Below are positions 1 through 64,000 of a stretch of DNA of 64,000 bases, piece by piece. This stretch comes from Debaryomyces hansenii CBS767. Lineage: Eukaryota; Ascomycota; Pichiomycetes; Serinales; Debaryomycetaceae. Position numbers and translations under genes: made by a program. The stretch covers positions 62,001 through 126,000 of the forward strand of contig NC_006047.2 of the NCBI RefSeq assembly GCF_000006445.2, given 5' to 3'. Positions within the stretch are counted from its first letter, which is position 1, and each line of letters opens with the position of its first letter. Below the pieces are notes generated by a model, which was given only the letters and a program-made list of their open reading frames with translations, ran no database searches and was not told where the DNA came from.

Positions 1-305
1 TCCAACGACGTACGTAACGTTACAGTTTGATCGTTACCTTTTTGGAGAGAACATGGCTCATTGCAACACTCCACTCGATTTCAAATAGATATGGTATAAG
101 TTTTAATGAGCTATCTTCTATTAACTAAAAATGTGAACGTTTTGGCAACTTTGTTACCTTAAGCAGTGAAAGAAACTTGTTCGTAACGCCTTGTAATTAA
201 AATATTGTGTACTAAAGAACTGAATATGTTAATGGATTATTATCATAAACCCACTGTTATTTAAAAATGACATTTTATTTCTATATAACTAATTTCAATA
301 GAAAA
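1..305. other. Intergenic, 3' side of the DUF2264 gene
   Basis: No reading frame of note, RNA gene or clear repeat was seen. This is AT-rich spacer downstream of the minus-strand gene that ends at 306. Confidence 0.5.
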
Positions 306-2165
306 CTATATGTTGCATAAAACTCTTTTCGAAATATTTTTTAAGTTCTCTAAATCAGTTTTATCTGGAAGCATTAAACTTTCAATCCATTGCAGTTTAG
401 AAAACATGGTTGTTTTTGGTTGACAATAGACAGCACATGCATACTTGACACTAGTATTCGAAGCAATAGAACCTATCAATTGTGGGAGCATCACCTTAGA
501 CGCCATGATATTGGTATTAGGTTCAGGTTTGGATACCTTAGGTTCTCTTGAACGTAAAAGATCAAACATAATGCTGGTGTCTTCTGAGGTTGATATTTCA
601 GCGTGTTTGCTACTGGTTGTATCCTCAAACGACTTATTATCTACTTCATTACTGAATGAAATAGGAAATCCACCTTCCCTAGTATGAACTTTTTCAGAGG
701 CATTATTTGTGATTTCATGTATTCTCAAATGATAGCTACCTTTCTGTAGTATCCAGGATTTTACTTCAATTTCAGGGTTAGGTGACCACTCTGAGTACAA
801 GCCTCCTTCGAAGATCCAAGATTTATGGTCTACTCTAACAAAAAAATCTCTCTTATTGAAACTGAAGCCAATCATATTGTCGATGCATGCAGAGGTGAAA
901 TCTCCGGAAGTGGTTCTTACGCCGAACCCATATCTAGTACTATAGGCAAATTTACTATATTTCTCACATTGATACTCATCATTCCAGGGCCCACTAACTA
1001 ATGCAATTGTGTTATCGTTATTATGAGAAATATGCATACCGACAACGTTTAAAGTTGCATCTTCTAAAGACAATGCTTCAATCTCTGCTGACCAAAATGG
1101 ATGTGATTCAGGTAGCATTTATGGAGCAAATGCTTTGAAAGCCCAATATGGAGATTGGGGAGAATTGTATCTTTCAGACATAAACATATTAGGATATGAA
1201 AACCCTACGGACAAAATTTCACTTCCAAATGTAGATATTGGCTGCTTTGACCACCATTGTAAATTTCTTAAATACAATCCTTTCAAAGTTCCCCAAGAAA
1301 TAAACGGGTCTTCTTTGGTATTTAATACGCATGGTAATATTCCCCAAAATGCAACAGCTGCAAATCTGTATGTCAAAGAACGACCGTATGGAAGTGACGC
1401 ACCGTTATCACTGAACCAATTTATGAACTGCTTCGCAAAAGATTTAGCTCTTTCTATATATCTAATAGATCTTACTGGATCTTCTTCACGCATTACAATC
1501 GCGTATATTATACCATAGAAATGAAATGCGTACGCATTGTAATAGTCAATTCTAAAGGATTTACCGTCGCCATACCAGCCATCTTCTAGATACATGGTTT
1601 CAATGTCTTGTAAATACTCTTCTGTCATATTATTATCATATTGAATTCCCACTTTTTTCAAGCCCAAATCGATTATAACTCTGAAAAATTTCCAATTATT
1701 ATGACAAAAGTCGCTACCTCTCACTTTAATCAAATAAATGGACAAATTTCTCTTGCCTTCATTTGTCAAAGGGTACCATGCGTATTCAGGTACAAAACAT
1801 AAAGCGAATCCAATTGCTGCAATATCTACTAAGGTCTGATCACAATTTTTAGGTTCACCCCAATATTCAGAATGATGCAAGTTCGTTCCATTTGTAAATC
1901 CTCTTCGATACAATTCCCAATGCTTGAATTCACCACCACCATAGACATATGGGACTACTCCCCATAAAGGTCTAGCAAAGCCTTCCAATTCTGCAGAATG
2001 GGAAGAAAATGATGCGCCAGATGCGGCCAATTTTACCCTTGCACCACCATCAGTAAAAGCTGTAACTATCGGTTCAAATAATTGATTCATACCTTTAGCC
2101 ACGTCATTTTTTGTTTGGAACGGATTTGAAGACCACACATTAAACTTTGATGTCTTTGCTTCCAT
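306..2165 (-). pseudogene. DUF2264 / GH154-like glycoside hydrolase interrupted by one in-frame TAA
   Basis: Two abutting minus-strand frames, 2165-1119 (348 aa) and 1118-306 (270 aa), are in the same phase. They are separated only by a TAA codon at 1121-1119, followed directly by ATG. Read through, they give about 619 residues, the normal length for DUF2264 proteins. The junction FKAFAP-stop-MLPESHPFW falls inside a conserved family stretch, where the missing residue is plausibly Leu (TTA to TAA). No signal peptide is seen, so a cytosolic enzyme is expected. DUF2264 corresponds, as far as I recall, to GH154, which includes beta-glucuronidases acting on arabinogalactan side chains. Both halves are otherwise clean, so the lesion is recent, a sequencing error, or tolerated by readthrough or restart at the following ATG. 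The family call is firm; the exact substrate is inferred from the neighbours. Confidence 0.75.
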
Positions 2166-2589
2166 TTTTTTTTTCTTATATAGAAAAAATTACTAGTTTC
2201 AGACTTCTGGGCATGCTTAAAATATTTATGCCTTGAATTGAAAAGTTGGTTCATACTCACTCACTTGCCGCCACCAAGGGTGGCCTAGATAGGACATCAC
2301 CTCTAGAATAAAATTTTGTAACTGAACCCCTCATTCAGCTACTAGACAAGAACTACTGTTATTGCTTGAGTAAAGATTAAATAATTTCAAAATCCTGTGC
2401 AGTTCAAGTACTTTTCAATCTTTGTGTGAAGTGTTCAGACATACTATTTTTGCAAGGCTTCACGAAACATACTTTAGCAGTTGCCATGAAATAACATACA
2501 TAGAGGTTCTTATAGATTTTTATTCAGAATATTCAAGGCAATATATAAGTCGAAAAATTAAACATAGAACCACCAATATAGTATTTGCT
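2166..2589. other. Promoter-side spacer of the DUF2264 gene
   Basis: This spacer lies between the start of the DUF2264 gene (2165) and the stop of the GH88 gene (2590), both on the minus strand. It contains a CCCCT (STRE-like, AGGGG on the other strand) at 2327-2331, about 165 bp upstream of the ATG. No gene was seen. Confidence 0.4.
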
Positions 2590-3825
2590 CTATTGGATTA
2601 AACCAAGCTGTAATAATTTATTTCCAATAGCTAGGAAATAATAGTCCGCATAAACTAGTCCATGATTTACCAATCTTTCGTAAGTATCTGGATTGTTATT
2701 TATTGTCGCATTAGCCAATATTGTATCCCTGTCACCAAGATCTACAGTCCCATCTTTTCTAAAGGAAGATTCGTTAGTATAAGCGAAACTAATGGTATTG
2801 GAGACAAGTTTCAATCCACTAATTAAATATTCAGAGTCATTTGTTGCTTCGTAAATCTTAATCAAGCCAAGAGCACAAATCATGGCAGCGGAAGTATCTT
2901 TAATGTCCTTGTCTGGTGCACCAAAATCCCAGGCTGGAACTCCATCGTCGGGCAATTTAGAAACAAAGTATTTAGCCAATCCAACCGATGCTTCTAAAAA
3001 CTTTCTTTGTTTGGTCCACGAGTATGTTTCAATAAACCCTAAAATGGCCCATGATTGCCCTCTAGACCAGGTTGTTTCATCAGCATAACCTTGATTGGTA
3101 ATTTTGGCTTTAACAGAGCCATCTTTCAAGTCATAATTTACAACATGGAAACTGGACCATTCAGGATCCCTAAAGTGATTCTTTAATGTTACTTCAGCAT
3201 GCGTTGTGGCTATAGTAGATAACCTTAAATCGCCTGTTTTACTTGCCACATAATACAACATATCCAAATTACACATATTATCAATGATGACAATAAAATC
3301 AGTATTTTTATTCGTAATGTTGTATCTCTTATTTACCGCAGAGTCCCAACTTCTAATACAACCAACGGTTTCATCAAACCTACTTGCAAGAGCTTCTGCG
3401 GCCGTCACTAAACAGTCGAAAGATCTAGAGCTTTTACTATATTCATATTCTCTTTGGAAAGCAGGTTGGATTATGAAACCTAAGTCATGTGTGTCTCGTC
3501 TGGGTGCTTGTTCAAACAACCCCTCTGCCCACCATCTTGCTGCATACTCTAACTTTGTCCGATCCACTTTATCTGTTGGAAACCTAGAAGGGTAATTGTT
3601 GCATCTTTCTAACAAACAGTATAGTGACCCAGGAAAGAACCCAGCTGTCCAATGGTCAATATCTCTAAACTGGTATCTACCGAAGGAATATTCTGGTGTC
3701 TTCTTCGGTGGTTTAGATTGATCTAAATATTCCACTGCCACACCCCAAATTTTAGCAATTGTGGAGTCACCATACAATTTATTTTCGATTTGTTGTAACT
3801 TTTTTTTTGCATCTGTTGCTGCCAT
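2590..3825 (-). CDS. GH88 unsaturated glucuronyl hydrolase
   Basis: A 411-residue protein with the alpha/alpha-barrel signature of GH88. Visible landmarks are HWTAGFFPGSLY (about 58-69), THDLGF with Asp114, and IDNMCNLDML with Asp182. The two aspartates match the catalytic pair of Bacillus unsaturated glucuronyl hydrolase (HDxGF and DNxxNL). Such enzymes hydrate and release the 4,5-unsaturated glucuronate that polysaccharide lyases leave on the non-reducing end, and the sugar opens to 4-deoxy-5-keto-uronate. No signal peptide is present, so it should act in the cytosol. It is divergently transcribed from the BNR_4 lyase-like gene at 4313 across a shared 487-bp promoter, which fits a lyase-then-hydrolase pair. 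GH105 is the nearest alternative, but the motifs favour GH88. Confidence 0.85.
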   Translation of the reverse strand: MAATDAKKKLQQIENKLYGDSTIAKIWGVAVEYLDQSKPPKKTPEYSFGRYQFRDIDHWTAGFFPGSLYCLLERCNNYPSRFPTDKVDRTKLEYAARWWAEGLFEQAPRRDTHDLGFIIQPAFQREYEYSKSSRSFDCLVTAAEALASRFDETVGCIRSWDSAVNKRYNITNKNTDFIVIIDNMCNLDMLYYVASKTGDLRLSTIATTHAEVTLKNHFRDPEWSSFHVVNYDLKDGSVKAKITNQGYADETTWSRGQSWAILGFIETYSWTKQRKFLEASVGLAKYFVSKLPDDGVPAWDFGAPDKDIKDTSAAMICALGLIKIYEATNDSEYLISGLKLVSNTISFAYTNESSFRKDGTVDLGDRDTILANATINNNPDTYERLVNHGLVYADYYFLAIGNKLLQLGLIQ

Positions 3826-4052
3826 GTTGTCTTACATTGTCCCGATGGTTTTTAACACCTATTCAAATATATGAAAAAATCTTTAGCCAATAGAAGCCTT
3901 CAACGATTTTCTCTTATCCAATTTTCAATTTTCATCTAAACTATTTATACTCTCAGTTGACTCGTAGTTCAATAAACCATATTAATACGACAATTCTAAA
4001 AATTCTGAACTACATATATGAAAAATGGGTATCCTAATTAGGTTTCTATTTG

Positions 4053-4066
4053 ATGGGGGAGGGGTC
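4053..4066 (+). promoter_or_regulatory. G-rich promoter element, copy 1
   Basis: ATGGGGGAGGGGTC, identical to the copy at 4189. Its GGGGGAGGGG core also occurs, inverted, in the GH78 promoter at 17087-17096. The binding factor is unknown; Msn2/4-, Adr1- or Mig1-like zinc fingers recognise G-rich cores of this kind. Confidence 0.5.
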
Positions 4067-4188
4067 TCTGACATGTTTATTGAAAATAGTCCTCCACAAA
4101 ATTTCGGAGTTGAGCGTTCCCTAATTAAATCGGGTAAACCGAAACTAAAATGGTCAACAGCCGTTTCTAACTCAACATTGAAATTTTA

Positions 4189-4202
4189 ATGGGGGAGGGG
4201 TC
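4189..4202 (+). promoter_or_regulatory. G-rich promoter element, copy 2
   Basis: Second exact copy of ATGGGGGAGGGGTC, about 110 bp upstream of the BNR_4 gene and 364 bp upstream of GH88. Confidence 0.5.
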
Positions 4203-4312
4203 GAACAACATTAACAAGCCAGATTTAGTACAAATTGATATAATTTCTCAACTTATGCATAAATGTAAAAACTAATATCGAAATGAATTATTGACGAGAT
4301 ATAATATTTACA

Positions 4313-5581
4313 ATGAGTATTGTAAATAATATAGAATTAGGGATAGATCCCAATGGCTGGCGAATCAATTGTTGTTCGTTCCAACAAGATGCAATTCTTA
4401 CCTTTGGAAGATATCAGTATGTATCTTTGTATGTTCCAAGCTACAAAGATGATCCTAGTAGTAGTAGAATGACAACAATCGGAAGAAGAAAGTTACCGGA
4501 TGGACAATGGAAGTTTTTAACTTTCAGGGATTACTACCAAATAAAAAATGACGGCCATAACATTATATCTATGGGCATTAGTGGTGACGGAATAATACAT
4601 ATGGCTTGGGATATGCATGGAGACGGTATTCACTATAGACAATCGAGAGAAAGATTAGCATTGTCTGAGACTGAAGAAGATTGGTGCATTTCATCTTTCG
4701 GCAAAGTGTTGGACTCATTACAGGGTCATGGTAAAGAATACGTCTTTCATGAAATCACATACCCAAGATTTTTGACTTTACCGTGTGGAGATATTCTTCT
4801 AGAATTTAGGGTTGGTAGGTCAGGACTTGGAGACGAATACCTTTATCGATTCTCAAGTACAACTCATACCTGGTATGAAGTAGTTACTCCATTAATTCAA
4901 GGTGTTGGAAATAACGCTTATATTCATGGACTTGACTACGGTACTGACAAAAAGCTACATATGAGCTGGACTTACCGTGATTTTATTGAAGACAGAGTTG
5001 GAGTTAATGATCGTGAAACCTCACAAGCTGGTCCAAATGGTCCTGAAAACAACCACGATTTACATTACGTATACTCGCCAGATGAAGGTTGTACTTGGTA
5101 CAACGGCAAACATGAGAAGTTAAATCTTCCTATTAATGTGTCTTCTCCGACTTTAGCTATTAAAATTCCAAAACATTCTGGAATAATGAACCAAGAGGGA
5201 CAATGTGTTGATGGCAACGGAGGATTTCATGTTCTCGGAAGAGAAAATGGTTATTATTTTCATTATTATCTTAACCCAATTAATGGACAATGGTTAAGAA
5301 GAAAGATTAACAATTACATAGGAAAATTATTTGGTGCCAGAGGGAAAATAGTTTGTCATAATTCGAATCCTAATGCTATACATGCCCTAATTCCATTGGA
5401 TGGAGAGAAATTTGTTATTTTAAGGTCACAGGTCCAAGATGAAAAGAATCTAATTTATAGTGGAAGTAACATTGATTGGAAAATACTACAAACTTTCGAA
5501 GGTTTAGATGGAGAACCATTATATGACCGATACCGAAAAGATAATATTATTTCTATTCTACAAAGGGTGGGAATACACTAG
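4313..5581 (+). CDS. BNR_4 beta-propeller protein, probable L-rhamnose-alpha-1,4-D-glucuronate lyase (PL42-like)
   Basis: A 422-residue protein with the full series of BNR_4 landmarks: IHMAWDMHGDGIHYRQS (95-111), TYPRFLTLPCGDILLEFR (149-166) followed by RSGLGDEY, NAYIHGLDY with HMSWTYRDF (201-224), NHDLHYVYSPDEGCTW (247-262), and MNQEGQCVDGNGGFHVL (292-308). BNR_4 includes ulvan lyases and, in fungi, the Fusarium gum-arabic enzyme that cleaves terminal rhamnose from glucuronate by elimination (PL42 as I recall). That activity would release L-rhamnose and leave an unsaturated glucuronate, which is the substrate of the GH88 encoded next door. It has no signal peptide. The fold is secure. The lyase specificity is inferred from the GH88 partner and the rhamnose pathway in the same locus; an ulvan-lyase-like or non-catalytic role is the alternative. 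Confidence 0.65.
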   Translation: MSIVNNIELGIDPNGWRINCCSFQQDAILTFGRYQYVSLYVPSYKDDPSSSRMTTIGRRKLPDGQWKFLTFRDYYQIKNDGHNIISMGISGDGIIHMAWDMHGDGIHYRQSRERLALSETEEDWCISSFGKVLDSLQGHGKEYVFHEITYPRFLTLPCGDILLEFRVGRSGLGDEYLYRFSSTTHTWYEVVTPLIQGVGNNAYIHGLDYGTDKKLHMSWTYRDFIEDRVGVNDRETSQAGPNGPENNHDLHYVYSPDEGCTWYNGKHEKLNLPINVSSPTLAIKIPKHSGIMNQEGQCVDGNGGFHVLGRENGYYFHYYLNPINGQWLRRKINNYIGKLFGARGKIVCHNSNPNAIHALIPLDGEKFVILRSQVQDEKNLIYSGSNIDWKILQTFEGLDGEPLYDRYRKDNIISILQRVGIH

Positions 5582-5994
5582 GATTAAATCATTCGGCTAA
5601 TCCTTTTTATGAAAAAAACGGAATAAGGAAAATTGTCTTGATAGATTTAAACCTCAGTACTATTTAGTATATACAGTAATTATATGAAGAACTCTCAACC
5701 AATCTATGGCTATTTGTAATATTGTTATTCATTTTTCAGAAGTTATTGTTCACCTCCCAATATAAATTGAATTATAACACAAATCGTTTAATCAGACCTG
5801 ATTAAAGTTATGTAACCTAAAATTATCACGGTTCAAGTGTCTTAAATAATTTAATTTGTGAATATTCATCCCAAAAATGCCGCAACCGGAAATTTGCGAC
5901 TATTATTTCGCAATTACAAATAGTGACAGGCTTATAAATAGATTTTCGGGATTAATTTCAATCGTATTCAAGAATATTTATAATTTTATGATCC
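5582..5994. other. Convergent spacer between BNR_4 gene and sugar carrier
   Basis: This is 413 bp between two stop codons, AT-rich. No gene, RNA or strong repeat was seen. It probably serves as 3' ends for both genes. Confidence 0.5.
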
Positions 5995-7527
5995 TTAAAC
6001 TTTTTCAATGTGTATTATTGATTCCTTCTCAATAATACTATCCTCATAAGAATGTTTTTCGTTTGGGTCAATAGGCTTACCTCTACTTGAGAATACTCCC
6101 CTAGTAATACCAGGTTTCTCGAAGATATGATCAATATCTTCTAATTCTAGTCCCTTAGTTTCTGGATAAAAGCAATAGATTATAGGTATCCAAACAGCGT
6201 TCAAAATGGCGAAAATTATAAAAGTCTTCCAACCAATATTATTAATGGATATAGGAGTAATTTGTACAACCGCAAAAACTGACAACCAGTTAAATGCTGA
6301 CCCTATAGCTTGATTTCTAGATCTTAGCCTTGTAACGTTGATTTCTGAAGGGTAAAACCAAGGTACTGGTAACCAACCAACTCCCATAAAAATTTGGTAT
6401 ATAAAGATAAAACATGCAGCACCCACACCACACCCATATGTCCCAATAGACAACAAAATGGAAACAACTATAAAACAAAAAGATAGTCCCGCTGAAGAGT
6501 ACAAGAGTAATGGCCTTCTTCCAAATCTTTCAACGGCCCAAAGTGGGAAGAAAGACGCTGCAAGATATACAATTTCCGTGCAGCCAGCAAGTATTAGTGA
6601 AGTGTTTCTACTTAATTTCATTGTAGATTGATAAACAACTGGGGCATAGTAATTTATCATATTTGAACCAGTAAATTGTTGCATTATCATTATACCTATG
6701 GTCAATAGTAACCTTCTAAAATTTTGAATGTCACCACCTCCAAAAAGTTCTTTGAATTGAAAAGGGCCTCCGGCGCCTTCTAATTCAACCGCTTTCTCTA
6801 TTTCATCTTTTTCATAAATGACTACCCGATCATTCACATCCTTATCCAAAATAGCAGCCAAAACCTGCGTAGCTTCCGCTTTACGGTTTTTGGTTACCAA
6901 CCAACGGGGTGTTTCTGGTAACAAGAATGTTTCTAAAGTAAGACTAATTGCAAAAATACCTTGAAATGCTACTGGGAACCTCCATTGAAAAGGACTTTCT
7001 GTATAAGATGTACCATACCCTACCCAGTAGGCTATTACTACACCGAAAATTGTCACAACTGCTTGCCAAGTTAGCATGGAGCCTCTGTTAGAAGCTAGAG
7101 CACACTCAGACTGATATACAGGTATAGTTGACGAATTGAAACCATTTCCAATACCAGTAATAATTCTACCTGCATAAAATTGGCCTCTTGACTGAGATGC
7201 TGCTAATATGATAGTTCCTATTATCATAATCAACCCCCCACAAAACATCATTGATCTTCTACCATACTTTTCGCCAATAAAAAAACATATAATTGACCCC
7301 CCAACACAACCCAAATCGTATACGGATGTCAATAAACCTTGTACCGTAGAGTCAGGATGGTTGAAATCACGACCGAACCTATTATCTGCTCCTATAATGG
7401 TACCCATTAAGCCCTGGTCGTAACCAAGCAATAAAAAGCCAGTGCAGGAACAAAATGTAATCAAAAGCCGTAAATTTTTTCCGTAGCATATTATTTTAGA
7501 AGTCCCAAACATCTTGAAGCTTATCAT
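5995..7527 (-). CDS. MFS sugar transporter
   Basis: A 510-residue, twelve-helix major facilitator of the sugar porter family. Visible signatures are GYDQGLMGTIIG in helix 1, GEKYGRRSM between helices 2 and 3, PETPRWLVTKNRKAEA before the central loop, QQFTGSNMINYYAP in helix 7, ERFGRRPLLL, and PETKGLELEDID after helix 12. ATG at 7527 and a second Met codon at 7512 are both usable starts. It sits between the lyase/GH88 pair and the short-chain dehydrogenase. Its substrate is probably a monosaccharide or small uronate product of this locus, such as L-rhamnose or glucuronate; that is inference, since sequence alone cannot tell. Its upstream region holds TCCCCCC (7691-7697) and a TTCGTATGA box (8045). 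Confidence 0.85.
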   Translation of the reverse strand: MISFKMFGTSKIICYGKNLRLLITFCSCTGFLLLGYDQGLMGTIIGADNRFGRDFNHPDSTVQGLLTSVYDLGCVGGSIICFFIGEKYGRRSMMFCGGLIMIIGTIILAASQSRGQFYAGRIITGIGNGFNSSTIPVYQSECALASNRGSMLTWQAVVTIFGVVIAYWVGYGTSYTESPFQWRFPVAFQGIFAISLTLETFLLPETPRWLVTKNRKAEATQVLAAILDKDVNDRVVIYEKDEIEKAVELEGAGGPFQFKELFGGGDIQNFRRLLLTIGIMIMQQFTGSNMINYYAPVVYQSTMKLSRNTSLILAGCTEIVYLAASFFPLWAVERFGRRPLLLYSSAGLSFCFIVVSILLSIGTYGCGVGAACFIFIYQIFMGVGWLPVPWFYPSEINVTRLRSRNQAIGSAFNWLSVFAVVQITPISINNIGWKTFIIFAILNAVWIPIIYCFYPETKGLELEDIDHIFEKPGITRGVFSSRGKPIDPNEKHSYEDSIIEKESIIHIEKV

Positions 7528-8450
7528 TAAAAATATTAAGATATATCTGTAAGCTGTTCGATTCTACAGAAAATCAAGTTATATATAGTCCGTGTATCGG
7601 ACTTTTGATATACCGAATGCCGTTGACAAAGGGTTCATGCACTATTTTCCGTCTTGCACAATACGGCGAGGGTTGTGACTGTCGTAAAAATCCCCCCTCT
7701 TATTCATCTTATTTTATTCCTGGCAGCTTAGGTGTTTGGTAGTTTTAGACTTTATGACAAGGACCAATGAAGATTTAAGTGCCAATTATTGGATAGTCTA
7801 CAATAACAATAAAAGAGGAAGGGAACAATTAGCCCACTGGGCCAAAATAAAGTACTAAGAAGTATATTTAATTGGTTCGTAAGCTCTATTTGATAGTAAG
7901 TGGAATAAATATCGGGTTATGTTTATTTATTCTAAGCTATTCTTCTCCTCCGTCAAAACCTTATTTTTTGTTTTTCCAGAATTCGCGTGGGGAGGATCTG
8001 TGATTTCGTGGGGTCAACTATTCGAAATCTATAGCAAGTAGCTATTCGTATGATATGAAGAAACATCATTATTACTGAATTACAAATTGATTATCAAATT
8101 TCATTATGAGATTTGACATTGACATAATTGAACGATGTGAAAGAGTAATGTGAATTGATTCAAGAACTCTAATTGTTTCTAAATCCAACTGTTCGCAAGT
8201 GAAATATAATTCAAAGTCATGATATAAAATATTTCATCATAATTCAATGCCATATTAGTTCATGGATATTATTGCAGAGTAGTTTAATTATTGTGTGATG
8301 AACAAAGTTGAAATCTGGAGTAGGTTACAAGATTATATAAGCAACGGAATTGTAATTCTATGCATGAGGAGTTCTATATAGGACTTTGGTTTTGGAATTG
8401 AAAAATTTAGGGAGTCAGCAAAGACAAAATAATAAACAAGTGCAATAACT
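7528..8450. promoter_or_regulatory. Divergent promoter region of the sugar carrier and the SDR
   Basis: This is 923 bp with no supported gene. It contains ATCCCCCC at 7690-7697 (GGGGGGAT on the carrier strand), TTCGTATGA at 8045-8053 (the box also found before LRA1 and LRA3), and a TATATAA at 8334-8340 about 115 bp before the SDR ATG. Confidence 0.45.
8045..8053 (+). promoter_or_regulatory. TTCGTATGA box in the carrier/SDR promoter
   Basis: A nine-base match to the GTTCGTATGA box found about 130 bp upstream of both LRA1 and LRA3. It lies about 400 bp upstream of the SDR. It could be a target of the locus regulator; chance is not excluded for a nine-mer. Confidence 0.3.
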
Positions 8451-9206
8451 ATGACATTGATACTCAAAGGTAAGGTTGCATTAATCACTGGGGGTAGTGC
8501 AGGGCTAGGAGCTGCAGTTGCTCGTCAATTGGCTGCTGAAGGTGTTAATTTAGCAATCAATTACAACAATTCCGAGGAAAGAGCACTGAAAGTCGCTGAA
8601 TCACTTGCATCTGAGTTTGGAATTAAAACTGTGATTATAAAGGGAGACATATTTGATACATCAGTAGGCTCAAAATTAGTAAGTGAGACTGTCAATAAAT
8701 TAGGAGGCCTTGATATAGTTATTTCAAATGCAGGCTGGACTAAAATTGTTCCATACGACGATTTGGAAGCATTGGACGACGAGTTATGGGATGGGTGTTT
8801 TAATGTTAATGTCAAAGCTCATTTCTACTTGTTTAAAGCAGCCAAGAAGATATTCGATCAAAATGAGGATGGAGGTACCTTTATTGTATCTGCGTCAGTA
8901 GCTGGGAGAATTGTGTATGGTTCTAGTATACCATATGCAGTAAGCAAAGCAGCATTAATCCATCTTGTCAAAATGCTTTCAAAAACTCAAGGACCAAAGG
9001 TGCGTATGCACGCAGTTTGTCCAGGTCTTTTAATGACAGAATGGGGGCAAAGATTCTCCCCAGAGAGAATAGAAGATACCAAAAATATGTCCCCAATTAA
9101 TACATTAGCAGATGTGGATGAGACGGCTGCGCAATTTGTCTTACTATCAAAACTTACTACCACTACGGGATCAATTGTCTCGATGGATGGTGGTATTTCT
9201 ATTTAG
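8451..9206 (+). CDS. Short-chain dehydrogenase/reductase, candidate deoxy-keto-uronate reductase
   Basis: A 251-residue classical SDR. It has the TGGSAGLG cofactor loop near residue 14, NAG in the core, and catalytic Ser followed by YAVSK about 165 residues in, ending in DGGISI. It is not a close copy of the LRA1 protein, which differs in the NAD loop and C-terminus. Position suggests a task beyond rhamnose oxidation. GH88 activity yields 4-deoxy-5-keto-uronate, and in bacteria that sugar is reduced by SDRs of the KduD or DEH-reductase kind. This gene is the only unassigned reductase in the locus, so it is a candidate for that step. The fold is certain; the substrate is inference. Confidence 0.8.
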   Translation: MTLILKGKVALITGGSAGLGAAVARQLAAEGVNLAINYNNSEERALKVAESLASEFGIKTVIIKGDIFDTSVGSKLVSETVNKLGGLDIVISNAGWTKIVPYDDLEALDDELWDGCFNVNVKAHFYLFKAAKKIFDQNEDGGTFIVSASVAGRIVYGSSIPYAVSKAALIHLVKMLSKTQGPKVRMHAVCPGLLMTEWGQRFSPERIEDTKNMSPINTLADVDETAAQFVLLSKLTTTTGSIVSMDGGISI

Positions 9207-9306
9207 TCTAGAATATATATTTTGAACTATATAGTTCACGAATATTTTGTGTTACGTATGTCCATGTTCTAACCTCTGTAATTTAATTTTGTAAAAATCA
9301 ATTTGA

Positions 9307-10983
9307 TTAATCATCTTCATTTTTAAACTTTGGAAGGTACAATGGTTCATAGTTTGAACCCACAACAGATTGGTATATTGGTCTAGAATATAAGCTTCTC
9401 AAATCCAATAATTCGGGCTTTAAATCTTCAAGTTTGGAAACCCCAAGTAATTTCATGTCTCTAGCTATTTCGTCCTTCAACAATTCACAGGCTTTGACTA
9501 CTCCCTTCTTCCCATAGGCACTATTTGCGTACAAAAACGATCTTCCGAGTCCAACACCCTTTGCACCTAAACATAAAGCCTTAATTACATCACTTCCTCT
9601 TCTAATCCCCCCGTCGACATAAATTTCAATTTCGTTTTCTAACTTCTTTTCTCTTAAAACTGGCATAACGTCAGCCAAAACCTCAATTGGAGCTCTTGCA
9701 AAATCAAGTTGTCTACCACCATGGTTGGACAATACCACTCCGTCTACTTTATGTTCTATCGCAAGTAACACATCCTCCACTCTCTGGACACCTTTGATAA
9801 CGATAGGCAAGTTAGTTGCTTTCTTGAATTTGTCAATATCATCCCAACATAACCCAGCATCTCTATACGAAAGAATAAAATCGTCACCGCCACCGGAAGT
9901 TTCGTCACTCTCGTCATCATCTGTCTGTCCTACTTTAAACCTCAAGTCCTTTTCTCTACGTCCAAACAAGGGAGTGTCAACAGTCACAAATATAGCCTTA
10001 ATTCCCTTTTTCTCACAAGCGTCAATCATCTCGTAACTCAGAGTCCTGTCCTTATGCACATATAACTGAAACCATTGGGAAGTGCTTTTTTTTGCAAAGT
10101 CACTAATCTCATCGAAAGAATAGGATGCAGCACTTGAAATCATCTGGATAATATTCTCCGATCCGCATCCATCGGCGATCGATAATTCACCATCAGGGTG
10201 ACCAAGTTTTGCAGCAGCAGCAGCAGAACAATAAAAAGGAGCGTCTGTCTTCGTGCCTAACATCTCAGTCGACATATCAATATCAGCAGTATCAATTAAG
10301 ACTTTTGGATTAAAAAAAATCCTAAGGAATGCATTATTATTTTCCCTCATAGTTACCTCATCATCAGAACCTCCCGAGTAATACGACCAAGCACTTTTTG
10401 GAAGTATTGCCTTAGCTACATATTCAAAATCGGATAAATTGAACATCGCAGCCAAAGGAGGTTTGTTTTCTATTCTCTCAAGCCTATCTTCGTCGTTATC
10501 TTCGGTAATATCGGCTGCTTTCTCCATTTCTCCTATTAATGGACCAAGATAATTTTCTGGCGATAAATATTTGCTAAACACATCCTTAGCATGGAACTTA
10601 TTGAAAATAAGACTAGCATCACAACCCGCATAGTGCGTGATAATATCAGCACCTCCTGGGTGTTGTACCAAGAAATCAGTCAAATCGTAAACTTGGCCAT
10701 TAAGTGCGACCCAAATACCCTCAGAAGCCGAATTATGCTTCCTCAATTCTTCAACTGTGACACCCTGTGTCTGTTTCGAATCCAATGCAATGTTATCATC
10801 CTTGGAAATGAAGGCTGTAATCGTACCTAATAAAATGATGCTAGGTACCCATACCCCGGACTTTATTTTCCGTTCCCCATTAAACGGTGATTTCAACGCT
10901 CTAGTGCTGAAACGAAGTCTCAGTCTATAACTAAGTCTACCAATGGGTTTGTGCTTAAGGAGAGTAGAACGGAATCCAATCAT
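9307..10983 (-). CDS. CYB2: Flavocytochrome b2, L-lactate:cytochrome c oxidoreductase
   Basis: A two-domain protein with an N-terminal cytochrome b5 domain (haem ligands His in QHPGGADI and in NKFHAKDV), then an FMN-dependent alpha-hydroxyacid dehydrogenase domain (QLYVHKDR, VDTPLFGRREKD, VLSNHGGRQLD with the catalytic His, DGGIRRGSD). The open frame runs up to 11172, but that codon is GTG. An ATG at 10983 begins a basic, acid-free stretch (MIGFRSTLLKHKPIGRL...) typical of a mitochondrial presequence and gives 558 aa, close to yeast Cyb2. An upstream ATG at 11154 is less likely. The enzyme oxidises L-lactate to pyruvate in the intermembrane space. In this locus it would consume L-lactate formed from the L-lactaldehyde made by rhamnose breakdown. 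Confidence 0.9.
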   Translation of the reverse strand: MIGFRSTLLKHKPIGRLSYRLRLRFSTRALKSPFNGERKIKSGVWVPSIILLGTITAFISKDDNIALDSKQTQGVTVEELRKHNSASEGIWVALNGQVYDLTDFLVQHPGGADIITHYAGCDASLIFNKFHAKDVFSKYLSPENYLGPLIGEMEKAADITEDNDEDRLERIENKPPLAAMFNLSDFEYVAKAILPKSAWSYYSGGSDDEVTMRENNNAFLRIFFNPKVLIDTADIDMSTEMLGTKTDAPFYCSAAAAAKLGHPDGELSIADGCGSENIIQMISSAASYSFDEISDFAKKSTSQWFQLYVHKDRTLSYEMIDACEKKGIKAIFVTVDTPLFGRREKDLRFKVGQTDDDESDETSGGGDDFILSYRDAGLCWDDIDKFKKATNLPIVIKGVQRVEDVLLAIEHKVDGVVLSNHGGRQLDFARAPIEVLADVMPVLREKKLENEIEIYVDGGIRRGSDVIKALCLGAKGVGLGRSFLYANSAYGKKGVVKACELLKDEIARDMKLLGVSKLEDLKPELLDLRSLYSRPIYQSVVGSNYEPLYLPKFKNEDD

Positions 10984-11673
10984 CAGTAACTGTTTTGCTT
11001 TGAAGTGATTGAAATTTGCATTTCTACCTAACGAAATGGTCGATTTAAGTAATGAGAGTTGCCCCACTTGACTTTGACATTTTTGCACTGCGCACGAAGA
11101 ATGGAATGGGGAAATAAATTCGATGGCACAAATTATTAACTCGACGTCGTCCATTGATTGTGGTCTATACACACTTCAGCGAGCATTGAACTATATCGTA
11201 CTTAAATTATGTAAGTTTATGATTCCTTCCTTTGAACCATTTTTCGCTTTCTACTATACGTGTACGAGCGATAGAATATTCTTATAAGATATTTCCATTT
11301 TTTAATTGATGACGCATCATTGATCCCCCGAGTGATCTTTCCGGGTTCGTTTTGCTGTACCATATTCCATTCTTAAATTGTACTCTAAAATTTGTATTAC
11401 TTTTTCAACTTCTATTACGACACAAATAGGTCAAATATAAAAACACGTATTAACCAACAAAATCTGAGATCATGAGGTAATTGTTGGTTTTCTAGAGTAA
11501 ACTATTGTTCTTCAAAAAAAAAATAATGCGGTGCTACATAATAGGATTCGCAATAAAAATTGCAAGATCAGAAAACACCTTTCCACCGAATTGCGGGGCA
11601 GAAATAATAGACTTTTTCAATCCATTTTGAAAATTGAATAATTTATCGGAGGATTTGAATCTTATTAGATACT
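10984..11673. promoter_or_regulatory. Divergent promoter of CYB2 and the Zn2Cys6 regulator
   Basis: This spacer between two head-to-head genes is about 500-690 bp, depending on the CYB2 start. It contains GATCCCCCGAGTGATC at 11322-11337, in which TCCCCC matches the G-tracts before the two carriers of this locus. No further gene is supported. Confidence 0.4.
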
Positions 11674-13987
11674 ATGACGAAAACAACTAATTCTTCTGTT
11701 AACAAGGTACAGAAAGATAAACACAAGTTTGTTCTTGTTGAAGATGCTAAGATCTCACGTTCGTGTGATTTCTGTAAATCTAAAAAGGTTAAATGTGATG
11801 GGAACAAACCAAGCTGTAATTATTGTTTAAACCACGGTACGTATTAATTCGAGCTTATTTCAATTAGGTTGGGAACTAACATAAAATCTAGGCGAAAATT
11901 GCGTTTACAGCCAGATGAAGAAACCAGGCTTAAAAGCCGGTTACGGCCAACAAGTCTTCGATAGAATGTCTAACCTCGAAGGATCATTCAAAAAGGCCAC
12001 GGCAAATTCGAAAGAAGAAATAGAGCTTTTGAAGAAGAGACTTAGTTTATTCGAGGAGAAGCTCAATAGCATTGATTCTAACAATGTGATCAGAAATGGA
12101 CCAAATCAGGGGGGGTTAGGATCAGGACTGAATTCGTTGCTGAACCCAGTGCTGAATCCAGCACATTCATCAGAATCCAGCACTGAATTCAATACATTTC
12201 AAGATAGTATAAATGCATATGATACCATGTTGCCGTCCATTGATCAAATTAAGATGTTGATAGATATACACTTTGAAAAAGTGAACCCCATGTTTCCAAT
12301 TCTATGCCCTACCAATACAATTCCTAAATTATTAGAATTTAGTAGAACCACAACCACACCGCTTTTGTTGGGAGTCATATTATGTGCCTTACGATTTGCA
12401 GGATCTTTTATGTTAAAAGAAGAAGTTAAAAAGTATCATAGCTATTGTAAGGGTCAAATTATTTCTACATGTATTGGTATGAGTAACATTGAACAATTAC
12501 AATCCATGACGCTATTGGCATTCGACCTATTTGGAAAATCAAATAACCCTGAGACATGGAGTTTTATATCATTAATATCCTCAGGCGTGGTCCACTTGAA
12601 TTTGACGAAGGAAAAAAGACAGACCCAACAGATAGTAATACCAAGTCCTGACCAAGAAGATAATAATAAACAATTAGAATCTAGAAAGCGTGCTATCAAA
12701 AATGTCAAATTGTTGAAGTCACCCATTGATTGGTTCGAAGAAGAATCTCGAAGACGTCTATTTTGGGAAATTTATATTTTAGATAAATTATCGAGTGTTT
12801 CGAATTCATTCCCTTTTAAAATCCCAGAGTCTGAAATTGACTGCTTATTACCTGTTGGGTATAACTCATGGATAGCCGACCATAACCACAGGAACGATAC
12901 AACAATACGCAACTCCCAACACAGAATTTTAAATGATAGTATCATCAATGCAAATATGCAGAATGACTTGTTTTTTGACAAGAATATTTATGATTCGACC
13001 TGCTTTTTAATTGAGTTAATCCATTTTTTGGGTAAAATACATGCATTCATGAGGCACCCAATAGATATTCAAAGCTTAAAAGATGTTTTAAATTGGCAAA
13101 TGAAGTTTTCCGAAATTGATAACGAAATTCAGAATTGGAGGAAGACTGTGCCCAAGAATTACCTTAATTTATTAGATAATGATACGTTTGATAGGTCATT
13201 AACAATTAAGGATGTCTTATTTCATGCCTTATATCATGCGACGATTATTAGATTAAATTCTGCTGCTGGATTTCCATACTTTCATTCTAACTATTTTTTA
13301 TCTTCTGAAGAAGCAAGGTTGAAAAGTTTACAGTCAGCTAATCATATTTTGAATTTATCGAGGAAATTACCACAAAGTTTTAACAATGACGAAGCCATCT
13401 ACGAACTATGTGGTCCGCAATATGCGTTTGCTGTTTGGGTAACTGCAAGGCTAATTTTGGTCAATGCCATACATTATGGAAATAGTTTGCCGCAGGAACT
13501 AGACTATTTGATTAATTTATTATCGAAGATTGGTGGAATATGGGAAAGTTCGATGAAATATTCTGAAATCTTAAGCTTTTTAAGAATGGATGAATTTGAG
13601 TCTACGGTAAATGATTTAAATTTCATGAGACTGATTGAAACATCTCATTCGGTGAATACCTATGATGGAGCTAATGATGACGATGATGACGATGATGACG
13701 AAGAGAGTGATCCTAATGAGCTGAAAACGCAAGGTCAACATCTTTCGAAGAGTGCAAGAATAATATCAGATATGAGACTCAATGCTTATATCGTGGACGT
13801 TATACTATCGAAAAAAATAGAAAAGTTTAAACAAAATGAAAATAAAGTGTCGACTAATTCACCTAATAATCAAAACGATTTCTCTAATATATTTGAATGG
13901 TTTAAATTACCTATCGCTCACGAGTTTAACGTCCCTTTTATGGCCAATAATGAAAAAGATGCGTATATAGAAGCATCTCAGCAATAG
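11674..13987 (+). CDS. Zn2Cys6 fungal-specific transcription factor, spliced; probable locus regulator
   Basis: An unspliced frame starting at 11915 misses the DNA-binding domain. An upstream ATG at 11674 opens exon 1 (11674-11836), and joining it at 11892 gives 752 aa with a perfect zinc cluster: CDFC, KSKKVKC, DGNKPSC, NYC, LNHGENC (about residues 32-60). A coiled-coil-like stretch follows (EEIELLKKRLSLFEEKL), then a Ser/Asn-rich linker, a fungal_trans middle homology region, and an acidic run of Asp/Glu near residue 650. It is divergent from CYB2 and flanked by carriers. In Scheffersomyces stipitis the rhamnose cluster includes a regulator (TRC1), so a similar activating role is likely but unproven. 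The linker contains several CTG codons, of interest for the genetic code. Confidence 0.85.
11837..11891 (+). other. Spliceosomal intron inside the zinc-cluster coding region
   Basis: 55 nt, GTACGT at the 5' end, AACTAAC as branch-point candidate near 11874-11880, and TCTAG at the 3' end. It interrupts a Gly codon between the fifth and sixth cysteines of the cluster. Removing it restores the frame and the sixth cysteine. Confidence 0.85.
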
Positions 13988-14280
13988 ATACAATTAGACT
14001 CATTAGTTGATAAAAACTATATATAGTTGGATTATGTGATAGATTGTAATAATACACAATTTAGAGAAGAAAAATGTGATACGTTAGCAATATGAAGATG
14101 CTGGAGAAACCCTTGTTGGATGCAAATTATAAAAGTTTCAAGCAATATCGCATTGACTTTATCCAACTGTATATATGTTTTTGCCCTGTTTTGCTTTTAA
14201 ATCTAATTTAATGTATAGTAAAGTTTAGATCGTATTTTGTTCAATATACTGTTACATTATCCTAAATTCTATGTACAATA
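13988..14280. other. Convergent spacer
   Basis: 293 bp between the stop of the regulator and the stop of the alpha-glucoside-type carrier. Nothing beyond 3' ends was seen. Confidence 0.5.
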
Positions 14281-15900
14281 TCAAGCTTCAATATGTTCAA
14301 CTTCGAGTCCCTTTTTCTCATCATTTTGTTCAGTAGCTTTAATTTGCGTATCTGAAATAAAATTCCTAAACTTCCTGGCTGGGACCTTTTTTATATACAT
14401 TTCATCAATTTCATCAAATGACCTGTTTGCAGTTTCTGGTAAATAGAAATAAAAACAGAATATACTAATAAAGCAACAAGCAGCAAATATGAAATTAATC
14501 TTAGATCCCATATTTGCTTGATCTGGATTGAACATGAAAGGCAAAACGAATTGCCACATACATTGTAAACCATTATTCGCAGCCAACCCAATTGAGATAG
14601 TTTTAACCCTTAGTTGAGAACTAGGATTTTCTGCATTTATAACATAAGAAAGGGGACCGATGCTTGGGTTGTAAAAAAAGTTATACATAGTCATGAATGC
14701 GGACGCACCAGTTAAGTAGCTTTCTTTGTTGCTGCAACCCAAGCCTGCAGTAATAACATTAAGTACAAATAAAGAAATCATACCGTATAGCATAACATGC
14801 CTTCTTCCGAATCTATCAAGGATAAACCATGAAGCAATGCAACCTAAAATAGACAAAGCTTGTTGACCAACACTTATTTGAAACGACAGGTGAGTATTAT
14901 ACCCAGCTAATTGGAAAAAATAAGTAGAGTATGAACCAACGTAGGCGACACCACTCATAGGCTGCATAATGAAAGGTGATATTGCAATAAATGTTCTTTT
15001 TAAGTTAATTCCCCTAAAGCAATCCACAAAAGATGACGATATAGTAGTATGTCTAGCTTCTTCTACTGTTTTTTTAATGACAGTTAACTGATGTTTTGCG
15101 AGTGCTTCACCTTTATACAATTTTCTCAATTGTTTTAGAGCCTTTTCGTCTGCATTTTTTAACACATAATAGTACGGGGATTCTGGAATACAAAATAACA
15201 TGATAAAAGATGTTCCACTAAATGCCCATTGACTCAAAAACAAGCTCCTATATGCCATTCTATCATCTCGAGTCGATGTTGTATTTGCAATCAAATAACA
15301 GACAAATGGGCCCAAAGATAACGACAAACTAATTGCAGCAACGGATAATCCTCTTAAAGCTAAAGGGGTAATCTCAGCAATCAAAGACGTAGATACTGCA
15401 GCAATAATTCCTAAAGAGAGTGCATTTAAGAATTTTCCAGCAAAGAATACCTCAATCGTAGTGGAAACATACTCAAGAACGATAAATCCAATTGTCGCTC
15501 CAACAGCGATTAAAAGTGTGAGCTTTCTACCGATTGAATCTGCCATATAGGAGCCTAAAAACCCGCCTATAACAACAGATCCACTCGGGCCACCAGAAAT
15601 TGCTGATTGCCATTTACCATCTAAAACATAATCACCTTCGAAATAATATCCAAAATCACGTCTAAATGTAGGAATAGAGACTACCATACCACCAGCCTGA
15701 GTTTCATAACCAACTAATATCATAACCCATAATAATATCAAAATATAAACGCATGTCCTAGGGTACGCTCTAATAGCCTCATACCTGGTATACTTGTGCT
15801 CGATTGTTTGTTGAAAAACTGCGGTTTCTTCCACAAGTTGAGATAGTTCTTGATCGATTTTCTCTTCTGAGATCTTGGGCGAAGGAATTAGCTTTGACAT
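14281..15900 (-). CDS. MFS transporter of the alpha-glucoside/oligosaccharide type
   Basis: The open frame extends to 15927, but that codon is TTG. The first ATG is at 15900 and gives 539 aa (MSKLIPSPK...). Helix signatures: GYETQAGGMVVSIPTFRRDFG after helix 1, ADSIGRKLT, CIPESPYYYVLKNADEKAL, GVAYVGSYSTYFFQLAGY, DRFGRRHVMLYG, and LPETANRSFDEIDEMY. This resembles the maltose/MAL11 branch of the sugar porters, which carries disaccharides, rather than the hexose branch. That matters here because all the intact hydrolases look cytosolic, so a carrier for rhamnosyl-glucuronate or similar oligosaccharides is required. The substrate is inference. Confidence 0.85.
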   Translation of the reverse strand: MSKLIPSPKISEEKIDQELSQLVEETAVFQQTIEHKYTRYEAIRAYPRTCVYILILLWVMILVGYETQAGGMVVSIPTFRRDFGYYFEGDYVLDGKWQSAISGGPSGSVVIGGFLGSYMADSIGRKLTLLIAVGATIGFIVLEYVSTTIEVFFAGKFLNALSLGIIAAVSTSLIAEITPLALRGLSVAAISLSLSLGPFVCYLIANTTSTRDDRMAYRSLFLSQWAFSGTSFIMLFCIPESPYYYVLKNADEKALKQLRKLYKGEALAKHQLTVIKKTVEEARHTTISSSFVDCFRGINLKRTFIAISPFIMQPMSGVAYVGSYSTYFFQLAGYNTHLSFQISVGQQALSILGCIASWFILDRFGRRHVMLYGMISLFVLNVITAGLGCSNKESYLTGASAFMTMYNFFYNPSIGPLSYVINAENPSSQLRVKTISIGLAANNGLQCMWQFVLPFMFNPDQANMGSKINFIFAACCFISIFCFYFYLPETANRSFDEIDEMYIKKVPARKFRNFISDTQIKATEQNDEKKGLEVEHIEA

Positions 15901-16225
15901 GACATGGATTTTGTCTAACAATATCAAACGAACATTTCCATTCTAAGGATAACATGTGTATTTATACATATCATTTCTATAGGTATAGTAAAACTAACTC
16001 ATTGAATAGTATAGGCTTGCTTTCAAATAATTATTTTGGATCATTATAGCCTGCATATTCAAGCGGGGGGATAATCTTTCGGATCAATTCCTAAAACAGC
16101 TAAAGCGAATATTGATCTTCCAAGCCCTAGTTTTCGAACACGGTACTATCCTTAAATATATAATATGCATATAATGCTGGTAAGATATCGACTAATCGTA
16201 TGGAATAGATGTTCTTGATATCATT
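15901..16225. promoter_or_regulatory. Divergent promoter of the oligosaccharide-type carrier and a hypothetical gene
   Basis: It holds GCGGGGGGAT at 16063-16072 and TTCGGATCAATTCCTAAA at 16078-16095. The latter differs from the LRA1 promoter sequence at 28774-28791 by a single base over 18. Confidence 0.5.
16078..16095 (+). promoter_or_regulatory. TTCGGATCAwTTCC element
   Basis: TTCGGATCAATTCCTAAA, 17/18 identical to the LRA1 promoter element and sharing CGGATCAATTCC with the SOD promoter at 42621. CGG followed by an inverted CC(G) fits a zinc-cluster dimer site. It is 178 bp upstream of the carrier ATG and 131 bp upstream of the gene at 16226. Confidence 0.5.
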
Positions 16226-16816
16226 ATGTCCATTGATGCATGTTATAAATTTTGGTCTTCTGAAAGGCTTGCGTTCTTCTTAGTTGTAAGAGGATGTGAC
16301 TTTCCAAATGGATTAACAAGGGAAGAATTGGAGGGTATGGTAAGGGAAAAGGCTAAAGTCCCAATTTTAAAAGTACCAGTAAACGAGACAACACTTAGGC
16401 AATTAATTCCTGATCAATTAATTACCTGGTTGTTTTTTAGAGGTTACGTGGTAACTCCAAAAGCCAAGCCAATGCTAATGGTTCCCGAGGAAAATACTGT
16501 TCCTAACTATAAAGAGTTTTTAAGAGTCGCAAATAAGGATTATAAAGAAAAGATTTCTAATATGGATGAAGCTAGTGCTTTGGAGATAAAGTACCAATTA
16601 GCTAAAATTCTAACAACCAAATATGCGTTTTTGCTTGAACCTACTGAAGACTGGAATTTCATGGAACATCGTTACCGCTCTAAAGACTTGGACATCATTT
16701 TAGAGTTATTCGGAGTCTATGATGATGATGATTCCAAAGTTAAATGCGCGGAATTATTAACCAAACAAGATTTGGCTAAGAGAAGTGTAGATTTTTTTGC
16801 TACTGGGAATTTATAG
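16226..16816 (+). CDS. Hypothetical protein with SAP/Ish1-like N-terminal segment
   Basis: 196 residues, not recognised. The first 45 residues (YKFWSSERLAFFLVVRGCDFPNG...EELEGMV) have the spacing of a SAP- or Ish1-type helix-extended-helix motif, with Trp, a Leu/Phe helix, Arg-Gly and Pro before a second helix. The rest is charged and helical with no membrane segment or signal peptide. It shares a 325-bp promoter, with the TTCGGATCA element, with the oligosaccharide-type carrier. It may therefore be co-regulated with the locus, or may simply be an unrelated resident. No enzymatic role is suggested. Confidence 0.6.
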   Translation: MSIDACYKFWSSERLAFFLVVRGCDFPNGLTREELEGMVREKAKVPILKVPVNETTLRQLIPDQLITWLFFRGYVVTPKAKPMLMVPEENTVPNYKEFLRVANKDYKEKISNMDEASALEIKYQLAKILTTKYAFLLEPTEDWNFMEHRYRSKDLDIILELFGVYDDDDSKVKCAELLTKQDLAKRSVDFFATGNL

Positions 16817-17228
16817 ACTTATTCTTATATACTTCAATACATGAAAATCTACTACTTATCTAAATAAGTTCATTTACAAGTTATTTTGTAACGTATGGTA
16901 TAAATAATGATACTATAACCTAATCGGATAGTTCTATTTTGGATTAAGATGTTCACGATAATAATCTACTTAAATTGAGCAGTAAATTAGGTCGTATACT
17001 ATTTTCAATACACCATATACAGAAATGGTAGTATAACCTAATCAGATAAGTTTCTTCGGATAGATTTCTCTGAGATGGAGTCCCCTCCCCTCCCCCGCAT
17101 GGCGGGAAGAAGATCGCACGAACTTGTATTATAGTTTTCAAGATGATGTTATCTACTATGTATATAAATCGTGCAGTAATTTAGTTATATATAATATTAT
17201 GGTGAATTAAAATAGACATTAAAAGGAA
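16817..17228. promoter_or_regulatory. GH78 promoter with internal duplication and C-rich block
   Basis: 412 bp. The sequence AcTATAACCTAATCgGATA near 16911-16930 recurs as AgTATAACCTAATCaGATA near 17031-17050, and a second shared piece, around GCAGTAAaTTAG, recurs in the same order at 16978 and 17173. This indicates an old tandem duplication, with the block CCCCTCCCCTCCCCC (17082-17096) in the second unit. The inverse of that block contains GGGGGAGGGG, as in the GH88/BNR_4 promoter. Confidence 0.5.
17082..17096 (-). promoter_or_regulatory. G-rich promoter element before GH78
   Basis: On the minus strand it reads GGGGGAGGGGAGGGG. It contains the same GGGGGAGGGG ten-mer as the two copies at 4053 and 4189, and two STRE cores. 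It lies about 135 bp upstream of the ATG. Confidence 0.5.
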
Positions 17229-19214
17229 ATGGTCTCATTTTCCAAGTCTGTTTTTGATGCAACACCAAATAATGGTAGTTGGGATGAGTATAAATTCTCC
17301 CCAAAGCAAAGAACTGTTTACGGTAAAGAGATTTATAATCATGAAGGAACCATTCACGATGTTGAAAAACTATTAAGTGATGACACCAAAGAATCAACAA
17401 TTCTATACCAGAATAGCTTGGTTACCATTGATTTCGGTTTGAATACTTGTGGCTTGGTCAGTATTGAATTCGGTGATTCTACGAACGACCAGGAATTGAA
17501 TTTGTCTTATTCAGAATCAAGGCTATTTATTGACAAGTATACCAGTGACAGAAGTATGGATTTCTTCATTGAAGATGGAGTTCATTGCATTCTGGTAAAG
17601 AAGGGTGTCTTCAAAACTCCTTGGGTCAAACAGAGGGGTGCATTTAGATACTTGACTTTATGGACTGATAAGGCAGGCTCGATAGAAATTAAGAACGTCA
17701 ATACACATATGACATGTATGCCAAGTTTAAAAAAAGATTTATCCAACTACAGTGGATACTTTTATTCTAATGATGATTTTGTTAATACAATTTGGTATGC
17801 GGGTGCATATACTATTCAATTGTCTACGATGCCATCAAATTCAGGCCGTAGGCACGATATTGTAATGGATAATAAGAGCTGGTTTAATGATGCTGTTGCT
17901 TCTTTTGGAGAAGAATTCTTAGCTGATGGTGCAAGGAGAGATCGAAGTATTTGGTCTGGTGATCGTTCAATATCAGTTTTGACTGAATTCATCTCGTTCA
18001 ACTCGAATTCGACTATTAATGGCTCTGAATGGATGCTTAATGAACAATTAGATAATGGGCAGTATCCATATGCATGTAGTCCAATTTCTACTTACGGTTC
18101 AGACCTGTATCATTTGTGGACCTTGGTATCATTGTATCAAAACTATAAACTTTCTGGATGTTCTCTTGAATGGGTCAAGAACTACTGGCCCGCTTGGAAA
18201 AAAGCCATAAATTTTTCGTGGGAAAAAGTTGACGAAACAGGTACTTTATGCGTGAGTGAACCATTAGACTGGGGACGTAACCCGTTAAAGGGCCATGTTT
18301 TGAGTGTTAATTGTATTCTTTATCATGTCTTAATGAAAGGTTCCGAATTAGCCTTGTCTTTAAATGACAATGAAATTCAAGTTCAGTACCTTGATAGAGC
18401 TAAGTCATTAAAGAATTCAATAAATGAATACTTGTGGAACGAAAACGAAGGGTTATTTCGGGATTATGAAGGCTCTGAAATCCATTCTCAAGACGGAAAT
18501 ACAATTGCTATTTGGTTCGATGTTGCAAGCAATGATAAAAAAGAGTTGATTTCTGATAACTTGACCAAAAGATGGACAAAATTTGGGGCGGTAGCACCAG
18601 AATCTCCAGGCATGATATCCCCTTTTATTTCGTCCATTGAGTTGTTTGCTCATACCCTTGCAGGCCACCCTGATAGATCATTTGAGTTATTCAAGAACAT
18701 GTGGGGATATATTTGGAATTCACCTTACAGCGTACAATCATCTTTGATTGAGGGCTATTATCATGATGGCTCTTGTAAGTACCCCTTTACCTTATATGAT
18801 CCTTCGTATATTTCCCACTGTCATCCATGGGCAACAGGTCCAACTGTCTTTTACTCATTTTACCACGTTGGTTTACAATTTATCTCTCCAGACCATTCGC
18901 AGTGGAATTTTATACCAAAAGGGGTATTTTCGGAGGGAAGCTTAGAATTTGCTCAAACAGGCTACACCTCGAAATCTGTCGGTTTTATTTCTGCTGGCTG
19001 GAAGAAATTAACTTCTAATATCTTAGAATTGGCTATTAAAGCACCTAAAACTTCAACGGGGACTATTGGTGTTCCCAATGATAAAAAATTATTAAAGTTA
19101 GAATTAAATGGCACCGAAATCGATATATATAAATATGATAAAAATGAAGAGCATGTTTTAGTTCCTAATATTCATGAGGGTAACAACACCTTAATTGCCA
19201 CGTACAAAGACTAA
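17229..19214 (+). CDS. GH78 alpha-L-rhamnosidase
   Basis: 661 residues with an N-terminal beta-sandwich region, a six-hairpin (alpha/alpha)6 barrel from about residue 180, and a C-terminal beta domain. The key block is DGARRDRSIWSGD (233-245), the fungal version of the GH78 motif, in which the general acid is Asp238 where bacterial RhaB enzymes have Glu. HPWATGPT and EGYYHDGS follow later in the barrel. Members remove terminal alpha-L-rhamnose from glycosides; the fungal group includes enzymes active on gum arabic and on rutinosides. There is no signal peptide, so cytosolic action on imported oligosaccharide is expected. The released L-rhamnose feeds LRA1-4 encoded at 25.7-30.3 kb. The family assignment is strong; the exact glycan is inferred. 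Confidence 0.85.
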   Translation: MVSFSKSVFDATPNNGSWDEYKFSPKQRTVYGKEIYNHEGTIHDVEKLLSDDTKESTILYQNSLVTIDFGLNTCGLVSIEFGDSTNDQELNLSYSESRLFIDKYTSDRSMDFFIEDGVHCILVKKGVFKTPWVKQRGAFRYLTLWTDKAGSIEIKNVNTHMTCMPSLKKDLSNYSGYFYSNDDFVNTIWYAGAYTIQLSTMPSNSGRRHDIVMDNKSWFNDAVASFGEEFLADGARRDRSIWSGDRSISVLTEFISFNSNSTINGSEWMLNEQLDNGQYPYACSPISTYGSDLYHLWTLVSLYQNYKLSGCSLEWVKNYWPAWKKAINFSWEKVDETGTLCVSEPLDWGRNPLKGHVLSVNCILYHVLMKGSELALSLNDNEIQVQYLDRAKSLKNSINEYLWNENEGLFRDYEGSEIHSQDGNTIAIWFDVASNDKKELISDNLTKRWTKFGAVAPESPGMISPFISSIELFAHTLAGHPDRSFELFKNMWGYIWNSPYSVQSSLIEGYYHDGSCKYPFTLYDPSYISHCHPWATGPTVFYSFYHVGLQFISPDHSQWNFIPKGVFSEGSLEFAQTGYTSKSVGFISAGWKKLTSNILELAIKAPKTSTGTIGVPNDKKLLKLELNGTEIDIYKYDKNEEHVLVPNIHEGNNTLIATYKD

Positions 19215-20247
19215 TAGCTATTTTATCAGCTCTCAGGTTTTTCTAATATTGATAAATATCGGGTGCAAGATTGAAATCAACATCAATCATCCTTTTATTT
19301 TTTTTTATCTTGCACAAGCCTCACTCTCCATACAATTATCTTTTCATGCCTAAATTTCAGCAGAAATCCGCTATTTTCAAACGAAGTATCAAAGCTCAGA
19401 TATATATAGATAGATGATATAAAGCTAAAGAAAATATCGTTTCAAGATTGAATTTGAATCTTCCCAAATACTACTACATATTTCATACCCAACTCTATAT
19501 TATCATTGATTGATCCTTACATATGTAACATCTTTAAATTCATATGTGTAATCCTTCTCGATTAAATGTTATTAGTGAACTTTGATTATTTCCAATTCTA
19601 ACTTACCAATCGGTACTCTTATGCTTACCATTTCCTTCTATACGAACGCAAGTATATCGATTGTTCGCTTGTAGCACCGACATTTCTGAAACCAAAAACT
19701 TGTTTAATTTAGTTTGGTATTCTATCGTTAACAAAAATTCTATCGTTAACTAAAACTTACAAAGCCAACTGTTAGAAGACGAGAGACATTAGCTACAAAG
19801 ATTCTGCAAGATAAAAAATTCTATTTCACCATTGATACCGATATAGTATCTTTTTGGTAAATAGCAGGCTCTTGTCTGAAGTCTATCAATTTGAGTAACC
19901 TTAAAATCGAAAAGGAAGACGATATTTGTATTTTCATAAATAATTAGGTCCTATACGTTATGAAAAAAATCCTAATGGAGGATTTTGTAAACGGTTCAAA
20001 TTTTTTCGTTTCGCAGCATAGTAGTTCACCCAGTATCCATATTGGCGTAGATAGTGGGGTGTGTCAATAGCAATTTAATCTATAATTATAAGTTAAGTTG
20101 GGGAAAAACTTTCTATTTACGGAAAGGTTTTAGTGGAGTTCGGAAACAAATAATAGAGATGCAACAATCGATTTTAATTTCATATTTAATTCCATATGGC
20201 TCCCAATATATCGAGGTATAAGAATTTTAAGTTTCTACGTACCAATC
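19215..20247. other. Gene-free spacer between GH78 and the GH43 relic
   Basis: About 1 kb, AT-rich. TTCTATCGTTAAC occurs twice with an 18-bp period (19720-19732 and 19738-19750). No open frame or RNA gene was recognised. Confidence 0.45.
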
Positions 20248-21355
20248 ATGAAAATCTCAAACTTTTTTATTGTGTCAATTTTTGCAGCAAATACGCTCGC
20301 TTCCCAAGTCAAAAACGAAAAGCACCATGATATCAACCATTTTGGATTTAGGGAACGTTACATATGGCGGTTTATTTTACAACATTAAAGGTGATTAATC
20401 CAAGCTCATTCAGGAGGGATTTATCATGATGACCACTCAAGGGCCTTCTACCTATATGGTAATGATTTTATAAATGCAAATAAGAGTGATCCATTGAGGC
20501 TGTAAATTTGTAGAAGTCAAGAGATTTAGTCAATTGGGAATTTGTCAGTGTCTTGGTTACACCTGATAGTTACGGTTGGAATGAATCCAATGGGGGGAGT
20601 GAGACAGAATGCTCCTAGTTTGTAGTCTTAGAACGTCCAAAAATTTATTTCAACAAACATACCCACAAATACGTAACGTATGAATACACGTTACTGATAG
20701 TGAGTATAATAATAGCATGCTTGGTGTTGCTATTTCTAATGACCCTTGAAAAAGGTTGGAAGTTTGCTAAGTGTTACAAAGCAGGAGGATTAAAATCATG
20801 GGATGTGGGACTCTATGTTGATGACGACGAAGAAAGTTCTGTCTATTGATCTACTCTTCTAATGCTAATGGAAAAGGTACAAATGGTTCCTTAAGAATTT
20901 CGAAGTTAACGATTGATGGTTTGAGCATTGAAATTAAAGACGTTGCGACTGGAAGAGGTCGGTTAGAATCACCTGTTGTGTTTAAACAAGATGGAAGATA
21001 CACTATGATTGTATCACACACCAGTGGTTGGGCAAGCAACGATGATGTCTATGTACAAGCCTACGATATAGCAGAATTAATGAACCGAACATTCTCAGAT
21101 TTTCTTGCACCAGAAGGTACAAATACTTTTGAGTCCCAATGTCATTATGCTTTTCCATTATCGGGTACACTTGGCTATTATTCAAATTTTGTTTATATGG
21201 GTGATAGGTACATTAATCCAAGTTTAGACAATTCTGAATATTTTTGGGCACCAATCAAAGTGACTAACTCTGGAGTTTCATTAATGGATGCCCATACATG
21301 GAAGTACAAAAATAAAGAGTTTACCACTGACGGAAGCTGGAATCATACAACCTAG
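20248..21355 (+). pseudogene. Degraded secreted GH43 (subfamily 24-like) exo-beta-1,3-galactanase
   Basis: ATG at 20248 opens a clear signal peptide (MKISNFFIVSIFAANTLAS), after which the frame fails. The remaining pieces lie in order in different frames: IQAHSGGIYHDDHSRAFYLYG (from 20398), a stretch with SRDLVNWEFV, then ERPKIYFNKHTHKYV. The last is a clean 169-codon tail (20846-21355) with LESPVVFKQDGRYTMIVSHTSGWASND and YMGDRYINP. These match the layout of fungal GH43_24 exo-beta-1,3-galactanases, which erode the galactan backbone of arabinogalactan proteins. At least four frameshifts or stops make it non-functional. It is the only enzyme of the locus with a secretion signal. Confidence 0.8.
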
Positions 21356-21595
21356 GCTTTTTGGTCTATGTGCGTAAGCGCTAAGCACTACGCAGAATCT
21401 ATATATACTCAAAACTATTCGATTAAGAAGTTGCATACTCGCACATTAAATAAGCATAAACGCGGCCGAATTACTTGATATTCGTTCAATCAATCGCAGA
21501 AAAGATCATCTATAATAACCATTTTGAGATTTATCAAAATAAATATTTAATAGCTTATAAATTAAAGAGGCTAAAAAAATAAAGCATAACGTAAA
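21356..21595. other. Spacer between two pseudogenes
   Basis: 240 bp between convergent relics. No gene was seen. Confidence 0.4.
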
Positions 21596-22831
21596 TTAAA
21601 CTAAGTCTTTTTCTTTATTCTTATCTTCAGTATGATCTGCGGATCCTTCAGGCTTAAATAAACCGGCATCCGTACCATATTCAAGAGCTTCATCACCAGC
21701 CCTATATCCACGAGTAACGTCCTCGCCAAAAACTTGTGCAACTTCTTCTAAACCTAGGCCCTTTGTTTCTGGGAATATCCAATATACAATGTTCATTTGA
21801 AAGATTAACCAAATACACCATACGATGTAATATTTCCATTTTATAGCATCCATTGCAATAGGATTCACAGTTATTAAAGAAGCCGACTACGTTTCCTGAA
21901 AGTTGGTAAAGTGTTGCACCTTGGCCTCTCAAGAGGAATGGACATACTTCCACTACATAAGTCAGAGAAACAGGTGCAACTATATTGTTAAAGCCCATGA
22001 AGAGGTATATCATAGCAACAATTCCTCTCCCTATCCCTTATTCTTAAATCCAGATTGTCGATTAATTGCAGATAAAATAGTCCAACCGACATATGAGATA
22101 CACATAAGAATATAGCCACCCATAAACATAGTTTTCCGTTTAAATTTATCTACGTTTAACGCAGATAATATAGACCAGCATAATGCATAAACCGTCATAC
22201 CAATATCTATTTTGAGCTGATCGTTACTGTTTGTAGTGCCAATGTTCCTTAGCACAATTTCCAAATAGTAAGAAATAAGTGCATTTCCACAAATCTGGGC
22301 CATTGCAGGAACAGCCAACACTATGAATAGCCTTCGAAGATTTTGCTTAGATTGAAACCATTCGGTCCACTTACTTTTCCGCTGTTCCTTGTCTTGTTCT
22401 ATAATTGCTTTAATTTCTCTCGAAGTTGACTAACGGGCTACTTGCATCTACACCGGTATGGTACTTGATAAAGAGCTTCTCCGCTTCATCACTTCTACCC
22501 TTGTTGATCAACCACCTTGGTGATTCTGGTCGAAAGAACTCAAATACTATAGATACACCATTTGTCATGGTACCTAAGCGACTTCCTGTAGGATTTTCGA
22601 AGTATTCTCTCCAACTCTCGGAAGCGTCTGCAAATTATTCATCATACTACCATCGTATCCTGATGTAACTTGAGCCAAAATGCCACCAAGAAGATGAGAA
22701 ATATTTAATTGAAACAACCATGGATACTTAAACCATATTTTTTCAAGCTTGGGTGTAACATCTGCTAAAGTGTGCTGTGGCACATCATCCACCTCATTTG
22801 TTTCTACCTTGTGAAATGTTTTAGTATTCAT
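21596..22831 (-). pseudogene. Degraded MFS sugar carrier (lactose-permease-like)
   Basis: ATG at 22831 begins an N-terminus with SGYDGSMMNNLQ (helix 1). A deletion has then removed roughly helices 2-5. Reading resumes near 22570 with a PESPRWLINKGRSDEAEKLF-type stretch, a central loop ending WTEWFQSKQNLRR, helices 7-9 (22321-22031), MGFNNIVAPVSLTYVVEVCPFLLRGQG in another frame (22013 on), and a PETKGLGLEEVAQVFG tail to 21596. At least three frameshifts and a large deletion are needed to explain this. The closest type I recognise is the fungal LAC12/lactose permease group, that is, a disaccharide carrier, which would fit an oligosaccharide locus. The retroelement piece begins only about 50 bp upstream of its ATG. 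Confidence 0.8.
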
Positions 22832-22880
22832 ACCAATTCAAAATTTTCCCTACGTTTGCTTAACATTTAGATTTATATGA

Positions 22881-24758
22881 GAAACCACGGAAAGGTCTGT
22901 GATAGACAAGGGTAAGAGTAAACTTCAAGAATCGTTGTTCATCTTTCCGGTAAAGATAAGGAATAAAGAAAGCAGAGCTTTAATAGATTCCGGAGCACAA
23001 AGTAATTTCATTACCCCAGAGTTGGTAGAAGAATTGAAATTAGAAATAGAAATAGCACCAGAAGTAGTATTAACTACTGTGACCGGTGAAACAAAGAAAA
23101 CAAATAGAAAAGTTTTATTGGAATTAGAGATAGGTAAAGAATTAGTAGAAGTTCAGTTTTATGTTGCTACATTTAAACACCCTATCATTTTAGGAAGACC
23201 GTTTACCAAGATACACGAGAAGGATATCGTGAATGATACTGTATTTGGAGTACAAAATTGTGAAAAAGAAGCAAAGTCACAAACGACAGAATATGTAGAT
23301 TCTAACCAGTTTTTAAGAGATATCAGACCTCAGAAGGCAGATATAGGAATGTTTTACATTACGGAAGAAACTCAAGAGAGAGATAAGGAAGTACCTGAGT
23401 TTATAACATCAGAGTTTAGAGTTACAAACAAGAAACTAGAGAAAGTATCAGAGTTTAAAAAGGTAACTCATAAAATACATCTTATTCCAGGAGCAAAACC
23501 TAAGGCCAGACCACCTTATAGGGTGTCTCAGTTTGAAATAGAAGAGCTTAAAAAGCAAATTGAAGAATTGTTGAATAAAGGATTCATACAAAAATCCAAT
23601 TCACCATTTGCAGCTCCTGTTTTATTCAATAAAAAGAAAGATAAAACACTACGATTATGTGTCGATTTTAGATTATTGAATATCGATACCATAAGGAATG
23701 CATTCCCTATACCAATAATAGAAGATTTATTTATGAAAATAGGAAACGCTAAAGTATTTTCCAAATTAGATTTAACATCAGGATATTTTCAAATTAGAAT
23801 GGATCCAAAAGATGAGGAAAAAACAGGGTTTATTACACCATTTGGGCACTACGAATGGAAAGTAATGCCATTCGGAGTAGTAAATGGCCCTGCTACATTT
23901 CAATCGTTTATGAATGAAATATTAGAAAATACACAGAATGTGTTAGTTTATCTTGATGACATATTAATTTATAGTCATACTGAAGATGAACATGAAAGAG
24001 ATATAAGAAGAGTATTACAAATTTTACGTGAGAACAAATTGATTGCAAAAGAAAAGAAATGTGAATTCTTTAAGAATACATTAGATTTCTTAGGGCATAC
24101 AATTACACCAAATGGTATCATACCTAATGATGAAAAGATTAAAGATATCATTAAGTGGCCAAAACCACAGAATGCTAAAGAAGCAATGAGGTTTATGGGT
24201 TTATGTAATTATTACAGAAAATTTGTGCCAGGGTTTTCCAAAATAAGTGCACCCATTAATGAATTTATGGCAGATCATTGCAGTTGGCAAGAAGATCAAG
24301 ATAAAGCATTTGAAATATTAAAAGAAAAGATGACAACTCATCCTGTACTAGTATTACCTGATTTCACGAAAGAATTCGGATTGACGACAGATGCGTCAGA
24401 TACAGCCATTGGATCTACATTGGAACAAGTAGATGAAAAAGGAAAGTTAATTGGAGTTATTGGTTATTTCTCAAAGAAATTAATAGCAGCTCAATTAAAC
24501 TACTTTGTTATGGAAAAAGAGTTTTTAGCAATTATTGAAAGTTTAAAACACTTCAGATCAATATTGTATGGAAGGAGATTTGTACTTAGATCAGATCATC
24601 TAAGTTTAACATATATTATGTCACAAGGAAAAGTACCTCAGAATAGAATAGCAAGATGGTTAGATTTCTTATCGGAATATGATTTTGAAATACAACATAT
24701 TTCAGGAACGAAGAATAATGCAGCAGATGCATTATCAAGAATAGGAATTAAGATGTAA
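22881..24758 (+). mobile_element. Ty3/gypsy-type retrotransposon fragment: protease, reverse transcriptase, RNase H
   Basis: One unbroken frame of about 625 codons. Domains in order: aspartic protease (LIDSGAQSNFIT, about 30 codons in), reverse transcriptase (LRLCVDFRLLN, LDLTSGYFQIRM, MPFGVVNGPATFQ, and the active site VYLDDILIYS), and RNase H (TTDASDTAIGS through NAADALSRIG). There is no in-frame ATG at the 5' end (the frame is open from 22881 and its first plausible start codon is GTG), no gag upstream, and no integrase in the kilobase downstream. It is therefore truncated at both ends, yet its reading frame is intact. Flanking long terminal repeats were not seen. It lies against the start of the broken carrier gene and probably removed that gene's promoter. 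Confidence 0.85.
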
Positions 24759-25743
24759 GTATAAGGTATTGCAGATCATTTTAAAAAATATGGAGAACTT
24801 GACGTCCACGGAAAAAATTCCGAATAATGGGTAATGGGTGCAAAAAGGCCACTAATATCATTACACCGAGCATATTACAATATAAGTTTAGACAAATAAA
24901 CTAGGTTGACCCCTTTCAGACTTATTTAAGTTTGAATTCAAGAGCCCAATTCAGGAGTCAATAATTCATGTTAGGAAAATCACCTATTTGAGGTGGGCTT
25001 GACGGAAAATGCTATTCAATTCATTCTTGTGGCGAAAAAATGATTATATTTAACCAAGAATTTTATACATATAGACACCAACTTCTAGAACTGAAATTCA
25101 GACAAATAGGTACCAGCAGTACTTCATGTGCAGAAAATTTAAACTTCGACAAGAATTATTCATTGGAGTGCGACGTTCAAGTGAAGGTGCTTGTATAAAG
25201 ATGTCAAAGTTTTTTAACGTAAGTGATGGAATTATTGCGTAGATGTGTTTAGTTATTAAGCCAAACTTACCTTTTTTGGGAGATAAAGAGTAACGCAGAA
25301 AATGAAATCTTGTCACAAGATAAGAGGTTAATATATTGACATTAGAATTTTTTGCGGGTATAATCAAGAATCATAGGAAGCAAGATATATCTTCAATATC
25401 CCATTTTCTTTTTTCTGATAGCTATAGTTTTTAGGTAGCTGTTGCGTATGTAATATAGGACCAACATTTAGAAAGTTCTTTAAGAGAATAAGGGTATCTT
25501 CACATATTCCCTTTCAATTGAAAGAAATCAGCAGCCGTCATGTTATCAATTCTTGATAGTTATAGGGATGTTGGACAATGTAGTCCAGAATAATGTTTTA
25601 ATAAAAAATCATATTGCCGTTCATATTCGCAACAGATCAATGATCGACCGATAAATTCGGGTCAATAAATAATCGAATATATATAAAGTCTCAATTCCAG
25701 CCCATGAATATCATCATACTAATGATTCATTATAATAATTAGA
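24759..25743. promoter_or_regulatory. Region downstream of the retroelement, including the LRA4 promoter
   Basis: About 985 bp. No integrase, LTR or intact gene was recognised; an 89-codon minus-strand frame (25098-25367) has no family likeness. The last 150 bp act as the LRA4 promoter, with TATATATAAA at 25678-25687, 57 bp before the ATG. Confidence 0.4.
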
Positions 25744-26703
25744 ATGAGTGCACCATTACCACCACCACCACCACCACCACCACCATCACCACCACTACGG
25801 GGTATTTATACTCCTATTCCAACCTTTTTCAAAAAGGATTTAGTGACTATTGACTTTAACAGCCAGGTTAAACATGCTAAATTTTTAAAGGAGAGTGGAA
25901 TAACTGGTTTAGTTGTAATGGGATCAACTGGTGAAAATTCACATTTGACTCGTCAGGAAAGATTTTCCATCATTTCAAAACTCCATAGCGAATTGCCTGA
26001 TTTCACTTTGATAGGTGGTGTCGCGCAAAATAGCGTTGAAGATGCCTTAGACGAAATTGATTCTGTCAAAAAAGCCGGGGCAAAATATGCTGTTGTGTTA
26101 CCTAGTAATTACTTCGGGGCTTCTATTGAACAAGATGGTATCTTCGACTGGTATACGGAAGTTGCAAATAAATCATCTTTGCCAATATTAATTTATGTTT
26201 ATCCTGGTGTGTCTAATAACATTTTTATTGATCCTAAGACTATCAAAACATTATCTTATAATCCAAATATTGTAGGTACTAAGATTTCACACGGAGATGT
26301 GTCACACCATACACTAATTGGTTTGGATGAAGATATTGCTAACAATAACTTCAGTTGCTTTACTGGTTTGGGTCAGATATTACTCCCGGCCTTAGTAGTT
26401 GGCTTTAAGGGAACTATCGATGCATTGAGTGGGGCGACTCCAAAGATTTATATTGAAATTTTAAATTTATACAACAAGGGAGAATTAAAAAATGCTGCTC
26501 AACTACAACTTGTTGCCACTAGAGGTGAGGAGTTGGTTGTAAAGTTCGGAGTGATTGGTATTAAAAAGGCTATTTTAGCAGCAACTGGAATAGGTGAGAC
26601 TCATTTAGGTCGTGCTCCACTAAATCAAGATATTTCCGAAGCTGATTGGAACCAATACAGTGCCCACCTTTCTGAACTAATTAGTATAGAAATGACCTTG
26701 TAG
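25744..26703 (+). CDS. LRA4: L-2-keto-3-deoxyrhamnonate aldolase, DHDPS/NAL family
   Basis: 319 residues of the dihydrodipicolinate synthase / N-acetylneuraminate lyase fold. Visible elements are GSTGEN (60-65), the Tyr motif IYVYPG with Tyr151, and the Schiff-base Lys180 in IVGTKISHGD. In the yeast non-phosphorylated rhamnose pathway the last step splits L-2-keto-3-deoxyrhamnonate to pyruvate and L-lactaldehyde, and the gene is grouped here with LRA1-3, so this role is likely. It might also accept 2-keto-3-deoxygluconate from the uronate branch. The N-terminus is unusual: nine consecutive prolines plus SPP, encoded by a CCA microsatellite, ahead of the family's normal start at RGIYTPIPTFF. 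The gene symbol rests on context and fold. Confidence 0.8.
   Translation: MSAPLPPPPPPPPPSPPLRGIYTPIPTFFKKDLVTIDFNSQVKHAKFLKESGITGLVVMGSTGENSHLTRQERFSIISKLHSELPDFTLIGGVAQNSVEDALDEIDSVKKAGAKYAVVLPSNYFGASIEQDGIFDWYTEVANKSSLPILIYVYPGVSNNIFIDPKTIKTLSYNPNIVGTKISHGDVSHHTLIGLDEDIANNNFSCFTGLGQILLPALVVGFKGTIDALSGATPKIYIEILNLYNKGELKNAAQLQLVATRGEELVVKFGVIGIKKAILAATGIGETHLGRAPLNQDISEADWNQYSAHLSELISIEMTL
25757..25796 (+). repeat. CCA microsatellite at the start of LRA4
   Basis: Nine consecutive CCA codons, then TCA CCA CCA, encode a polyproline run just after the initiator Met. Slippage-prone tracts of this kind can vary in length between strains. Confidence 0.85.
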
Positions 26704-26879
26704 CGCTTATATACATGTTTAAGACTGTCCAATATATGCATAAATTTCTAGTACAAAAATACAAACGATGAATCATAAGCGAATAATGATTGGACAAAAT
26801 TTAGAATTATTCACTTAAAGGTATTTAAAGGGATGGATTTTTCATAAATAAGAATCATTTTTTAATCATTAGATCTAAT

Positions 26880-27902
26880 ATGCCTTCAAAAAAATATAAA
26901 ATTATAGATTCACATGTTCATTTATTTGCAAAACGAAACTTTAAACTATTGAAATTTGATGAAGCCCACCCATTGCATTCAGATTTTCGTCTAGATGAAT
27001 ACTTAAAATATTCAATGAATGAAGAGTTCCAAATTGATGGATTGGTTTTTATTGAGACTGACCCAATTGCTGATTTATCAAAGGCACTTGAAGGGTGTGA
27101 ATACCCCATTCAAGAATATCTTTATGTAGCTAGAAATATTACTGGAAACTTACTACCAGACGAAGGGGAAACGTCAGAGTTAAAACAGAATTTTATTAAG
27201 GCAATTGTACCATGGGCTCCAATGCCTTTGGGAAAGAGCCTGGTAAGTAGTTATGTTGAAATGTTAAAGAGTAGATCTCTGACTGATGAATTTAATTTGG
27301 TGAAAGGTTTCCGGTATTTAGTTCAGGATAAACTCCCAAATACTATGCTACAGAGAGATTTTGTTGAATCTTTAAAATGGTTGGATGATAATAATTTCAT
27401 ATTTGACTGGGGTATCGATTTGAGATGTGGTGGTTTATGGCAATTTGAAGAAACTATTGAAGTTCTCAAGCAAGTTCCTAATTTAAAATATGTTATTAAC
27501 CATTTGACAAAGCCAAACTTGAGTATTGACCCAACAAAGATTGAAGAAAACGACGAGTTTCTTCAATGGAAAAATTATATGAAACAAATCTTTGTCAATT
27601 CTCCGAACTCTTATATGAAATTATCCGGAGGCTTTTCAGAGTTACCGTCTGAAATAATTGAAAATAGGGATAAATGTGCTGAATATATCTATCCTTGGTT
27701 CAAAGTTTGTTTTGATCTTTGGAATGTCGATAGAACAATATGGGCAAGTAATTGGCCTGTTTGCACTCTTACTGCCGGTGAAGACTTGACATCAAAGTGG
27801 TTTGAAGTTACCGAAATGTTATTTGATAAAATTGAATTAAATGAAGAATCGAGGAAGAAAATCTATGGTACTAATTATTTAAAAGCGTATAATCTTATAT
27901 AA
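26880..27902 (+). CDS. LRA2: L-rhamnono-gamma-lactonase, amidohydrolase family
   Basis: 340 residues of the amidohydrolase-2 (PF04909-type) fold. The N-terminal metal motif is DSHVHLF (10-16), a conserved His lies in NHLTKP, and the closing strand RTIWASNWPVC carries the family's usual W-x-SNWP near residue 285. It hydrolyses L-rhamnono-1,4-lactone to L-rhamnonate, the second step of the pathway. It follows LRA4 on the same strand after 176 bp and faces LRA1 with only 17 bp between stop codons. There is no targeting signal. The assignment rests on fold plus cluster membership and agrees with the S. stipitis and D. hansenii clusters. Confidence 0.85.
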   Translation: MPSKKYKIIDSHVHLFAKRNFKLLKFDEAHPLHSDFRLDEYLKYSMNEEFQIDGLVFIETDPIADLSKALEGCEYPIQEYLYVARNITGNLLPDEGETSELKQNFIKAIVPWAPMPLGKSLVSSYVEMLKSRSLTDEFNLVKGFRYLVQDKLPNTMLQRDFVESLKWLDDNNFIFDWGIDLRCGGLWQFEETIEVLKQVPNLKYVINHLTKPNLSIDPTKIEENDEFLQWKNYMKQIFVNSPNSYMKLSGGFSELPSEIIENRDKCAEYIYPWFKVCFDLWNVDRTIWASNWPVCTLTAGEDLTSKWFEVTEMLFDKIELNEESRKKIYGTNYLKAYNLI

Positions 27903-27919
27903 CTATTTATGCACTGTCA

Positions 27920-28684
27920 TCATTGTAAATTGACAAAGAGACCGCCATCAACCAATAATTGCGCACCGTTTACATATTTTGAAAGATCACTCGCCAAGAA
28001 GACTGAAGGACCTGCCATATCTTCAGGTTCGCCTAGTCTTGTTAAAGGAATACGGTTTTCCATATATTTCTTTTTTTCATCATTACTTAAATCTTCACCA
28101 TTTAAGGCTGTTTTAATGGTCCCAGGCAAGAGCGCATTACATCTAATACCGTATGGTCCTAATGCACAAGCAGTAGATTGGATAATAGATAATATTCCAG
28201 CTTTCGTTGGAGTATAATGTGCCTGATAGGCGCCCCCAACTAAAGCTGAAATACTACTGATTCCAATAATACTGCCTCCCTTTCCTTGTTTTTTCATCTG
28301 TTTAGCAGCAGCTTGGATAGAAAAAAATGCTCCATTTAGATTTATGTCGATCGTTTTATAATATGTCTCAGGTTCAATCTCCGTAAATTCTTTAAACTCA
28401 CATATTCCAGCATTCGATACAAAAACATTGATTTCATGAAATTTCTCAACTGTTCTGACAATTAATTCTTCACAATTTTCGGGCTTCGATATATCTCCAG
28501 CAACACCTAAAAATTTATCTTCACCAATTTCCTCTTGTAAGGATTTAACTAGCTCCAGTTGATTTGGTAAGTGGTTAACAACAACGTTAGCCCCATTTTT
28601 CGCCATACCAATCGCAATAGCACGACCAATCCCAGTCACTCCGCCTGTTATAGCTACAGTTTTTCCCTCTAATAAGCCATACAT
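27920..28684 (-). CDS. LRA1: L-rhamnose 1-dehydrogenase, SDR family
   Basis: 254 residues, a classical SDR with TGGVTGIG (13-20), NAG (91-93), Ser144 and YTPTK (Tyr157, Lys161), closing with VDGGLFVNLQ. It oxidises L-rhamnose to L-rhamnono-lactone, the entry step of the non-phosphorylated route. Its promoter (28685-28957) is compact and carries two shared elements: TTCGGATCATTTCCTAAA at 28774 and the inverse of GTTCGTATGA at 28815. The 3' end almost touches LRA2. The symbol is supported by the complete LRA set around it. Confidence 0.88.
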   Translation of the reverse strand: MYGLLEGKTVAITGGVTGIGRAIAIGMAKNGANVVVNHLPNQLELVKSLQEEIGEDKFLGVAGDISKPENCEELIVRTVEKFHEINVFVSNAGICEFKEFTEIEPETYYKTIDINLNGAFFSIQAAAKQMKKQGKGGSIIGISSISALVGGAYQAHYTPTKAGILSIIQSTACALGPYGIRCNALLPGTIKTALNGEDLSNDEKKKYMENRIPLTRLGEPEDMAGPSVFLASDLSKYVNGAQLLVDGGLFVNLQ

Positions 28685-28773
28685 ATTTACTGCTTAGTTC
28701 TAATACTGTAGATGGCGATTTGATTCTTACTTATAGTCGATATGCAAAATGCTAATAGTTTATGCGATCGGAC

Positions 28774-28791
28774 TTCGGATCATTTCCTAAA
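28774..28791 (+). promoter_or_regulatory. TTCGGATCAwTTCC element in LRA1 promoter
   Basis: TTCGGATCATTTCCTAAA, one base different from the element at 16078-16095. It lies 90-107 bp upstream of the LRA1 ATG. Confidence 0.5.
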
Positions 28792-28814
28792 TCGGAATAG
28801 AATATTCACAATGT

Positions 28815-28824
28815 TCATACGAAC
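28815..28824 (-). promoter_or_regulatory. GTTCGTATGA box in LRA1 promoter
   Basis: Exact ten-base match, inverted, to the box at 30382-30391 before LRA3. The two boxes sit at nearly the same distance (131 and 126 bp) from their ATGs. Confidence 0.4.
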
Positions 28825-28957
28825 GAATAGTCTCACTTCCAATATCCTTATTAGCTCTTAGTAGTAGCTACATTATTACTTATTAATTTCATTAATAGCT
28901 TGTAACGTGTATTAGATATTATAGACTAACTGCATAAATTTATAGATTGCTTACTAT

Positions 28958-30256
28958 CTACTTAGCTGTTCCATTGGCCTTACCATTAGAATATCCATTT
29001 TTATGTCCATTTGCATTTCCATCAGCCAATTTTAATGGTTTCTCTGGTGCAGGAGATAATAAGAAGTCAGCATCAATCAATTCTATTTTTGGATTCAACG
29101 TTAATCCAAAACCTGGCTTATCGAATGTAGAAACATCAAGATATCCGTTTACTGGAACTGGTTCATCAGTAAATAATCCGCCAAATACTGGCAAAACAGA
29201 TGTAGAGTCAGGAGAGTTCGCCAAATATTCCTGGAATGGAGTATTTTGCTGAGAAACAACAAAATGATATGAGTATGGACCAGATGCATGTGGTACAACT
29301 GGAATATCATAAGCAGCAGCTTGGGCAGCGACTTTAAGAATTTCAGTTAATCCCCCAACCCACATAACGTCAGGTTGCAAAATATCGATATTACGGCCTT
29401 CAATCAACTTTCTAAAGCCATATCTAGTATATTCATGTTCACCAGTAGTCCATTTAATTCTAGGAAAAGCTCTCTTTAACTGGGCATAACCTTCGATATC
29501 GTCTGGGTGTAATACTTCTTCAAACCAGTTAATATTCAAATCTTCAGTCGCCTTGGCCAAATCAATTGCATACAGAACATTCAAAGACATATAACAGTCA
29601 ACCATCAATGGAAAGTCTGGGCCAACCTTCTCGCGATGATCCCTTAAGAACTTAACGTTCTTTTGTAACCCTTTGTGACCTTCATCTGGCCCGTATGGCA
29701 AAGCAACTTTACCACCCCAGAATCCCATTTCTTTTGCGGCTTCTGGTTTCGAACCAGTACAGTAGAATTCTAATTTGTCTCTAGTAGCACCTCCAATTAA
29801 TTTATAAACCGGTTCATTTCTGATCTTCCCCATCAAATCCCAAAGAGCTAAATCAATAACACTAATAACGGCAATTGTGATACCTTTACGTCCATAAAAC
29901 ATAGAAGCCCTAAACATTTTATCCCACAAAATATTAATATCCCTTGGATCAGCCTCTTCTAAGAATCTTAAGAAATGATTCTGAACCATCCAACATGCTG
30001 GTGGGCCACCAAAACCTGTAGCAAACCCACGGGTACCATCTGTAGCCTCAATTTCTACGCAAAATGAACCCAAGACATTAATACCCCAGCTAACTCTTGA
30101 AGAGCGATATTCCGGAAATTTTGACATAGGATTTGATATGGAATTATCAATTAACCAATGACCTCTCTCAACATTGTGGTAATCACCGCCAATTCCTTTT
30201 CCATTTAAAATGTAGGTCTTGACAGATTTGATTTTTGGAAATTCTTTAACAGACAT
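28958..30256 (-). CDS. LRA3: L-rhamnonate dehydratase, enolase superfamily
   Basis: 432 residues. The mandelate-racemase-type barrel shows metal ligands Asp220 (MVDCYMS), Glu246 (WFEEVLHP) and Glu273 (TTGEHEYT), with the catalytic His323 in VVPHASGPYS. The TPFQEYL and DEPVPVNGYLDVS stretches match bacterial rhamnonate dehydratases closely. It dehydrates L-rhamnonate to L-2-keto-3-deoxyrhamnonate. A hydrophilic tail after the barrel, rich in Asn/Gly/Lys (NGHKNGYSNGKANGTAK), is not part of the fold. The promoter carries a Mig1-type site and the GTTCGTATGA box. Confidence 0.9.
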   Translation of the reverse strand: MSVKEFPKIKSVKTYILNGKGIGGDYHNVERGHWLIDNSISNPMSKFPEYRSSRVSWGINVLGSFCVEIEATDGTRGFATGFGGPPACWMVQNHFLRFLEEADPRDINILWDKMFRASMFYGRKGITIAVISVIDLALWDLMGKIRNEPVYKLIGGATRDKLEFYCTGSKPEAAKEMGFWGGKVALPYGPDEGHKGLQKNVKFLRDHREKVGPDFPLMVDCYMSLNVLYAIDLAKATEDLNINWFEEVLHPDDIEGYAQLKRAFPRIKWTTGEHEYTRYGFRKLIEGRNIDILQPDVMWVGGLTEILKVAAQAAAYDIPVVPHASGPYSYHFVVSQQNTPFQEYLANSPDSTSVLPVFGGLFTDEPVPVNGYLDVSTFDKPGFGLTLNPKIELIDADFLLSPAPEKPLKLADGNANGHKNGYSNGKANGTAK

Positions 30257-30364
30257 CTTTATTTCGTATTCTTTTCTTAACTTTCTTCGGTTATACCATC
30301 ATGAAAAACAATTCCTAGAATGGCTGTTGTAAGATTTAAATAGTCAGATATGTTCGAATAGCTC

Positions 30365-30376
30365 CCCCACAAAAAA
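30365..30376 (-). promoter_or_regulatory. Mig1-type glucose-repression site upstream of LRA3
   Basis: On the minus strand it reads TTTTTTGTGGGG, which fits the Mig1 consensus (five A/T, N, G/C, C/T, GGGG). It is about 110 bp upstream of the ATG. Glucose repression of rhamnose catabolism is expected but is inference here. Confidence 0.5.
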
Positions 30377-30381
30377 AAAAT

Positions 30382-30391
30382 GTTCGTATGA
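30382..30391 (+). promoter_or_regulatory. GTTCGTATGA box in LRA3 promoter
   Basis: Exact inverse match of the LRA1 box; see 28815. Confidence 0.4.
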
Positions 30392-30884
30392 TTATTCTTC
30401 CGGATATAACCCACCATGTATTATTGCCACTTAGTGCTTATAGTTTATTCTCTTGAAGTCTCACATGGAATGCTTTAAACTTGTGAAAATAGTCTTTGTT
30501 AATACATTTTTCAATGTATTTGAATCGTTCCAATTTGATTCTCAAAATCAAGTATATTTTATTTTCATTCTACATTCTGAAGTCGTATTAATATTAGTGC
30601 GATTATTCAACCATATAATTTCAATAAATTCAAGCTCGTGTTAATATTATTGGCATCATTATTATCATTGTACAATTAATGAAATATGGTAATAGCAAGA
30701 ATGATTTTGGACGCTTCGTTAACTGGATACGTCGATATTCTTTGATGCAATGAGTGAATTCTTCTTCTATAATTATTTGTATTCCTGTTTGCTTATCTTC
30801 AGGTAAACATATAAACATCTACAATTTCTCTAAACTATATCTAAATTAGTCATAAAGTGATCTAAATAACGTTTTGATATACCT

Positions 30885-31334
30885 CTATTTACTGATCTTC
30901 TTTAATTCAACCATAACGTCTTGTTTTAAAACTGTCTGATCCAATCCAGCTTCCTTCAATTTCTTAAGTGAAAACCCAACATGTTCACCAAATCCCAAAT
31001 GAGCAAAAGCGAAAGCAATGTAAGCCCAGACATTTGCAGAATCCTCGTTATAAAAAGTTGATAACTTAAGGTACCAAAGAGCTCTGATGGCTTGGGAAAA
31101 TTCCCCTTTAGAAAGTGCTTGTTCGATTTCTTCAAAAGCCGTTGCTACCTCATTTTGACGTCCGTTAATAGTAGCCTTTGTAGTTGCTTCTTCGAACGAA
31201 GTATCAAACGAACAAGGTGCTTTCTTGTTAGGAGCTATCTTTTTACCTACTGGCAATGGATCAGGCCTAGCCTTAACAGGGCCTGGAACACCTTGATTTA
31301 TTTGAGCTTTAAAACTTTCTGGAACAGTAGACAT
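30885..31334 (-). CDS. Hypothetical helical protein
   Basis: 149 residues, not recognised. There is a basic, Pro/Lys-rich N-terminus (residues 15-40), then a helical part with TPR-like spacing (EIEQALSKGEFSQAIRALWYLKLS, then NVWAYIAFAFAHLGF). No signal peptide or membrane segment is evident. It has a clean ATG and the composition of a real protein. It is unlikely to belong to the rhamnose locus, since its promoter has none of the shared elements. Confidence 0.6.
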   Translation of the reverse strand: MSTVPESFKAQINQGVPGPVKARPDPLPVGKKIAPNKKAPCSFDTSFEEATTKATINGRQNEVATAFEEIEQALSKGEFSQAIRALWYLKLSTFYNEDSANVWAYIAFAFAHLGFGEHVGFSLKKLKEAGLDQTVLKQDVMVELKKISK

Positions 31335-31893
31335 AACAATACACCTAGATAATAACTTATAATTGATTTATGAATTAAATTCCAATAATTTCGTTGATGA
31401 ACCTTTGATGGCGTCGTATTTTTCAATGAATTTCGACTGAGAAAAAAACAGATTTTGTGTTCAGTGTCAAAAGATAGCAATTTTTTTGCGTGGTGAATCA
31501 TCCTTCACTTGGTTAATTATGAATGATGACGCTCTTTGGTTTAGAAACATCTTTTCTAGTAACAAAAAACAAAAATTTGGAACGCAGTAGTCAAGAGACA
31601 TAATTATATATTTATGCTTTAATGATGTTTCGAAATCAAGTTATTATGTTACAAAGATTTTATTCAATTCTTCCGCATAAGTTATTTGTATTAATTTGAT
31701 CCAAATTCAGTTTAATTATAAATAGAAATTATATTAAAGAATCAAGTATTTATTGCAAGCAATCTGGCTAAAAATCCAATTTAATCAATAAAAAGGTTCA
31801 ACATAAAATCTTGAATAACCAAAATGCTGCAATGGGTGAATGAAAATATAGTCTTCAAATTTAATGCTCATAATCCGCATTCAAAACATCCGA
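31335..31893. other. Spacer
   Basis: 559 bp holding the promoter of the hypothetical gene and the 3' region of the hexose carrier. Small frames here have no family likeness. Confidence 0.4.
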
Positions 31894-33531
31894 TCAAGCA
31901 ATGTGATCTGCGACCACCTTTTCTCCAGTAGACTCCGAACGAGATGAATGTTCATCATGCGCAGAATCCATCTTCCCGTGTATTTCATTATCTGAAACGA
32001 GTGGTACGTGTGGTTGCCACGAAGCAGACTTCCAAGCTGGAACATGCTCGTCCCACATTTGACCAATTTCTTCCAATCTTTTACCCTTAGTTTCAGGGAA
32101 AAAGAAGAAAACATGAAGAAACATACATGCACAGAAAGTAGCAAAAATCATGTATGTTTTCCAAGTAATAGTACTGAAAGCGTGCGGAGTGAACATTGCA
32201 ATTGCGAAATTAAAAATCCAATTACCAGCAGTTGCAACACACGCACCTCTTTGTCTTGAGGCACTATCACCCCAGACTTCAGCACAGTAAACCCAGATAC
32301 CAACACCCCAAGTAGACGCAAATGAAACAACGAATAAGTAACAACATGCAATAACAGCCTTGGCGGCAGGAGATTCATCTTCTGGGATACTGATTTTAAC
32401 GGTATTATTACCCCCAAAAATATCGGTGGGTTCAGCATAAGTGGCAAGCAAGCCCCCTATAGCAAATTGCCAGGCCATCATGAGCGCAGCTCCAGTTAAC
32501 AACACTGGTCTCCTACCGACCTTATCCATTAAGTACAATGCAGGAATAGTCATGGCAAAATTGATACAATATTGAATTGAAGAGGCAACCAAATTTGCAT
32601 CACCATGATAACCAGCCATTTCGAAAACATAGACAATATAATACATTAAGGTGTTCATACCTGTTAATTGTTGCCAAATTTGAGCAAATATTGCCGTTAC
32701 AGTTCTAAGAAGATACTTCTTTTTGAATAAATCAATATAAGTAAAAGACTTAACTTTGTCTAACGTCAGAATCTGGTCTCTAATTTCAGCCATTTCAATT
32801 AATACTTCAGGGTCTTCTCTGTTACCTTTAGCTTGGACTCTAGCGACAATGTCCTCCGCCTCTTCCCAGTAGTTCTGTTTGGCTAACCATCTAGGTGATT
32901 CTGGAATAAAGAAACATCCAAGTATTAAGATCAATCCTGGGATAATTTGCAAACCCCACGCAGTTCTGAATGAGCCGACGGCTTGGATTTTACCTAACCC
33001 GTAACAGATATAGAACATAATCAAAATACCTAAGGTAACTGAAAGTTGGAAAAGACCACCAATTAACCCTCTAATTTTTCTAGGTGCCAACTCTGATCCA
33101 TACACGGGTGCCACAGATGAGCCGAAACCAATTCCAAAACCAGAAATAAAACGACCAATAATTAACTGGGCGACATTCTGTGATGAAGATTGAATTGCAG
33201 CCCCAACAGACCAAAAGAATCCACAAAGCAACAATGAAGCTCTTCTACCAAATGGCTCTGAACAAAATGCCGATGCAAGAGACCCAAAGAATGACCCAAG
33301 AGACATAGCAGCAGTAATGAATCCTTGCATATCAGGTTCAGGGGTACCAAAATATTTAAGGTAAGCGTCATTACTAAGGAACGCCGACATCGATGAAATG
33401 TCGATACCGAACATCAACCCCGAAATACACGAAATAGTAGCAATGACATAAATATTATAAATGTTTGGAAGTTTATCTAAGAATAATCTTAGTTTTAGAG
33501 CTGGTGCGACCAACTTTTCTTCATATCCCAT
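31894..33531 (-). CDS. HGT-type high-affinity hexose transporter, copy 1
   Basis: 545 residues beginning MGYEEKLVAPALKLRLFLDKLPN. Helix 1 ends GLMFGIDISSMSAF. GRRASLLLCG, APRKIRGLIGGLFQLSVTLG, FIPESPRWLAKQNYWEEAE, IWQQLTGMNTLMYYIVYVF and FPETKGKRLEEIGQMWDE mark the sugar porter family, and specifically the Candida/Kluyveromyces HGT group of high-affinity, proton-coupled glucose carriers. The C-terminus is Ser-rich and ends KVVADHIA. The second copy at 46454-48091 has exactly the same length and very similar sequence, so the two are paralogues. Confidence 0.88.
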   Translation of the reverse strand: MGYEEKLVAPALKLRLFLDKLPNIYNIYVIATISCISGLMFGIDISSMSAFLSNDAYLKYFGTPEPDMQGFITAAMSLGSFFGSLASAFCSEPFGRRASLLLCGFFWSVGAAIQSSSQNVAQLIIGRFISGFGIGFGSSVAPVYGSELAPRKIRGLIGGLFQLSVTLGILIMFYICYGLGKIQAVGSFRTAWGLQIIPGLILILGCFFIPESPRWLAKQNYWEEAEDIVARVQAKGNREDPEVLIEMAEIRDQILTLDKVKSFTYIDLFKKKYLLRTVTAIFAQIWQQLTGMNTLMYYIVYVFEMAGYHGDANLVASSIQYCINFAMTIPALYLMDKVGRRPVLLTGAALMMAWQFAIGGLLATYAEPTDIFGGNNTVKISIPEDESPAAKAVIACCYLFVVSFASTWGVGIWVYCAEVWGDSASRQRGACVATAGNWIFNFAIAMFTPHAFSTITWKTYMIFATFCACMFLHVFFFFPETKGKRLEEIGQMWDEHVPAWKSASWQPHVPLVSDNEIHGKMDSAHDEHSSRSESTGEKVVADHIA

Positions 33532-35220
33532 CTTTTGAATTCACTCTAATTATCTTTTATCAATTTTCAATTGTATGGTTCATAAAAATGTCAAGTTTTA
33601 AATAACGATATTGCTCCCGTTTTATAAGATATTGGAATCTCATAAAATCGAGATTATCCGTCGCCTACAACACAATAAAAAAAAATCGTATCATCAATTT
33701 ACGAATAAATAATACTCGCATATCTTCAGGAGTTTGTGGGGCACATATAAATCTCATGCTGAAATACGGACAATTATTCCAAAGAGGGAAACTACACGAA
33801 TTCTCCACATAACCGTTTAGGGCATACAACAGCATTGCAATTAGAAAAAATATAGCGGGGAGATGCATAAATACCATTTCGGAACAATCATACATGGAAT
33901 TATAGGAAATAGATACCTTTACGAGAATTAAGAGGTTTCGAACCTCATATGAATCTCCATAAAAAGATGCAATCCTGCATTTGAAGTTAATAAAATATAC
34001 GCATTGTAACTTCAACTTGACGCCGTGCGAAATATACCATAACCGTACCACATTTATTTTAATTGTTACTGCAGGACGAAGCTCAGAGCATGATCATAAA
34101 AGTAAACTTTGATCCATTTATTCCGGTTCCAGAGAAACTGATGGCTGGCTTTCCCAATCACGTAATTAATAGAAATTAGAGATATCTGGTATGACTATTA
34201 TAGTATCGATGAGGGTCGATCAGAGATTGTTCGAATTATTTAAACCAGGGAATGGGTTAAGTTGGATCGCATACGTAAACAATACGATAATGTGTGAAAT
34301 GACCGATTAGTAAGCGACATGGAATAAGTTGGTAGTGACTTCATATCAAGAGATTGATAATTTGGGCGTCATGTTTTCGAATAACATATTCTCCGTCCGT
34401 GTCTAATCCCGCTAATTCCGTGAGAGCTACAACTAGATACCGGTAATGAATTTGCTAGTGTGCATTGTAATTATCAACGTCGTCCTACTCAACTGAGTAT
34501 TAGAAATAAGAACTCAAGAGATTTAGAAGCACAAATATTTGTATATGACCCGCGAGGGTTTCATTCTTTTTGAGTTTGAGACTACGTAAAGATCAAATCA
34601 GAACTTATACATAGATTCGATACAATCGAGCATCATTTTTTTTTGAAATGAGAGCTTCTAGGCCCAGTCAATAAATGAATTAGTATAATCACACAACCTT
34701 ATTGTTCTAATTTAGAAATTACGTACGTTAGTAATGTAACATAGATTCTAAATCACCGAGTTGTTTCGAAGATTAAAGTAATGGTGGCTTTATTACTTGG
34801 TCATTTAGGGATTCTATTAGATATTGCACTTGAACCCTTGAAGAGGAAGTAGCTTTGCTATTCCTTTTTTTGAATTAGTATGTCCAGCGGAATATTTGCG
34901 TGACTGCAATATATTATTTTTCGAGGTCGGTAATTCTGCATATTCCGACAAAAATACGGAAAGTTGCAACCAACCTTTTATTATACATCTTTTATAAATT
35001 AGAATATGTTGAATACATACAAATATCTTGCTCTTGCAACATGAGAGTGGGGCATTAAAAAAAGAACAAGCCAAATATAATAGAAATTGTTGTAATGTGA
35101 TTAATTGTTAATTTTAGAGAAACTTTATATTTTTTGCGGAAAATTGTAAACTATGATAATTACTTTTTAATTGTTACTTATTAGAAGCCAAGAGTTTTTA
35201 TATTTTTCATTTTCTAAAAT
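33532..35220. other. Long spacer upstream of the hexose carrier
   Basis: 1.7 kb without a supported gene. A 128-codon minus-strand frame (33665-34051) and an 85-codon one (34817-35074) show no domain or plausible composition. A 15-base inverted repeat, GAGGTTTCGAACCTC, sits at 33932-33946. The length suits a regulated hexose-carrier promoter. Confidence 0.4.
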
Positions 35221-37018
35221 CTATGACCAAAGTAAGGTCAACCACTGCAAACCTTTCAATGGTTCTAATGGGGGTTCTGGGTTTTCTTCATAATTCGCGA
35301 ATAAGCTGGCCAAATCCACATCCTCAGGCTTGATCAATTTGGTTCCTTTGAAACATTTCCAAAAGATATATAACACTGCGAACAACGGAATCACGAAATA
35401 CGAACTGAAAAATGATGATATCAGAAAATTACCCTGCAAGAAATTGGAAAATCCACTTGTTAGCAATATTAGTGCAGAAAAAAAAAGTGAAATCCATGCC
35501 GCTTGTGGTGCATACTTAAATGTATAGGGGAGCTGTTTTCTTGAATAACCTTGAACTTTCATCGCTTTGGTCAAGAATATATGATTTAAAGATATGGAGC
35601 ACCAGCCTAGAAGTAAGTTAGAAGACGTAATGTTCTGGAACCACAGAAACACAGTCGATGAACTTGACGAACTTGACATGTATGCCAACGGAATAAACAA
35701 AGACACAGCTATAACTCCAAAATACGGAAGCCCTTGTTTGTTTGTTTTAAGAAATATGCTTGGAGCTTGTTTCTTAGAGGCCAAGGCGAAAAGCGATCTT
35801 GAGCCTTGAATAATTGATAAATTTGCTGCAGAGAAAGCAGAAGTCAAAACAACAGCATTTATAACGTGTGGTAATCCTTTTATTCCTGCTCTTTTAATGG
35901 CAATAACAAAAGGAGAACCAGCTGCATTACCCGTTGGTGATACTATTTCTGAATTTTTCGAAGAAAGTACTAATGTTAAAACAAATACTGTTAAAAAATA
36001 TAAGGTAAAAACACGGACAACTAAAGTTTGGTTAGTATTAAGCATATGAAACACCTCTGGTTCCGTATTAAACCCTTTGAATTATACGCACGAATTCGTT
36101 TTGCAGCTGTAAAAATGCTTCGACGAGGATGTTCTGTTTCACCCCCATACAAGCTAATGGTTTGAATTCCTCCATAAGAATAAACTACTCCAGAAACACA
36201 TTTCCAAAATGCAAGGAATCGACCCAATGAACCTGTAGTATAATATTCATTCCAAGGAGTTTCTTTCCAATATCGAAAACCTAATCTTTCCTTTCCTTTG
36301 ATACCACCTAAGTCAATAATCAAGCATGTGAGGAACAACCCAACGATTAATAAAATTTTAAGAATTCCGAGGTAAAATTCAACCTCACCATAGAATCTTA
36401 CGCTATATGAATTTGTAGCAATAATTATAATGCCAAATATAGAAATCCATAGAGCTGAATTAATGTCTGTCCAATACGTCATAACAACTGCCGTTGCTGC
36501 TAACTCAGATGGGACAATGGCGGCATAAATGTTAATCCAACCTAAAGCAAAACCTAAAGCCTCGTCAATAAAATGTTCTGATTGTCTGACATAGGATCCA
36601 GTAATGGGCATTAAAGTAGACACCTCGGCATTCGCCATTTGATTTAGACCAACAACAAAGGCAACAAAAATATATGCTACAAACATACCCACATTTCCTC
36701 TAAAAATTGGCCAGTTAGTAATCAACTTATAAATTAGAAGTAATGGAATTTTCTTAATACATACGCAAGTGCTAATGTACTTCCAGAAGATAAAAACAAT
36801 CCTGTACCAAAGATACCAACCAAAGCTAACATTTGAATATGTCTTTGTTTCAAGCCTCTGGTCAAGTTGGTTTCGGTTTTAAAAACAACATTGGAATAAT
36901 CAGGGTCTTCTACTGTTTGCTCATGGTACACATCTTTCTTATCTTGCTTCAAAAACAGATTTTGATGATTATCATCATTCGGGCCGATAACTATAACTTC
37001 GCTTGAAGGATTAGTCAT
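35221..37018 (-). CDS. Amino acid permease (YAT/APC family) with two introns
   Basis: Three minus-strand frames in three phases look at first like a frameshifted pseudogene, but intron signals join them exactly. Exon 1 is 37018-36765, exon 2 is 36699-36092, exon 3 is 36020-35221, giving 553 aa. The junction SSGSTLALA / GNVGMFVAYIF restores permease helix 1-2, and ETEHPRRSIFTAAKRI / LVRVFTLYFL restores the loop before helix 7. Typical YAT features: LKQRHIQMLALVGIFGTGLFL at the N-terminus, GSYVRQSEHFIDEALGFALGW, and E at the ETEHPRRS loop. About twelve helices are expected. The substrate amino acid cannot be set from sequence. The related gene at 44516-46057 has no introns. Confidence 0.85.
36021..36091 (-). 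other. Intron 2 of the amino acid permease
   Basis: 71 nt with 5' GTGCGT, branch point TACTAAC ten bases before the 3' CTTTAG. The donor is less usual than GTATGT, but branch point, acceptor and frame all agree. Confidence 0.8.
36700..36764 (-). other. Intron 1 of the amino acid permease
   Basis: 65 nt with consensus 5' GTATGT, branch point TACTAAC and 3' TTTTTAG. It splits an Ala codon (GC/A), and splicing restores the conserved helix 1-2 region. Confidence 0.9.
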
Positions 37019-37504
37019 TTTGAATTCACAAAGTTATATAATTAAATATCAGATTGTCAATTAATTGGATTTATATAAGTTTTATTGAGGCTGATTACAT
37101 GCTATACAGCCACATTTAAAACATCTGAAAAATACACAGCATGAAAAACAATCATGATTAATTTTTAATAGGTGAAGATAAAATCAAAACAAGATTCTAT
37201 AAGAAAATAGAATGATTGTAAAATATAGTGAATTAATATATCTATGACTAAAATACTTGAAGATAAAGGTTTCAAATTAAAATAAGAGATCTTAAATTGT
37301 CATATAATATCTTTCGGAACAATATATCTCACATAGACATACAATTGCTCCAGATTTTGCGCAATTTCGCAGCCACAATGATCTAGTTTTATTTCGTTTG
37401 ACATCAACTTTAATAATTCTTGTTTGATAGTTAAGTTTAATTCAGATGAAAGACACAATTCCAATAGTTTCATTTAAATTATACTAAATTATATATTTAC
37501 CTAA
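37019..37504. other. Spacer upstream of the spliced permease
   Basis: 486 bp, AT-rich, holding the permease promoter and the dioxygenase 3' region. No gene was seen. Confidence 0.45.
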
Positions 37505-38746
37505 TTAATTTAATCCTAATGCCTCTCTCTGAGATCTCGATTCAGAATCAAAATATGGGACCTCAGCTAAGGATGAAACTCTTGTTCCATGTCTGGCCTC
37601 TTTTCCTTCATGATCCCAAATAGCAAAATGTTGGGAGACTCTATTGTCCCACAAAGCAGAAGTACCTAAACCATCTATCGTTGGTTTCCAATTGAATCTG
37701 ACCTGAATATCCAAATTTTTCTCGAAGACTTCAAACAAGTACTCTAAAATAACCTTGCTTTCTTCTGGCTCTAAACCAACAATTCTTCTCGTCATAGAAC
37801 GGTTAACAAATAAAGATTTCCAACCAGTGGCAGGATGTGTTCTAATAATTGGATGTTCTCTTTCAATGTTTGCACTTCCCCTTAATGGATTTTCCCGATC
37901 TACATATTTATTTGCAGAAATATAGACAGCATTTTTACCCTCCAAGAATTTCTGAAAAGCAGGAGACAATTTATCATATGCAGCATAACCAGACGACCAA
38001 ACAGTATCACCACCGACGCCAGGAATGGCATCATTATGTAAATGCGTAATTCCTGGTGGTTGTAATTCATGGGTTAAATCTGTGTGCCAGATACTAGTTC
38101 CTTGCCCGATAGCATTCTTAAAATTAATATCTAAACCATTTCTCCTAAACAAGTCCTGCCAGATAACAGTAATGCCATGAAGTCCAGGAACATGAACTTG
38201 TTGAGCATGTTTTTCAACTGTTCCCCAATAGCTTCCCAACTCAAGCTGTTTCTGAGGAGATAAATCTTGGTCCCTGAAAAAGACTACTACTCTTTCAGCA
38301 ATCAATAACGCTAACTCATCTTTTTGTTGGTCATTTAAATCCTTCAATTGTAAGCCAATTATCTCTGTACCAATATGCTTGGTTAAATCCCTAACTTCTT
38401 TAGCAGCACCAAATAACGCCCTTTTTTCAGGATCAGCATCTTTCCCTCTTTCGATGTAAGGTGTTTCTGAATTTCTTATAGCTTCTGCTTGATCAAGAAA
38501 GATTGGGATATCTTCTGTAGGTGGTCTTTCTGGATATCCCTGTGACAAATCAATTCCAGCCTTTTCTAATCTAGTTCTTGTTGTGCTTGGCAAGTGTTCA
38601 ACCCATGAATCAGCAAAACCACCTTTATATGATGATCTTACATCACGTTTTTTGCTACTTGTATTCAAGCGAGCAATATTTAGAACAGCTTCTTCTAAAT
38701 CAAAGTTTGTTGAATTGGGTCTTAATACTTCTGCGGTAGGTGCCAT
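37505..38746 (-). CDS. JLP1: Fe(II)/2-oxoglutarate-dependent sulfonate/taurine dioxygenase (TauD/TfdA family)
   Basis: 413 residues. The jelly-roll dioxygenase shows the iron triad HTD (His221, Asp223) in SIWHTDLTHELQPP, and His373 in WDNRVSQHFAIWDHEG, with the 2-oxoglutarate arginine likely Arg389 (HGTRVSSL). The N-terminal FADSWVEHLPSTTRTRLEKAGIDL stretch and overall length match yeast Jlp1. The reaction oxidises sulfonates such as taurine or isethionate, releasing sulfite for sulfur assimilation. Two CTGTGGC cores (38850, 38930) lie 104 and 184 bp upstream. These are Met31/32-type sites of the sulfur regulon. The SEO1-like carrier lies just upstream on the same strand. Other TauD-type substrates remain possible. 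Confidence 0.85.
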   Translation of the reverse strand: MAPTAEVLRPNSTNFDLEEAVLNIARLNTSSKKRDVRSSYKGGFADSWVEHLPSTTRTRLEKAGIDLSQGYPERPPTEDIPIFLDQAEAIRNSETPYIERGKDADPEKRALFGAAKEVRDLTKHIGTEIIGLQLKDLNDQQKDELALLIAERVVVFFRDQDLSPQKQLELGSYWGTVEKHAQQVHVPGLHGITVIWQDLFRRNGLDINFKNAIGQGTSIWHTDLTHELQPPGITHLHNDAIPGVGGDTVWSSGYAAYDKLSPAFQKFLEGKNAVYISANKYVDRENPLRGSANIEREHPIIRTHPATGWKSLFVNRSMTRRIVGLEPEESKVILEYLFEVFEKNLDIQVRFNWKPTIDGLGTSALWDNRVSQHFAIWDHEGKEARHGTRVSSLAEVPYFDSESRSQREALGLN

Positions 38747-38849
38747 TATTTACTTCTGGTTTTCAGGGTTAACAATATATTGAAAACGATTCTCAATCAG
38801 TATCTTTATAGTATTGGGAGATTAGTAATAAATAAATTTAATGTGTTCA

Positions 38850-38856
38850 CTGTGGC
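38850..38856 (+). promoter_or_regulatory. Met31/32-type core, JLP1 promoter, proximal
   Basis: CTGTGGC, the core of the Met31/Met32 sulfur-regulon site (AAACTGTGG). Confidence 0.45.
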
Positions 38857-38929
38857 TGGATTATTAATACTGACTCATGCATGAAAGATAATGCATGGTT
38901 TTATAATGAAAAATATGCCTCTTATTTAC

Positions 38930-38936
38930 CTGTGGC
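38930..38936 (+). promoter_or_regulatory. Met31/32-type core, JLP1 promoter, distal
   Basis: Second CTGTGGC, same orientation, 80 bp from the first. Confidence 0.45.
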
Positions 38937-39532
38937 ATATTAATTCAATTTGAAACCCTATGCCGAATATGGAATAGTATTTCTCGATATGTACCAATTT
39001 TGTTCAATAGGCATGGCTTCGGACTCTAGAGAGGTGGTGCTTAGAAAATCTTATACAACCTATAATGAAATTGATAGAGAAGTATTGAGGCCATAAATAG
39101 GCAAGCTTCTCATCCATTATCTTAATCTTAAAGTGCTTTGTAATCTAAATAGAAACTATTTGAAGTGTGGATCATAATTTATACATTTGATATCAACCTT
39201 GCGAAACTTGCTTTCGCAGCCATGTTTACAAGACTATAACCACAGTTATCATATGCATACATTCAAAATAATCAATGGTCGTAAGTTTCCTTGCACAAAA
39301 TATCGAAGAGGTATGAAATCTAACAAGAGTTCTGACTTAATTATGTTAAGGATAATTGTAAAAATTACAAGTATAATTTGAAACGTTCGAAATGGAGCAT
39401 ATTCTAATATCTATATCTATATATCTAAACTCTCGATTAAAAATATTAAACATTAAAATGTATCATGTTTTTTTTTCACTTTATCCATTTTCCAATTATA
39501 TAAAACTATCGAGAATCCTTGACTGTTTGGTC

Positions 39533-41146
39533 TTAATCAAGAACCATATCAAGGTCATCAATAGCATACCTTTCTTTGATTTTTTCATCCCTTCGGATAA
39601 AATGGACCGCAATACCGGTCATTACTAACCCAAAAGCACTTAAACACGCAGTATATGTAAATCCAATAAAATATCTGGGACTGTCATTGGTATTCCACAC
39701 GAATATGGGGACAAATGCACCGGTAACATAAGCTAGTGTATTTGTACATACAACAACAAAATTTCTCTTCATATCATCTTCAAATAATAATCTATTAACC
39801 CAAGAAAAAATCTGAGGCTGTCCCCAAGACGTGGGCACTCCTACCAAAAAATAACTAAACCAATGAAGTCCTCGTGGAATATACCAGCCCGAAAGCAAAG
39901 AACACCCAATTAATAAACAAAAAAAATAGGCAAAAACGAAATAATGGTTCTTTTTACCTCCAATGAAATCTGCAAAATATGATATTATAATAGCAACTGC
40001 GATACCGACACCCGAAATAACTGCAGGCATTCGATTATATACCTCTTGAGGTTCTTTTAAGGCTAATTTCATCCACCCTTCGAAAGTAGGCTGACCTATC
40101 GCAGCACAACTGTTATTATAAGCAAGGAATACTAATGGAAAGACGTATATGTGCCAAGTATTAAAGAAACTTTTAACCTTTTTCCAAGTATATTTTCCAC
40201 GGGTATTAAGCTGTGCTCCGATTCTTCTTCTTCTTTCCAAGGCAACTAATTTATCATCATTTGTCCAGTACCATGCATTTGTGGTTGAAGGTGTATTAGG
40301 ATCGACAAACATTGTATATATTCCAATCGGGAAGGAAATTACTGCATCAAATACGAACATCCATTTGAAAGGAGGCAAGCTACTAGCTGAAAAGTTATTC
40401 AAAATGGTACTTTGTAAAGGACCAGAAACCAATCCAGAGGCAACTCCAGCAACAGCAAAAAAAGTTGAACGTTTACTCAATTCTTCTTTACCGTACCATG
40501 AACCAACTAAGTATTCCAAACCAGGGAAATAACCAGATTCAGTTAGACCTACAAAAAACCTAATAGCATATAATCCATTCAAAGACTTACAAGTAATCAT
40601 CAAAACCGTTAAAATAGCCCAAATAATTTCTAAACCACCCAAGTAATAACGAGCACTGATGCGATGAAGAATTAAATTCGATGGGATTTGTCCAATAATA
40701 TAGCCCACTGTCCACAAAGTATTAAGGTAGTTATATTGATTCTGATTCATATTATAATATTCATCCATACCATTAATATACGCTGTCTTAACATTAGAGG
40801 CATTCAACTGCTTGATAAAATAGCCCAACATGGAAGAACTTATCAAGAAGAAATCCAATTTCATCAAGAACTTCTTTTCCGTTGGATGTTTGTCAACAGA
40901 ATCCCATAAAAATAACTTCAACTTGTACCATTTTGAATTTTTTCTATAAAATTTCTCTTCCTCGGATAAGTTTAAACTTAAGTCAATGTACGGTGTATCA
41001 TCATCATCATTCGAATCAGAAGGAGCAATACCTCTTTCATTAACTATTTCAGTGGTTTTCTTAGGTGATGACTCAACCAGATCGTAGTTGTTATTTTTAA
41101 CATCATTCTCTTTGATGTCAAAAGATTTTTGCGCTGTTTCAGGCAT
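39533..41146 (-). CDS. MFS anion/sulfur-compound carrier, SEO1-like (DAL5/ACS family)
   Basis: 537 residues with a long acidic N-terminus and then the ACS-family pattern: [46 protein letters not shown] after helix 1, [45 protein letters not shown], and [14 protein letters not shown] in the C-terminal half. This is closest to Seo1, a permease linked to sulfur compounds (ethionine sulfoxide resistance), within the allantoate permease family. Next to a sulfonate dioxygenase it is a good candidate for sulfonate or related uptake. Three CTGTGG cores lie in its promoter. Confidence 0.85.
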
Positions 41147-41864
41147 AACTTAGAAGTTGTATATTGTCTCAAGGATTTTATGGTCAGATAATAGACATTC
41201 AACCTCCTTTAATAGAAATCAATTCAGTATATTTCTCTGAACGTAGACCTGAATTAAAGTTTGCTCATGCATTAAAAGACTATGACACCATCTAAGTGCG
41301 TATTATTAGGTACTTTTATCATAGTATTACTACGAGGTGTGACAGGATTATTGTGGATAGATGTGGATGCAAAAGCTGTGGAAGTAGCATTAATTGAGCT
41401 GTGGTTTTGACATGCTTATTGTTTAGCGCACTAACACTAATTCTTATCTTCGCATTGAGGGAAAAACGTCAGATTTTGGAACTGTGGTTTTCTTGTTCGT
41501 ACTCATTTCGCCATCTATCCAGTTCGAAGCGTACTACAGTGGTTTTATCAGATTTATAATCAATCACAATATTGCAATAGAGCTGTTTTTTTTATTGAAA
41601 ATGTGTTCAAATGATGAAATAAGAGGTTTTAGTTAAAGATCTAAGCGCATGACGCTTGAGCAAATTCTACCTACAATCCATTGCAACTTTAGTTGAATAT
41701 TTGGCATATAGATGAAATCTTATATTGAAAAGTTGTGAAGGGAAAATAATTTTAAGCATAAATAAACTATAAATATCCTACTTTGAATTGAATTTTCTTG
41801 TTTCGAAAGTTTAATATTCAATTCTTATGGTTCAAGGTAATAAATGTTTTGCAATGGAGTGACC
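41147..41864. promoter_or_regulatory. SEO1-like promoter and SOD 3' region
   Basis: 718 bp. It has CTGTGG at 41376-41381 and 41399-41404, and AACTGTGGTTTTC at 41480. All fit Met31/32-type sites. No gene was seen. Confidence 0.5.
41480..41487 (+). promoter_or_regulatory. Met31/32-type site, SEO1-like promoter
   Basis: AACTGTGG, nearly the full AAACTGTGG consensus, with two further CTGTGG cores at 41376 and 41399. Confidence 0.45.
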
Positions 41865-42500
41865 TTATAAATGAGAATCGAACCTTTTACTAGCTTCTTC
41901 CCAGTTTATAACATTCCAAATAGCCTTGAAATAATCAGCTTTAACATTTTGATATTGCAAATAATAGGCATGCTCCCATGCATCAATTGCTATCAATGGA
42001 ACTAGGGGATCGGTAACAGTGTCTTGGTTGTATGTAGTCACAACATCTAGGTTCCCACCGTTCTGTTTGTTTTTAACGATGAATGCCCATCCTGAACCCT
42101 GAATACTAGCCAACTTAGCGTTTGTAATGCTTATCAAATTATCAATTGAACCATACTGTTCAATAATTTTCTTGCCAAGGTTAGTATCCGATCCTGGATG
42201 TTTTCCACCATTCTGAGAATTAGGTGCCAAACTTTTCCAAAATAAGACATGATTAGTATGTCCGCCTCCATGGAATTTAATATTTTGTTGAATTACAATA
42301 GCTTTTTTAACGTCTCCTTGGGACTCAGCTTCAATTAATTGTTCAATTGCACTATTATAACCATTAACATAAGTTTGGTGATGCTTCTTGTGGTGAATTT
42401 CATTAATCTTACCAGAAATATAAGGCTCTAATGAATCATAGGCCCAATCTAATTGGGGCAATTCAATTTTATTCTTACCAAATGCTGGGCTATTTGACAT
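41865..42500 (-). CDS. SOD3: Manganese superoxide dismutase, cytosolic type
   Basis: 211 residues. The metal ligands are all visible: His36 (EIHHKKHHQTYV), His84 (GGHTNHVLFW), Asp173 and His177 (DAWEHAYYLQYQ). The protein starts MSNSPAFGKNKIELPQLDW, directly ahead of the mature SOD fold, so there is no mitochondrial presequence. Candida albicans has such a cytosolic Mn-SOD (Sod3), and that is the best match of type. It disproportionates superoxide. A CGGATCAATTCC element 121 bp upstream resembles those before LRA1 and the carrier at 14281. Confidence 0.85.
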   Translation of the reverse strand: MSNSPAFGKNKIELPQLDWAYDSLEPYISGKINEIHHKKHHQTYVNGYNSAIEQLIEAESQGDVKKAIVIQQNIKFHGGGHTNHVLFWKSLAPNSQNGGKHPGSDTNLGKKIIEQYGSIDNLISITNAKLASIQGSGWAFIVKNKQNGGNLDVVTTYNQDTVTDPLVPLIAIDAWEHAYYLQYQNVKADYFKAIWNVINWEEASKRFDSHL

Positions 42501-44515
42501 CTTTATGTTATAAGGTTTTACGTTAAATTATATATAATTTTGTGCTAACTCAATTTATAAGAAAAGAATATCATTTTTATAATAGGAATTTAAACTCATA
42601 TTTATACCCTAAAGGTTACGTCGGATCAATTCCGTGTTAAACGAAGAACATGAAAATGAACAACTTATTGCATAAATTATTCCACAATTGCGTTCTAATT
42701 CATACGTTTATAGAAACAATGTACTGCTCTACAAGACTCATCTCCTATTACTCAAATTGAGCCACATGTGAGTTGAGAATTATGCTGGTTAAAAGCAATG
42801 TCCCGGGTTCTTATAGCTGATATAATTTGGAAAATAAGGTGGACGAGACAATTCAAGGCTACTTTTGTTAAAATATTTGCTCAATTTATGATCTCCATCT
42901 GATTACTGGTTGGGATAAGATAAATGCTCATCTTCGGTGATTTTATAACAGAAATGAAATCCGAACTTTAGTTCATAAATTATTGTCTACAATATTATTA
43001 GCCAAATTAATCTAAATGAAATCGGTATAAATTTATGATCTTTAGGAACGAAATTAAATAAACCATCTAGTCTCAGTATAATATTATTTAAAGCATTATA
43101 TTATGGGGTGCCGCAATTTATTGGGATGCAAGGTCGTGTAGTTACTTCAAAGGACTTTTATTCAAGGTAATATTATATAGCTTAAGGCTCCTTCACCTTA
43201 AACAAATTACTTCAAGATATATAGGGAAAGTTATATGCAAGAAAATAATTAATAAAGTTTATTGTTTTAATTATTTTTATATCATTATTGTCATTATTGC
43301 AAAAACCACCGATTCCTCCATAAGCATTCCAAAACATTTCACCATGGAACGCGTTGTTCTTGATAGCTTCATCTCTGGACATTATTTGACCCCTGCAAAT
43401 CTTTTGTCCCATATTTTGCTCAATATCAAATAATCCCTTCTTCATCAGAAGAAACTGATGAAGGGAAACTCACCTTGTACATCATACCGCACTAGTTGCT
43501 GCTTTATTGTGAGTCATTTACGGCTTGTGACTAAACTACATTACCATTACCGACTGACTCTCACTGCCAAGCCAAGATGCTAATGCTGCCGAACATGTTA
43601 CAGCTGTAACTGTAGTCAGAATATTCTTAGTAGACACTATAATGCATACCCTATCGCCCTATCACACGCGGCTACCCATATTTAACGAATTATCTCAACA
43701 AAAAGCATAATATCACTAACAAAATTAATATGATCGCGGCTGATAAGTTGAAGCACTTTGATTAAGCTTGTTGCTCTCTTTCACTAAGATTTGCGGTTGA
43801 AAATAAACGCATAGAAGAATTTCTTATATATAAATTTACTTAGTCTTCAAGTATTCATCAGGTCTATCAAGGTTTATAGTAGAATTTTAGAATTCAATAA
43901 TTAATTACACTAGTAATAGCTGAAGTAATCAAGCGATAAATAGAAGTATACTGAGAAAGGAAAAATCATCTCTACAAACAGTCCATTTTACTATTGCACA
44001 CGTATTTTATTCTAGTAATATTTCAACATATCGGTATCTTTTCTAAATTTTCAGTTTTCTTAGCAGCGTTCGTTGAAAAATAGATTGGTACCATTCCTTA
44101 CATAGAATGCAGTTTATTTTCTTTTCTTGCCAATGTCCATTATAATGAACGAATAAAGCGAAATATATTTGATGTAAACTACAAAATGGATATACATAAG
44201 AACTAAATCAAGATAAAATCTATCTTACTTTCAGTAGTTTTTACCATTATAACTATCATATTAAATAAATAAGTCTTCTTCCCTATATTTTCAGGTGTTC
44301 ACACGGCCTTTATAAAAAGCTATATCACGCGATCGATGCAATTTGCATCAAAATGGGTTCCGGCAATTCACTCGAATTAAGCAAAAGTTAAGATATCAAT
44401 AATGTTAAAAAGAGCCACATGACAAGCCAAAATATAAACTAAATATCAAGTTATCTAATATCTTGAATTATCATCTGACCATTAACTTTCTCAAGAAATG
44501 GTATTAGAAAAGCCC
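42501..44515. other. Two-kilobase spacer
   Basis: It contains the SOD promoter (CGGATCAATTCCG at 42622-42634), a perfect 14-base palindrome GTTACAGCTGTAAC at 43597-43610, and a 77-codon minus-strand frame (43212-43445) that I cannot support as a gene. Otherwise it is AT-rich and featureless. Confidence 0.4.
42621..42634 (+). promoter_or_regulatory. CGGATCAATTCC element in the SOD promoter
   Basis: TCGGATCAATTCCG shares TCGGATCAATTCC with the element at 16079. CGG and CCG at the ends form the inverted triplets of a zinc-cluster dimer site. Confidence 0.4.
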
Positions 44516-46057
44516 CTAATAAGGAGTATTCAAGTCGACTTCTAACGGATGAATTAGCTTCGTTTTATAAAAGATTTTATACCCTAATATTAGAAAAATG
44601 TTTACCGCTATTCCAATATATGAAGTAATGAAGAGTTTATAATGGAACGATATAATGAATGCACTATAGCCATTGAAGATGGTGACAATTGCAATTAGAA
44701 AAAGAGTAACGTAAGATGTGTACGGCTGAAACCACATACGAAATGGAATTTCTTCACGACCAATGTTTTGAGCTTTTATAGATCTATGGTATCCAATATA
44801 TGCAACCAAAATATAAATCCAATTTATGATCCCGAAAACAGAAACAGTGCTGGTGATATAACCGAAAACTTCAGCTGCCGATTCTTTAGTATTCATATAA
44901 GCCAACAATCCAAAAACGGCAGCAAAGGAGCATCCGATGAACGGTACATCAAAGCGGTTCAATTTTAAGAAAATCTTTGGTGCAGCACCATCCTTAGCTA
45001 ATCCATATATCTGACGCGAACAGATATAAAGATCAGTATTGGCAGAGCTTGAGATGAATATTAATAAACAGGCATTAATAAATGAAGGTAGCACTTTTAT
45101 TCCGGATGATTTGATAGCAATAACATATGGAGATGCATTAGCATTAGTGCCATTAGCATTCACTAATAATGGATTTTTTGGAGAAACTGCTAAACCTAAC
45201 AAAAAGACACCAAAAATGTAGAAGAAGCAAATCCTGAAAATAACTTGTCTCGATGCTTTAGGAATTGTTTTCTTTGGATTTGGTGCTTCGCCAAAAATTA
45301 TACCAACCATCTCAGATCCCACAAATCCAAATATGGACTGGATTACACATGCCCACCAACCAAGAAATTGTCCTTTTTTACCATCCACGAGATAAGGTAA
45401 AAACCCAGTTTCTCTCCAGAATCGGAATCCGATTGTTTCATGATTTGGTGTCCCCCCACATGTTATCACAATACAAACAATAAAGATTATAACTAGAACT
45501 AGTAACTTACTTGCTGCCAACCAATACTCGATTTCGCCGTAAATGCGAACACTAAAATAATTGCTTGCAATAACCAATACGTATAGTACAGATATCCAAA
45601 TCGCAACATTCAAGTCATCTCTCCAAAACTGGACAACTAAACCTGCGGCTGTCAAATTAGCTGACAATACTATAGCATATTTGAAGAAATAGTTCCAACC
45701 GGCTGCAAAACCAATTGCAGGGTCAACATACTTAGTACAATAACCACTAAATCCTTTTTGCATTGGTAAGAAACTAGCCATTTCCGCTAAGGAGAATATA
45801 ACTACCAACAATAAGCTGCCAGTAAAGCAATATGCTAGAAAGATGCTTATTGTTCCTCCTCGTTTAAGTGCAGTTCCAGATCCAATTATTAATCCTGTAC
45901 CTATGGCCAGTGCAAGAGTTAGCATCGAAACATGTCGTTCCTTAAAATTACGAGCGAGGTTGTCATGACTCTTAACTGGGTCTTTAATTTCCTCTAAATC
46001 GGTAATAGAAATTTGATCAGAAACCTTCTCTGAGGATTCGATGGACTTTCCGAACAT
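44516..46057 (-). CDS. Amino acid permease (YAT/APC family), intronless
   Basis: 513 residues. NLARNFKERHVSMLTLALAIGTGLIIGSGTALKRGG opens the first helices, followed by FSGYCTKYVDPAIGFAAGWNYFFKYA, NYFSVRIYGEIEYWLAASK, GFVGSEMVGIIFGEAPNPKKTIPKA and SSANTDLYICSRQIYGLAKDGAAPK. All of these are hallmarks of fungal amino acid permeases. A perfect AAACTGTGG (46167-46175) is 110 bp upstream, the full Met31/32 consensus, so a sulfur-linked substrate or regulation is possible. Which amino acid it carries cannot be told. Confidence 0.85.
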   Translation of the reverse strand: MFGKSIESSEKVSDQISITDLEEIKDPVKSHDNLARNFKERHVSMLTLALAIGTGLIIGSGTALKRGGTISIFLAYCFTGSLLLVVIFSLAEMASFLPMQKGFSGYCTKYVDPAIGFAAGWNYFFKYAIVLSANLTAAGLVVQFWRDDLNVAIWISVLYVLVIASNYFSVRIYGEIEYWLAASKLLVLVIIFIVCIVITCGGTPNHETIGFRFWRETGFLPYLVDGKKGQFLGWWACVIQSIFGFVGSEMVGIIFGEAPNPKKTIPKASRQVIFRICFFYIFGVFLLGLAVSPKNPLLVNANGTNANASPYVIAIKSSGIKVLPSFINACLLIFISSSANTDLYICSRQIYGLAKDGAAPKIFLKLNRFDVPFIGCSFAAVFGLLAYMNTKESAAEVFGYITSTVSVFGIINWIYILVAYIGYHRSIKAQNIGREEIPFRMWFQPYTSYVTLFLIAIVTIFNGYSAFIISFHYKLFITSYIGIAVNIFLILGYKIFYKTKLIHPLEVDLNTPY

Positions 46058-46453
46058 TAGATAGATGCTTTGACAATTATTTTATCTTGTTATAATTGAA
46101 ATGTTTTATATTCCGATGATGTGGTCTGCACGTGAAACGGTGATATCAAAGTTTAAACGGCTAAAAAAACTGTGGTTCAGATTACTATTAAAACTCCGAA
46201 TGGAGGCTTACTGAATGATTCAAACGCCGTTTAAATAAAAAACTTGTAATTGGAGTACATCTTATCCAATTAATTATCAAATATCCCATTATATTATCTA
46301 TATATTATGGAGACTAAGAATAATAATCAAGCTGTGCAATGTTTATTGTATGCCATAGATTTTTATGGAATCCGCGAAATATCACAATGATTAATATTCA
46401 TGCCTTACTGCCTAAATAACTATCTTGCAACTATAAAATCCTAAGCACCTGGC
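46058..46453. promoter_or_regulatory. Permease promoter and spacer
   Basis: 396 bp with AAACTGTGG at 46167-46175. No gene was seen. Confidence 0.45.
46167..46175 (+). promoter_or_regulatory. Met31/32 consensus site
   Basis: AAACTGTGG, the full consensus, preceded by more A residues; 110 bp from the permease ATG. Confidence 0.45.
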
Positions 46454-48091
46454 CTAAGCAATATGGACAGCACTAGGCTTTTCAGCATCCGAATTACTGG
46501 AGTTTGAATCTTCGACGTGTTTTACTTCTAGCTTTTCACGCAAGTCATTATCAGATAAGAATGGAATAGATGGCTCCCATGCGGCTGTTCTCCATGCTGG
46601 AATTCCTTCATCCCACATTTGGCCAATTTCCTCCAATCTTTTACCTTTAGTTTCTGGGAAAAAGAAAAATACGTGAAGGAACATACAACCGCAGAACGTA
46701 GCAAAAATCATGTATGTTTTCCAAGTAATGTTTTTGAACGCAGAGGGGGTAAACATTGCGATCGCGAAGTTAAAAATCCAATTAGCTGAAGTTGTAAAAC
46801 AGGCCCCTCTTTGTCTTGAGGCGCTATCACCCCAAACTTCAGCACAATACATCCAGATACAAACACCCCAACTATATGCAAATGATACAACAAACAAATA
46901 GCAACATGCAATTACACCCTTGGCAGCGGTTGAGTTATCAGCTGGGATCCTTAATCTGACAGTATCATTTCCACCAACATCATTGGTGGGCTCAGCATAA
47001 GTGGAAAGCAAACCACCGACTGCGAATTGCCATATCATCATGAATGCAGCACCGCTTAACAAAATGGGCCTTCTACCAAGTTTATCCATTAAATATAATG
47101 AAGGGGCAGTCATAACGAAAAAAAGAACGTATTGAATTGAAGATGCAATTAAATTTGCATCGCCCTGATAGCCAGCCATATCAAAAACATAAACAATATA
47201 ATACATTAATGTATTCATACCCGTTAATTGTTGCCATATTTGAGCAAATGTTGCGGTGACAGTTCTAAGGAGATATTTGCGCTTGAATAAATCTGCATAA
47301 GTGAAAGCCTTAATATTTTCCTCTGTCAAAATTTGATCTTTGATCTCAGTAATCTCAATCATGACATCGGGATCTTCCCTATTGCCTTTGGCCTGAATCA
47401 TTGCCACAATGTATTCAGCCTCCTCCCAACAGCCTTGCTTTGCTAACCATCTAGGTGATTCAGGGATGAAAAAACAGCCAATGAACAAAAGAAGACCAGG
47501 AACTATTTGTAACCCCCAAGATAATCTAAAAGAAGCCACACCATTGATATAATGTAATGCATAACAAACATAGAACATAACCAAAATTCCCAAAGTGACC
47601 GAAAGCTGAAATAATCCACCAATTAATCCTCTTATTTTTCTTGGTGCCAATTCTGTACCATAAACTGGGGCTACTGAGGATCCAAATCCAACACCAAAAC
47701 CAGAAATAAAACGACCTATAATTAACTGGACGACGTTCTGTGACGATGATTGAATGGCAGCTCCAACACACCAAAAAAATGCACAGAACATCAACGACAT
47801 TCTTCTACCGAAAGGTTCTGATATAAATGCGGAAAATAAGGCCCCAAAGAAAGACCCTAAAGACATGGATGCTGTAATAAACCCTTGAAGTGTAGAATCT
47901 GGTGAATTGAAATAGTCTAAATATTTATCATCTCCAATGAATAAAGACATTGAAGAAATATCAATGCCAAACATCATACCAGATATACAAGAAATACCAA
48001 CAACAATATAGACATTATGGATGTTCGGAAATTTGTCCAAGAAGTTTCTAAACTTTAAGGCTGGCCCTAGTAATTTATCTTCGTATCCCAT
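46454..48091 (-). CDS. HGT-type high-affinity hexose transporter, copy 2
   Basis: 545 residues starting MGYEDKLLGPALKFRNFLDKFPN. It matches copy 1 (31894-33531) in length and in nearly every motif: GMMFGIDISSMSLF, APRKIRGLIGGLFQLSVTLG, IPESPRWLAKQGCWEEAE, IWQQLTGMNTLMYYIVYVF, and FPETKGKRLEEIGQMWDE, with the same SAVHIA-type tail. Differences cluster in the helix 1-2 loop and helices 5 and 8. A proton-coupled, high-affinity glucose carrier is the family's usual role. The duplication is dispersed, with six genes between the copies. Confidence 0.88.
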   Translation of the reverse strand: MGYEDKLLGPALKFRNFLDKFPNIHNVYIVVGISCISGMMFGIDISSMSLFIGDDKYLDYFNSPDSTLQGFITASMSLGSFFGALFSAFISEPFGRRMSLMFCAFFWCVGAAIQSSSQNVVQLIIGRFISGFGVGFGSSVAPVYGTELAPRKIRGLIGGLFQLSVTLGILVMFYVCYALHYINGVASFRLSWGLQIVPGLLLFIGCFFIPESPRWLAKQGCWEEAEYIVAMIQAKGNREDPDVMIEITEIKDQILTEENIKAFTYADLFKRKYLLRTVTATFAQIWQQLTGMNTLMYYIVYVFDMAGYQGDANLIASSIQYVLFFVMTAPSLYLMDKLGRRPILLSGAAFMMIWQFAVGGLLSTYAEPTNDVGGNDTVRLRIPADNSTAAKGVIACCYLFVVSFAYSWGVCIWMYCAEVWGDSASRQRGACFTTSANWIFNFAIAMFTPSAFKNITWKTYMIFATFCGCMFLHVFFFFPETKGKRLEEIGQMWDEGIPAWRTAAWEPSIPFLSDNDLREKLEVKHVEDSNSSNSDAEKPSAVHIA

Positions 48092-48857
48092 TATGCAAAT
48101 ACTGTTAAAGCAATAATTCCAAAAAATCTATTATTTTGAACTAAAATTACTTTATGTGGAGATACATCCTTTTAAATACATTCGATAATATGTTTTCTTG
48201 AAGTTCAGGCTTCAATTTTCGGCTTTGATAAGATGGATTATCTAGAATTAGGTTTAATCGAAAATATGCGGGTTCCAAAGTGTGGGGCAATTTCCTGTAC
48301 ACCTAGTGGTTTAATGTTATTGCGGGATTCTCTGCCCAATAATACAATAATTCCTTTCCGCGGAAGCTAACAACTATGAATCTACCTAGGTATTCGGCAA
48401 AGGTGAGTTTTTCGGAATTAGGTTGATAGCATATATGTAGTTGTTTCATGTAGAGTATAGTCATTTTTCGTTTATGTAACGAAATGTCAATTATTATAAG
48501 TTGAGCCAGCTAAGACTATTGCTATTGGAAGAGGATAAATACATCTCCAGACTACTATTTTCTTATTTTAACGAATTCTATTTTGATAAGATCCTTATCT
48601 CTTCTATAAGTGACAGAAGGCTTTTTAATATGATTGGTATTCAAGTTAAGATACGAGAAAGAGTCTGAGACATAGTTACACCATATGGTATAACCAATCT
48701 CTAAACGAAAGTTAATCCAAATTAAGGGATCATCCGAAATCACGAGCAACGCTAAAAAGAGTTAACTACTGGTGGGTGGAGGGGAGGATGAGGGGAGGAT
48801 GAGGGGGTTAAACCACAATTCGCGTATATGATCGAAACACGTATACATAGCTATAAA
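48092..48857. other. Spacer with a G-quadruplex motif
   Basis: 766 bp. Besides the carrier promoter it holds a G-rich tract at 48774-48807 near the 3' end of the wall-protein gene. No gene is supported; a 64-codon frame at 48555-48749 has no family likeness. Confidence 0.45.
48774..48807 (+). repeat. G-quadruplex-type tract with tandem GGGGAGGATGA
   Basis: Four G-runs (3, 4, 4 and 5 bases at 48774, 48781, 48792 and 48803) are separated by loops of 4, 7 and 7 bases. This fits the classical G4 rule. Two of the runs belong to two exact copies of GGGGAGGATGA (48781-48802). It lies 51 bp past the stop codon of the wall protein. Confidence 0.65.
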
Positions 48858-49391
48858 CTAATTGACAGAAGTCGGAAGAAGTGTTGGAGATGGTGTACTT
48901 GTTGTAGCGGTATGAATATCTTCTACTGCATGCAAACTGATTATTGTTCCTGCTGAGCACTCCAAATTGGTCGAGAGGTAATTTTCATACTTGTTTCGTG
49001 CAAAGAAAGGACAAGCCGAAAACCCGGTATTACCTTGAAAAGCCAATCTCCCATCGCTAATTGAAAAGCCATCGGTAGGATCTTTATCTTTATCTAACGA
49101 CAAACCAAATGGAGCGTTATATTCGTCACCGGGAATAACGCTTACTTTAACACCAACCTCATTTTGAAGCGTGCCATCATCGTTCAATGTAAATCTAACA
49201 ATATCACCAAGCGGATCAACAGTCGTGTTGTTTCCCGCATACAATTCATTATACTCTTTGTGTTTTGTTATTGGGACATAATTAAGATCAGACCCATAGT
49301 TCACTATTAGGAGCTCGAATTGTCTACATGCAAGAGCAGAGCACACAAAAGCACATAAAGCCACAATACTAAATGATCTCATTGTTATCAT
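48858..49391 (-). CDS. Small secreted cell-wall protein (PIR C-terminal-like domain)
   Basis: 177 residues. The N-terminus is a signal peptide (MRSFSIVALCAFVCSALA, with Met at position 1 or 4). The body has DGFSISDGRLAFQGNTGFSACPFF...NLECSAGTIISLHAVE. This pattern of a hydrophobic strand, DGxL, then FxAC, a Tyr segment, Cys and xxLxAV is seen in yeast wall proteins of the PIR/PIR-like group. A Thr/Ser/Pro-rich tail (TATTSTPSPTLLPTS) suggests O-mannosylation. No GPI-anchor hydrophobic tail is present, so it would be bound by other links or shed. The function is structural or unknown. Confidence 0.65.
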   Translation of the reverse strand: MITMRSFSIVALCAFVCSALACRQFELLIVNYGSDLNYVPITKHKEYNELYAGNNTTVDPLGDIVRFTLNDDGTLQNEVGVKVSVIPGDEYNAPFGLSLDKDKDPTDGFSISDGRLAFQGNTGFSACPFFARNKYENYLSTNLECSAGTIISLHAVEDIHTATTSTPSPTLLPTSVN

Positions 49392-49950
49392 AAAATAATT
49401 ACTGTAGAATATGTTATTTTTGTAGAATATATTTTATATTTATACATAACAGATATTTAAAAGACCTTGAGTCTAAAAATAAATGTAATGATAATCTTCC
49501 CCTCTGAATGAATCGTAAGCTTGATTTAAGGTTTGATTAGAAATAAAATGTATGGATTAGCTTAGAAACAAATTGATGTTTGGTTAAAAGTAATTATTTG
49601 TTCTATATTTATTCAGAATACAAAATCGCATCTAAAAATAAATCATTCGGTTCCTAGATTTTTTTGAATCCACAATTGGTACCCATAAAAATTGTGGTCG
49701 CGTTCGCAAGAAAGGCAATTATGATAAAGCATTTGTGATCGTATACTAAAAAACGATGCTACTTGGAATTTCAGAAGACAACAAAGAAATACGAAAATGT
49801 AATTTGCTGTAACATGTAGTAACTTCACACGTAGTATGATTATTAGAGAAATAAAGAAGCGATTAAATATACGTTTATCATCATCATTATTATTAGTATT
49901 AAATGTACTATTATGTCAATAACAAAGGTAAATAAGAATTCCAATACGAA
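49392..49950. other. Spacer
   Basis: 559 bp, AT-rich, holding the promoter of the wall-protein gene and the 3' side of the siderophore-carrier relic. No gene was seen. Confidence 0.4.
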
Positions 49951-51318
49951 TCATGATCTTAAGCTACATCGTTGTTCGAACCTTTTGAATATTTTCTTGA
50001 TTGGATTTTCTTTCATATAGTCAACAAAATCATCATCTTTCTCAATTTCTTCAACATTATTACTTTGAGCGTTTCCTAGATTATGATCCCTCAAGAAAAA
50101 TGCCGCTATGAGCATAGGAACACAGAGGCAAATACTGACTATCATTAAAATCTTCTGAACTTTCCGGTAAACTTGAACATCGTCCTGTCTTTCTTGCGTT
50201 TCCTAACGGTAGTGTGCTGCAAACTCATTTGGCTGTGAATAGACAGACATCGCCAAGTCCGCACTACCAAGCTTCTTGTACAAGTCCTCATAAAAAGTTT
50301 AGGCCTAAATTGCACCAGGTACGGCAGCACCAACTGCGGCACCTACTTTATAGACTGTGTAGATAACTGGTGTCATTTTAGCCATTTTTTCATGCGTGAC
50401 ATAACATTGTACAGATACTGTAATTGGATAAGAAAAGAAAGCTGTACCGAATCCCATTAAACACAATCTACAAATAATACCAGAATGGGAGTCTATACTA
50501 CCTCTGAAATGAATGAATATGCCGAAAGCGACAATCCACATGGGAATCTCAAATATTATAAAGCTTTTTAATTTCCTGAATTTGAAATTGAACAAACCAA
50601 AGAAAACATCAGCAACAACTGACACAAATGAACATAAGGAAGTCATTCTAGTTGTGGACTTTTCTGATTCATTAACCGCAACTATTAATACAGCATACAG
50701 ATAGCTTGATTTAACACCAGAAACAAAATCTAAAAGGAAACTGATCAATCCTGTACTCCAGTTCTATTTTTCATTAAATTTCATGGAAGGAATGGATTTC
50801 TGAAAATTGAAATAAGATAAAAATAACACTTTTTTGTTAAGTAAAATAAAAGACTCCGGTATATCCAATTTGATACAACACAGCACCTCCAGCGCTGAAT
50901 ATCGTACGCTTGGGATTCAATAATAGTACCCACTACATAAAATAGAATGGAAACAATAAGTAATTCCAACCTACCAAATATATCGGACAATCTGGCATAA
51001 ACTTGTTGAGCGGCAGCAACCACAAACGTAGTAAGATCTGAATGGTAGTCAACAATGAATTCTTCAAATTCATGAGTAGCGTAACCGGTAAAGAGATATC
51101 TTATTTGACCTTCTAGGCCGTAAGCATAACCTACTAAAAATACAGAACATAATAGAATAACTTTATGATCCCAAGTATCCTATTGTGCAGTTAATAATTC
51201 AGCTTTTTCGACTCCAATGGACTTTTTCTTCTATTAAGGAAGCGAGCTTGCTAGACTTTTCGACTATATCAGCTTTTTTCTTAGAAGAATTTTCATGGCC
51301 CGTGTTATGACCTGTCAT
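49951..51318 (-). pseudogene. Degraded siderophore-iron MFS transporter (ARN/SIT family)
   Basis: ATG at 51318 starts MTGHNTGHENSSKKKADIVEKSSK, then stops. Further pieces lie in order in other frames: YAYGLEGQIRYLFTGYATHEFEEF (helix 1 region), VYARLSDIFGRLELLIVSILFYVVGTIIESQ (51023-50781), a clean 147-codon block with ISFLLDFVSGVKSSYLYAVLIVAVNESEKSTTRM (50748-50305), a loop with NEFAAHYR and then ETQERQDDVQVYRKVQK, and a final helix with charged tail to 49951. The pattern is that of Arn1/Sit1-type ferric-siderophore proton symporters. Total span is about 456 codons against some 600 expected, so internal deletions accompany at least four frameshifts or stops. Confidence 0.8.
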
Positions 51319-52019
51319 TGCTCAATACTCCTGATTATCTAGATAAGAAAAACATATTGAAGATATATATATATCAGATAATGCACTTGAATAAAAAACA
51401 ACACGAAGAGAAGAGAAGGATGTTATGGGTTATGTCATCTTGTTTTGGCTTATTGGGTAATAACTAGAATTTGGAAAACGATCCGATGCATACTCCTGAT
51501 ACTCTGCTATCATTATGCACGTCATTTGAAGCATGTGGAGGTGTCTTTAATTGAAGAGCGAATAATTGATAATGAGAGTAAATGAGGCGTTAAAGATGAT
51601 ATTTGACCTGTAACCCGTTTCACTTGTCGGTTTTATAACACATGAAAAATTGCAGTTACATATCTAAAATTATAGGTAAATTTTCACTCCGAAAAAATTA
51701 TTAATATTTTAGAATGAACAGATTATTAGCTATTGGTATATTTACTAAGCATAACTCGTTTCATAAGCTTCTTACATTTTGAAAACAACGACAACTAAAA
51801 ACAACTTCTTAGCCCTTCTAAACGTTTTTGTCAGTCAACTTTTAAAGTTTGTCTTTGCATAATTCCATTTGACAAAATCAATTGAATTATGTTCTTTTTC
51901 AATGTCTCCCACGGAATCAATACTCGTAGTTTAAAATCTCTGGAGAAAAATGAGAAAAAATAGCATTGGAACACAAAACAAGCTCAGACAATCATTAAAT
52001 TCTTTGAATACTTCTATAC

Positions 52020-52140
52020 CTGTACAACACCCTGTCTTTCTTGCGTTTTACAATCGTACACTTCTGCAAACTAGACATAATGCCCGGCGCGTATAAGCGA
52101 GCTTCTTGTGCAAATTTCCATGCTATTGCAGAACAAATCT
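52020..52140 (-). pseudogene. Short relic of a second ARN-type siderophore carrier
   Basis: CCTGTCTTTCTTGCGTTT is shared exactly with the ARN pseudogene near 50183, followed in order by CTGCAAACT and GCTTCTTGT at similar spacing. On the minus strand one frame reads KTQERQGVVQV against ETQERQDDVQV of the larger relic. This is a remnant of the loop before the last helix. Other parts of this copy could not be traced. Confidence 0.55.
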
Positions 52141-54135
52141 GGTTTCTTTGAATCGATAATATTTTCATTTAGACGAATTTGCGGATAAGTAGGGAGCCGA
52201 TTGTAACTGTTCTGTTTCTAATTGCATATTTACTGAACGACTATTCTTTGCTCAGCCATATATTAGGCTATTAATTATTTCTATGCTCTATTTCTTATCT
52301 GATGCAATTCATTAGACTTGATATTCAAATAACAACGTTACTTGCGATTTTATCCCATAAAAGGGCAAAATTTGACCTGAGGCATTACTTAAATAGTATG
52401 CCAGATGAGACACTTAACTAACAGCATTTATGATGAGTGCATTAATAGAGCAATATAGAGAGACGCTAACTGAAAGAAGAAAAAAAAATTGGTAAAATCA
52501 AGCAAAATATTGATTGATGTTTATAATGAAATTAAGTAACCTGTCTAACTATAGAGCTACGTTATATTCGTTCCAATATGTAACATTAGTATTTCCGAAG
52601 GATTTTAGTGTAGAATATATTACTCCACTAAAGCGTTACATAAAACTATCAACCTTAAAATTTAATGAATAAATGCCGAGAATTTTTTGTGCTAGTTTCG
52701 CTTTCCACATAGTTCATAGTTTTCATTTTTTACGCATGAAGAATAATGTGTAAATAAGCTTCTTCATAAAAATCAGGAGCCCGGATTATCAAAGTGCGAT
52801 GCAAGTTATAAAAGAAACTATTTACACGCGCTATTGGCATATGTCTTTCGTGATGAACTCAACACACGTATGAGACTACCTCAGCGGTAGATTTATGATT
52901 ACTTGAAGTAAAATTCAAGAGGTATTTCCAGACATTTCCAGATATTCTATTGCAGATAATAAAATCATTGTAAATCTTTCATAGCAACTAAACTAGAGTA
53001 ATAATTAATTATTTTAGCATGTACTTATTTTTTCTGGGCTGGTTCTAGATGCCTAACCACACGCCTAATCATAAATACAACTACATGCAGTACAACCTAA
53101 AATTACAATTAGCGTATCTCCGGAAAATATCCCATGTATTGTTCCAAACAGTAAAAATCAATATTCGTCGCCATGTGAATTAGGTAATGCTTGCAGAGCC
53201 AATAACTACCAGACGTTTTTGACTACCTTGATTGACTGGTGCTTCTTAATGACAGTGTCACTCTATTATTCTTCACGGATAATCTTTTATCGTGCTTAAT
53301 CGAGCGGGACAAGAAGTATGGCTGTCTAAATATAAGTTATGACATACGCTAAATCGGAACACTTTTCTCTAACACCGTATCTATGATATTGCCATCGTCG
53401 TGTGTAGTAGTGTCACATTTCCTTAGTTATTTCAGCCTACTTCTCTACCCCAAATTAGTTTAATGTCTATGTAACATCAATTTATGGTAGTGTTCCGACT
53501 CGACTGTCGTATCCATTTCCATGGTAATACATACCGCCTTACAAACTGCTTGTCTGTGATCGTAAACTTTAATTGGGAACAGACAGCAGTAATTTAAGCT
53601 TTTTGGTTATGAACCTCTGACGCATGGAAATGCCCAGTAATTTCGATTTTTTAACCAGCGACTTACATTAACATTTTCTTGTCGAATCTCATGCAATCAT
53701 GCAATAATCAATCATTAAAGCTTAATTTTGAACGGCTATTTTTGGCTTGTTTGCTTTATTATAGTACTATTGCAAGAGTCGCTACTAGAGAAAATATATT
53801 GGGGAATAACGGAGCATATAAATCTCGTAAGTGCTGTGAAGGTTTGTTCGTGAACTAAAACTAAACCTCGTATTGTACCTGGTTTATGAGCTCCGTTTAG
53901 CTTTGGGGTGGGGGTAAAAATGTGGAGACAAGTCAGCTTTCATACCTAAATTCGTGTTTCGTACATATTCTCTCGAATAAGTATATTTTAAGCATAAATA
54001 TTTTTAAAGCCTGCATTGTTATTAGGCAACTATTTACCCTTATATGCATTATTGGCAAACGTTCAAAATATTCATAAGAAACGTCCAATAACATTCTCCC
54101 TGGAAGACACGGCTTTTGACTAAGCAAGTGGCATG

Positions 54136-54143
54136 TTACGTCA
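54136..54143 (+). promoter_or_regulatory. CRE-type site TTACGTCA before STL1 copy 1
   Basis: TTACGTCA fits the ATF/CREB (Sko1) consensus. S. cerevisiae STL1 is an osmotic-stress (Hog1) gene, which makes such a site plausible. The second copy has GTACGTCA at 56403-56410. Confidence 0.45.
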
Positions 54144-54189
54144 TATTACCTCTAGTACAGTTCGGGTCGTCGCATATTTTTTTTTCTTT

Positions 54190-54214
54190 ATATGGCTGTT
54201 AAAAGTTCAGCAGA
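54190..54214 (+). repeat. Shared STL1 promoter box, first occurrence
   Basis: ATATGGCTGTTAAAAGTTCAGCAG. Related boxes occur at 56305-56332 and 56445-56469, so the two promoters are homologous. CAAACGTTCAAAATA (54056-54070 and 56212-56226) is a second shared block. Confidence 0.6.
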
Positions 54215-54363
54215 CATAAACAACCAGGTTGTACTGGTAAACCGGAAAACTATATATTGGGAAAGATTTCCTGAAAATTTAAATATGTTTTATTCTTTTT
54301 TCCCTTTAGCTTAGATTTATTACTTTCTATTATTTGCTAGTTTTTGAGTACATAGAAAATAAT

Positions 54364-56052
54364 ATGGTTTTGAAGATTTGGGATAGAACTAATACGTTTG
54401 GTCTCAGGGGCAGATCCCTTAGATTGGCCATTACAGTTACCGCTGTGACAGGTTTCTCCTTGTTCGGTTATGATCAAGGTTTAATGTCTGGTATTATTAC
54501 TGGTGATGATTTTAGTAAGGAGTTTCCTGCTGTAACAAATGAGGGTGCTGGCTCGGAACATTGGGCTACTGTTAACCAAGGTGGGGTTGTTTCATGTTAT
54601 GAAATCGGGTGTTTCTTCGGTGCATTATTTGCTTTATTTAGAGGTGATAGATTCGGAAGAAGACCCATGGTGATTATAGGATCATTACTTATTATTCTTG
54701 GTACAATTATTTCCACTGCATCATTTGGCGCTCATTGGGGATTGGGTCAATTTATTATTGGTAGAGTTATCACTGGATTAGGTAACGGTATGGATACTGC
54801 AACGATTCCGGTTTGGCAATCTGAAGTTTCTAGAGCGGAAAATAGAGGTTTCTTAGTTAACTTAGAAGGATCAGTTGTTGCATTCGGTACATTTATTGCC
54901 TATTGGTTAGATTTTGGTTTATCATACGTTGAGGGTGAACATGCATCTGTTCAATGGAGATTTCCCGTTGCGTTCCAAATATTTTTCGCTGCAGTTTTAT
55001 TTGTAGGTATTATCAATTTACCTGAGTCACCAAGATGGTTAATTGCTCATGGCTATAAAGATGAAGCGAATTATGTATTAGCATCTTTAAATGATGTTGA
55101 AATTGATGACGATTTGGTTATTGCTGAAAGTACTGTTATAACTGATGGTGTCAACAGATTTGCAAGATCTCAAGTTGGATTCAAAGAGTTATTTTCTGGT
55201 GGTAAGCTGCAGCATTTTTCAAGAATGGTTATTGGTGCATCTACTCAATTCTTTCAACAATTTACTGGATGTAATGCTTCTATCTACTATTCGACTGTTT
55301 TATTTGAACGTTTGGGAATGGCTGACACTTATGAAAAGTTACCTTTGGTTATGGGAGGTGTATTTTCTACAGTTTATGCATTAATGACTATTCCATCATT
55401 CTTTTTGATTGATAGGTTGGGTAGAAGAGCTTTATTTTTGATCGGTGCTGCCGGCCAAGGTTTGGCATTCACTATCGCATTTGTGAGTTTGATTCCAGAG
55501 GATGGTGATAGTGACGGTGGTAAAAAAGCTGCTGCTGTGGGTATTTTCTTGTTTATTGCCTTCTTTGCTTTCACCATTTTGCCATTGCCATGGGTTTACC
55601 CACCAGAAATCAATCCTTTGAGAACCAGAACCGTTGCTTCTGCCATTTCTACTTGTACCAATTGGTTAACAAATTTTGCTGTCGTTATGTTCACGCCACT
55701 TTTCATGGCAGAAAGTCAGTTTGGTTGTTATTTGTTCTTTGCGCTTTTCAATTACCTTTTCATTCCAATTATTTTCTTTTTCTATCCTGAAACAGCTGGT
55801 CGTACTTTGGAAGAAATTGATATCATTTTTGCAAAGGCATATGTTGATAAGAGACAACCATGGAGAGTTGCCGCTACTTTACCTCATTTAAGCTTGCAAG
55901 AACAAGAAGACGAAGGAAACAAATTGGGTATCTTTGATGAGTTCGATAAGGAAGGATTTGAACAAAGTGAAAACATTTCCTCTAATTCATCTAACAAATC
56001 ACCTGAAGATGGTTCAAATGATGAACCTTTAGTTAAGCCTGCTGAAGTTTAA
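54364..56052 (+). CDS. STL1: STL1-type glycerol/H+ symporter, copy 1
   Basis: The open frame can be read from a TTG at 54334, but the first ATG is at 54364, giving 562 aa (MVLKIWDRTNTFGLRGRSLRLAITVTAVTGFSLFGYDQGLMSGIITG). Diagnostic STL1 blocks follow: VVSCYEIGCFFGALFALFRGDRFGRRP, GLGNGMDTATIPVWQSEVSRAENRGFLVNLEGS, QWRFPVAFQ, TQFFQQFTGCNASIYYSTVLF, LPWVYPPEINPLRTR and FYPETAGRTLEEIDIIFAKAY. These match Stl1 far better than glucose carriers. The protein imports glycerol with protons at the plasma membrane, chiefly in osmotic stress or for glycerol use. The C-terminal tail is Ser/Asn-rich. It is followed in tandem by copy 2 after 532 bp. Confidence 0.88.
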   Translation: MVLKIWDRTNTFGLRGRSLRLAITVTAVTGFSLFGYDQGLMSGIITGDDFSKEFPAVTNEGAGSEHWATVNQGGVVSCYEIGCFFGALFALFRGDRFGRRPMVIIGSLLIILGTIISTASFGAHWGLGQFIIGRVITGLGNGMDTATIPVWQSEVSRAENRGFLVNLEGSVVAFGTFIAYWLDFGLSYVEGEHASVQWRFPVAFQIFFAAVLFVGIINLPESPRWLIAHGYKDEANYVLASLNDVEIDDDLVIAESTVITDGVNRFARSQVGFKELFSGGKLQHFSRMVIGASTQFFQQFTGCNASIYYSTVLFERLGMADTYEKLPLVMGGVFSTVYALMTIPSFFLIDRLGRRALFLIGAAGQGLAFTIAFVSLIPEDGDSDGGKKAAAVGIFLFIAFFAFTILPLPWVYPPEINPLRTRTVASAISTCTNWLTNFAVVMFTPLFMAESQFGCYLFFALFNYLFIPIIFFFYPETAGRTLEEIDIIFAKAYVDKRQPWRVAATLPHLSLQEQEDEGNKLGIFDEFDKEGFEQSENISSNSSNKSPEDGSNDEPLVKPAEV

Positions 56053-56584
56053 ATTTAGAGAATATTATATAATTATACATATACCCATTAATATATTTCT
56101 AATCTTATAGTCGCTTAGCAATGTAAGATTGTGTGCGAGAGACGTTTACTAAATAGACGTCTACTAAAAAAATATTATAAGAAGGTCATTTCTCACTTAT
56201 ATCATAATTGACAAACGTTCAAAATAATTTAAATTTGACCAATCACACTTATCTAAGTATAATACAAATTGCTGATGTCACGGCTCGGGGGATTCTGCAT
56301 ATCCTATATGGCTGTTAAAAATGTTCAGCCGCAACCACTATACTATAATACCCAAAATTATACATGTTCAATCGCATTTAGCCTGGTATAAAATAAGCAA
56401 GTGTACGTCATGTCACTAACCGTCACGATTCGAGGGATTTTGCATATATGGTTGTTAAAACTTCAGCAGCAACTTATTGTTCAGAGTTCCCAATAACTAT
56501 ATATTAGTGAAGAAATACCTGTTGGAACGGATCCTCCTGTAAGCTAAATACATATATTTATTTCTCGCTTACGAACATAATAAT
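56053..56584. promoter_or_regulatory. Promoter of STL1 copy 2 with internal repeats
   Basis: It holds GTACGTCA (56403-56410). Two related units of about 60 bp run from about 56270 to 56336 and from about 56414 to 56474, each with GTCAC, a C/TTCGnGGG run, GCATAT, TATGGyTGTTAAAA and TTCAGCnGCAAC. The corresponding single unit lies before copy 1 at about 54160-54215. Confidence 0.55.
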
Positions 56585-58234
56585 ATGTATAAAATATGGT
56601 CAAAAACTAACACTATGGGACTCAGAGGTAAACCTCTTAGAGTTGCCATCACTATATGCTGTACTATTGGATTTTCATTATTCGGTTACGACCAAGGATT
56701 AATGTCGGGAATTATTACTGGTAAACAATTCAATGAGGAATTTCCACCCACTCACGGTACAGATCAGCATGCTACTGTTATACAAGGTGCAGTCACGTCG
56801 TGCTACGAGTTAGGCTGTTTTTTTGGTGCTTTGTTTGCGTTGTTTCAAGGTGATAAGTATGGTAGAAGGCCAATGATTATTGTTGGATCTCTGCTCATTG
56901 TCATAGGTACTGTTATTGCAGTTTCTGCATTTGGTCCGCAATGGGGATTGGGCCAATTTGTTATTGGTAGAGTTATCACAGGATTAGGTAACGGCATGGA
57001 TACGGCTACTATTCCGGTGTGGCAATCGGAAATTTCTAAGGCAGAAAATAGAGGTCTTTTGGTTAACTTGGAAGGTTCCATGGTTGCGGTTGGGACATTT
57101 ATTGCATATTGGTTAGATTTTGGGTTATCATATGTCGATACTTCAGTTCAGTGGAGATTCCCAGTTGCTTTTCAGATAGTATTTGCTCTTTTCTTGTTTC
57201 TTGGCGTTGCACAATTACCGGAATCACCTAGATGGTTAATTGCTCATGGCCTCAAGGATGAAGCTCATTATGTATTGGCAACTTTAAATGACGTTGATAT
57301 TGATGATGAGTTCGTAATTGAAGAAAGCGCCATTATAACTGATGGTGTCAATAGATTTGCCAGAACCCAAATTGGGTTCAAAGAACTATTTTCCGGCGGC
57401 AAGCAACAGAACTTCGCTAGAATGATAATTGGTGCATCTACACAATTCTTTCAGCAATTTACTGGATGTAACGCTTCCATCTATTATTCAACTGTTTTAT
57501 TTGAAAATAGTATTGGATTGACCGGTAAATTGCCCTTAATTCTAGGAGGTGTTTTTGCTACCATTTATGCTTTATCTACTATTCCATCTTTCTTCTTGAT
57601 TGATAGGCTAGGCAGAAGAGCTTTGTTTTTGATCGGTGCCACCGGTCAAGGCATATCATTCACCATCACTTTTGCATGCTTGATCCCTGATAATGGACAA
57701 AATAAGGAAACAGCCAAAGGTGCTGCCGTTGGTATCTTCTTGTTTATCGTTTTTTTTGCGTTCACTATTTTACCATTGCCATGGATTTACCCTCCAGAAA
57801 TCAACCCCTTGAGAACAAGAACAGTTGCTACTGCGGTATCAACATGTACTAATTGGCTAACAAACTTTGCAGTCGTTATGTTTACTCCTATTTTTATTGG
57901 TGCAAGTAGTTATGGCTGTTACTTATTCTTTGCTATAATGAATTTCCTTTTCATTCCTGTCATTTTCTGGTTTTATCCCGAGACTGCTGGTCGTGAGTTG
58001 GAAGAGATTGATATTATTTTCGCAAAGGCATACGTTGATAATAGACTACCATGGAGAGTTGCTGCTACTTTACCACACTTGAATTTCAAGGAACAAGAAC
58101 AAGAGGGAATCAAATTGGGTCTTTATGATGACTTCGAAAAGGAAGCACCTGAACATGTAAACACTTTGTCCGACGCCTCAGGCTCAGAAGATGGCTCAAA
58201 TGAAGCCGCTTCAGTTAAGCCTGCGGAAGTTTAA
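56585..58234 (+). CDS. STL1-type glycerol/H+ symporter, copy 2
   Basis: 549 residues starting MYKIWSKTNTMGLRGKPLRVAITICCTIGFSLFGYDQGLMSGIITGKQFNEEFPP. It keeps all the STL1 blocks listed for copy 1, and its KQFNEEFPP and TVIQGAVTSCYELGCFFG stretches are even closer to S. cerevisiae Stl1. It differs from copy 1 mainly in the first extracellular loop (shorter here), parts of helix 10, and the acidic Ser-rich tail, but both end KPAEV. It arose by tandem duplication together with its promoter. Confidence 0.88.
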   Translation: MYKIWSKTNTMGLRGKPLRVAITICCTIGFSLFGYDQGLMSGIITGKQFNEEFPPTHGTDQHATVIQGAVTSCYELGCFFGALFALFQGDKYGRRPMIIVGSLLIVIGTVIAVSAFGPQWGLGQFVIGRVITGLGNGMDTATIPVWQSEISKAENRGLLVNLEGSMVAVGTFIAYWLDFGLSYVDTSVQWRFPVAFQIVFALFLFLGVAQLPESPRWLIAHGLKDEAHYVLATLNDVDIDDEFVIEESAIITDGVNRFARTQIGFKELFSGGKQQNFARMIIGASTQFFQQFTGCNASIYYSTVLFENSIGLTGKLPLILGGVFATIYALSTIPSFFLIDRLGRRALFLIGATGQGISFTITFACLIPDNGQNKETAKGAAVGIFLFIVFFAFTILPLPWIYPPEINPLRTRTVATAVSTCTNWLTNFAVVMFTPIFIGASSYGCYLFFAIMNFLFIPVIFWFYPETAGRELEEIDIIFAKAYVDNRLPWRVAATLPHLNFKEQEQEGIKLGLYDDFEKEAPEHVNTLSDASGSEDGSNEAASVKPAEV

Positions 58235-58487
58235 TTTAGGACTACTATATAGAAATATATTAATGTATTTCGAATATGCATCGTTTCATTTCGCATAGAA
58301 GTATACTAAATTCTATTTTGATTACATTAAGAAACCATTTTTTGTTAAAAAGTCTTACAACGTGCGAGTACACTTTGATAGGGTATCTTGCGCCATAAAC
58401 TACTTATCATTAACCAACGTATCATTTACAATAATATAAGTACATTTGTCCTGAAACAATTCTAATGAAATTTATATAATAAATAAT
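58235..58487. other. Convergent spacer
   Basis: 253 bp between the STL1 copy 2 stop and the IZH3-like stop. Only 3' ends are expected. Confidence 0.5.
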
Positions 58488-60218
58488 TTATAGGTTAGCA
58501 ATCTTATCAAACATCTCGATGATGGTGTAATAATGTCCTATAACTCCTAACACAACGCAAATATGCCAGATATTATGACTTGAAAAACAGTAGTCAACCC
58601 ACCATAAGGAAAAAAAATCCTTATTATATGGCGTCTTGATAGGTTCTAAAGGGAAATGCTTGTCAATAATATCTCTATATTTGTTTTCTTCTTCCTCAAC
58701 AAGATCTTTTTCATCATCAATGCTTTTACAATCATCCTCATCACAATAATGATTATATTGCTCAGCTTCCTGCTTTATATCATTTTCGATTTGCTCTAAT
58801 TCTTCATTACCACTGTTTTCAGGGTTTCCTTTTAAGATATCACTTGAATTGTGTGCATGATTACAGGTTTCATCTTCAATAATTACCACATCATATCTCC
58901 ATCTCTCTGGAAATAAACTACCATAAAAAATAACCCCAATTGCGTACCATATAAGACTCTTGTAAACCATAGGGAAAAAGAATTTCATTGAGGAGACAAA
59001 ACCTTCATAAAATATTTGGCATATTATTGTGGTAAAGCCTAAAAATGCTAAACCCACATAAAATCCAATTCTCAAAGATCTGCATTCTGGCTTATCAAAA
59101 TATGGCGACCAATTAAATGTAAATCCAGTTAATCCACAAATGGATGAAAAAATCATATAAATTCTAAGCAATGAGGGATAGTGGTACAATGAGCAATATT
59201 CAGCAGACATAATCGAAGCAGTAATTAATACTGTTATCCCAGTATAATCAACACAGGCACAATTTGATTTGGTAGCTATATTAGCAAACGAAGTATACGT
59301 ATGAAAAATAACCGAACAACCAAGACAACCAACAGCCGCAGCTAAAAAAGTATACATGGCAGCATTATCTTGAAAGCTATTTCTTTGGAAAGTTTCCGTT
59401 CCCGGATAATGCCAAAAACAAATATACAAAAACAACAAAAACCCAATTAAATGGGTCCATATGTTCATGCTTTCATTGTGATTTAGTTTGAATACTGATT
59501 TCAACATATTCAGATGCTTCATGGAGTACCTATAACCATAGACGATATAACGATTCTCTCTCCAACGTAATGGTAATTGATAATAGTGCAAGTATTTATT
59601 TTCCGCCGCCTTTAATGCCCTATTAAAGTTGTAGAAACCAAGATGTTTAAAAGTTGGCGCCTTATAATCAGCTGTACCCTGGATCGTACGATCTTGTATC
59701 AAATTATCGACTTGCAATAATTTTTCATCAAAGTACTGTATGGTGGTAATTATCTTCACAGACAACATCTCTTTACTATTGGAACCGATCTTCTCATCAT
59801 CTATCGGTGTACTAGAGTTAAATAAATAATTATACTGGTCATCTAACGTATTGTATAAGTTTTCTAGATTCGTAAAGGAAGATTTCAACACCGAGTCCTT
59901 AATGAATCCAAGTCTTTGATAAATCATATTCAAATTATTAACAGAAAACGACCTGATTGAACTTAAGCTGGCATTACTGTTTCTTCTTGATTTATCGGAC
60001 TCTTCGGGCACGCTGAGATCCTCATCTATATCTCCCTTGCTTACTTTGAAATATTGCTCAAAGCTATCTAATCTTGATTCAATAGACGACAAAAATTTAT
60101 CTAGCTTCTCAATCAAGAGCTCCTCCGTAGTCTTTTCATTTTGGTCTGGAATAGACTTATCAAACCTATTCCTTAGTAACGTAGTAGTCGTGGTATCACT
60201 AGTAGACATACTTGACAT
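58488..60218 (-). CDS. IZH3: PAQR/haemolysin III-family membrane protein, IZH3-like
   Basis: A seven-helix protein of the adiponectin-receptor type. Family motifs: HNESMNIWTHLIGF before helix 1, SVIFHTYTSF (SxxxHxxxxxS) after helix 2, CACVDYTGI in helix 3, and SSHNIWHICVVLGVIGHYY, with two zinc-type histidines, at the C-terminus. The long Ser-rich, partly coiled N-terminus (about 200 residues) and the large acidic loop before the last helix match Izh3 rather than the shorter Izh1/2/4. An in-frame ATG exists at 60353, but that extension is unlike the family. ATG at 60218 (576 aa) or 60209 (MSTSDTTTT) is the likelier start. Izh proteins are linked to zinc, sterol and stress signalling. Confidence 0.8.
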   Translation of the reverse strand: MSSMSTSDTTTTTLLRNRFDKSIPDQNEKTTEELLIEKLDKFLSSIESRLDSFEQYFKVSKGDIDEDLSVPEESDKSRRNSNASLSSIRSFSVNNLNMIYQRLGFIKDSVLKSSFTNLENLYNTLDDQYNYLFNSSTPIDDEKIGSNSKEMLSVKIITTIQYFDEKLLQVDNLIQDRTIQGTADYKAPTFKHLGFYNFNRALKAAENKYLHYYQLPLRWRENRYIVYGYRYSMKHLNMLKSVFKLNHNESMNIWTHLIGFLLFLYICFWHYPGTETFQRNSFQDNAAMYTFLAAAVGCLGCSVIFHTYTSFANIATKSNCACVDYTGITVLITASIMSAEYCSLYHYPSLLRIYMIFSSICGLTGFTFNWSPYFDKPECRSLRIGFYVGLAFLGFTTIICQIFYEGFVSSMKFFFPMVYKSLIWYAIGVIFYGSLFPERWRYDVVIIEDETCNHAHNSSDILKGNPENSGNEELEQIENDIKQEAEQYNHYCDEDDCKSIDDEKDLVEEEENKYRDIIDKHFPLEPIKTPYNKDFFSLWWVDYCFSSHNIWHICVVLGVIGHYYTIIEMFDKIANL

Positions 60219-60528
60219 CAACTTGACATTCAGGGTAAAACGACAGAAGAACTTAAAAACTCTGCTTCTACTTATACAAATCCATATAGGAGAACGGATA
60301 TAGCATTTCTTTTGAGTATTGCAAATGCTTACATAACAAAATGACAAAGGCATATTATTCGAAGGCTGTCATCACTTTCCATAAGATTCTGCTTATGAAG
60401 AGCAACTACAGGCAAAAGTAAAGAGCATTAAATAAGGTTTATTATGCAAGCATTAATTAATTAATTAATTTGGAACAAAAATATTCACAGAAATAAAAAT
60501 TTATAAAATTTCAGAAGCGTTTTCAACG
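60219..60528. promoter_or_regulatory. IZH3-like promoter
   Basis: About 310 bp, including the probable untranslated part of the frame up to 60353. A TTAA-type repeat lies at 60453-60470. Nothing else stands out. Confidence 0.4.
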
Positions 60529-62964
60529 TTAGTCGGTGTCAGCTATATGATGCTTCAATCTCTCTATATTTTCGAAATCGAATAGGGCCTTTCTCAAGGG
60601 CTTTTTCATTTTAAATGTTGAGGTTAATTTATTATACTCTTGTTTTGATCTTTTATCGCCCTTTAATGCTGTATTATCTCTTCCGAGATGGTCAAATAAA
60701 TACTTTCTTTCTCGCGCATGTATATCGGTGTATTGCTTAGTTAAGTAGTATTCAACCAAAATAAGATCGTCTTCCAATAATCTCAATACTTGAGCATCTG
60801 TCATTTTGGAGATTCTTAGTAATAGTTTGTCCTTATCTATGTTTCCCTCGTTGTTACGGATCTCGGTTTCGTCGAAGACATCAGCAATTTGTTCTTTTCT
60901 CAACCATAGGTTGATTTTGTGGACAAAATACCAATCATTGAACTCGTACGACGACAAACCCTTCGAATACTCAAAAATTAATCTATCAGTTATGGTCAGT
61001 GGTATGTAGACAGGGACCCCACCCATCATGGAGTATTTCAAAGGTGATAATTGTTCTAATTTGTAGAAGTGCTTACGACGATCGTTATAGATTTCTACTT
61101 GCTCGTCGTGAAACCCCTTATCAATATTAACTAACTCATTATTGACATACTCCTCTGGTGTATTGGCTTTCGATTTACTCAAACCTGTAATATCAATATA
61201 AATTCCAGAATCAATATCAACGAATCTTGCATCAATATGATTTGACTGTTTCGAAATGCCTCTGTTGTGAATATAGGTACCGACATCAATTAAATATTTG
61301 CCATAACCTTCTTTAGGGTCTTCAAGAACTAAAGTTTGATTATAGTCCTTAGCTAATCTTGCTAATTCCATCATTGGCATCTGTATATCAATATCAACAT
61401 CGAAGGGAAACATTAAGCCATCCCAATACCAAGAAAGTAAAGGACCATGCATAATCCAGGTAATGATACCTTTTTCTTCAGCAAACCTATTCCAATTTCT
61501 CAACAACCTGTCTAAAATGATATTTGTCCTGATAATCAATTCAGATTTAGACCACCCGTTTCTTTTATAATTTAATGCACCATTGAAGAATCTCCAATCA
61601 TAGTGCCATCCCCATTCATGATCACGATTTTTGTCATCATCAATTCTAATAGTGGCCATCTTGAAATACGTTGGTTCATTATCATCATTATAATTTGCGC
61701 AATCCTTTAAGCCATCGTAGTACATTCTTTCTTGTCTAGTAATATCAGCTAATGGGATATCACTCTTCTTTTCGTAAAAATTAATCTGCAGTGAAATCAT
61801 CGCTGGTGGATAGTGAAACATTTCTTTGGTCAAAACCATTTCTCTTGAAGCTTTGGGATTCTTTTGCCTTCTTAAAATTTTGTACATATGATGTTTATCT
61901 TCTTCGTCTGGCAAATACTTAGGAGTAACCTTTTCTAATAAACCCTTTAATTCCTCAGTATGGTCAAATTTAAGCACAGTATCATCTTCAACCTTTTCGG
62001 GGTTTATATTGTTACTTTTCAAATAATTCGTAACCATATTTGATGTTGCTAATCTCAGATTATCAGATTGATCAACCATGAATTCAAATGTACCACCTTT
62101 CGCATCACCGTTCAACAAAATAACTCTATTAGGCTTTGGTAAATGCGTTAAAGCATATGCCTTTGATTCCAACACTCTAATATCGTTATATGGACGATCA
62201 TCGTGACTCGAATGTCCATGGATAAGGAATCCTGGCAACTGCTCTCTATGCTTAAAACCCAATTCTTTAACTTTTTCGTCAGTTAACTTCTCATTCTCCA
62301 AGCAAAAGTAAGAAGTATCTGGGTTATTATTAGTACGATCCTTAATATATTGGCAAGTAATTCGCTCATTCATTGGTTTGTTTAATTCATCATTTAGTCT
62401 TCTCAAATCCATCCAATCTGCCCAGCTAAACGGTAACGTGATAGGTTTGACTGTCTTAAAGTCAATTTTGCCATACGAATCCGTAGAGGCAGTGCCACTT
62501 TGACTCAACGCCTGCTGCTTGATTTCATTAAGGTAAATGGATAACGTAAACCTTGGGTCATAGAATAGTTCGTTTTTGTTCTTCCATGAATTTTCGTCAT
62601 CGTAAGTAGATAAAAATGGCTTGATAGAGACATCTAGCTCCGTTTCCGTTAACCCAGTCTGTGCCAACCAGAATCTATTCTTATCCTTTTCAATCTGTGC
62701 AAATTTCTTCTTAATTTTTCTCTGTAATGTCATACCATTGCTGTCTTCAGCAAGGTTATTTATTGGCTGTTGTGGTTGATTAGAATCATCACCCGATGTA
62801 TAAGACGAATATACTTTGCTAATATCTTCAATCTTGTATTCCGTAAAATTATATATGGAAAAATACGTTACGTGTATTAAAACTATTGCTGCAATCAAGA
62901 ATTTCGCCCACTTGACAGTAGTCTTCGAAGTGATTATTCTCGGCAATGAATAGTTCACCATCAT
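60529..62964 (-). CDS. MNN4: MNN4-family regulator of mannosylphosphorylation (LicD-type domain)
   Basis: 811 residues. A short cytosolic N-terminus is followed by one membrane anchor (WAKFLIAAIVLIHVTYFSIYNF, about 19-40), so it is a type II Golgi protein. The luminal part ends in a LicD-type nucleotidyltransferase fold: ITWIMHGPLLSWYWDGLMFPFD then VDIDIQMPMMELARL, LIDVGTYIHNRG, ARFVDIDSGIYIDITGL, and SPLKYSMMGGVPVYIP. Mnn4 promotes transfer of mannose-phosphate to wall mannan, working with Mnn6. The C-terminus lacks the long Lys-Glu repeat known from S. cerevisiae Mnn4. Its promoter contains a GTCACGTGAC palindrome. Other members of the same yeast family (several paralogues in Candida) are possible. 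Confidence 0.85.
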   Translation of the reverse strand: MMVNYSLPRIITSKTTVKWAKFLIAAIVLIHVTYFSIYNFTEYKIEDISKVYSSYTSGDDSNQPQQPINNLAEDSNGMTLQRKIKKKFAQIEKDKNRFWLAQTGLTETELDVSIKPFLSTYDDENSWKNKNELFYDPRFTLSIYLNEIKQQALSQSGTASTDSYGKIDFKTVKPITLPFSWADWMDLRRLNDELNKPMNERITCQYIKDRTNNNPDTSYFCLENEKLTDEKVKELGFKHREQLPGFLIHGHSSHDDRPYNDIRVLESKAYALTHLPKPNRVILLNGDAKGGTFEFMVDQSDNLRLATSNMVTNYLKSNNINPEKVEDDTVLKFDHTEELKGLLEKVTPKYLPDEEDKHHMYKILRRQKNPKASREMVLTKEMFHYPPAMISLQINFYEKKSDIPLADITRQERMYYDGLKDCANYNDDNEPTYFKMATIRIDDDKNRDHEWGWHYDWRFFNGALNYKRNGWSKSELIIRTNIILDRLLRNWNRFAEEKGIITWIMHGPLLSWYWDGLMFPFDVDIDIQMPMMELARLAKDYNQTLVLEDPKEGYGKYLIDVGTYIHNRGISKQSNHIDARFVDIDSGIYIDITGLSKSKANTPEEYVNNELVNIDKGFHDEQVEIYNDRRKHFYKLEQLSPLKYSMMGGVPVYIPLTITDRLIFEYSKGLSSYEFNDWYFVHKINLWLRKEQIADVFDETEIRNNEGNIDKDKLLLRISKMTDAQVLRLLEDDLILVEYYLTKQYTDIHARERKYLFDHLGRDNTALKGDKRSKQEYNKLTSTFKMKKPLRKALFDFENIERLKHHIADTD

Positions 62965-63225
62965 ATATTACCTGCCGATTTAACTAATATGTTAGATGGC
63001 TTAATTATTCAATTTCACTGAGCAATAACTTAGCCGTTAAACTAAATCAACTTAGCCCCGGTATGATTAAAATTTTCCGGGAGGGAAGAAAAAAAAAAGG
63101 AACAATACATGTTCGTCACGTGACTACAATCTGTCACACGGGCGATTGCTGCATTCGTCTGTTTATGGAGGGATAGTGGAGCTTTAAACCATTAATAATA
63201 TGTATATTTTCTATATGTAATACGA
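62965..63225. promoter_or_regulatory. MNN4-like promoter
   Basis: 261 bp between the MNN4-like ATG and the stop of the next gene. It holds the GTCACGTGAC site. Confidence 0.5.
63115..63124. promoter_or_regulatory. Cbf1-type E-box palindrome
   Basis: GTCACGTGAC, a perfect ten-base palindrome around CACGTG; the flanks fit Cbf1 (RTCACRTG). It is 151-160 bp upstream of the MNN4-like ATG. Confidence 0.6.
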
Positions 63226-64000
63226 CTACTGTATCTTTGTCAATAGATCATCTAAATGTGTACGTAGTAGATCGTCAAATTTATCTATTTCACTCGTGCC
63301 GAAAGCATCTAGTTCTTTTTCTAGCTTACTCAACTTCATATGAAGATCCTTATCAAGAGCACTATCCGCATTAGCCTCTGATTCTTTATGTAATAAGTTG
63401 AAATCATCAATATCGTCGTCGTTGATTCCGAAGTCACCGCCACTGATTTCGGGTAACATGCCATCATTCACGTAGTTCCATTGATTGTCTATCGCATCCT
63501 GGGTATTTACCACTTCATCTGACTGAGCCTTTTTATTCAAATAATGTTTAAGAATTGCTCTTTTCTGAAGGGTTTTACTAATTTTTTGGTTTAGTTGCTG
63601 AAACAATATATTCTGGTCGACGTCTTGTGGCATGGCTGCTTTGAGGTCGATCGTGACCTTCTGTGGGTCAGTGAACTTGATTCTTAACATGAATAGGAAT
63701 TTTTCAATCCATTTTATAATGTTCAAGAATAGCTTCTCGTCGTCCTTGACGTACAAATTGTGAATGAAGCCCCACAATACGTTTTCGTGTCTGTCAAACA
63801 CGGCTCTTGATCTTTCAAATATTTCAAACGGGCTCATGTAATACATATCTCCTTCACTTAATTGAGTTAACTCGTTTAGTAAATCATCCATAAATCTTTG
63901 AAAGTCTTTGAAAACGAGGTGTATGTCACATTTGGCAAATACGCGCATCAATGGCTGATAGAAAATTGTCAAGAACTTCTTGATTAATTTAGTTAGCTCT
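63226..64000 (-). CDS. Partial gene, 3' end; possible PX-associated (YPR097W-like) protein
   Basis: The frame is open to the window edge (the first codon once proposed, at 63972, is TTG, and reading continues upstream without a stop), so only the last 258 residues are present. Visible are a helical region (FDRHENVLWGFIHNLYVKDDEKLFLNIIKWIEKFLFMLR), an acidic stretch (DFGINDDDIDDF) and a coiled C-terminus (LHMKLSKLEKELDAF). The helical part resembles the domain found next to PX domains in fungal lipid-binding proteins of the YPR097W type. That is a tentative reading, because the PX domain itself would lie outside the window. Confidence 0.6.
   Translation of the reverse strand, partial: ELTKLIKKFLTIFYQPLMRVFAKCDIHLVFKDFQRFMDDLLNELTQLSEGDMYYMSPFEIFERSRAVFDRHENVLWGFIHNLYVKDDEKLFLNIIKWIEKFLFMLRIKFTDPQKVTIDLKAAMPQDVDQNILFQQLNQKISKTLQKRAILKHYLNKKAQSDEVVNTQDAIDNQWNYVNDGMLPEISGGDFGINDDDIDDFNLLHKESEANADSALDKDLHMKLSKLEKELDAFGTSEIDKFDDLLRTHLDDLLTKIQ

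Follow-up and report, generated by a model that had tools for sequence, protein, structure and literature searches.

We analyzed a 64,000-nt stretch of Debaryomyces hansenii CBS767 (NC_006047.2, positions 62,001–126,000), hereafter the window. Comparisons with Pfam, PDB and NCBIfam found every element of a preliminary description, which had placed a utilization locus for rhamnose/glucuronate-capped arabinogalactan at 306–30256, at the coordinates of Table 1. Most of its family assignments were right (BNR_4, GH88-like, GH78, LRA1–4, CYB2, the regulator and the GH43_24 relic), but GH154 as a hydrolase is doubtful. The genes do lie within those bounds, but the bounds are incomplete: the locus runs on for about 14 kb to the left of the window and forms a cluster of about 44 kb near a chromosome end (C5:48–92 kb, window −13.6 to 30.3 kb).

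Table 1. Features of the rhamnose/uronate locus in the window, with the matches that define them.
Feature	Position	Strand	Evidence and remarks
DUF2264_C domain after the TAA	306..1118	-	PF20938, E 2e-24; frame otherwise open
GH154/DUF2264 catalytic domain	1119..2165 (domain 1122-2165)	-	PF10022, E 3e-111; 348-residue ORF ending in in-frame TAA
GH88-like unsaturated glucuronyl hydrolase (predicted)	2590..3825	-	PDB 3wiw, E 5e-39, and seven other GH88/UGL sequences; no signal-like start
PL42-like L-rhamnose-alpha-1,4-D-glucuronate lyase (predicted)	4313..5581	+	BNR_4, Pfam E 5e-71; PDB 7esl, E 1e-67
MFS sugar porter, intact	5995..7527	-	PF00083, E 1e-103
Short-chain dehydrogenase (SDR)	8451..9206	+	PF13561/PF00106
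Flavocytochrome b2-like L-lactate dehydrogenase (CYB2)	9307..11154	-	FMN_dh and Cyt-b5
Zn2Cys6 regulator, two exons	11674..13987	+	Fungal_trans; 55-base intron 11837-11891
MFS sugar porter, intact, of a different family from 5995-7527	14281..15900	-	PF00083, E 2e-69
GH78 alpha-L-rhamnosidase	17229..19214	+	PDB 8hmm, E 1e-100; 8iwd, E 5e-95; Bac_rhamnosid6H; no signal-like start
GH43_24-like exo-beta-1,3-galactanase relic	20248..21355	+	Signal-peptide-like start; 14-31 stops per frame
Broken sugar porter	~21596..22837	-	tblastn 60-90% identity, several pieces and frames; 14-28 stops per frame
Ty3-like pol fragment (protease, RT, RNase H), outside the pathway	22881..24758	+	Pfam; between the relics and LRA4
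LRA4-like L-2-keto-3-deoxyrhamnonate aldolase, DHDPS fold	25744..26703	+	PF00701, E 2e-34
LRA2-like lactonase (amidohydrolase 2)	26880..27902	+	PF04909, E 4e-15
LRA1-like L-rhamnose 1-dehydrogenase (SDR)	27920..28684	-	Best NCBIfam RhamDHLra1, 362 bits (cut-off 400)
LRA3 L-rhamnonate dehydratase	28958..30256	-	NCBIfam NF011968, 521 bits (cut-off 393)

Two intact carriers and a broken one are present, as described earlier. The intact porters share 24% identity, and the broken one is related to an intact carrier just left of the window (C5:60005–61669). Besides this carrier, the leftward part holds a GH105 gene and a PL4 relic, a paralogue of the regulator, and a further aldolase of the KDG/KDR type. 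By their predicted families these genes are a rhamnogalacturonan set, which makes rhamnogalacturonan an at least equally likely substrate. The GH105 protein matches a solved GH105-type protein at E 1e-146, and its best NCBIfam label, just over the cut-off, is beta-galactosidase BglB. Domain III of PL4 was recognized in one piece of the relic (2e-19); one piece had no match among solved structures. The GH43 backbone opener proved to be a relic with many stops, as first described: its best piece (20849–21352, + strand) aligns over 143 residues with 7bys, a galactan 1,3-beta-galactosidase (E 1e-15). No Pfam match at 0.01 and no other match in the genome were obtained for it, and its subfamily number, GH43_24, is the one given in the preliminary description. 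Since both this gene and PL4 are relics, it may be that neither polymer is opened by the strain's own enzymes. Both depolymerase relics have a signal-peptide-like start, and the five glycan-cleaving enzymes that are wholly or largely open (PL42, GH88, GH154, GH78 and GH105) have none. A SusC/SusD pair is the mark of a bacterial polysaccharide utilization locus; none of the 30 sequences scanned matched either family, the carriers being MFS porters.

The BNR_4 protein is, as judged from its residues, a PL42-like Rha-alpha-1,4-GlcA lyase. Its best solved relatives are the FoRham1 entries 7esl and 7esk (E ~1e-67), with 153 of 366 aligned residues identical (42%). Ten of the 11 active-site residues of FoRham1 are kept, including the triad Asp83-His85-His105, Arg166, Tyr150 and Tyr202 (FoRham1 numbering), and Tyr26 is replaced by Phe. 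The gene is the only match in the genome and stands divergently from the GH88-like gene, 0.5 kb away. These figures bear out the earlier claim of an arabinogalactan-cap lyase adjoining GH88 and accompanied by GH78 and the LRA pathway. A scan of prokaryotes for PL42 returned three distant relatives, none adjoining GH88, GH154 or GH78. At E 1e-4, none of 11 other cluster proteins was matched in their loci, two of which had their ORFs listed and the third of which is only 3.6 kb long.

The GH88-like protein of the window gave no Pfam match at 1e-3, PF07470 included, and one copy on C3 gave none at 0.01. Both GH88 motifs (HDxGF and xIID), which we take to carry the conserved catalytic Asp pair of this family, align to 3wiw and are kept in all five uninterrupted genome copies, the window protein being 53–59% identical to its four intact relatives. 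The GH154 gene of the window is interrupted: a single in-frame TAA (1119–1121) parts DUF2264 from DUF2264_C, both in one frame, and the C-terminal part beyond it is 49–52% identical to four uninterrupted paralogues elsewhere in the genome. All eight alignable active-site residues of BcGDH are identical in the window GH154 (N176, N177, W178, F181, Y229, R285, Y289 and Y354), and each paralogue keeps seven of the eight, with N176 replaced by Cys. E74 and R78 of BcGDH lie beyond the aligned region; by eye, GH154 shows an E-x3-R motif. According to the available text of a 2025 paper, two GH154 members, the founding BT3677 among them, have dehydratase activity, which is proposed for the whole family; BcGDH primes GlcA for GH88, and BT3677 dehydrated a model glucuronide, though with low activity (PMC12269599). 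The same paper tells that initial reports had called two family members hydrolases, which makes the dehydratase reading a recent one (PMC12269599). Its proposal is that GH154 is a family of beta-glucuronate dehydratases priming for GH88. The cap had been thought to be removed either by a lyase or by a separate hydrolase route, GH78 then GH154. The GH78 and GH154 genes for the second route exist, but the dehydratase work, as far as its available text goes, makes a hydrolase route ending in GH154 doubtful and, together with the pairing of GH154 with GH88, makes a beta-glucuronidase branch less likely (PMC12269599). If GH154 is a dehydratase, the two routes probably converge on GH88.

This pairing recurs in the genome: four of the five GH154 copies have a GH88-like gene, or a relic of one, no more than 3 kb away. 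It exceeds chance: when 5 and 6 points were placed at random 20,000 times, in each of two runs, four of five never fell within 5 kb (the maximum was two), by a statistic that treats as independent pairs that may descend from block duplication. C3 and C4 have GH154, GH88 and a related carrier as well, the parts on C4 being about 40 kb apart, and the C3 locus joins GH154, a carrier, GH88, a zinc dehydrogenase and an aldolase. The ORFs of the C3 and C4 stretches fetched include no relative of LRA1–3 or GH78. Relatives of the LRA4-like aldolase lie at C5:54767, C3:1563918 and C7:1585516 (42–43%), with a weak one at C3:156343; a relative on C5 has GH105 close by, and one on C3 adjoins GH88. No specific NCBIfam family label fits the aldolases. 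We also observed that the loci sit near contig ends.

LRA1–4 together with the Zn2Cys6 regulator constitute the yeast LRA cluster, although a specific curated cut-off is passed by LRA3 only, LRA1 falling just below its own and LRA2 and LRA4 having none. The six-cysteine motif sits in exon 1 of the regulator, ahead of the intron, and a 50% identical paralogue lies at C5:52253–54454; its position makes the window protein a candidate RhaR/TRC1-type regulator. A search for a literature account of the GH78 relative 8iwd found none. Another CYB2-like gene, 50% identical, is on C4. The SDR of the window is a candidate DEH reductase or L-KDR dehydrogenase. Its best other match in the genome is 33%, and at E 1e-20 the sister loci hold nothing related to it. 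The 25 NCBIfam families listed, of 219, all stayed below their cut-offs, no function was singled out among the 60 PDB sequences listed, of 615, and family searches did not identify a DEH reductase. Comparing 18 cluster promoters with 71 others over 63 CGG/CCG spacings revealed no shared motif. The best class, CCG-N5-CGG (4/18 versus 3/71, with a single divergent promoter accounting for two of the four), does not convince as a regulator motif given the number of spacings tested, and a longer motif common to the PL42/GH88 promoter and C3 was rejected, as it lies inside a coding region on C3.

We consider it probable that the locus serves to scavenge rhamnosyl-uronate oligosaccharides (from arabinogalactan caps and from rhamnogalacturonan) in the cytosol, and that it includes a uronate route of bacterial style. 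From the families and active-site residues found we infer its substrates, its flux and its DEH step as follows. Short rhamnosyl-uronate oligosaccharides would be taken up and digested in the cytosol. In the cap branch, PL42 would split Rha-alpha-1,4-GlcA into rhamnose and 4,5-unsaturated GlcA; alternatively, GH78 would hydrolyze off the rhamnose, and the GlcA so exposed would be turned into that unsaturated sugar through dehydration by GH154. GH88 would then cut the unsaturated sugar off, and both cap branches would yield 4-deoxy-5-hexosulose uronate (DEH). In the pectin branch, PL4, now a relic, would have opened rhamnogalacturonan, GH105 would remove unsaturated GalA, again giving DEH, and GH78 would free rhamnose. 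Rhamnose would be converted by LRA1–4 to pyruvate and L-lactaldehyde, the latter being oxidized to L-lactate and then, by CYB2, to pyruvate. DEH would probably be reduced (by the window SDR, or by the zinc dehydrogenase in the C3 sister locus) and then split by the second DHDPS-type aldolase.

A wider proposal, possible but short of probable in our view, is that beta-linked GlcA is removed without a glucuronidase, by a cytosolic GH154 dehydratase followed by GH88, and that DEH, once reduced, is cleaved into pyruvate and glyceraldehyde by an aldolase of the DHDPS type. Such a eukaryotic uronate pathway would stand outside the listed fungal and animal ones; it would recur in several loci near chromosome ends, and PL42 would be its link to rhamnose catabolism here. 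The secreted polymer openers would have decayed and the cytosolic enzymes mostly been kept, as in a scavenger of neighbors' fragments. The gene content suggests that in yeasts uronic acids may be degraded along a route known until now from bacteria.

The locus could instead serve mainly rhamnogalacturonan-I (pectin). The RhaR-type regulon (PL4, GH105, GH78, LRA1–4 and two paralogous regulators) would then be assembled at a single site, and PL42, GH88 and GH154 would be side activities that act on side chains bearing glucuronate. This reading fits the genes to the left of the window (GH105, the aldolase, the PL4 relic and the second regulator) and the A. niger GH78, GH105 and PL4 genes, which depend on the rhamnose regulator and pathway and fall in the corresponding mutants (PMC5674754, available text). 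However, the active site of the lyase is almost wholly that of FoRham1, which the available account calls specific for gum arabic and most efficient on Rha-GlcA (PMC8377490). In addition, the GH43_24 relic points to beta-1,3-galactan and PL4 is broken. We regard a mainly pectic locus as unlikely, though a serious competitor.

Ulvan also contains Rha-alpha-1,4-GlcA, and D. hansenii is common in the sea, both of which would suit an ulvan locus. Yet ulvan rhamnose is sulfated, and none of the five sulfatase-family matches of the genome (four over the cut-off; one strong match, on C6) lies in these loci; FoRham1 is exo-acting, and the GH43_24 relic does not fit. GH78 and GH105 have been linked to ulvan in fungi (PMC8351168), and the His-His-Asp triad is common to PL42, PL24 and PL25, the latter two being ulvan lyases (PMC10951650, available text). 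The available text of an Ulva fermentation paper makes no statement on ulvan use by D. hansenii, and we judge this substrate highly improbable. Almost as improbable is the absence of any joint pathway. In that case the rhamnose cluster known from yeasts (regulator, MFS, GH78, LRA1–4) would have come by chance to lie next to a glucuronide module (carrier, GH154, GH88), in a chromosome end that rearranges fast, with PL42 a passenger. The C3 and C4 loci, which have the glucuronide module with no LRA1–3 or GH78 relative among the ORFs of the stretches covered, are consistent with such an accident, as are the nearby contig ends and the several relics and Ty3-like fragment lying in between. Against it, the predicted PL42 chemistry joins exactly these two modules, by freeing rhamnose and making the GH88 substrate, and PL42 is the close divergent neighbor of GH88.

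The proposed scavenging locus for rhamnosyl-uronate oligosaccharides resembles several known systems. The Scheffersomyces stipitis (PMC2784038, PMC5674754) and Candida auris (PMC11326119) clusters likewise contain LRA1–4 and a Zn2Cys6 regulator. For C. auris, an MFS, an alpha-L-rhamnosidase and RhaR were already described with the LRA cluster, and PL42, GH88, GH154, GH105 and PL4 are not mentioned for either yeast in the available texts. The novelty claimed earlier for the combined yeast locus is thus confined to the PL42, GH88 and GH154 additions. The A. niger RhaR regulon places GH78, GH105, PL4 and rhamnose catabolism under one regulator, like the genes here, but its CAZyme gene numbers are scattered and the available text mentions no PL42, GH88 or GH154 (PMC5674754). 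With FoRham1 of Fusarium oxysporum the yeast lyase shares the triad, the neutralizing Arg, the Tyr and substrate residues; FoRham1 is described, in the texts available, in its mature, leader-cleaved form (PMC8377490, PMC10951650), whereas the yeast protein lacks a signal-like start. The BcGDH/BcGH88 pair of a Bacteroides caccae chondroitin PUL likewise couples a GH154-family dehydratase to a GH88 enzyme (PMC12269599, available text); the yeast pair is predicted to be cytosolic and is linked to rhamnose genes, and its GH154 has an extra C-terminal domain. The bacterial DEH-KDG pathway leads from unsaturated uronate through DEH and KDG to pyruvate, as proposed here, but phosphorylates KDG, where we propose a non-phosphorylating-type aldolase (PMC6353982, available text). 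This bacterial route has been engineered into S. cerevisiae, and the eukaryotic figure of the same review of microbial hexuronate catabolism gives fungal and animal routes, without one of the DEH-KDG type (PMC6353982, available text). If our reading is true, D. hansenii would have a uronate route absent from those eukaryotic ones and would be a case of secreted enzymes lost and private cytosolic ones kept, a budding yeast pairing the known rhamnose cluster with the lyase and dehydratase chemistry of a mould lyase and of gut bacteria.

The gene families named in the preliminary description, which had proposed a locus for the use of rhamnose/glucuronate-capped arabinogalactan, were borne out by searches against Pfam, NCBIfam and the sequences of solved structures. 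The genome searched comprises 12,181,948 bases in 8 contigs, C5, which carries the window at C5:62001-126000, accounting for 2,007,515. As CTG encodes serine in yeasts of this clade, most translations used table 12. Among the genes listed, the strongest placements are those of the BNR_4 and GH78 proteins. The GH78 protein matches 8hmm (E 1e-100, solved-structure sequences) and has one other, very weak match in the genome (E 2e-4); BNR_4 gives one match in the whole genome. The best solved relatives of the BNR_4 protein are three sequences of the PL42 lyase FoRham1 in six entries (7esl, E 1e-67); four further BNR_4-type sequences follow, the best at 4e-28. Over the part of the printed alignment with FoRham1 that was counted, 153 of 366 positions are identical. 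Excerpts of a neutron-diffraction paper name 11 residues around the FoRham1 active site (PMC10951650), of which ten are kept (Asp83, His85, His105, Tyr150, Arg166, Tyr202, Arg220, Asn275, Gln276 and Arg331); Tyr26 is Phe.

At 1e-3 no Pfam family matches the GH88-like gene, but 8 solved GH88/UGL sequences do (best E 5e-39). Its relatives elsewhere in the genome are four uninterrupted genes (53-59% identity) and one relic. Window frame 2165 to 306 encodes DUF2264 and DUF2264_C (GH154), split by one TAA. As the first ORF spans positions 1-336 of the 353 in the profile and retains each of the 8 alignable active-site residues of BcGDH, the GH154-family dehydratase of Bacteroides caccae, its shortened product could be either active or inactive. 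The genome has four further, uninterrupted GH154 copies, two on C3 and one each on C2 and C4. As reported in sections of PMC12269599 (2025), BcGDH forms a 4,5-double bond on terminal GlcA and GH88 then takes the sugar off; the founding member BT3677 dehydrates methyl-glucuronide, slowly; the family is proposed to consist of dehydratases, although two members were earlier reported as exo-hydrolases; and GH154 genes often stand beside GH88 and GH105. Of the 5 GH154 genes in this genome, 4 have a GH88-like gene or relic no more than 3 kb away, the distance being 0.4 kb for the C5 gene, about 2.8 and 0.3 kb for the two C3 genes and 0.5 kb, to the relic, for the C4 gene. Random placement on a single line of genome length, repeated 20,000 times in each of two runs, never brought 4 of 5 within 5 kb, the highest count being 2. 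These pairs are not independent events, because block duplication could have made them. None of the ORFs in the 30 kb surrounding the C2 GH154 was seen to be a GH88 relative. That gene adjoins sugar porters, a regulator called C2H2-type by its likeness to C5:56850, and a GH31 enzyme (C2:1266005-1275450); the adjoining porter C2:1268376-1270007 and those at window 31894-33531 and 46454-48091 are mutually 65-75% identical.

Features of the window, of the adjoining part of C5 and of related loci
Feature	Position	Strand	Remark
196-residue ORF	window 16226-16816	+	between a carrier and GH78
Sugar porter	C5:60005-61669		left of window
C2H2 regulator	C5:56850-59540		left of window
DHDPS-type (second) aldolase	C5:54761-55711		42% to LRA4
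Zn2Cys6 regulator	C5:52253-54454		paralogue of window regulator, 50% identity
PL4 relic	C5:50109-51927		one piece matches domain III (2e-19)
GH105	C5:48357-49475		E 1e-146 to 3pmm
C3 glucuronide locus	C3:1555347-1571772		near contig end; two GH154, two GH88, third GH88 at 1583538
GH88 relic, heavily broken	C4:84753-85915		directly adjoins uninterrupted GH154 at C4:86379-88304

On C3 the locus lies no more than 33 kb from the contig end; its gene order is GH154, a carrier, GH88, a zinc dehydrogenase, an aldolase, an FAH-family hydrolase, then again GH154 and GH88, with the third GH88 further out. Its dehydrogenase is nearest to the aldehyde reductase Ahr, and its hydrolase to a pair of families that includes 2,4-didehydro-3-deoxy-L-rhamnonate hydrolase, all under cut-off. 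The broken window carrier is a relative of the C5:60005 porter (60-90% identity in pieces). Further relatives occur on C4 (51%) and in the C3 locus, where the carrier reads in two overlapping frames. From these carrier relatives and the C3 gene order, we conclude that the window joins two modules, a glucuronide module present elsewhere in the genome and the yeast rhamnose module. GH105 has its only match in the genome on C5; NCBIfam labels it beta-galactosidase BglB (428 bits, cut-off 420). Another piece of the PL4 relic has no match among solved structures. On C5 the second aldolase is separated from GH105 by about 5 kb, on C3 its counterpart stands 2.6 kb from GH88, and another relative is on C7.

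The sequences establish the families and active-site residues of the cluster enzymes; activities and substrates are assigned by analogy with relatives. From the literature on these, PL42 would free rhamnose and leave unsaturated GlcA, GH154 would dehydrate terminal GlcA, GH88 would hydrolyse the unsaturated sugar and LRA1-4 would convert rhamnose to pyruvate and L-lactaldehyde. Both cap routes and the pectin route would yield rhamnose and 4-deoxy-5-hexosulose uronate (DEH), which would be reduced and then cleaved by the second aldolase. The catalytic Lys and Tyr of LRA4 aldolases, described in excerpts of PMC4891683, appear by eye to be kept in the aldolase alignment. Alternatively to a DEH reductase, the window SDR could be an L-KDR dehydrogenase of the LRA5 type, discussed in parts of PMC5674754; with an LRA6-type FAH hydrolase it would likewise yield L-lactate. 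None of the cluster proteins scanned was recognisable as a lactaldehyde dehydrogenase; CYB2 would fit as the step after L-lactate. The hexuronate catabolism review PMC6353982 lists, in the sections consulted, fungal and animal pathways and no native eukaryotic route from DEH to 2-keto-3-deoxy-gluconate.

Both depolymerases with signal-peptide-like starts, GH43_24 (no other match in the genome) and PL4, are relics. By a simple N-terminal hydrophobicity measure they score 2.10 and 2.39, against 2.69 and 2.86 for two secreted-type controls and 0.29-1.82 for 11 of the 12 other cluster enzymes. The measure is not clean, because CYB2, a mitochondrial enzyme, scores 2.46 from its first ATG. With CYB2 left out, the only interruption among the 11 cluster enzymes is that of GH154; a random draw of three broken genes from the 13 would include both secreted ones in 3 of 78 cases (post hoc, by hand arithmetic).

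Other elements were seen nearby. A Ty3-like pol fragment (window 22881-24758, +), which carries protease, RT and RNase H domains, lies between the transporter relic and LRA4. An amino acid permease (35221-36686, -) is apparently split over two overlapping frames, with a Pfam match on 35221-36045 only, and beyond it a longer permease-like ORF was noted by eye (44516-46057). A TauD/TfdA-family dioxygenase near the rhamnose genes (37505-38746, -) perhaps serves the use of sulfonate or sulfate esters. ORFs at C5:9940-10935, C4:45983-46894 and C4:58365-59246, about 96% identical across two chromosomes, are probably a mobile or subtelomeric repeat.

Among the openly licensed papers listed, no title pointed to an earlier account of this locus. 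A 2008 JBC paper on eukaryotic rhamnose clusters reportedly included D. hansenii. In the available excerpts, LRA genes occur with the regulator TRC1 in S. stipitis (PMC5674754, PMC2784038), LRA1-4, an MFS carrier, an alpha-L-rhamnosidase and RhaR lie together in C. auris (PMC11326119), and GH78, GH105 and PL4 genes drop in rhamnose-pathway and regulator mutants of A. niger (PMC5674754). Compared to the known yeast rhamnose clusters, the D. hansenii locus adds PL42, GH88, GH154, the second aldolase and their carrier.
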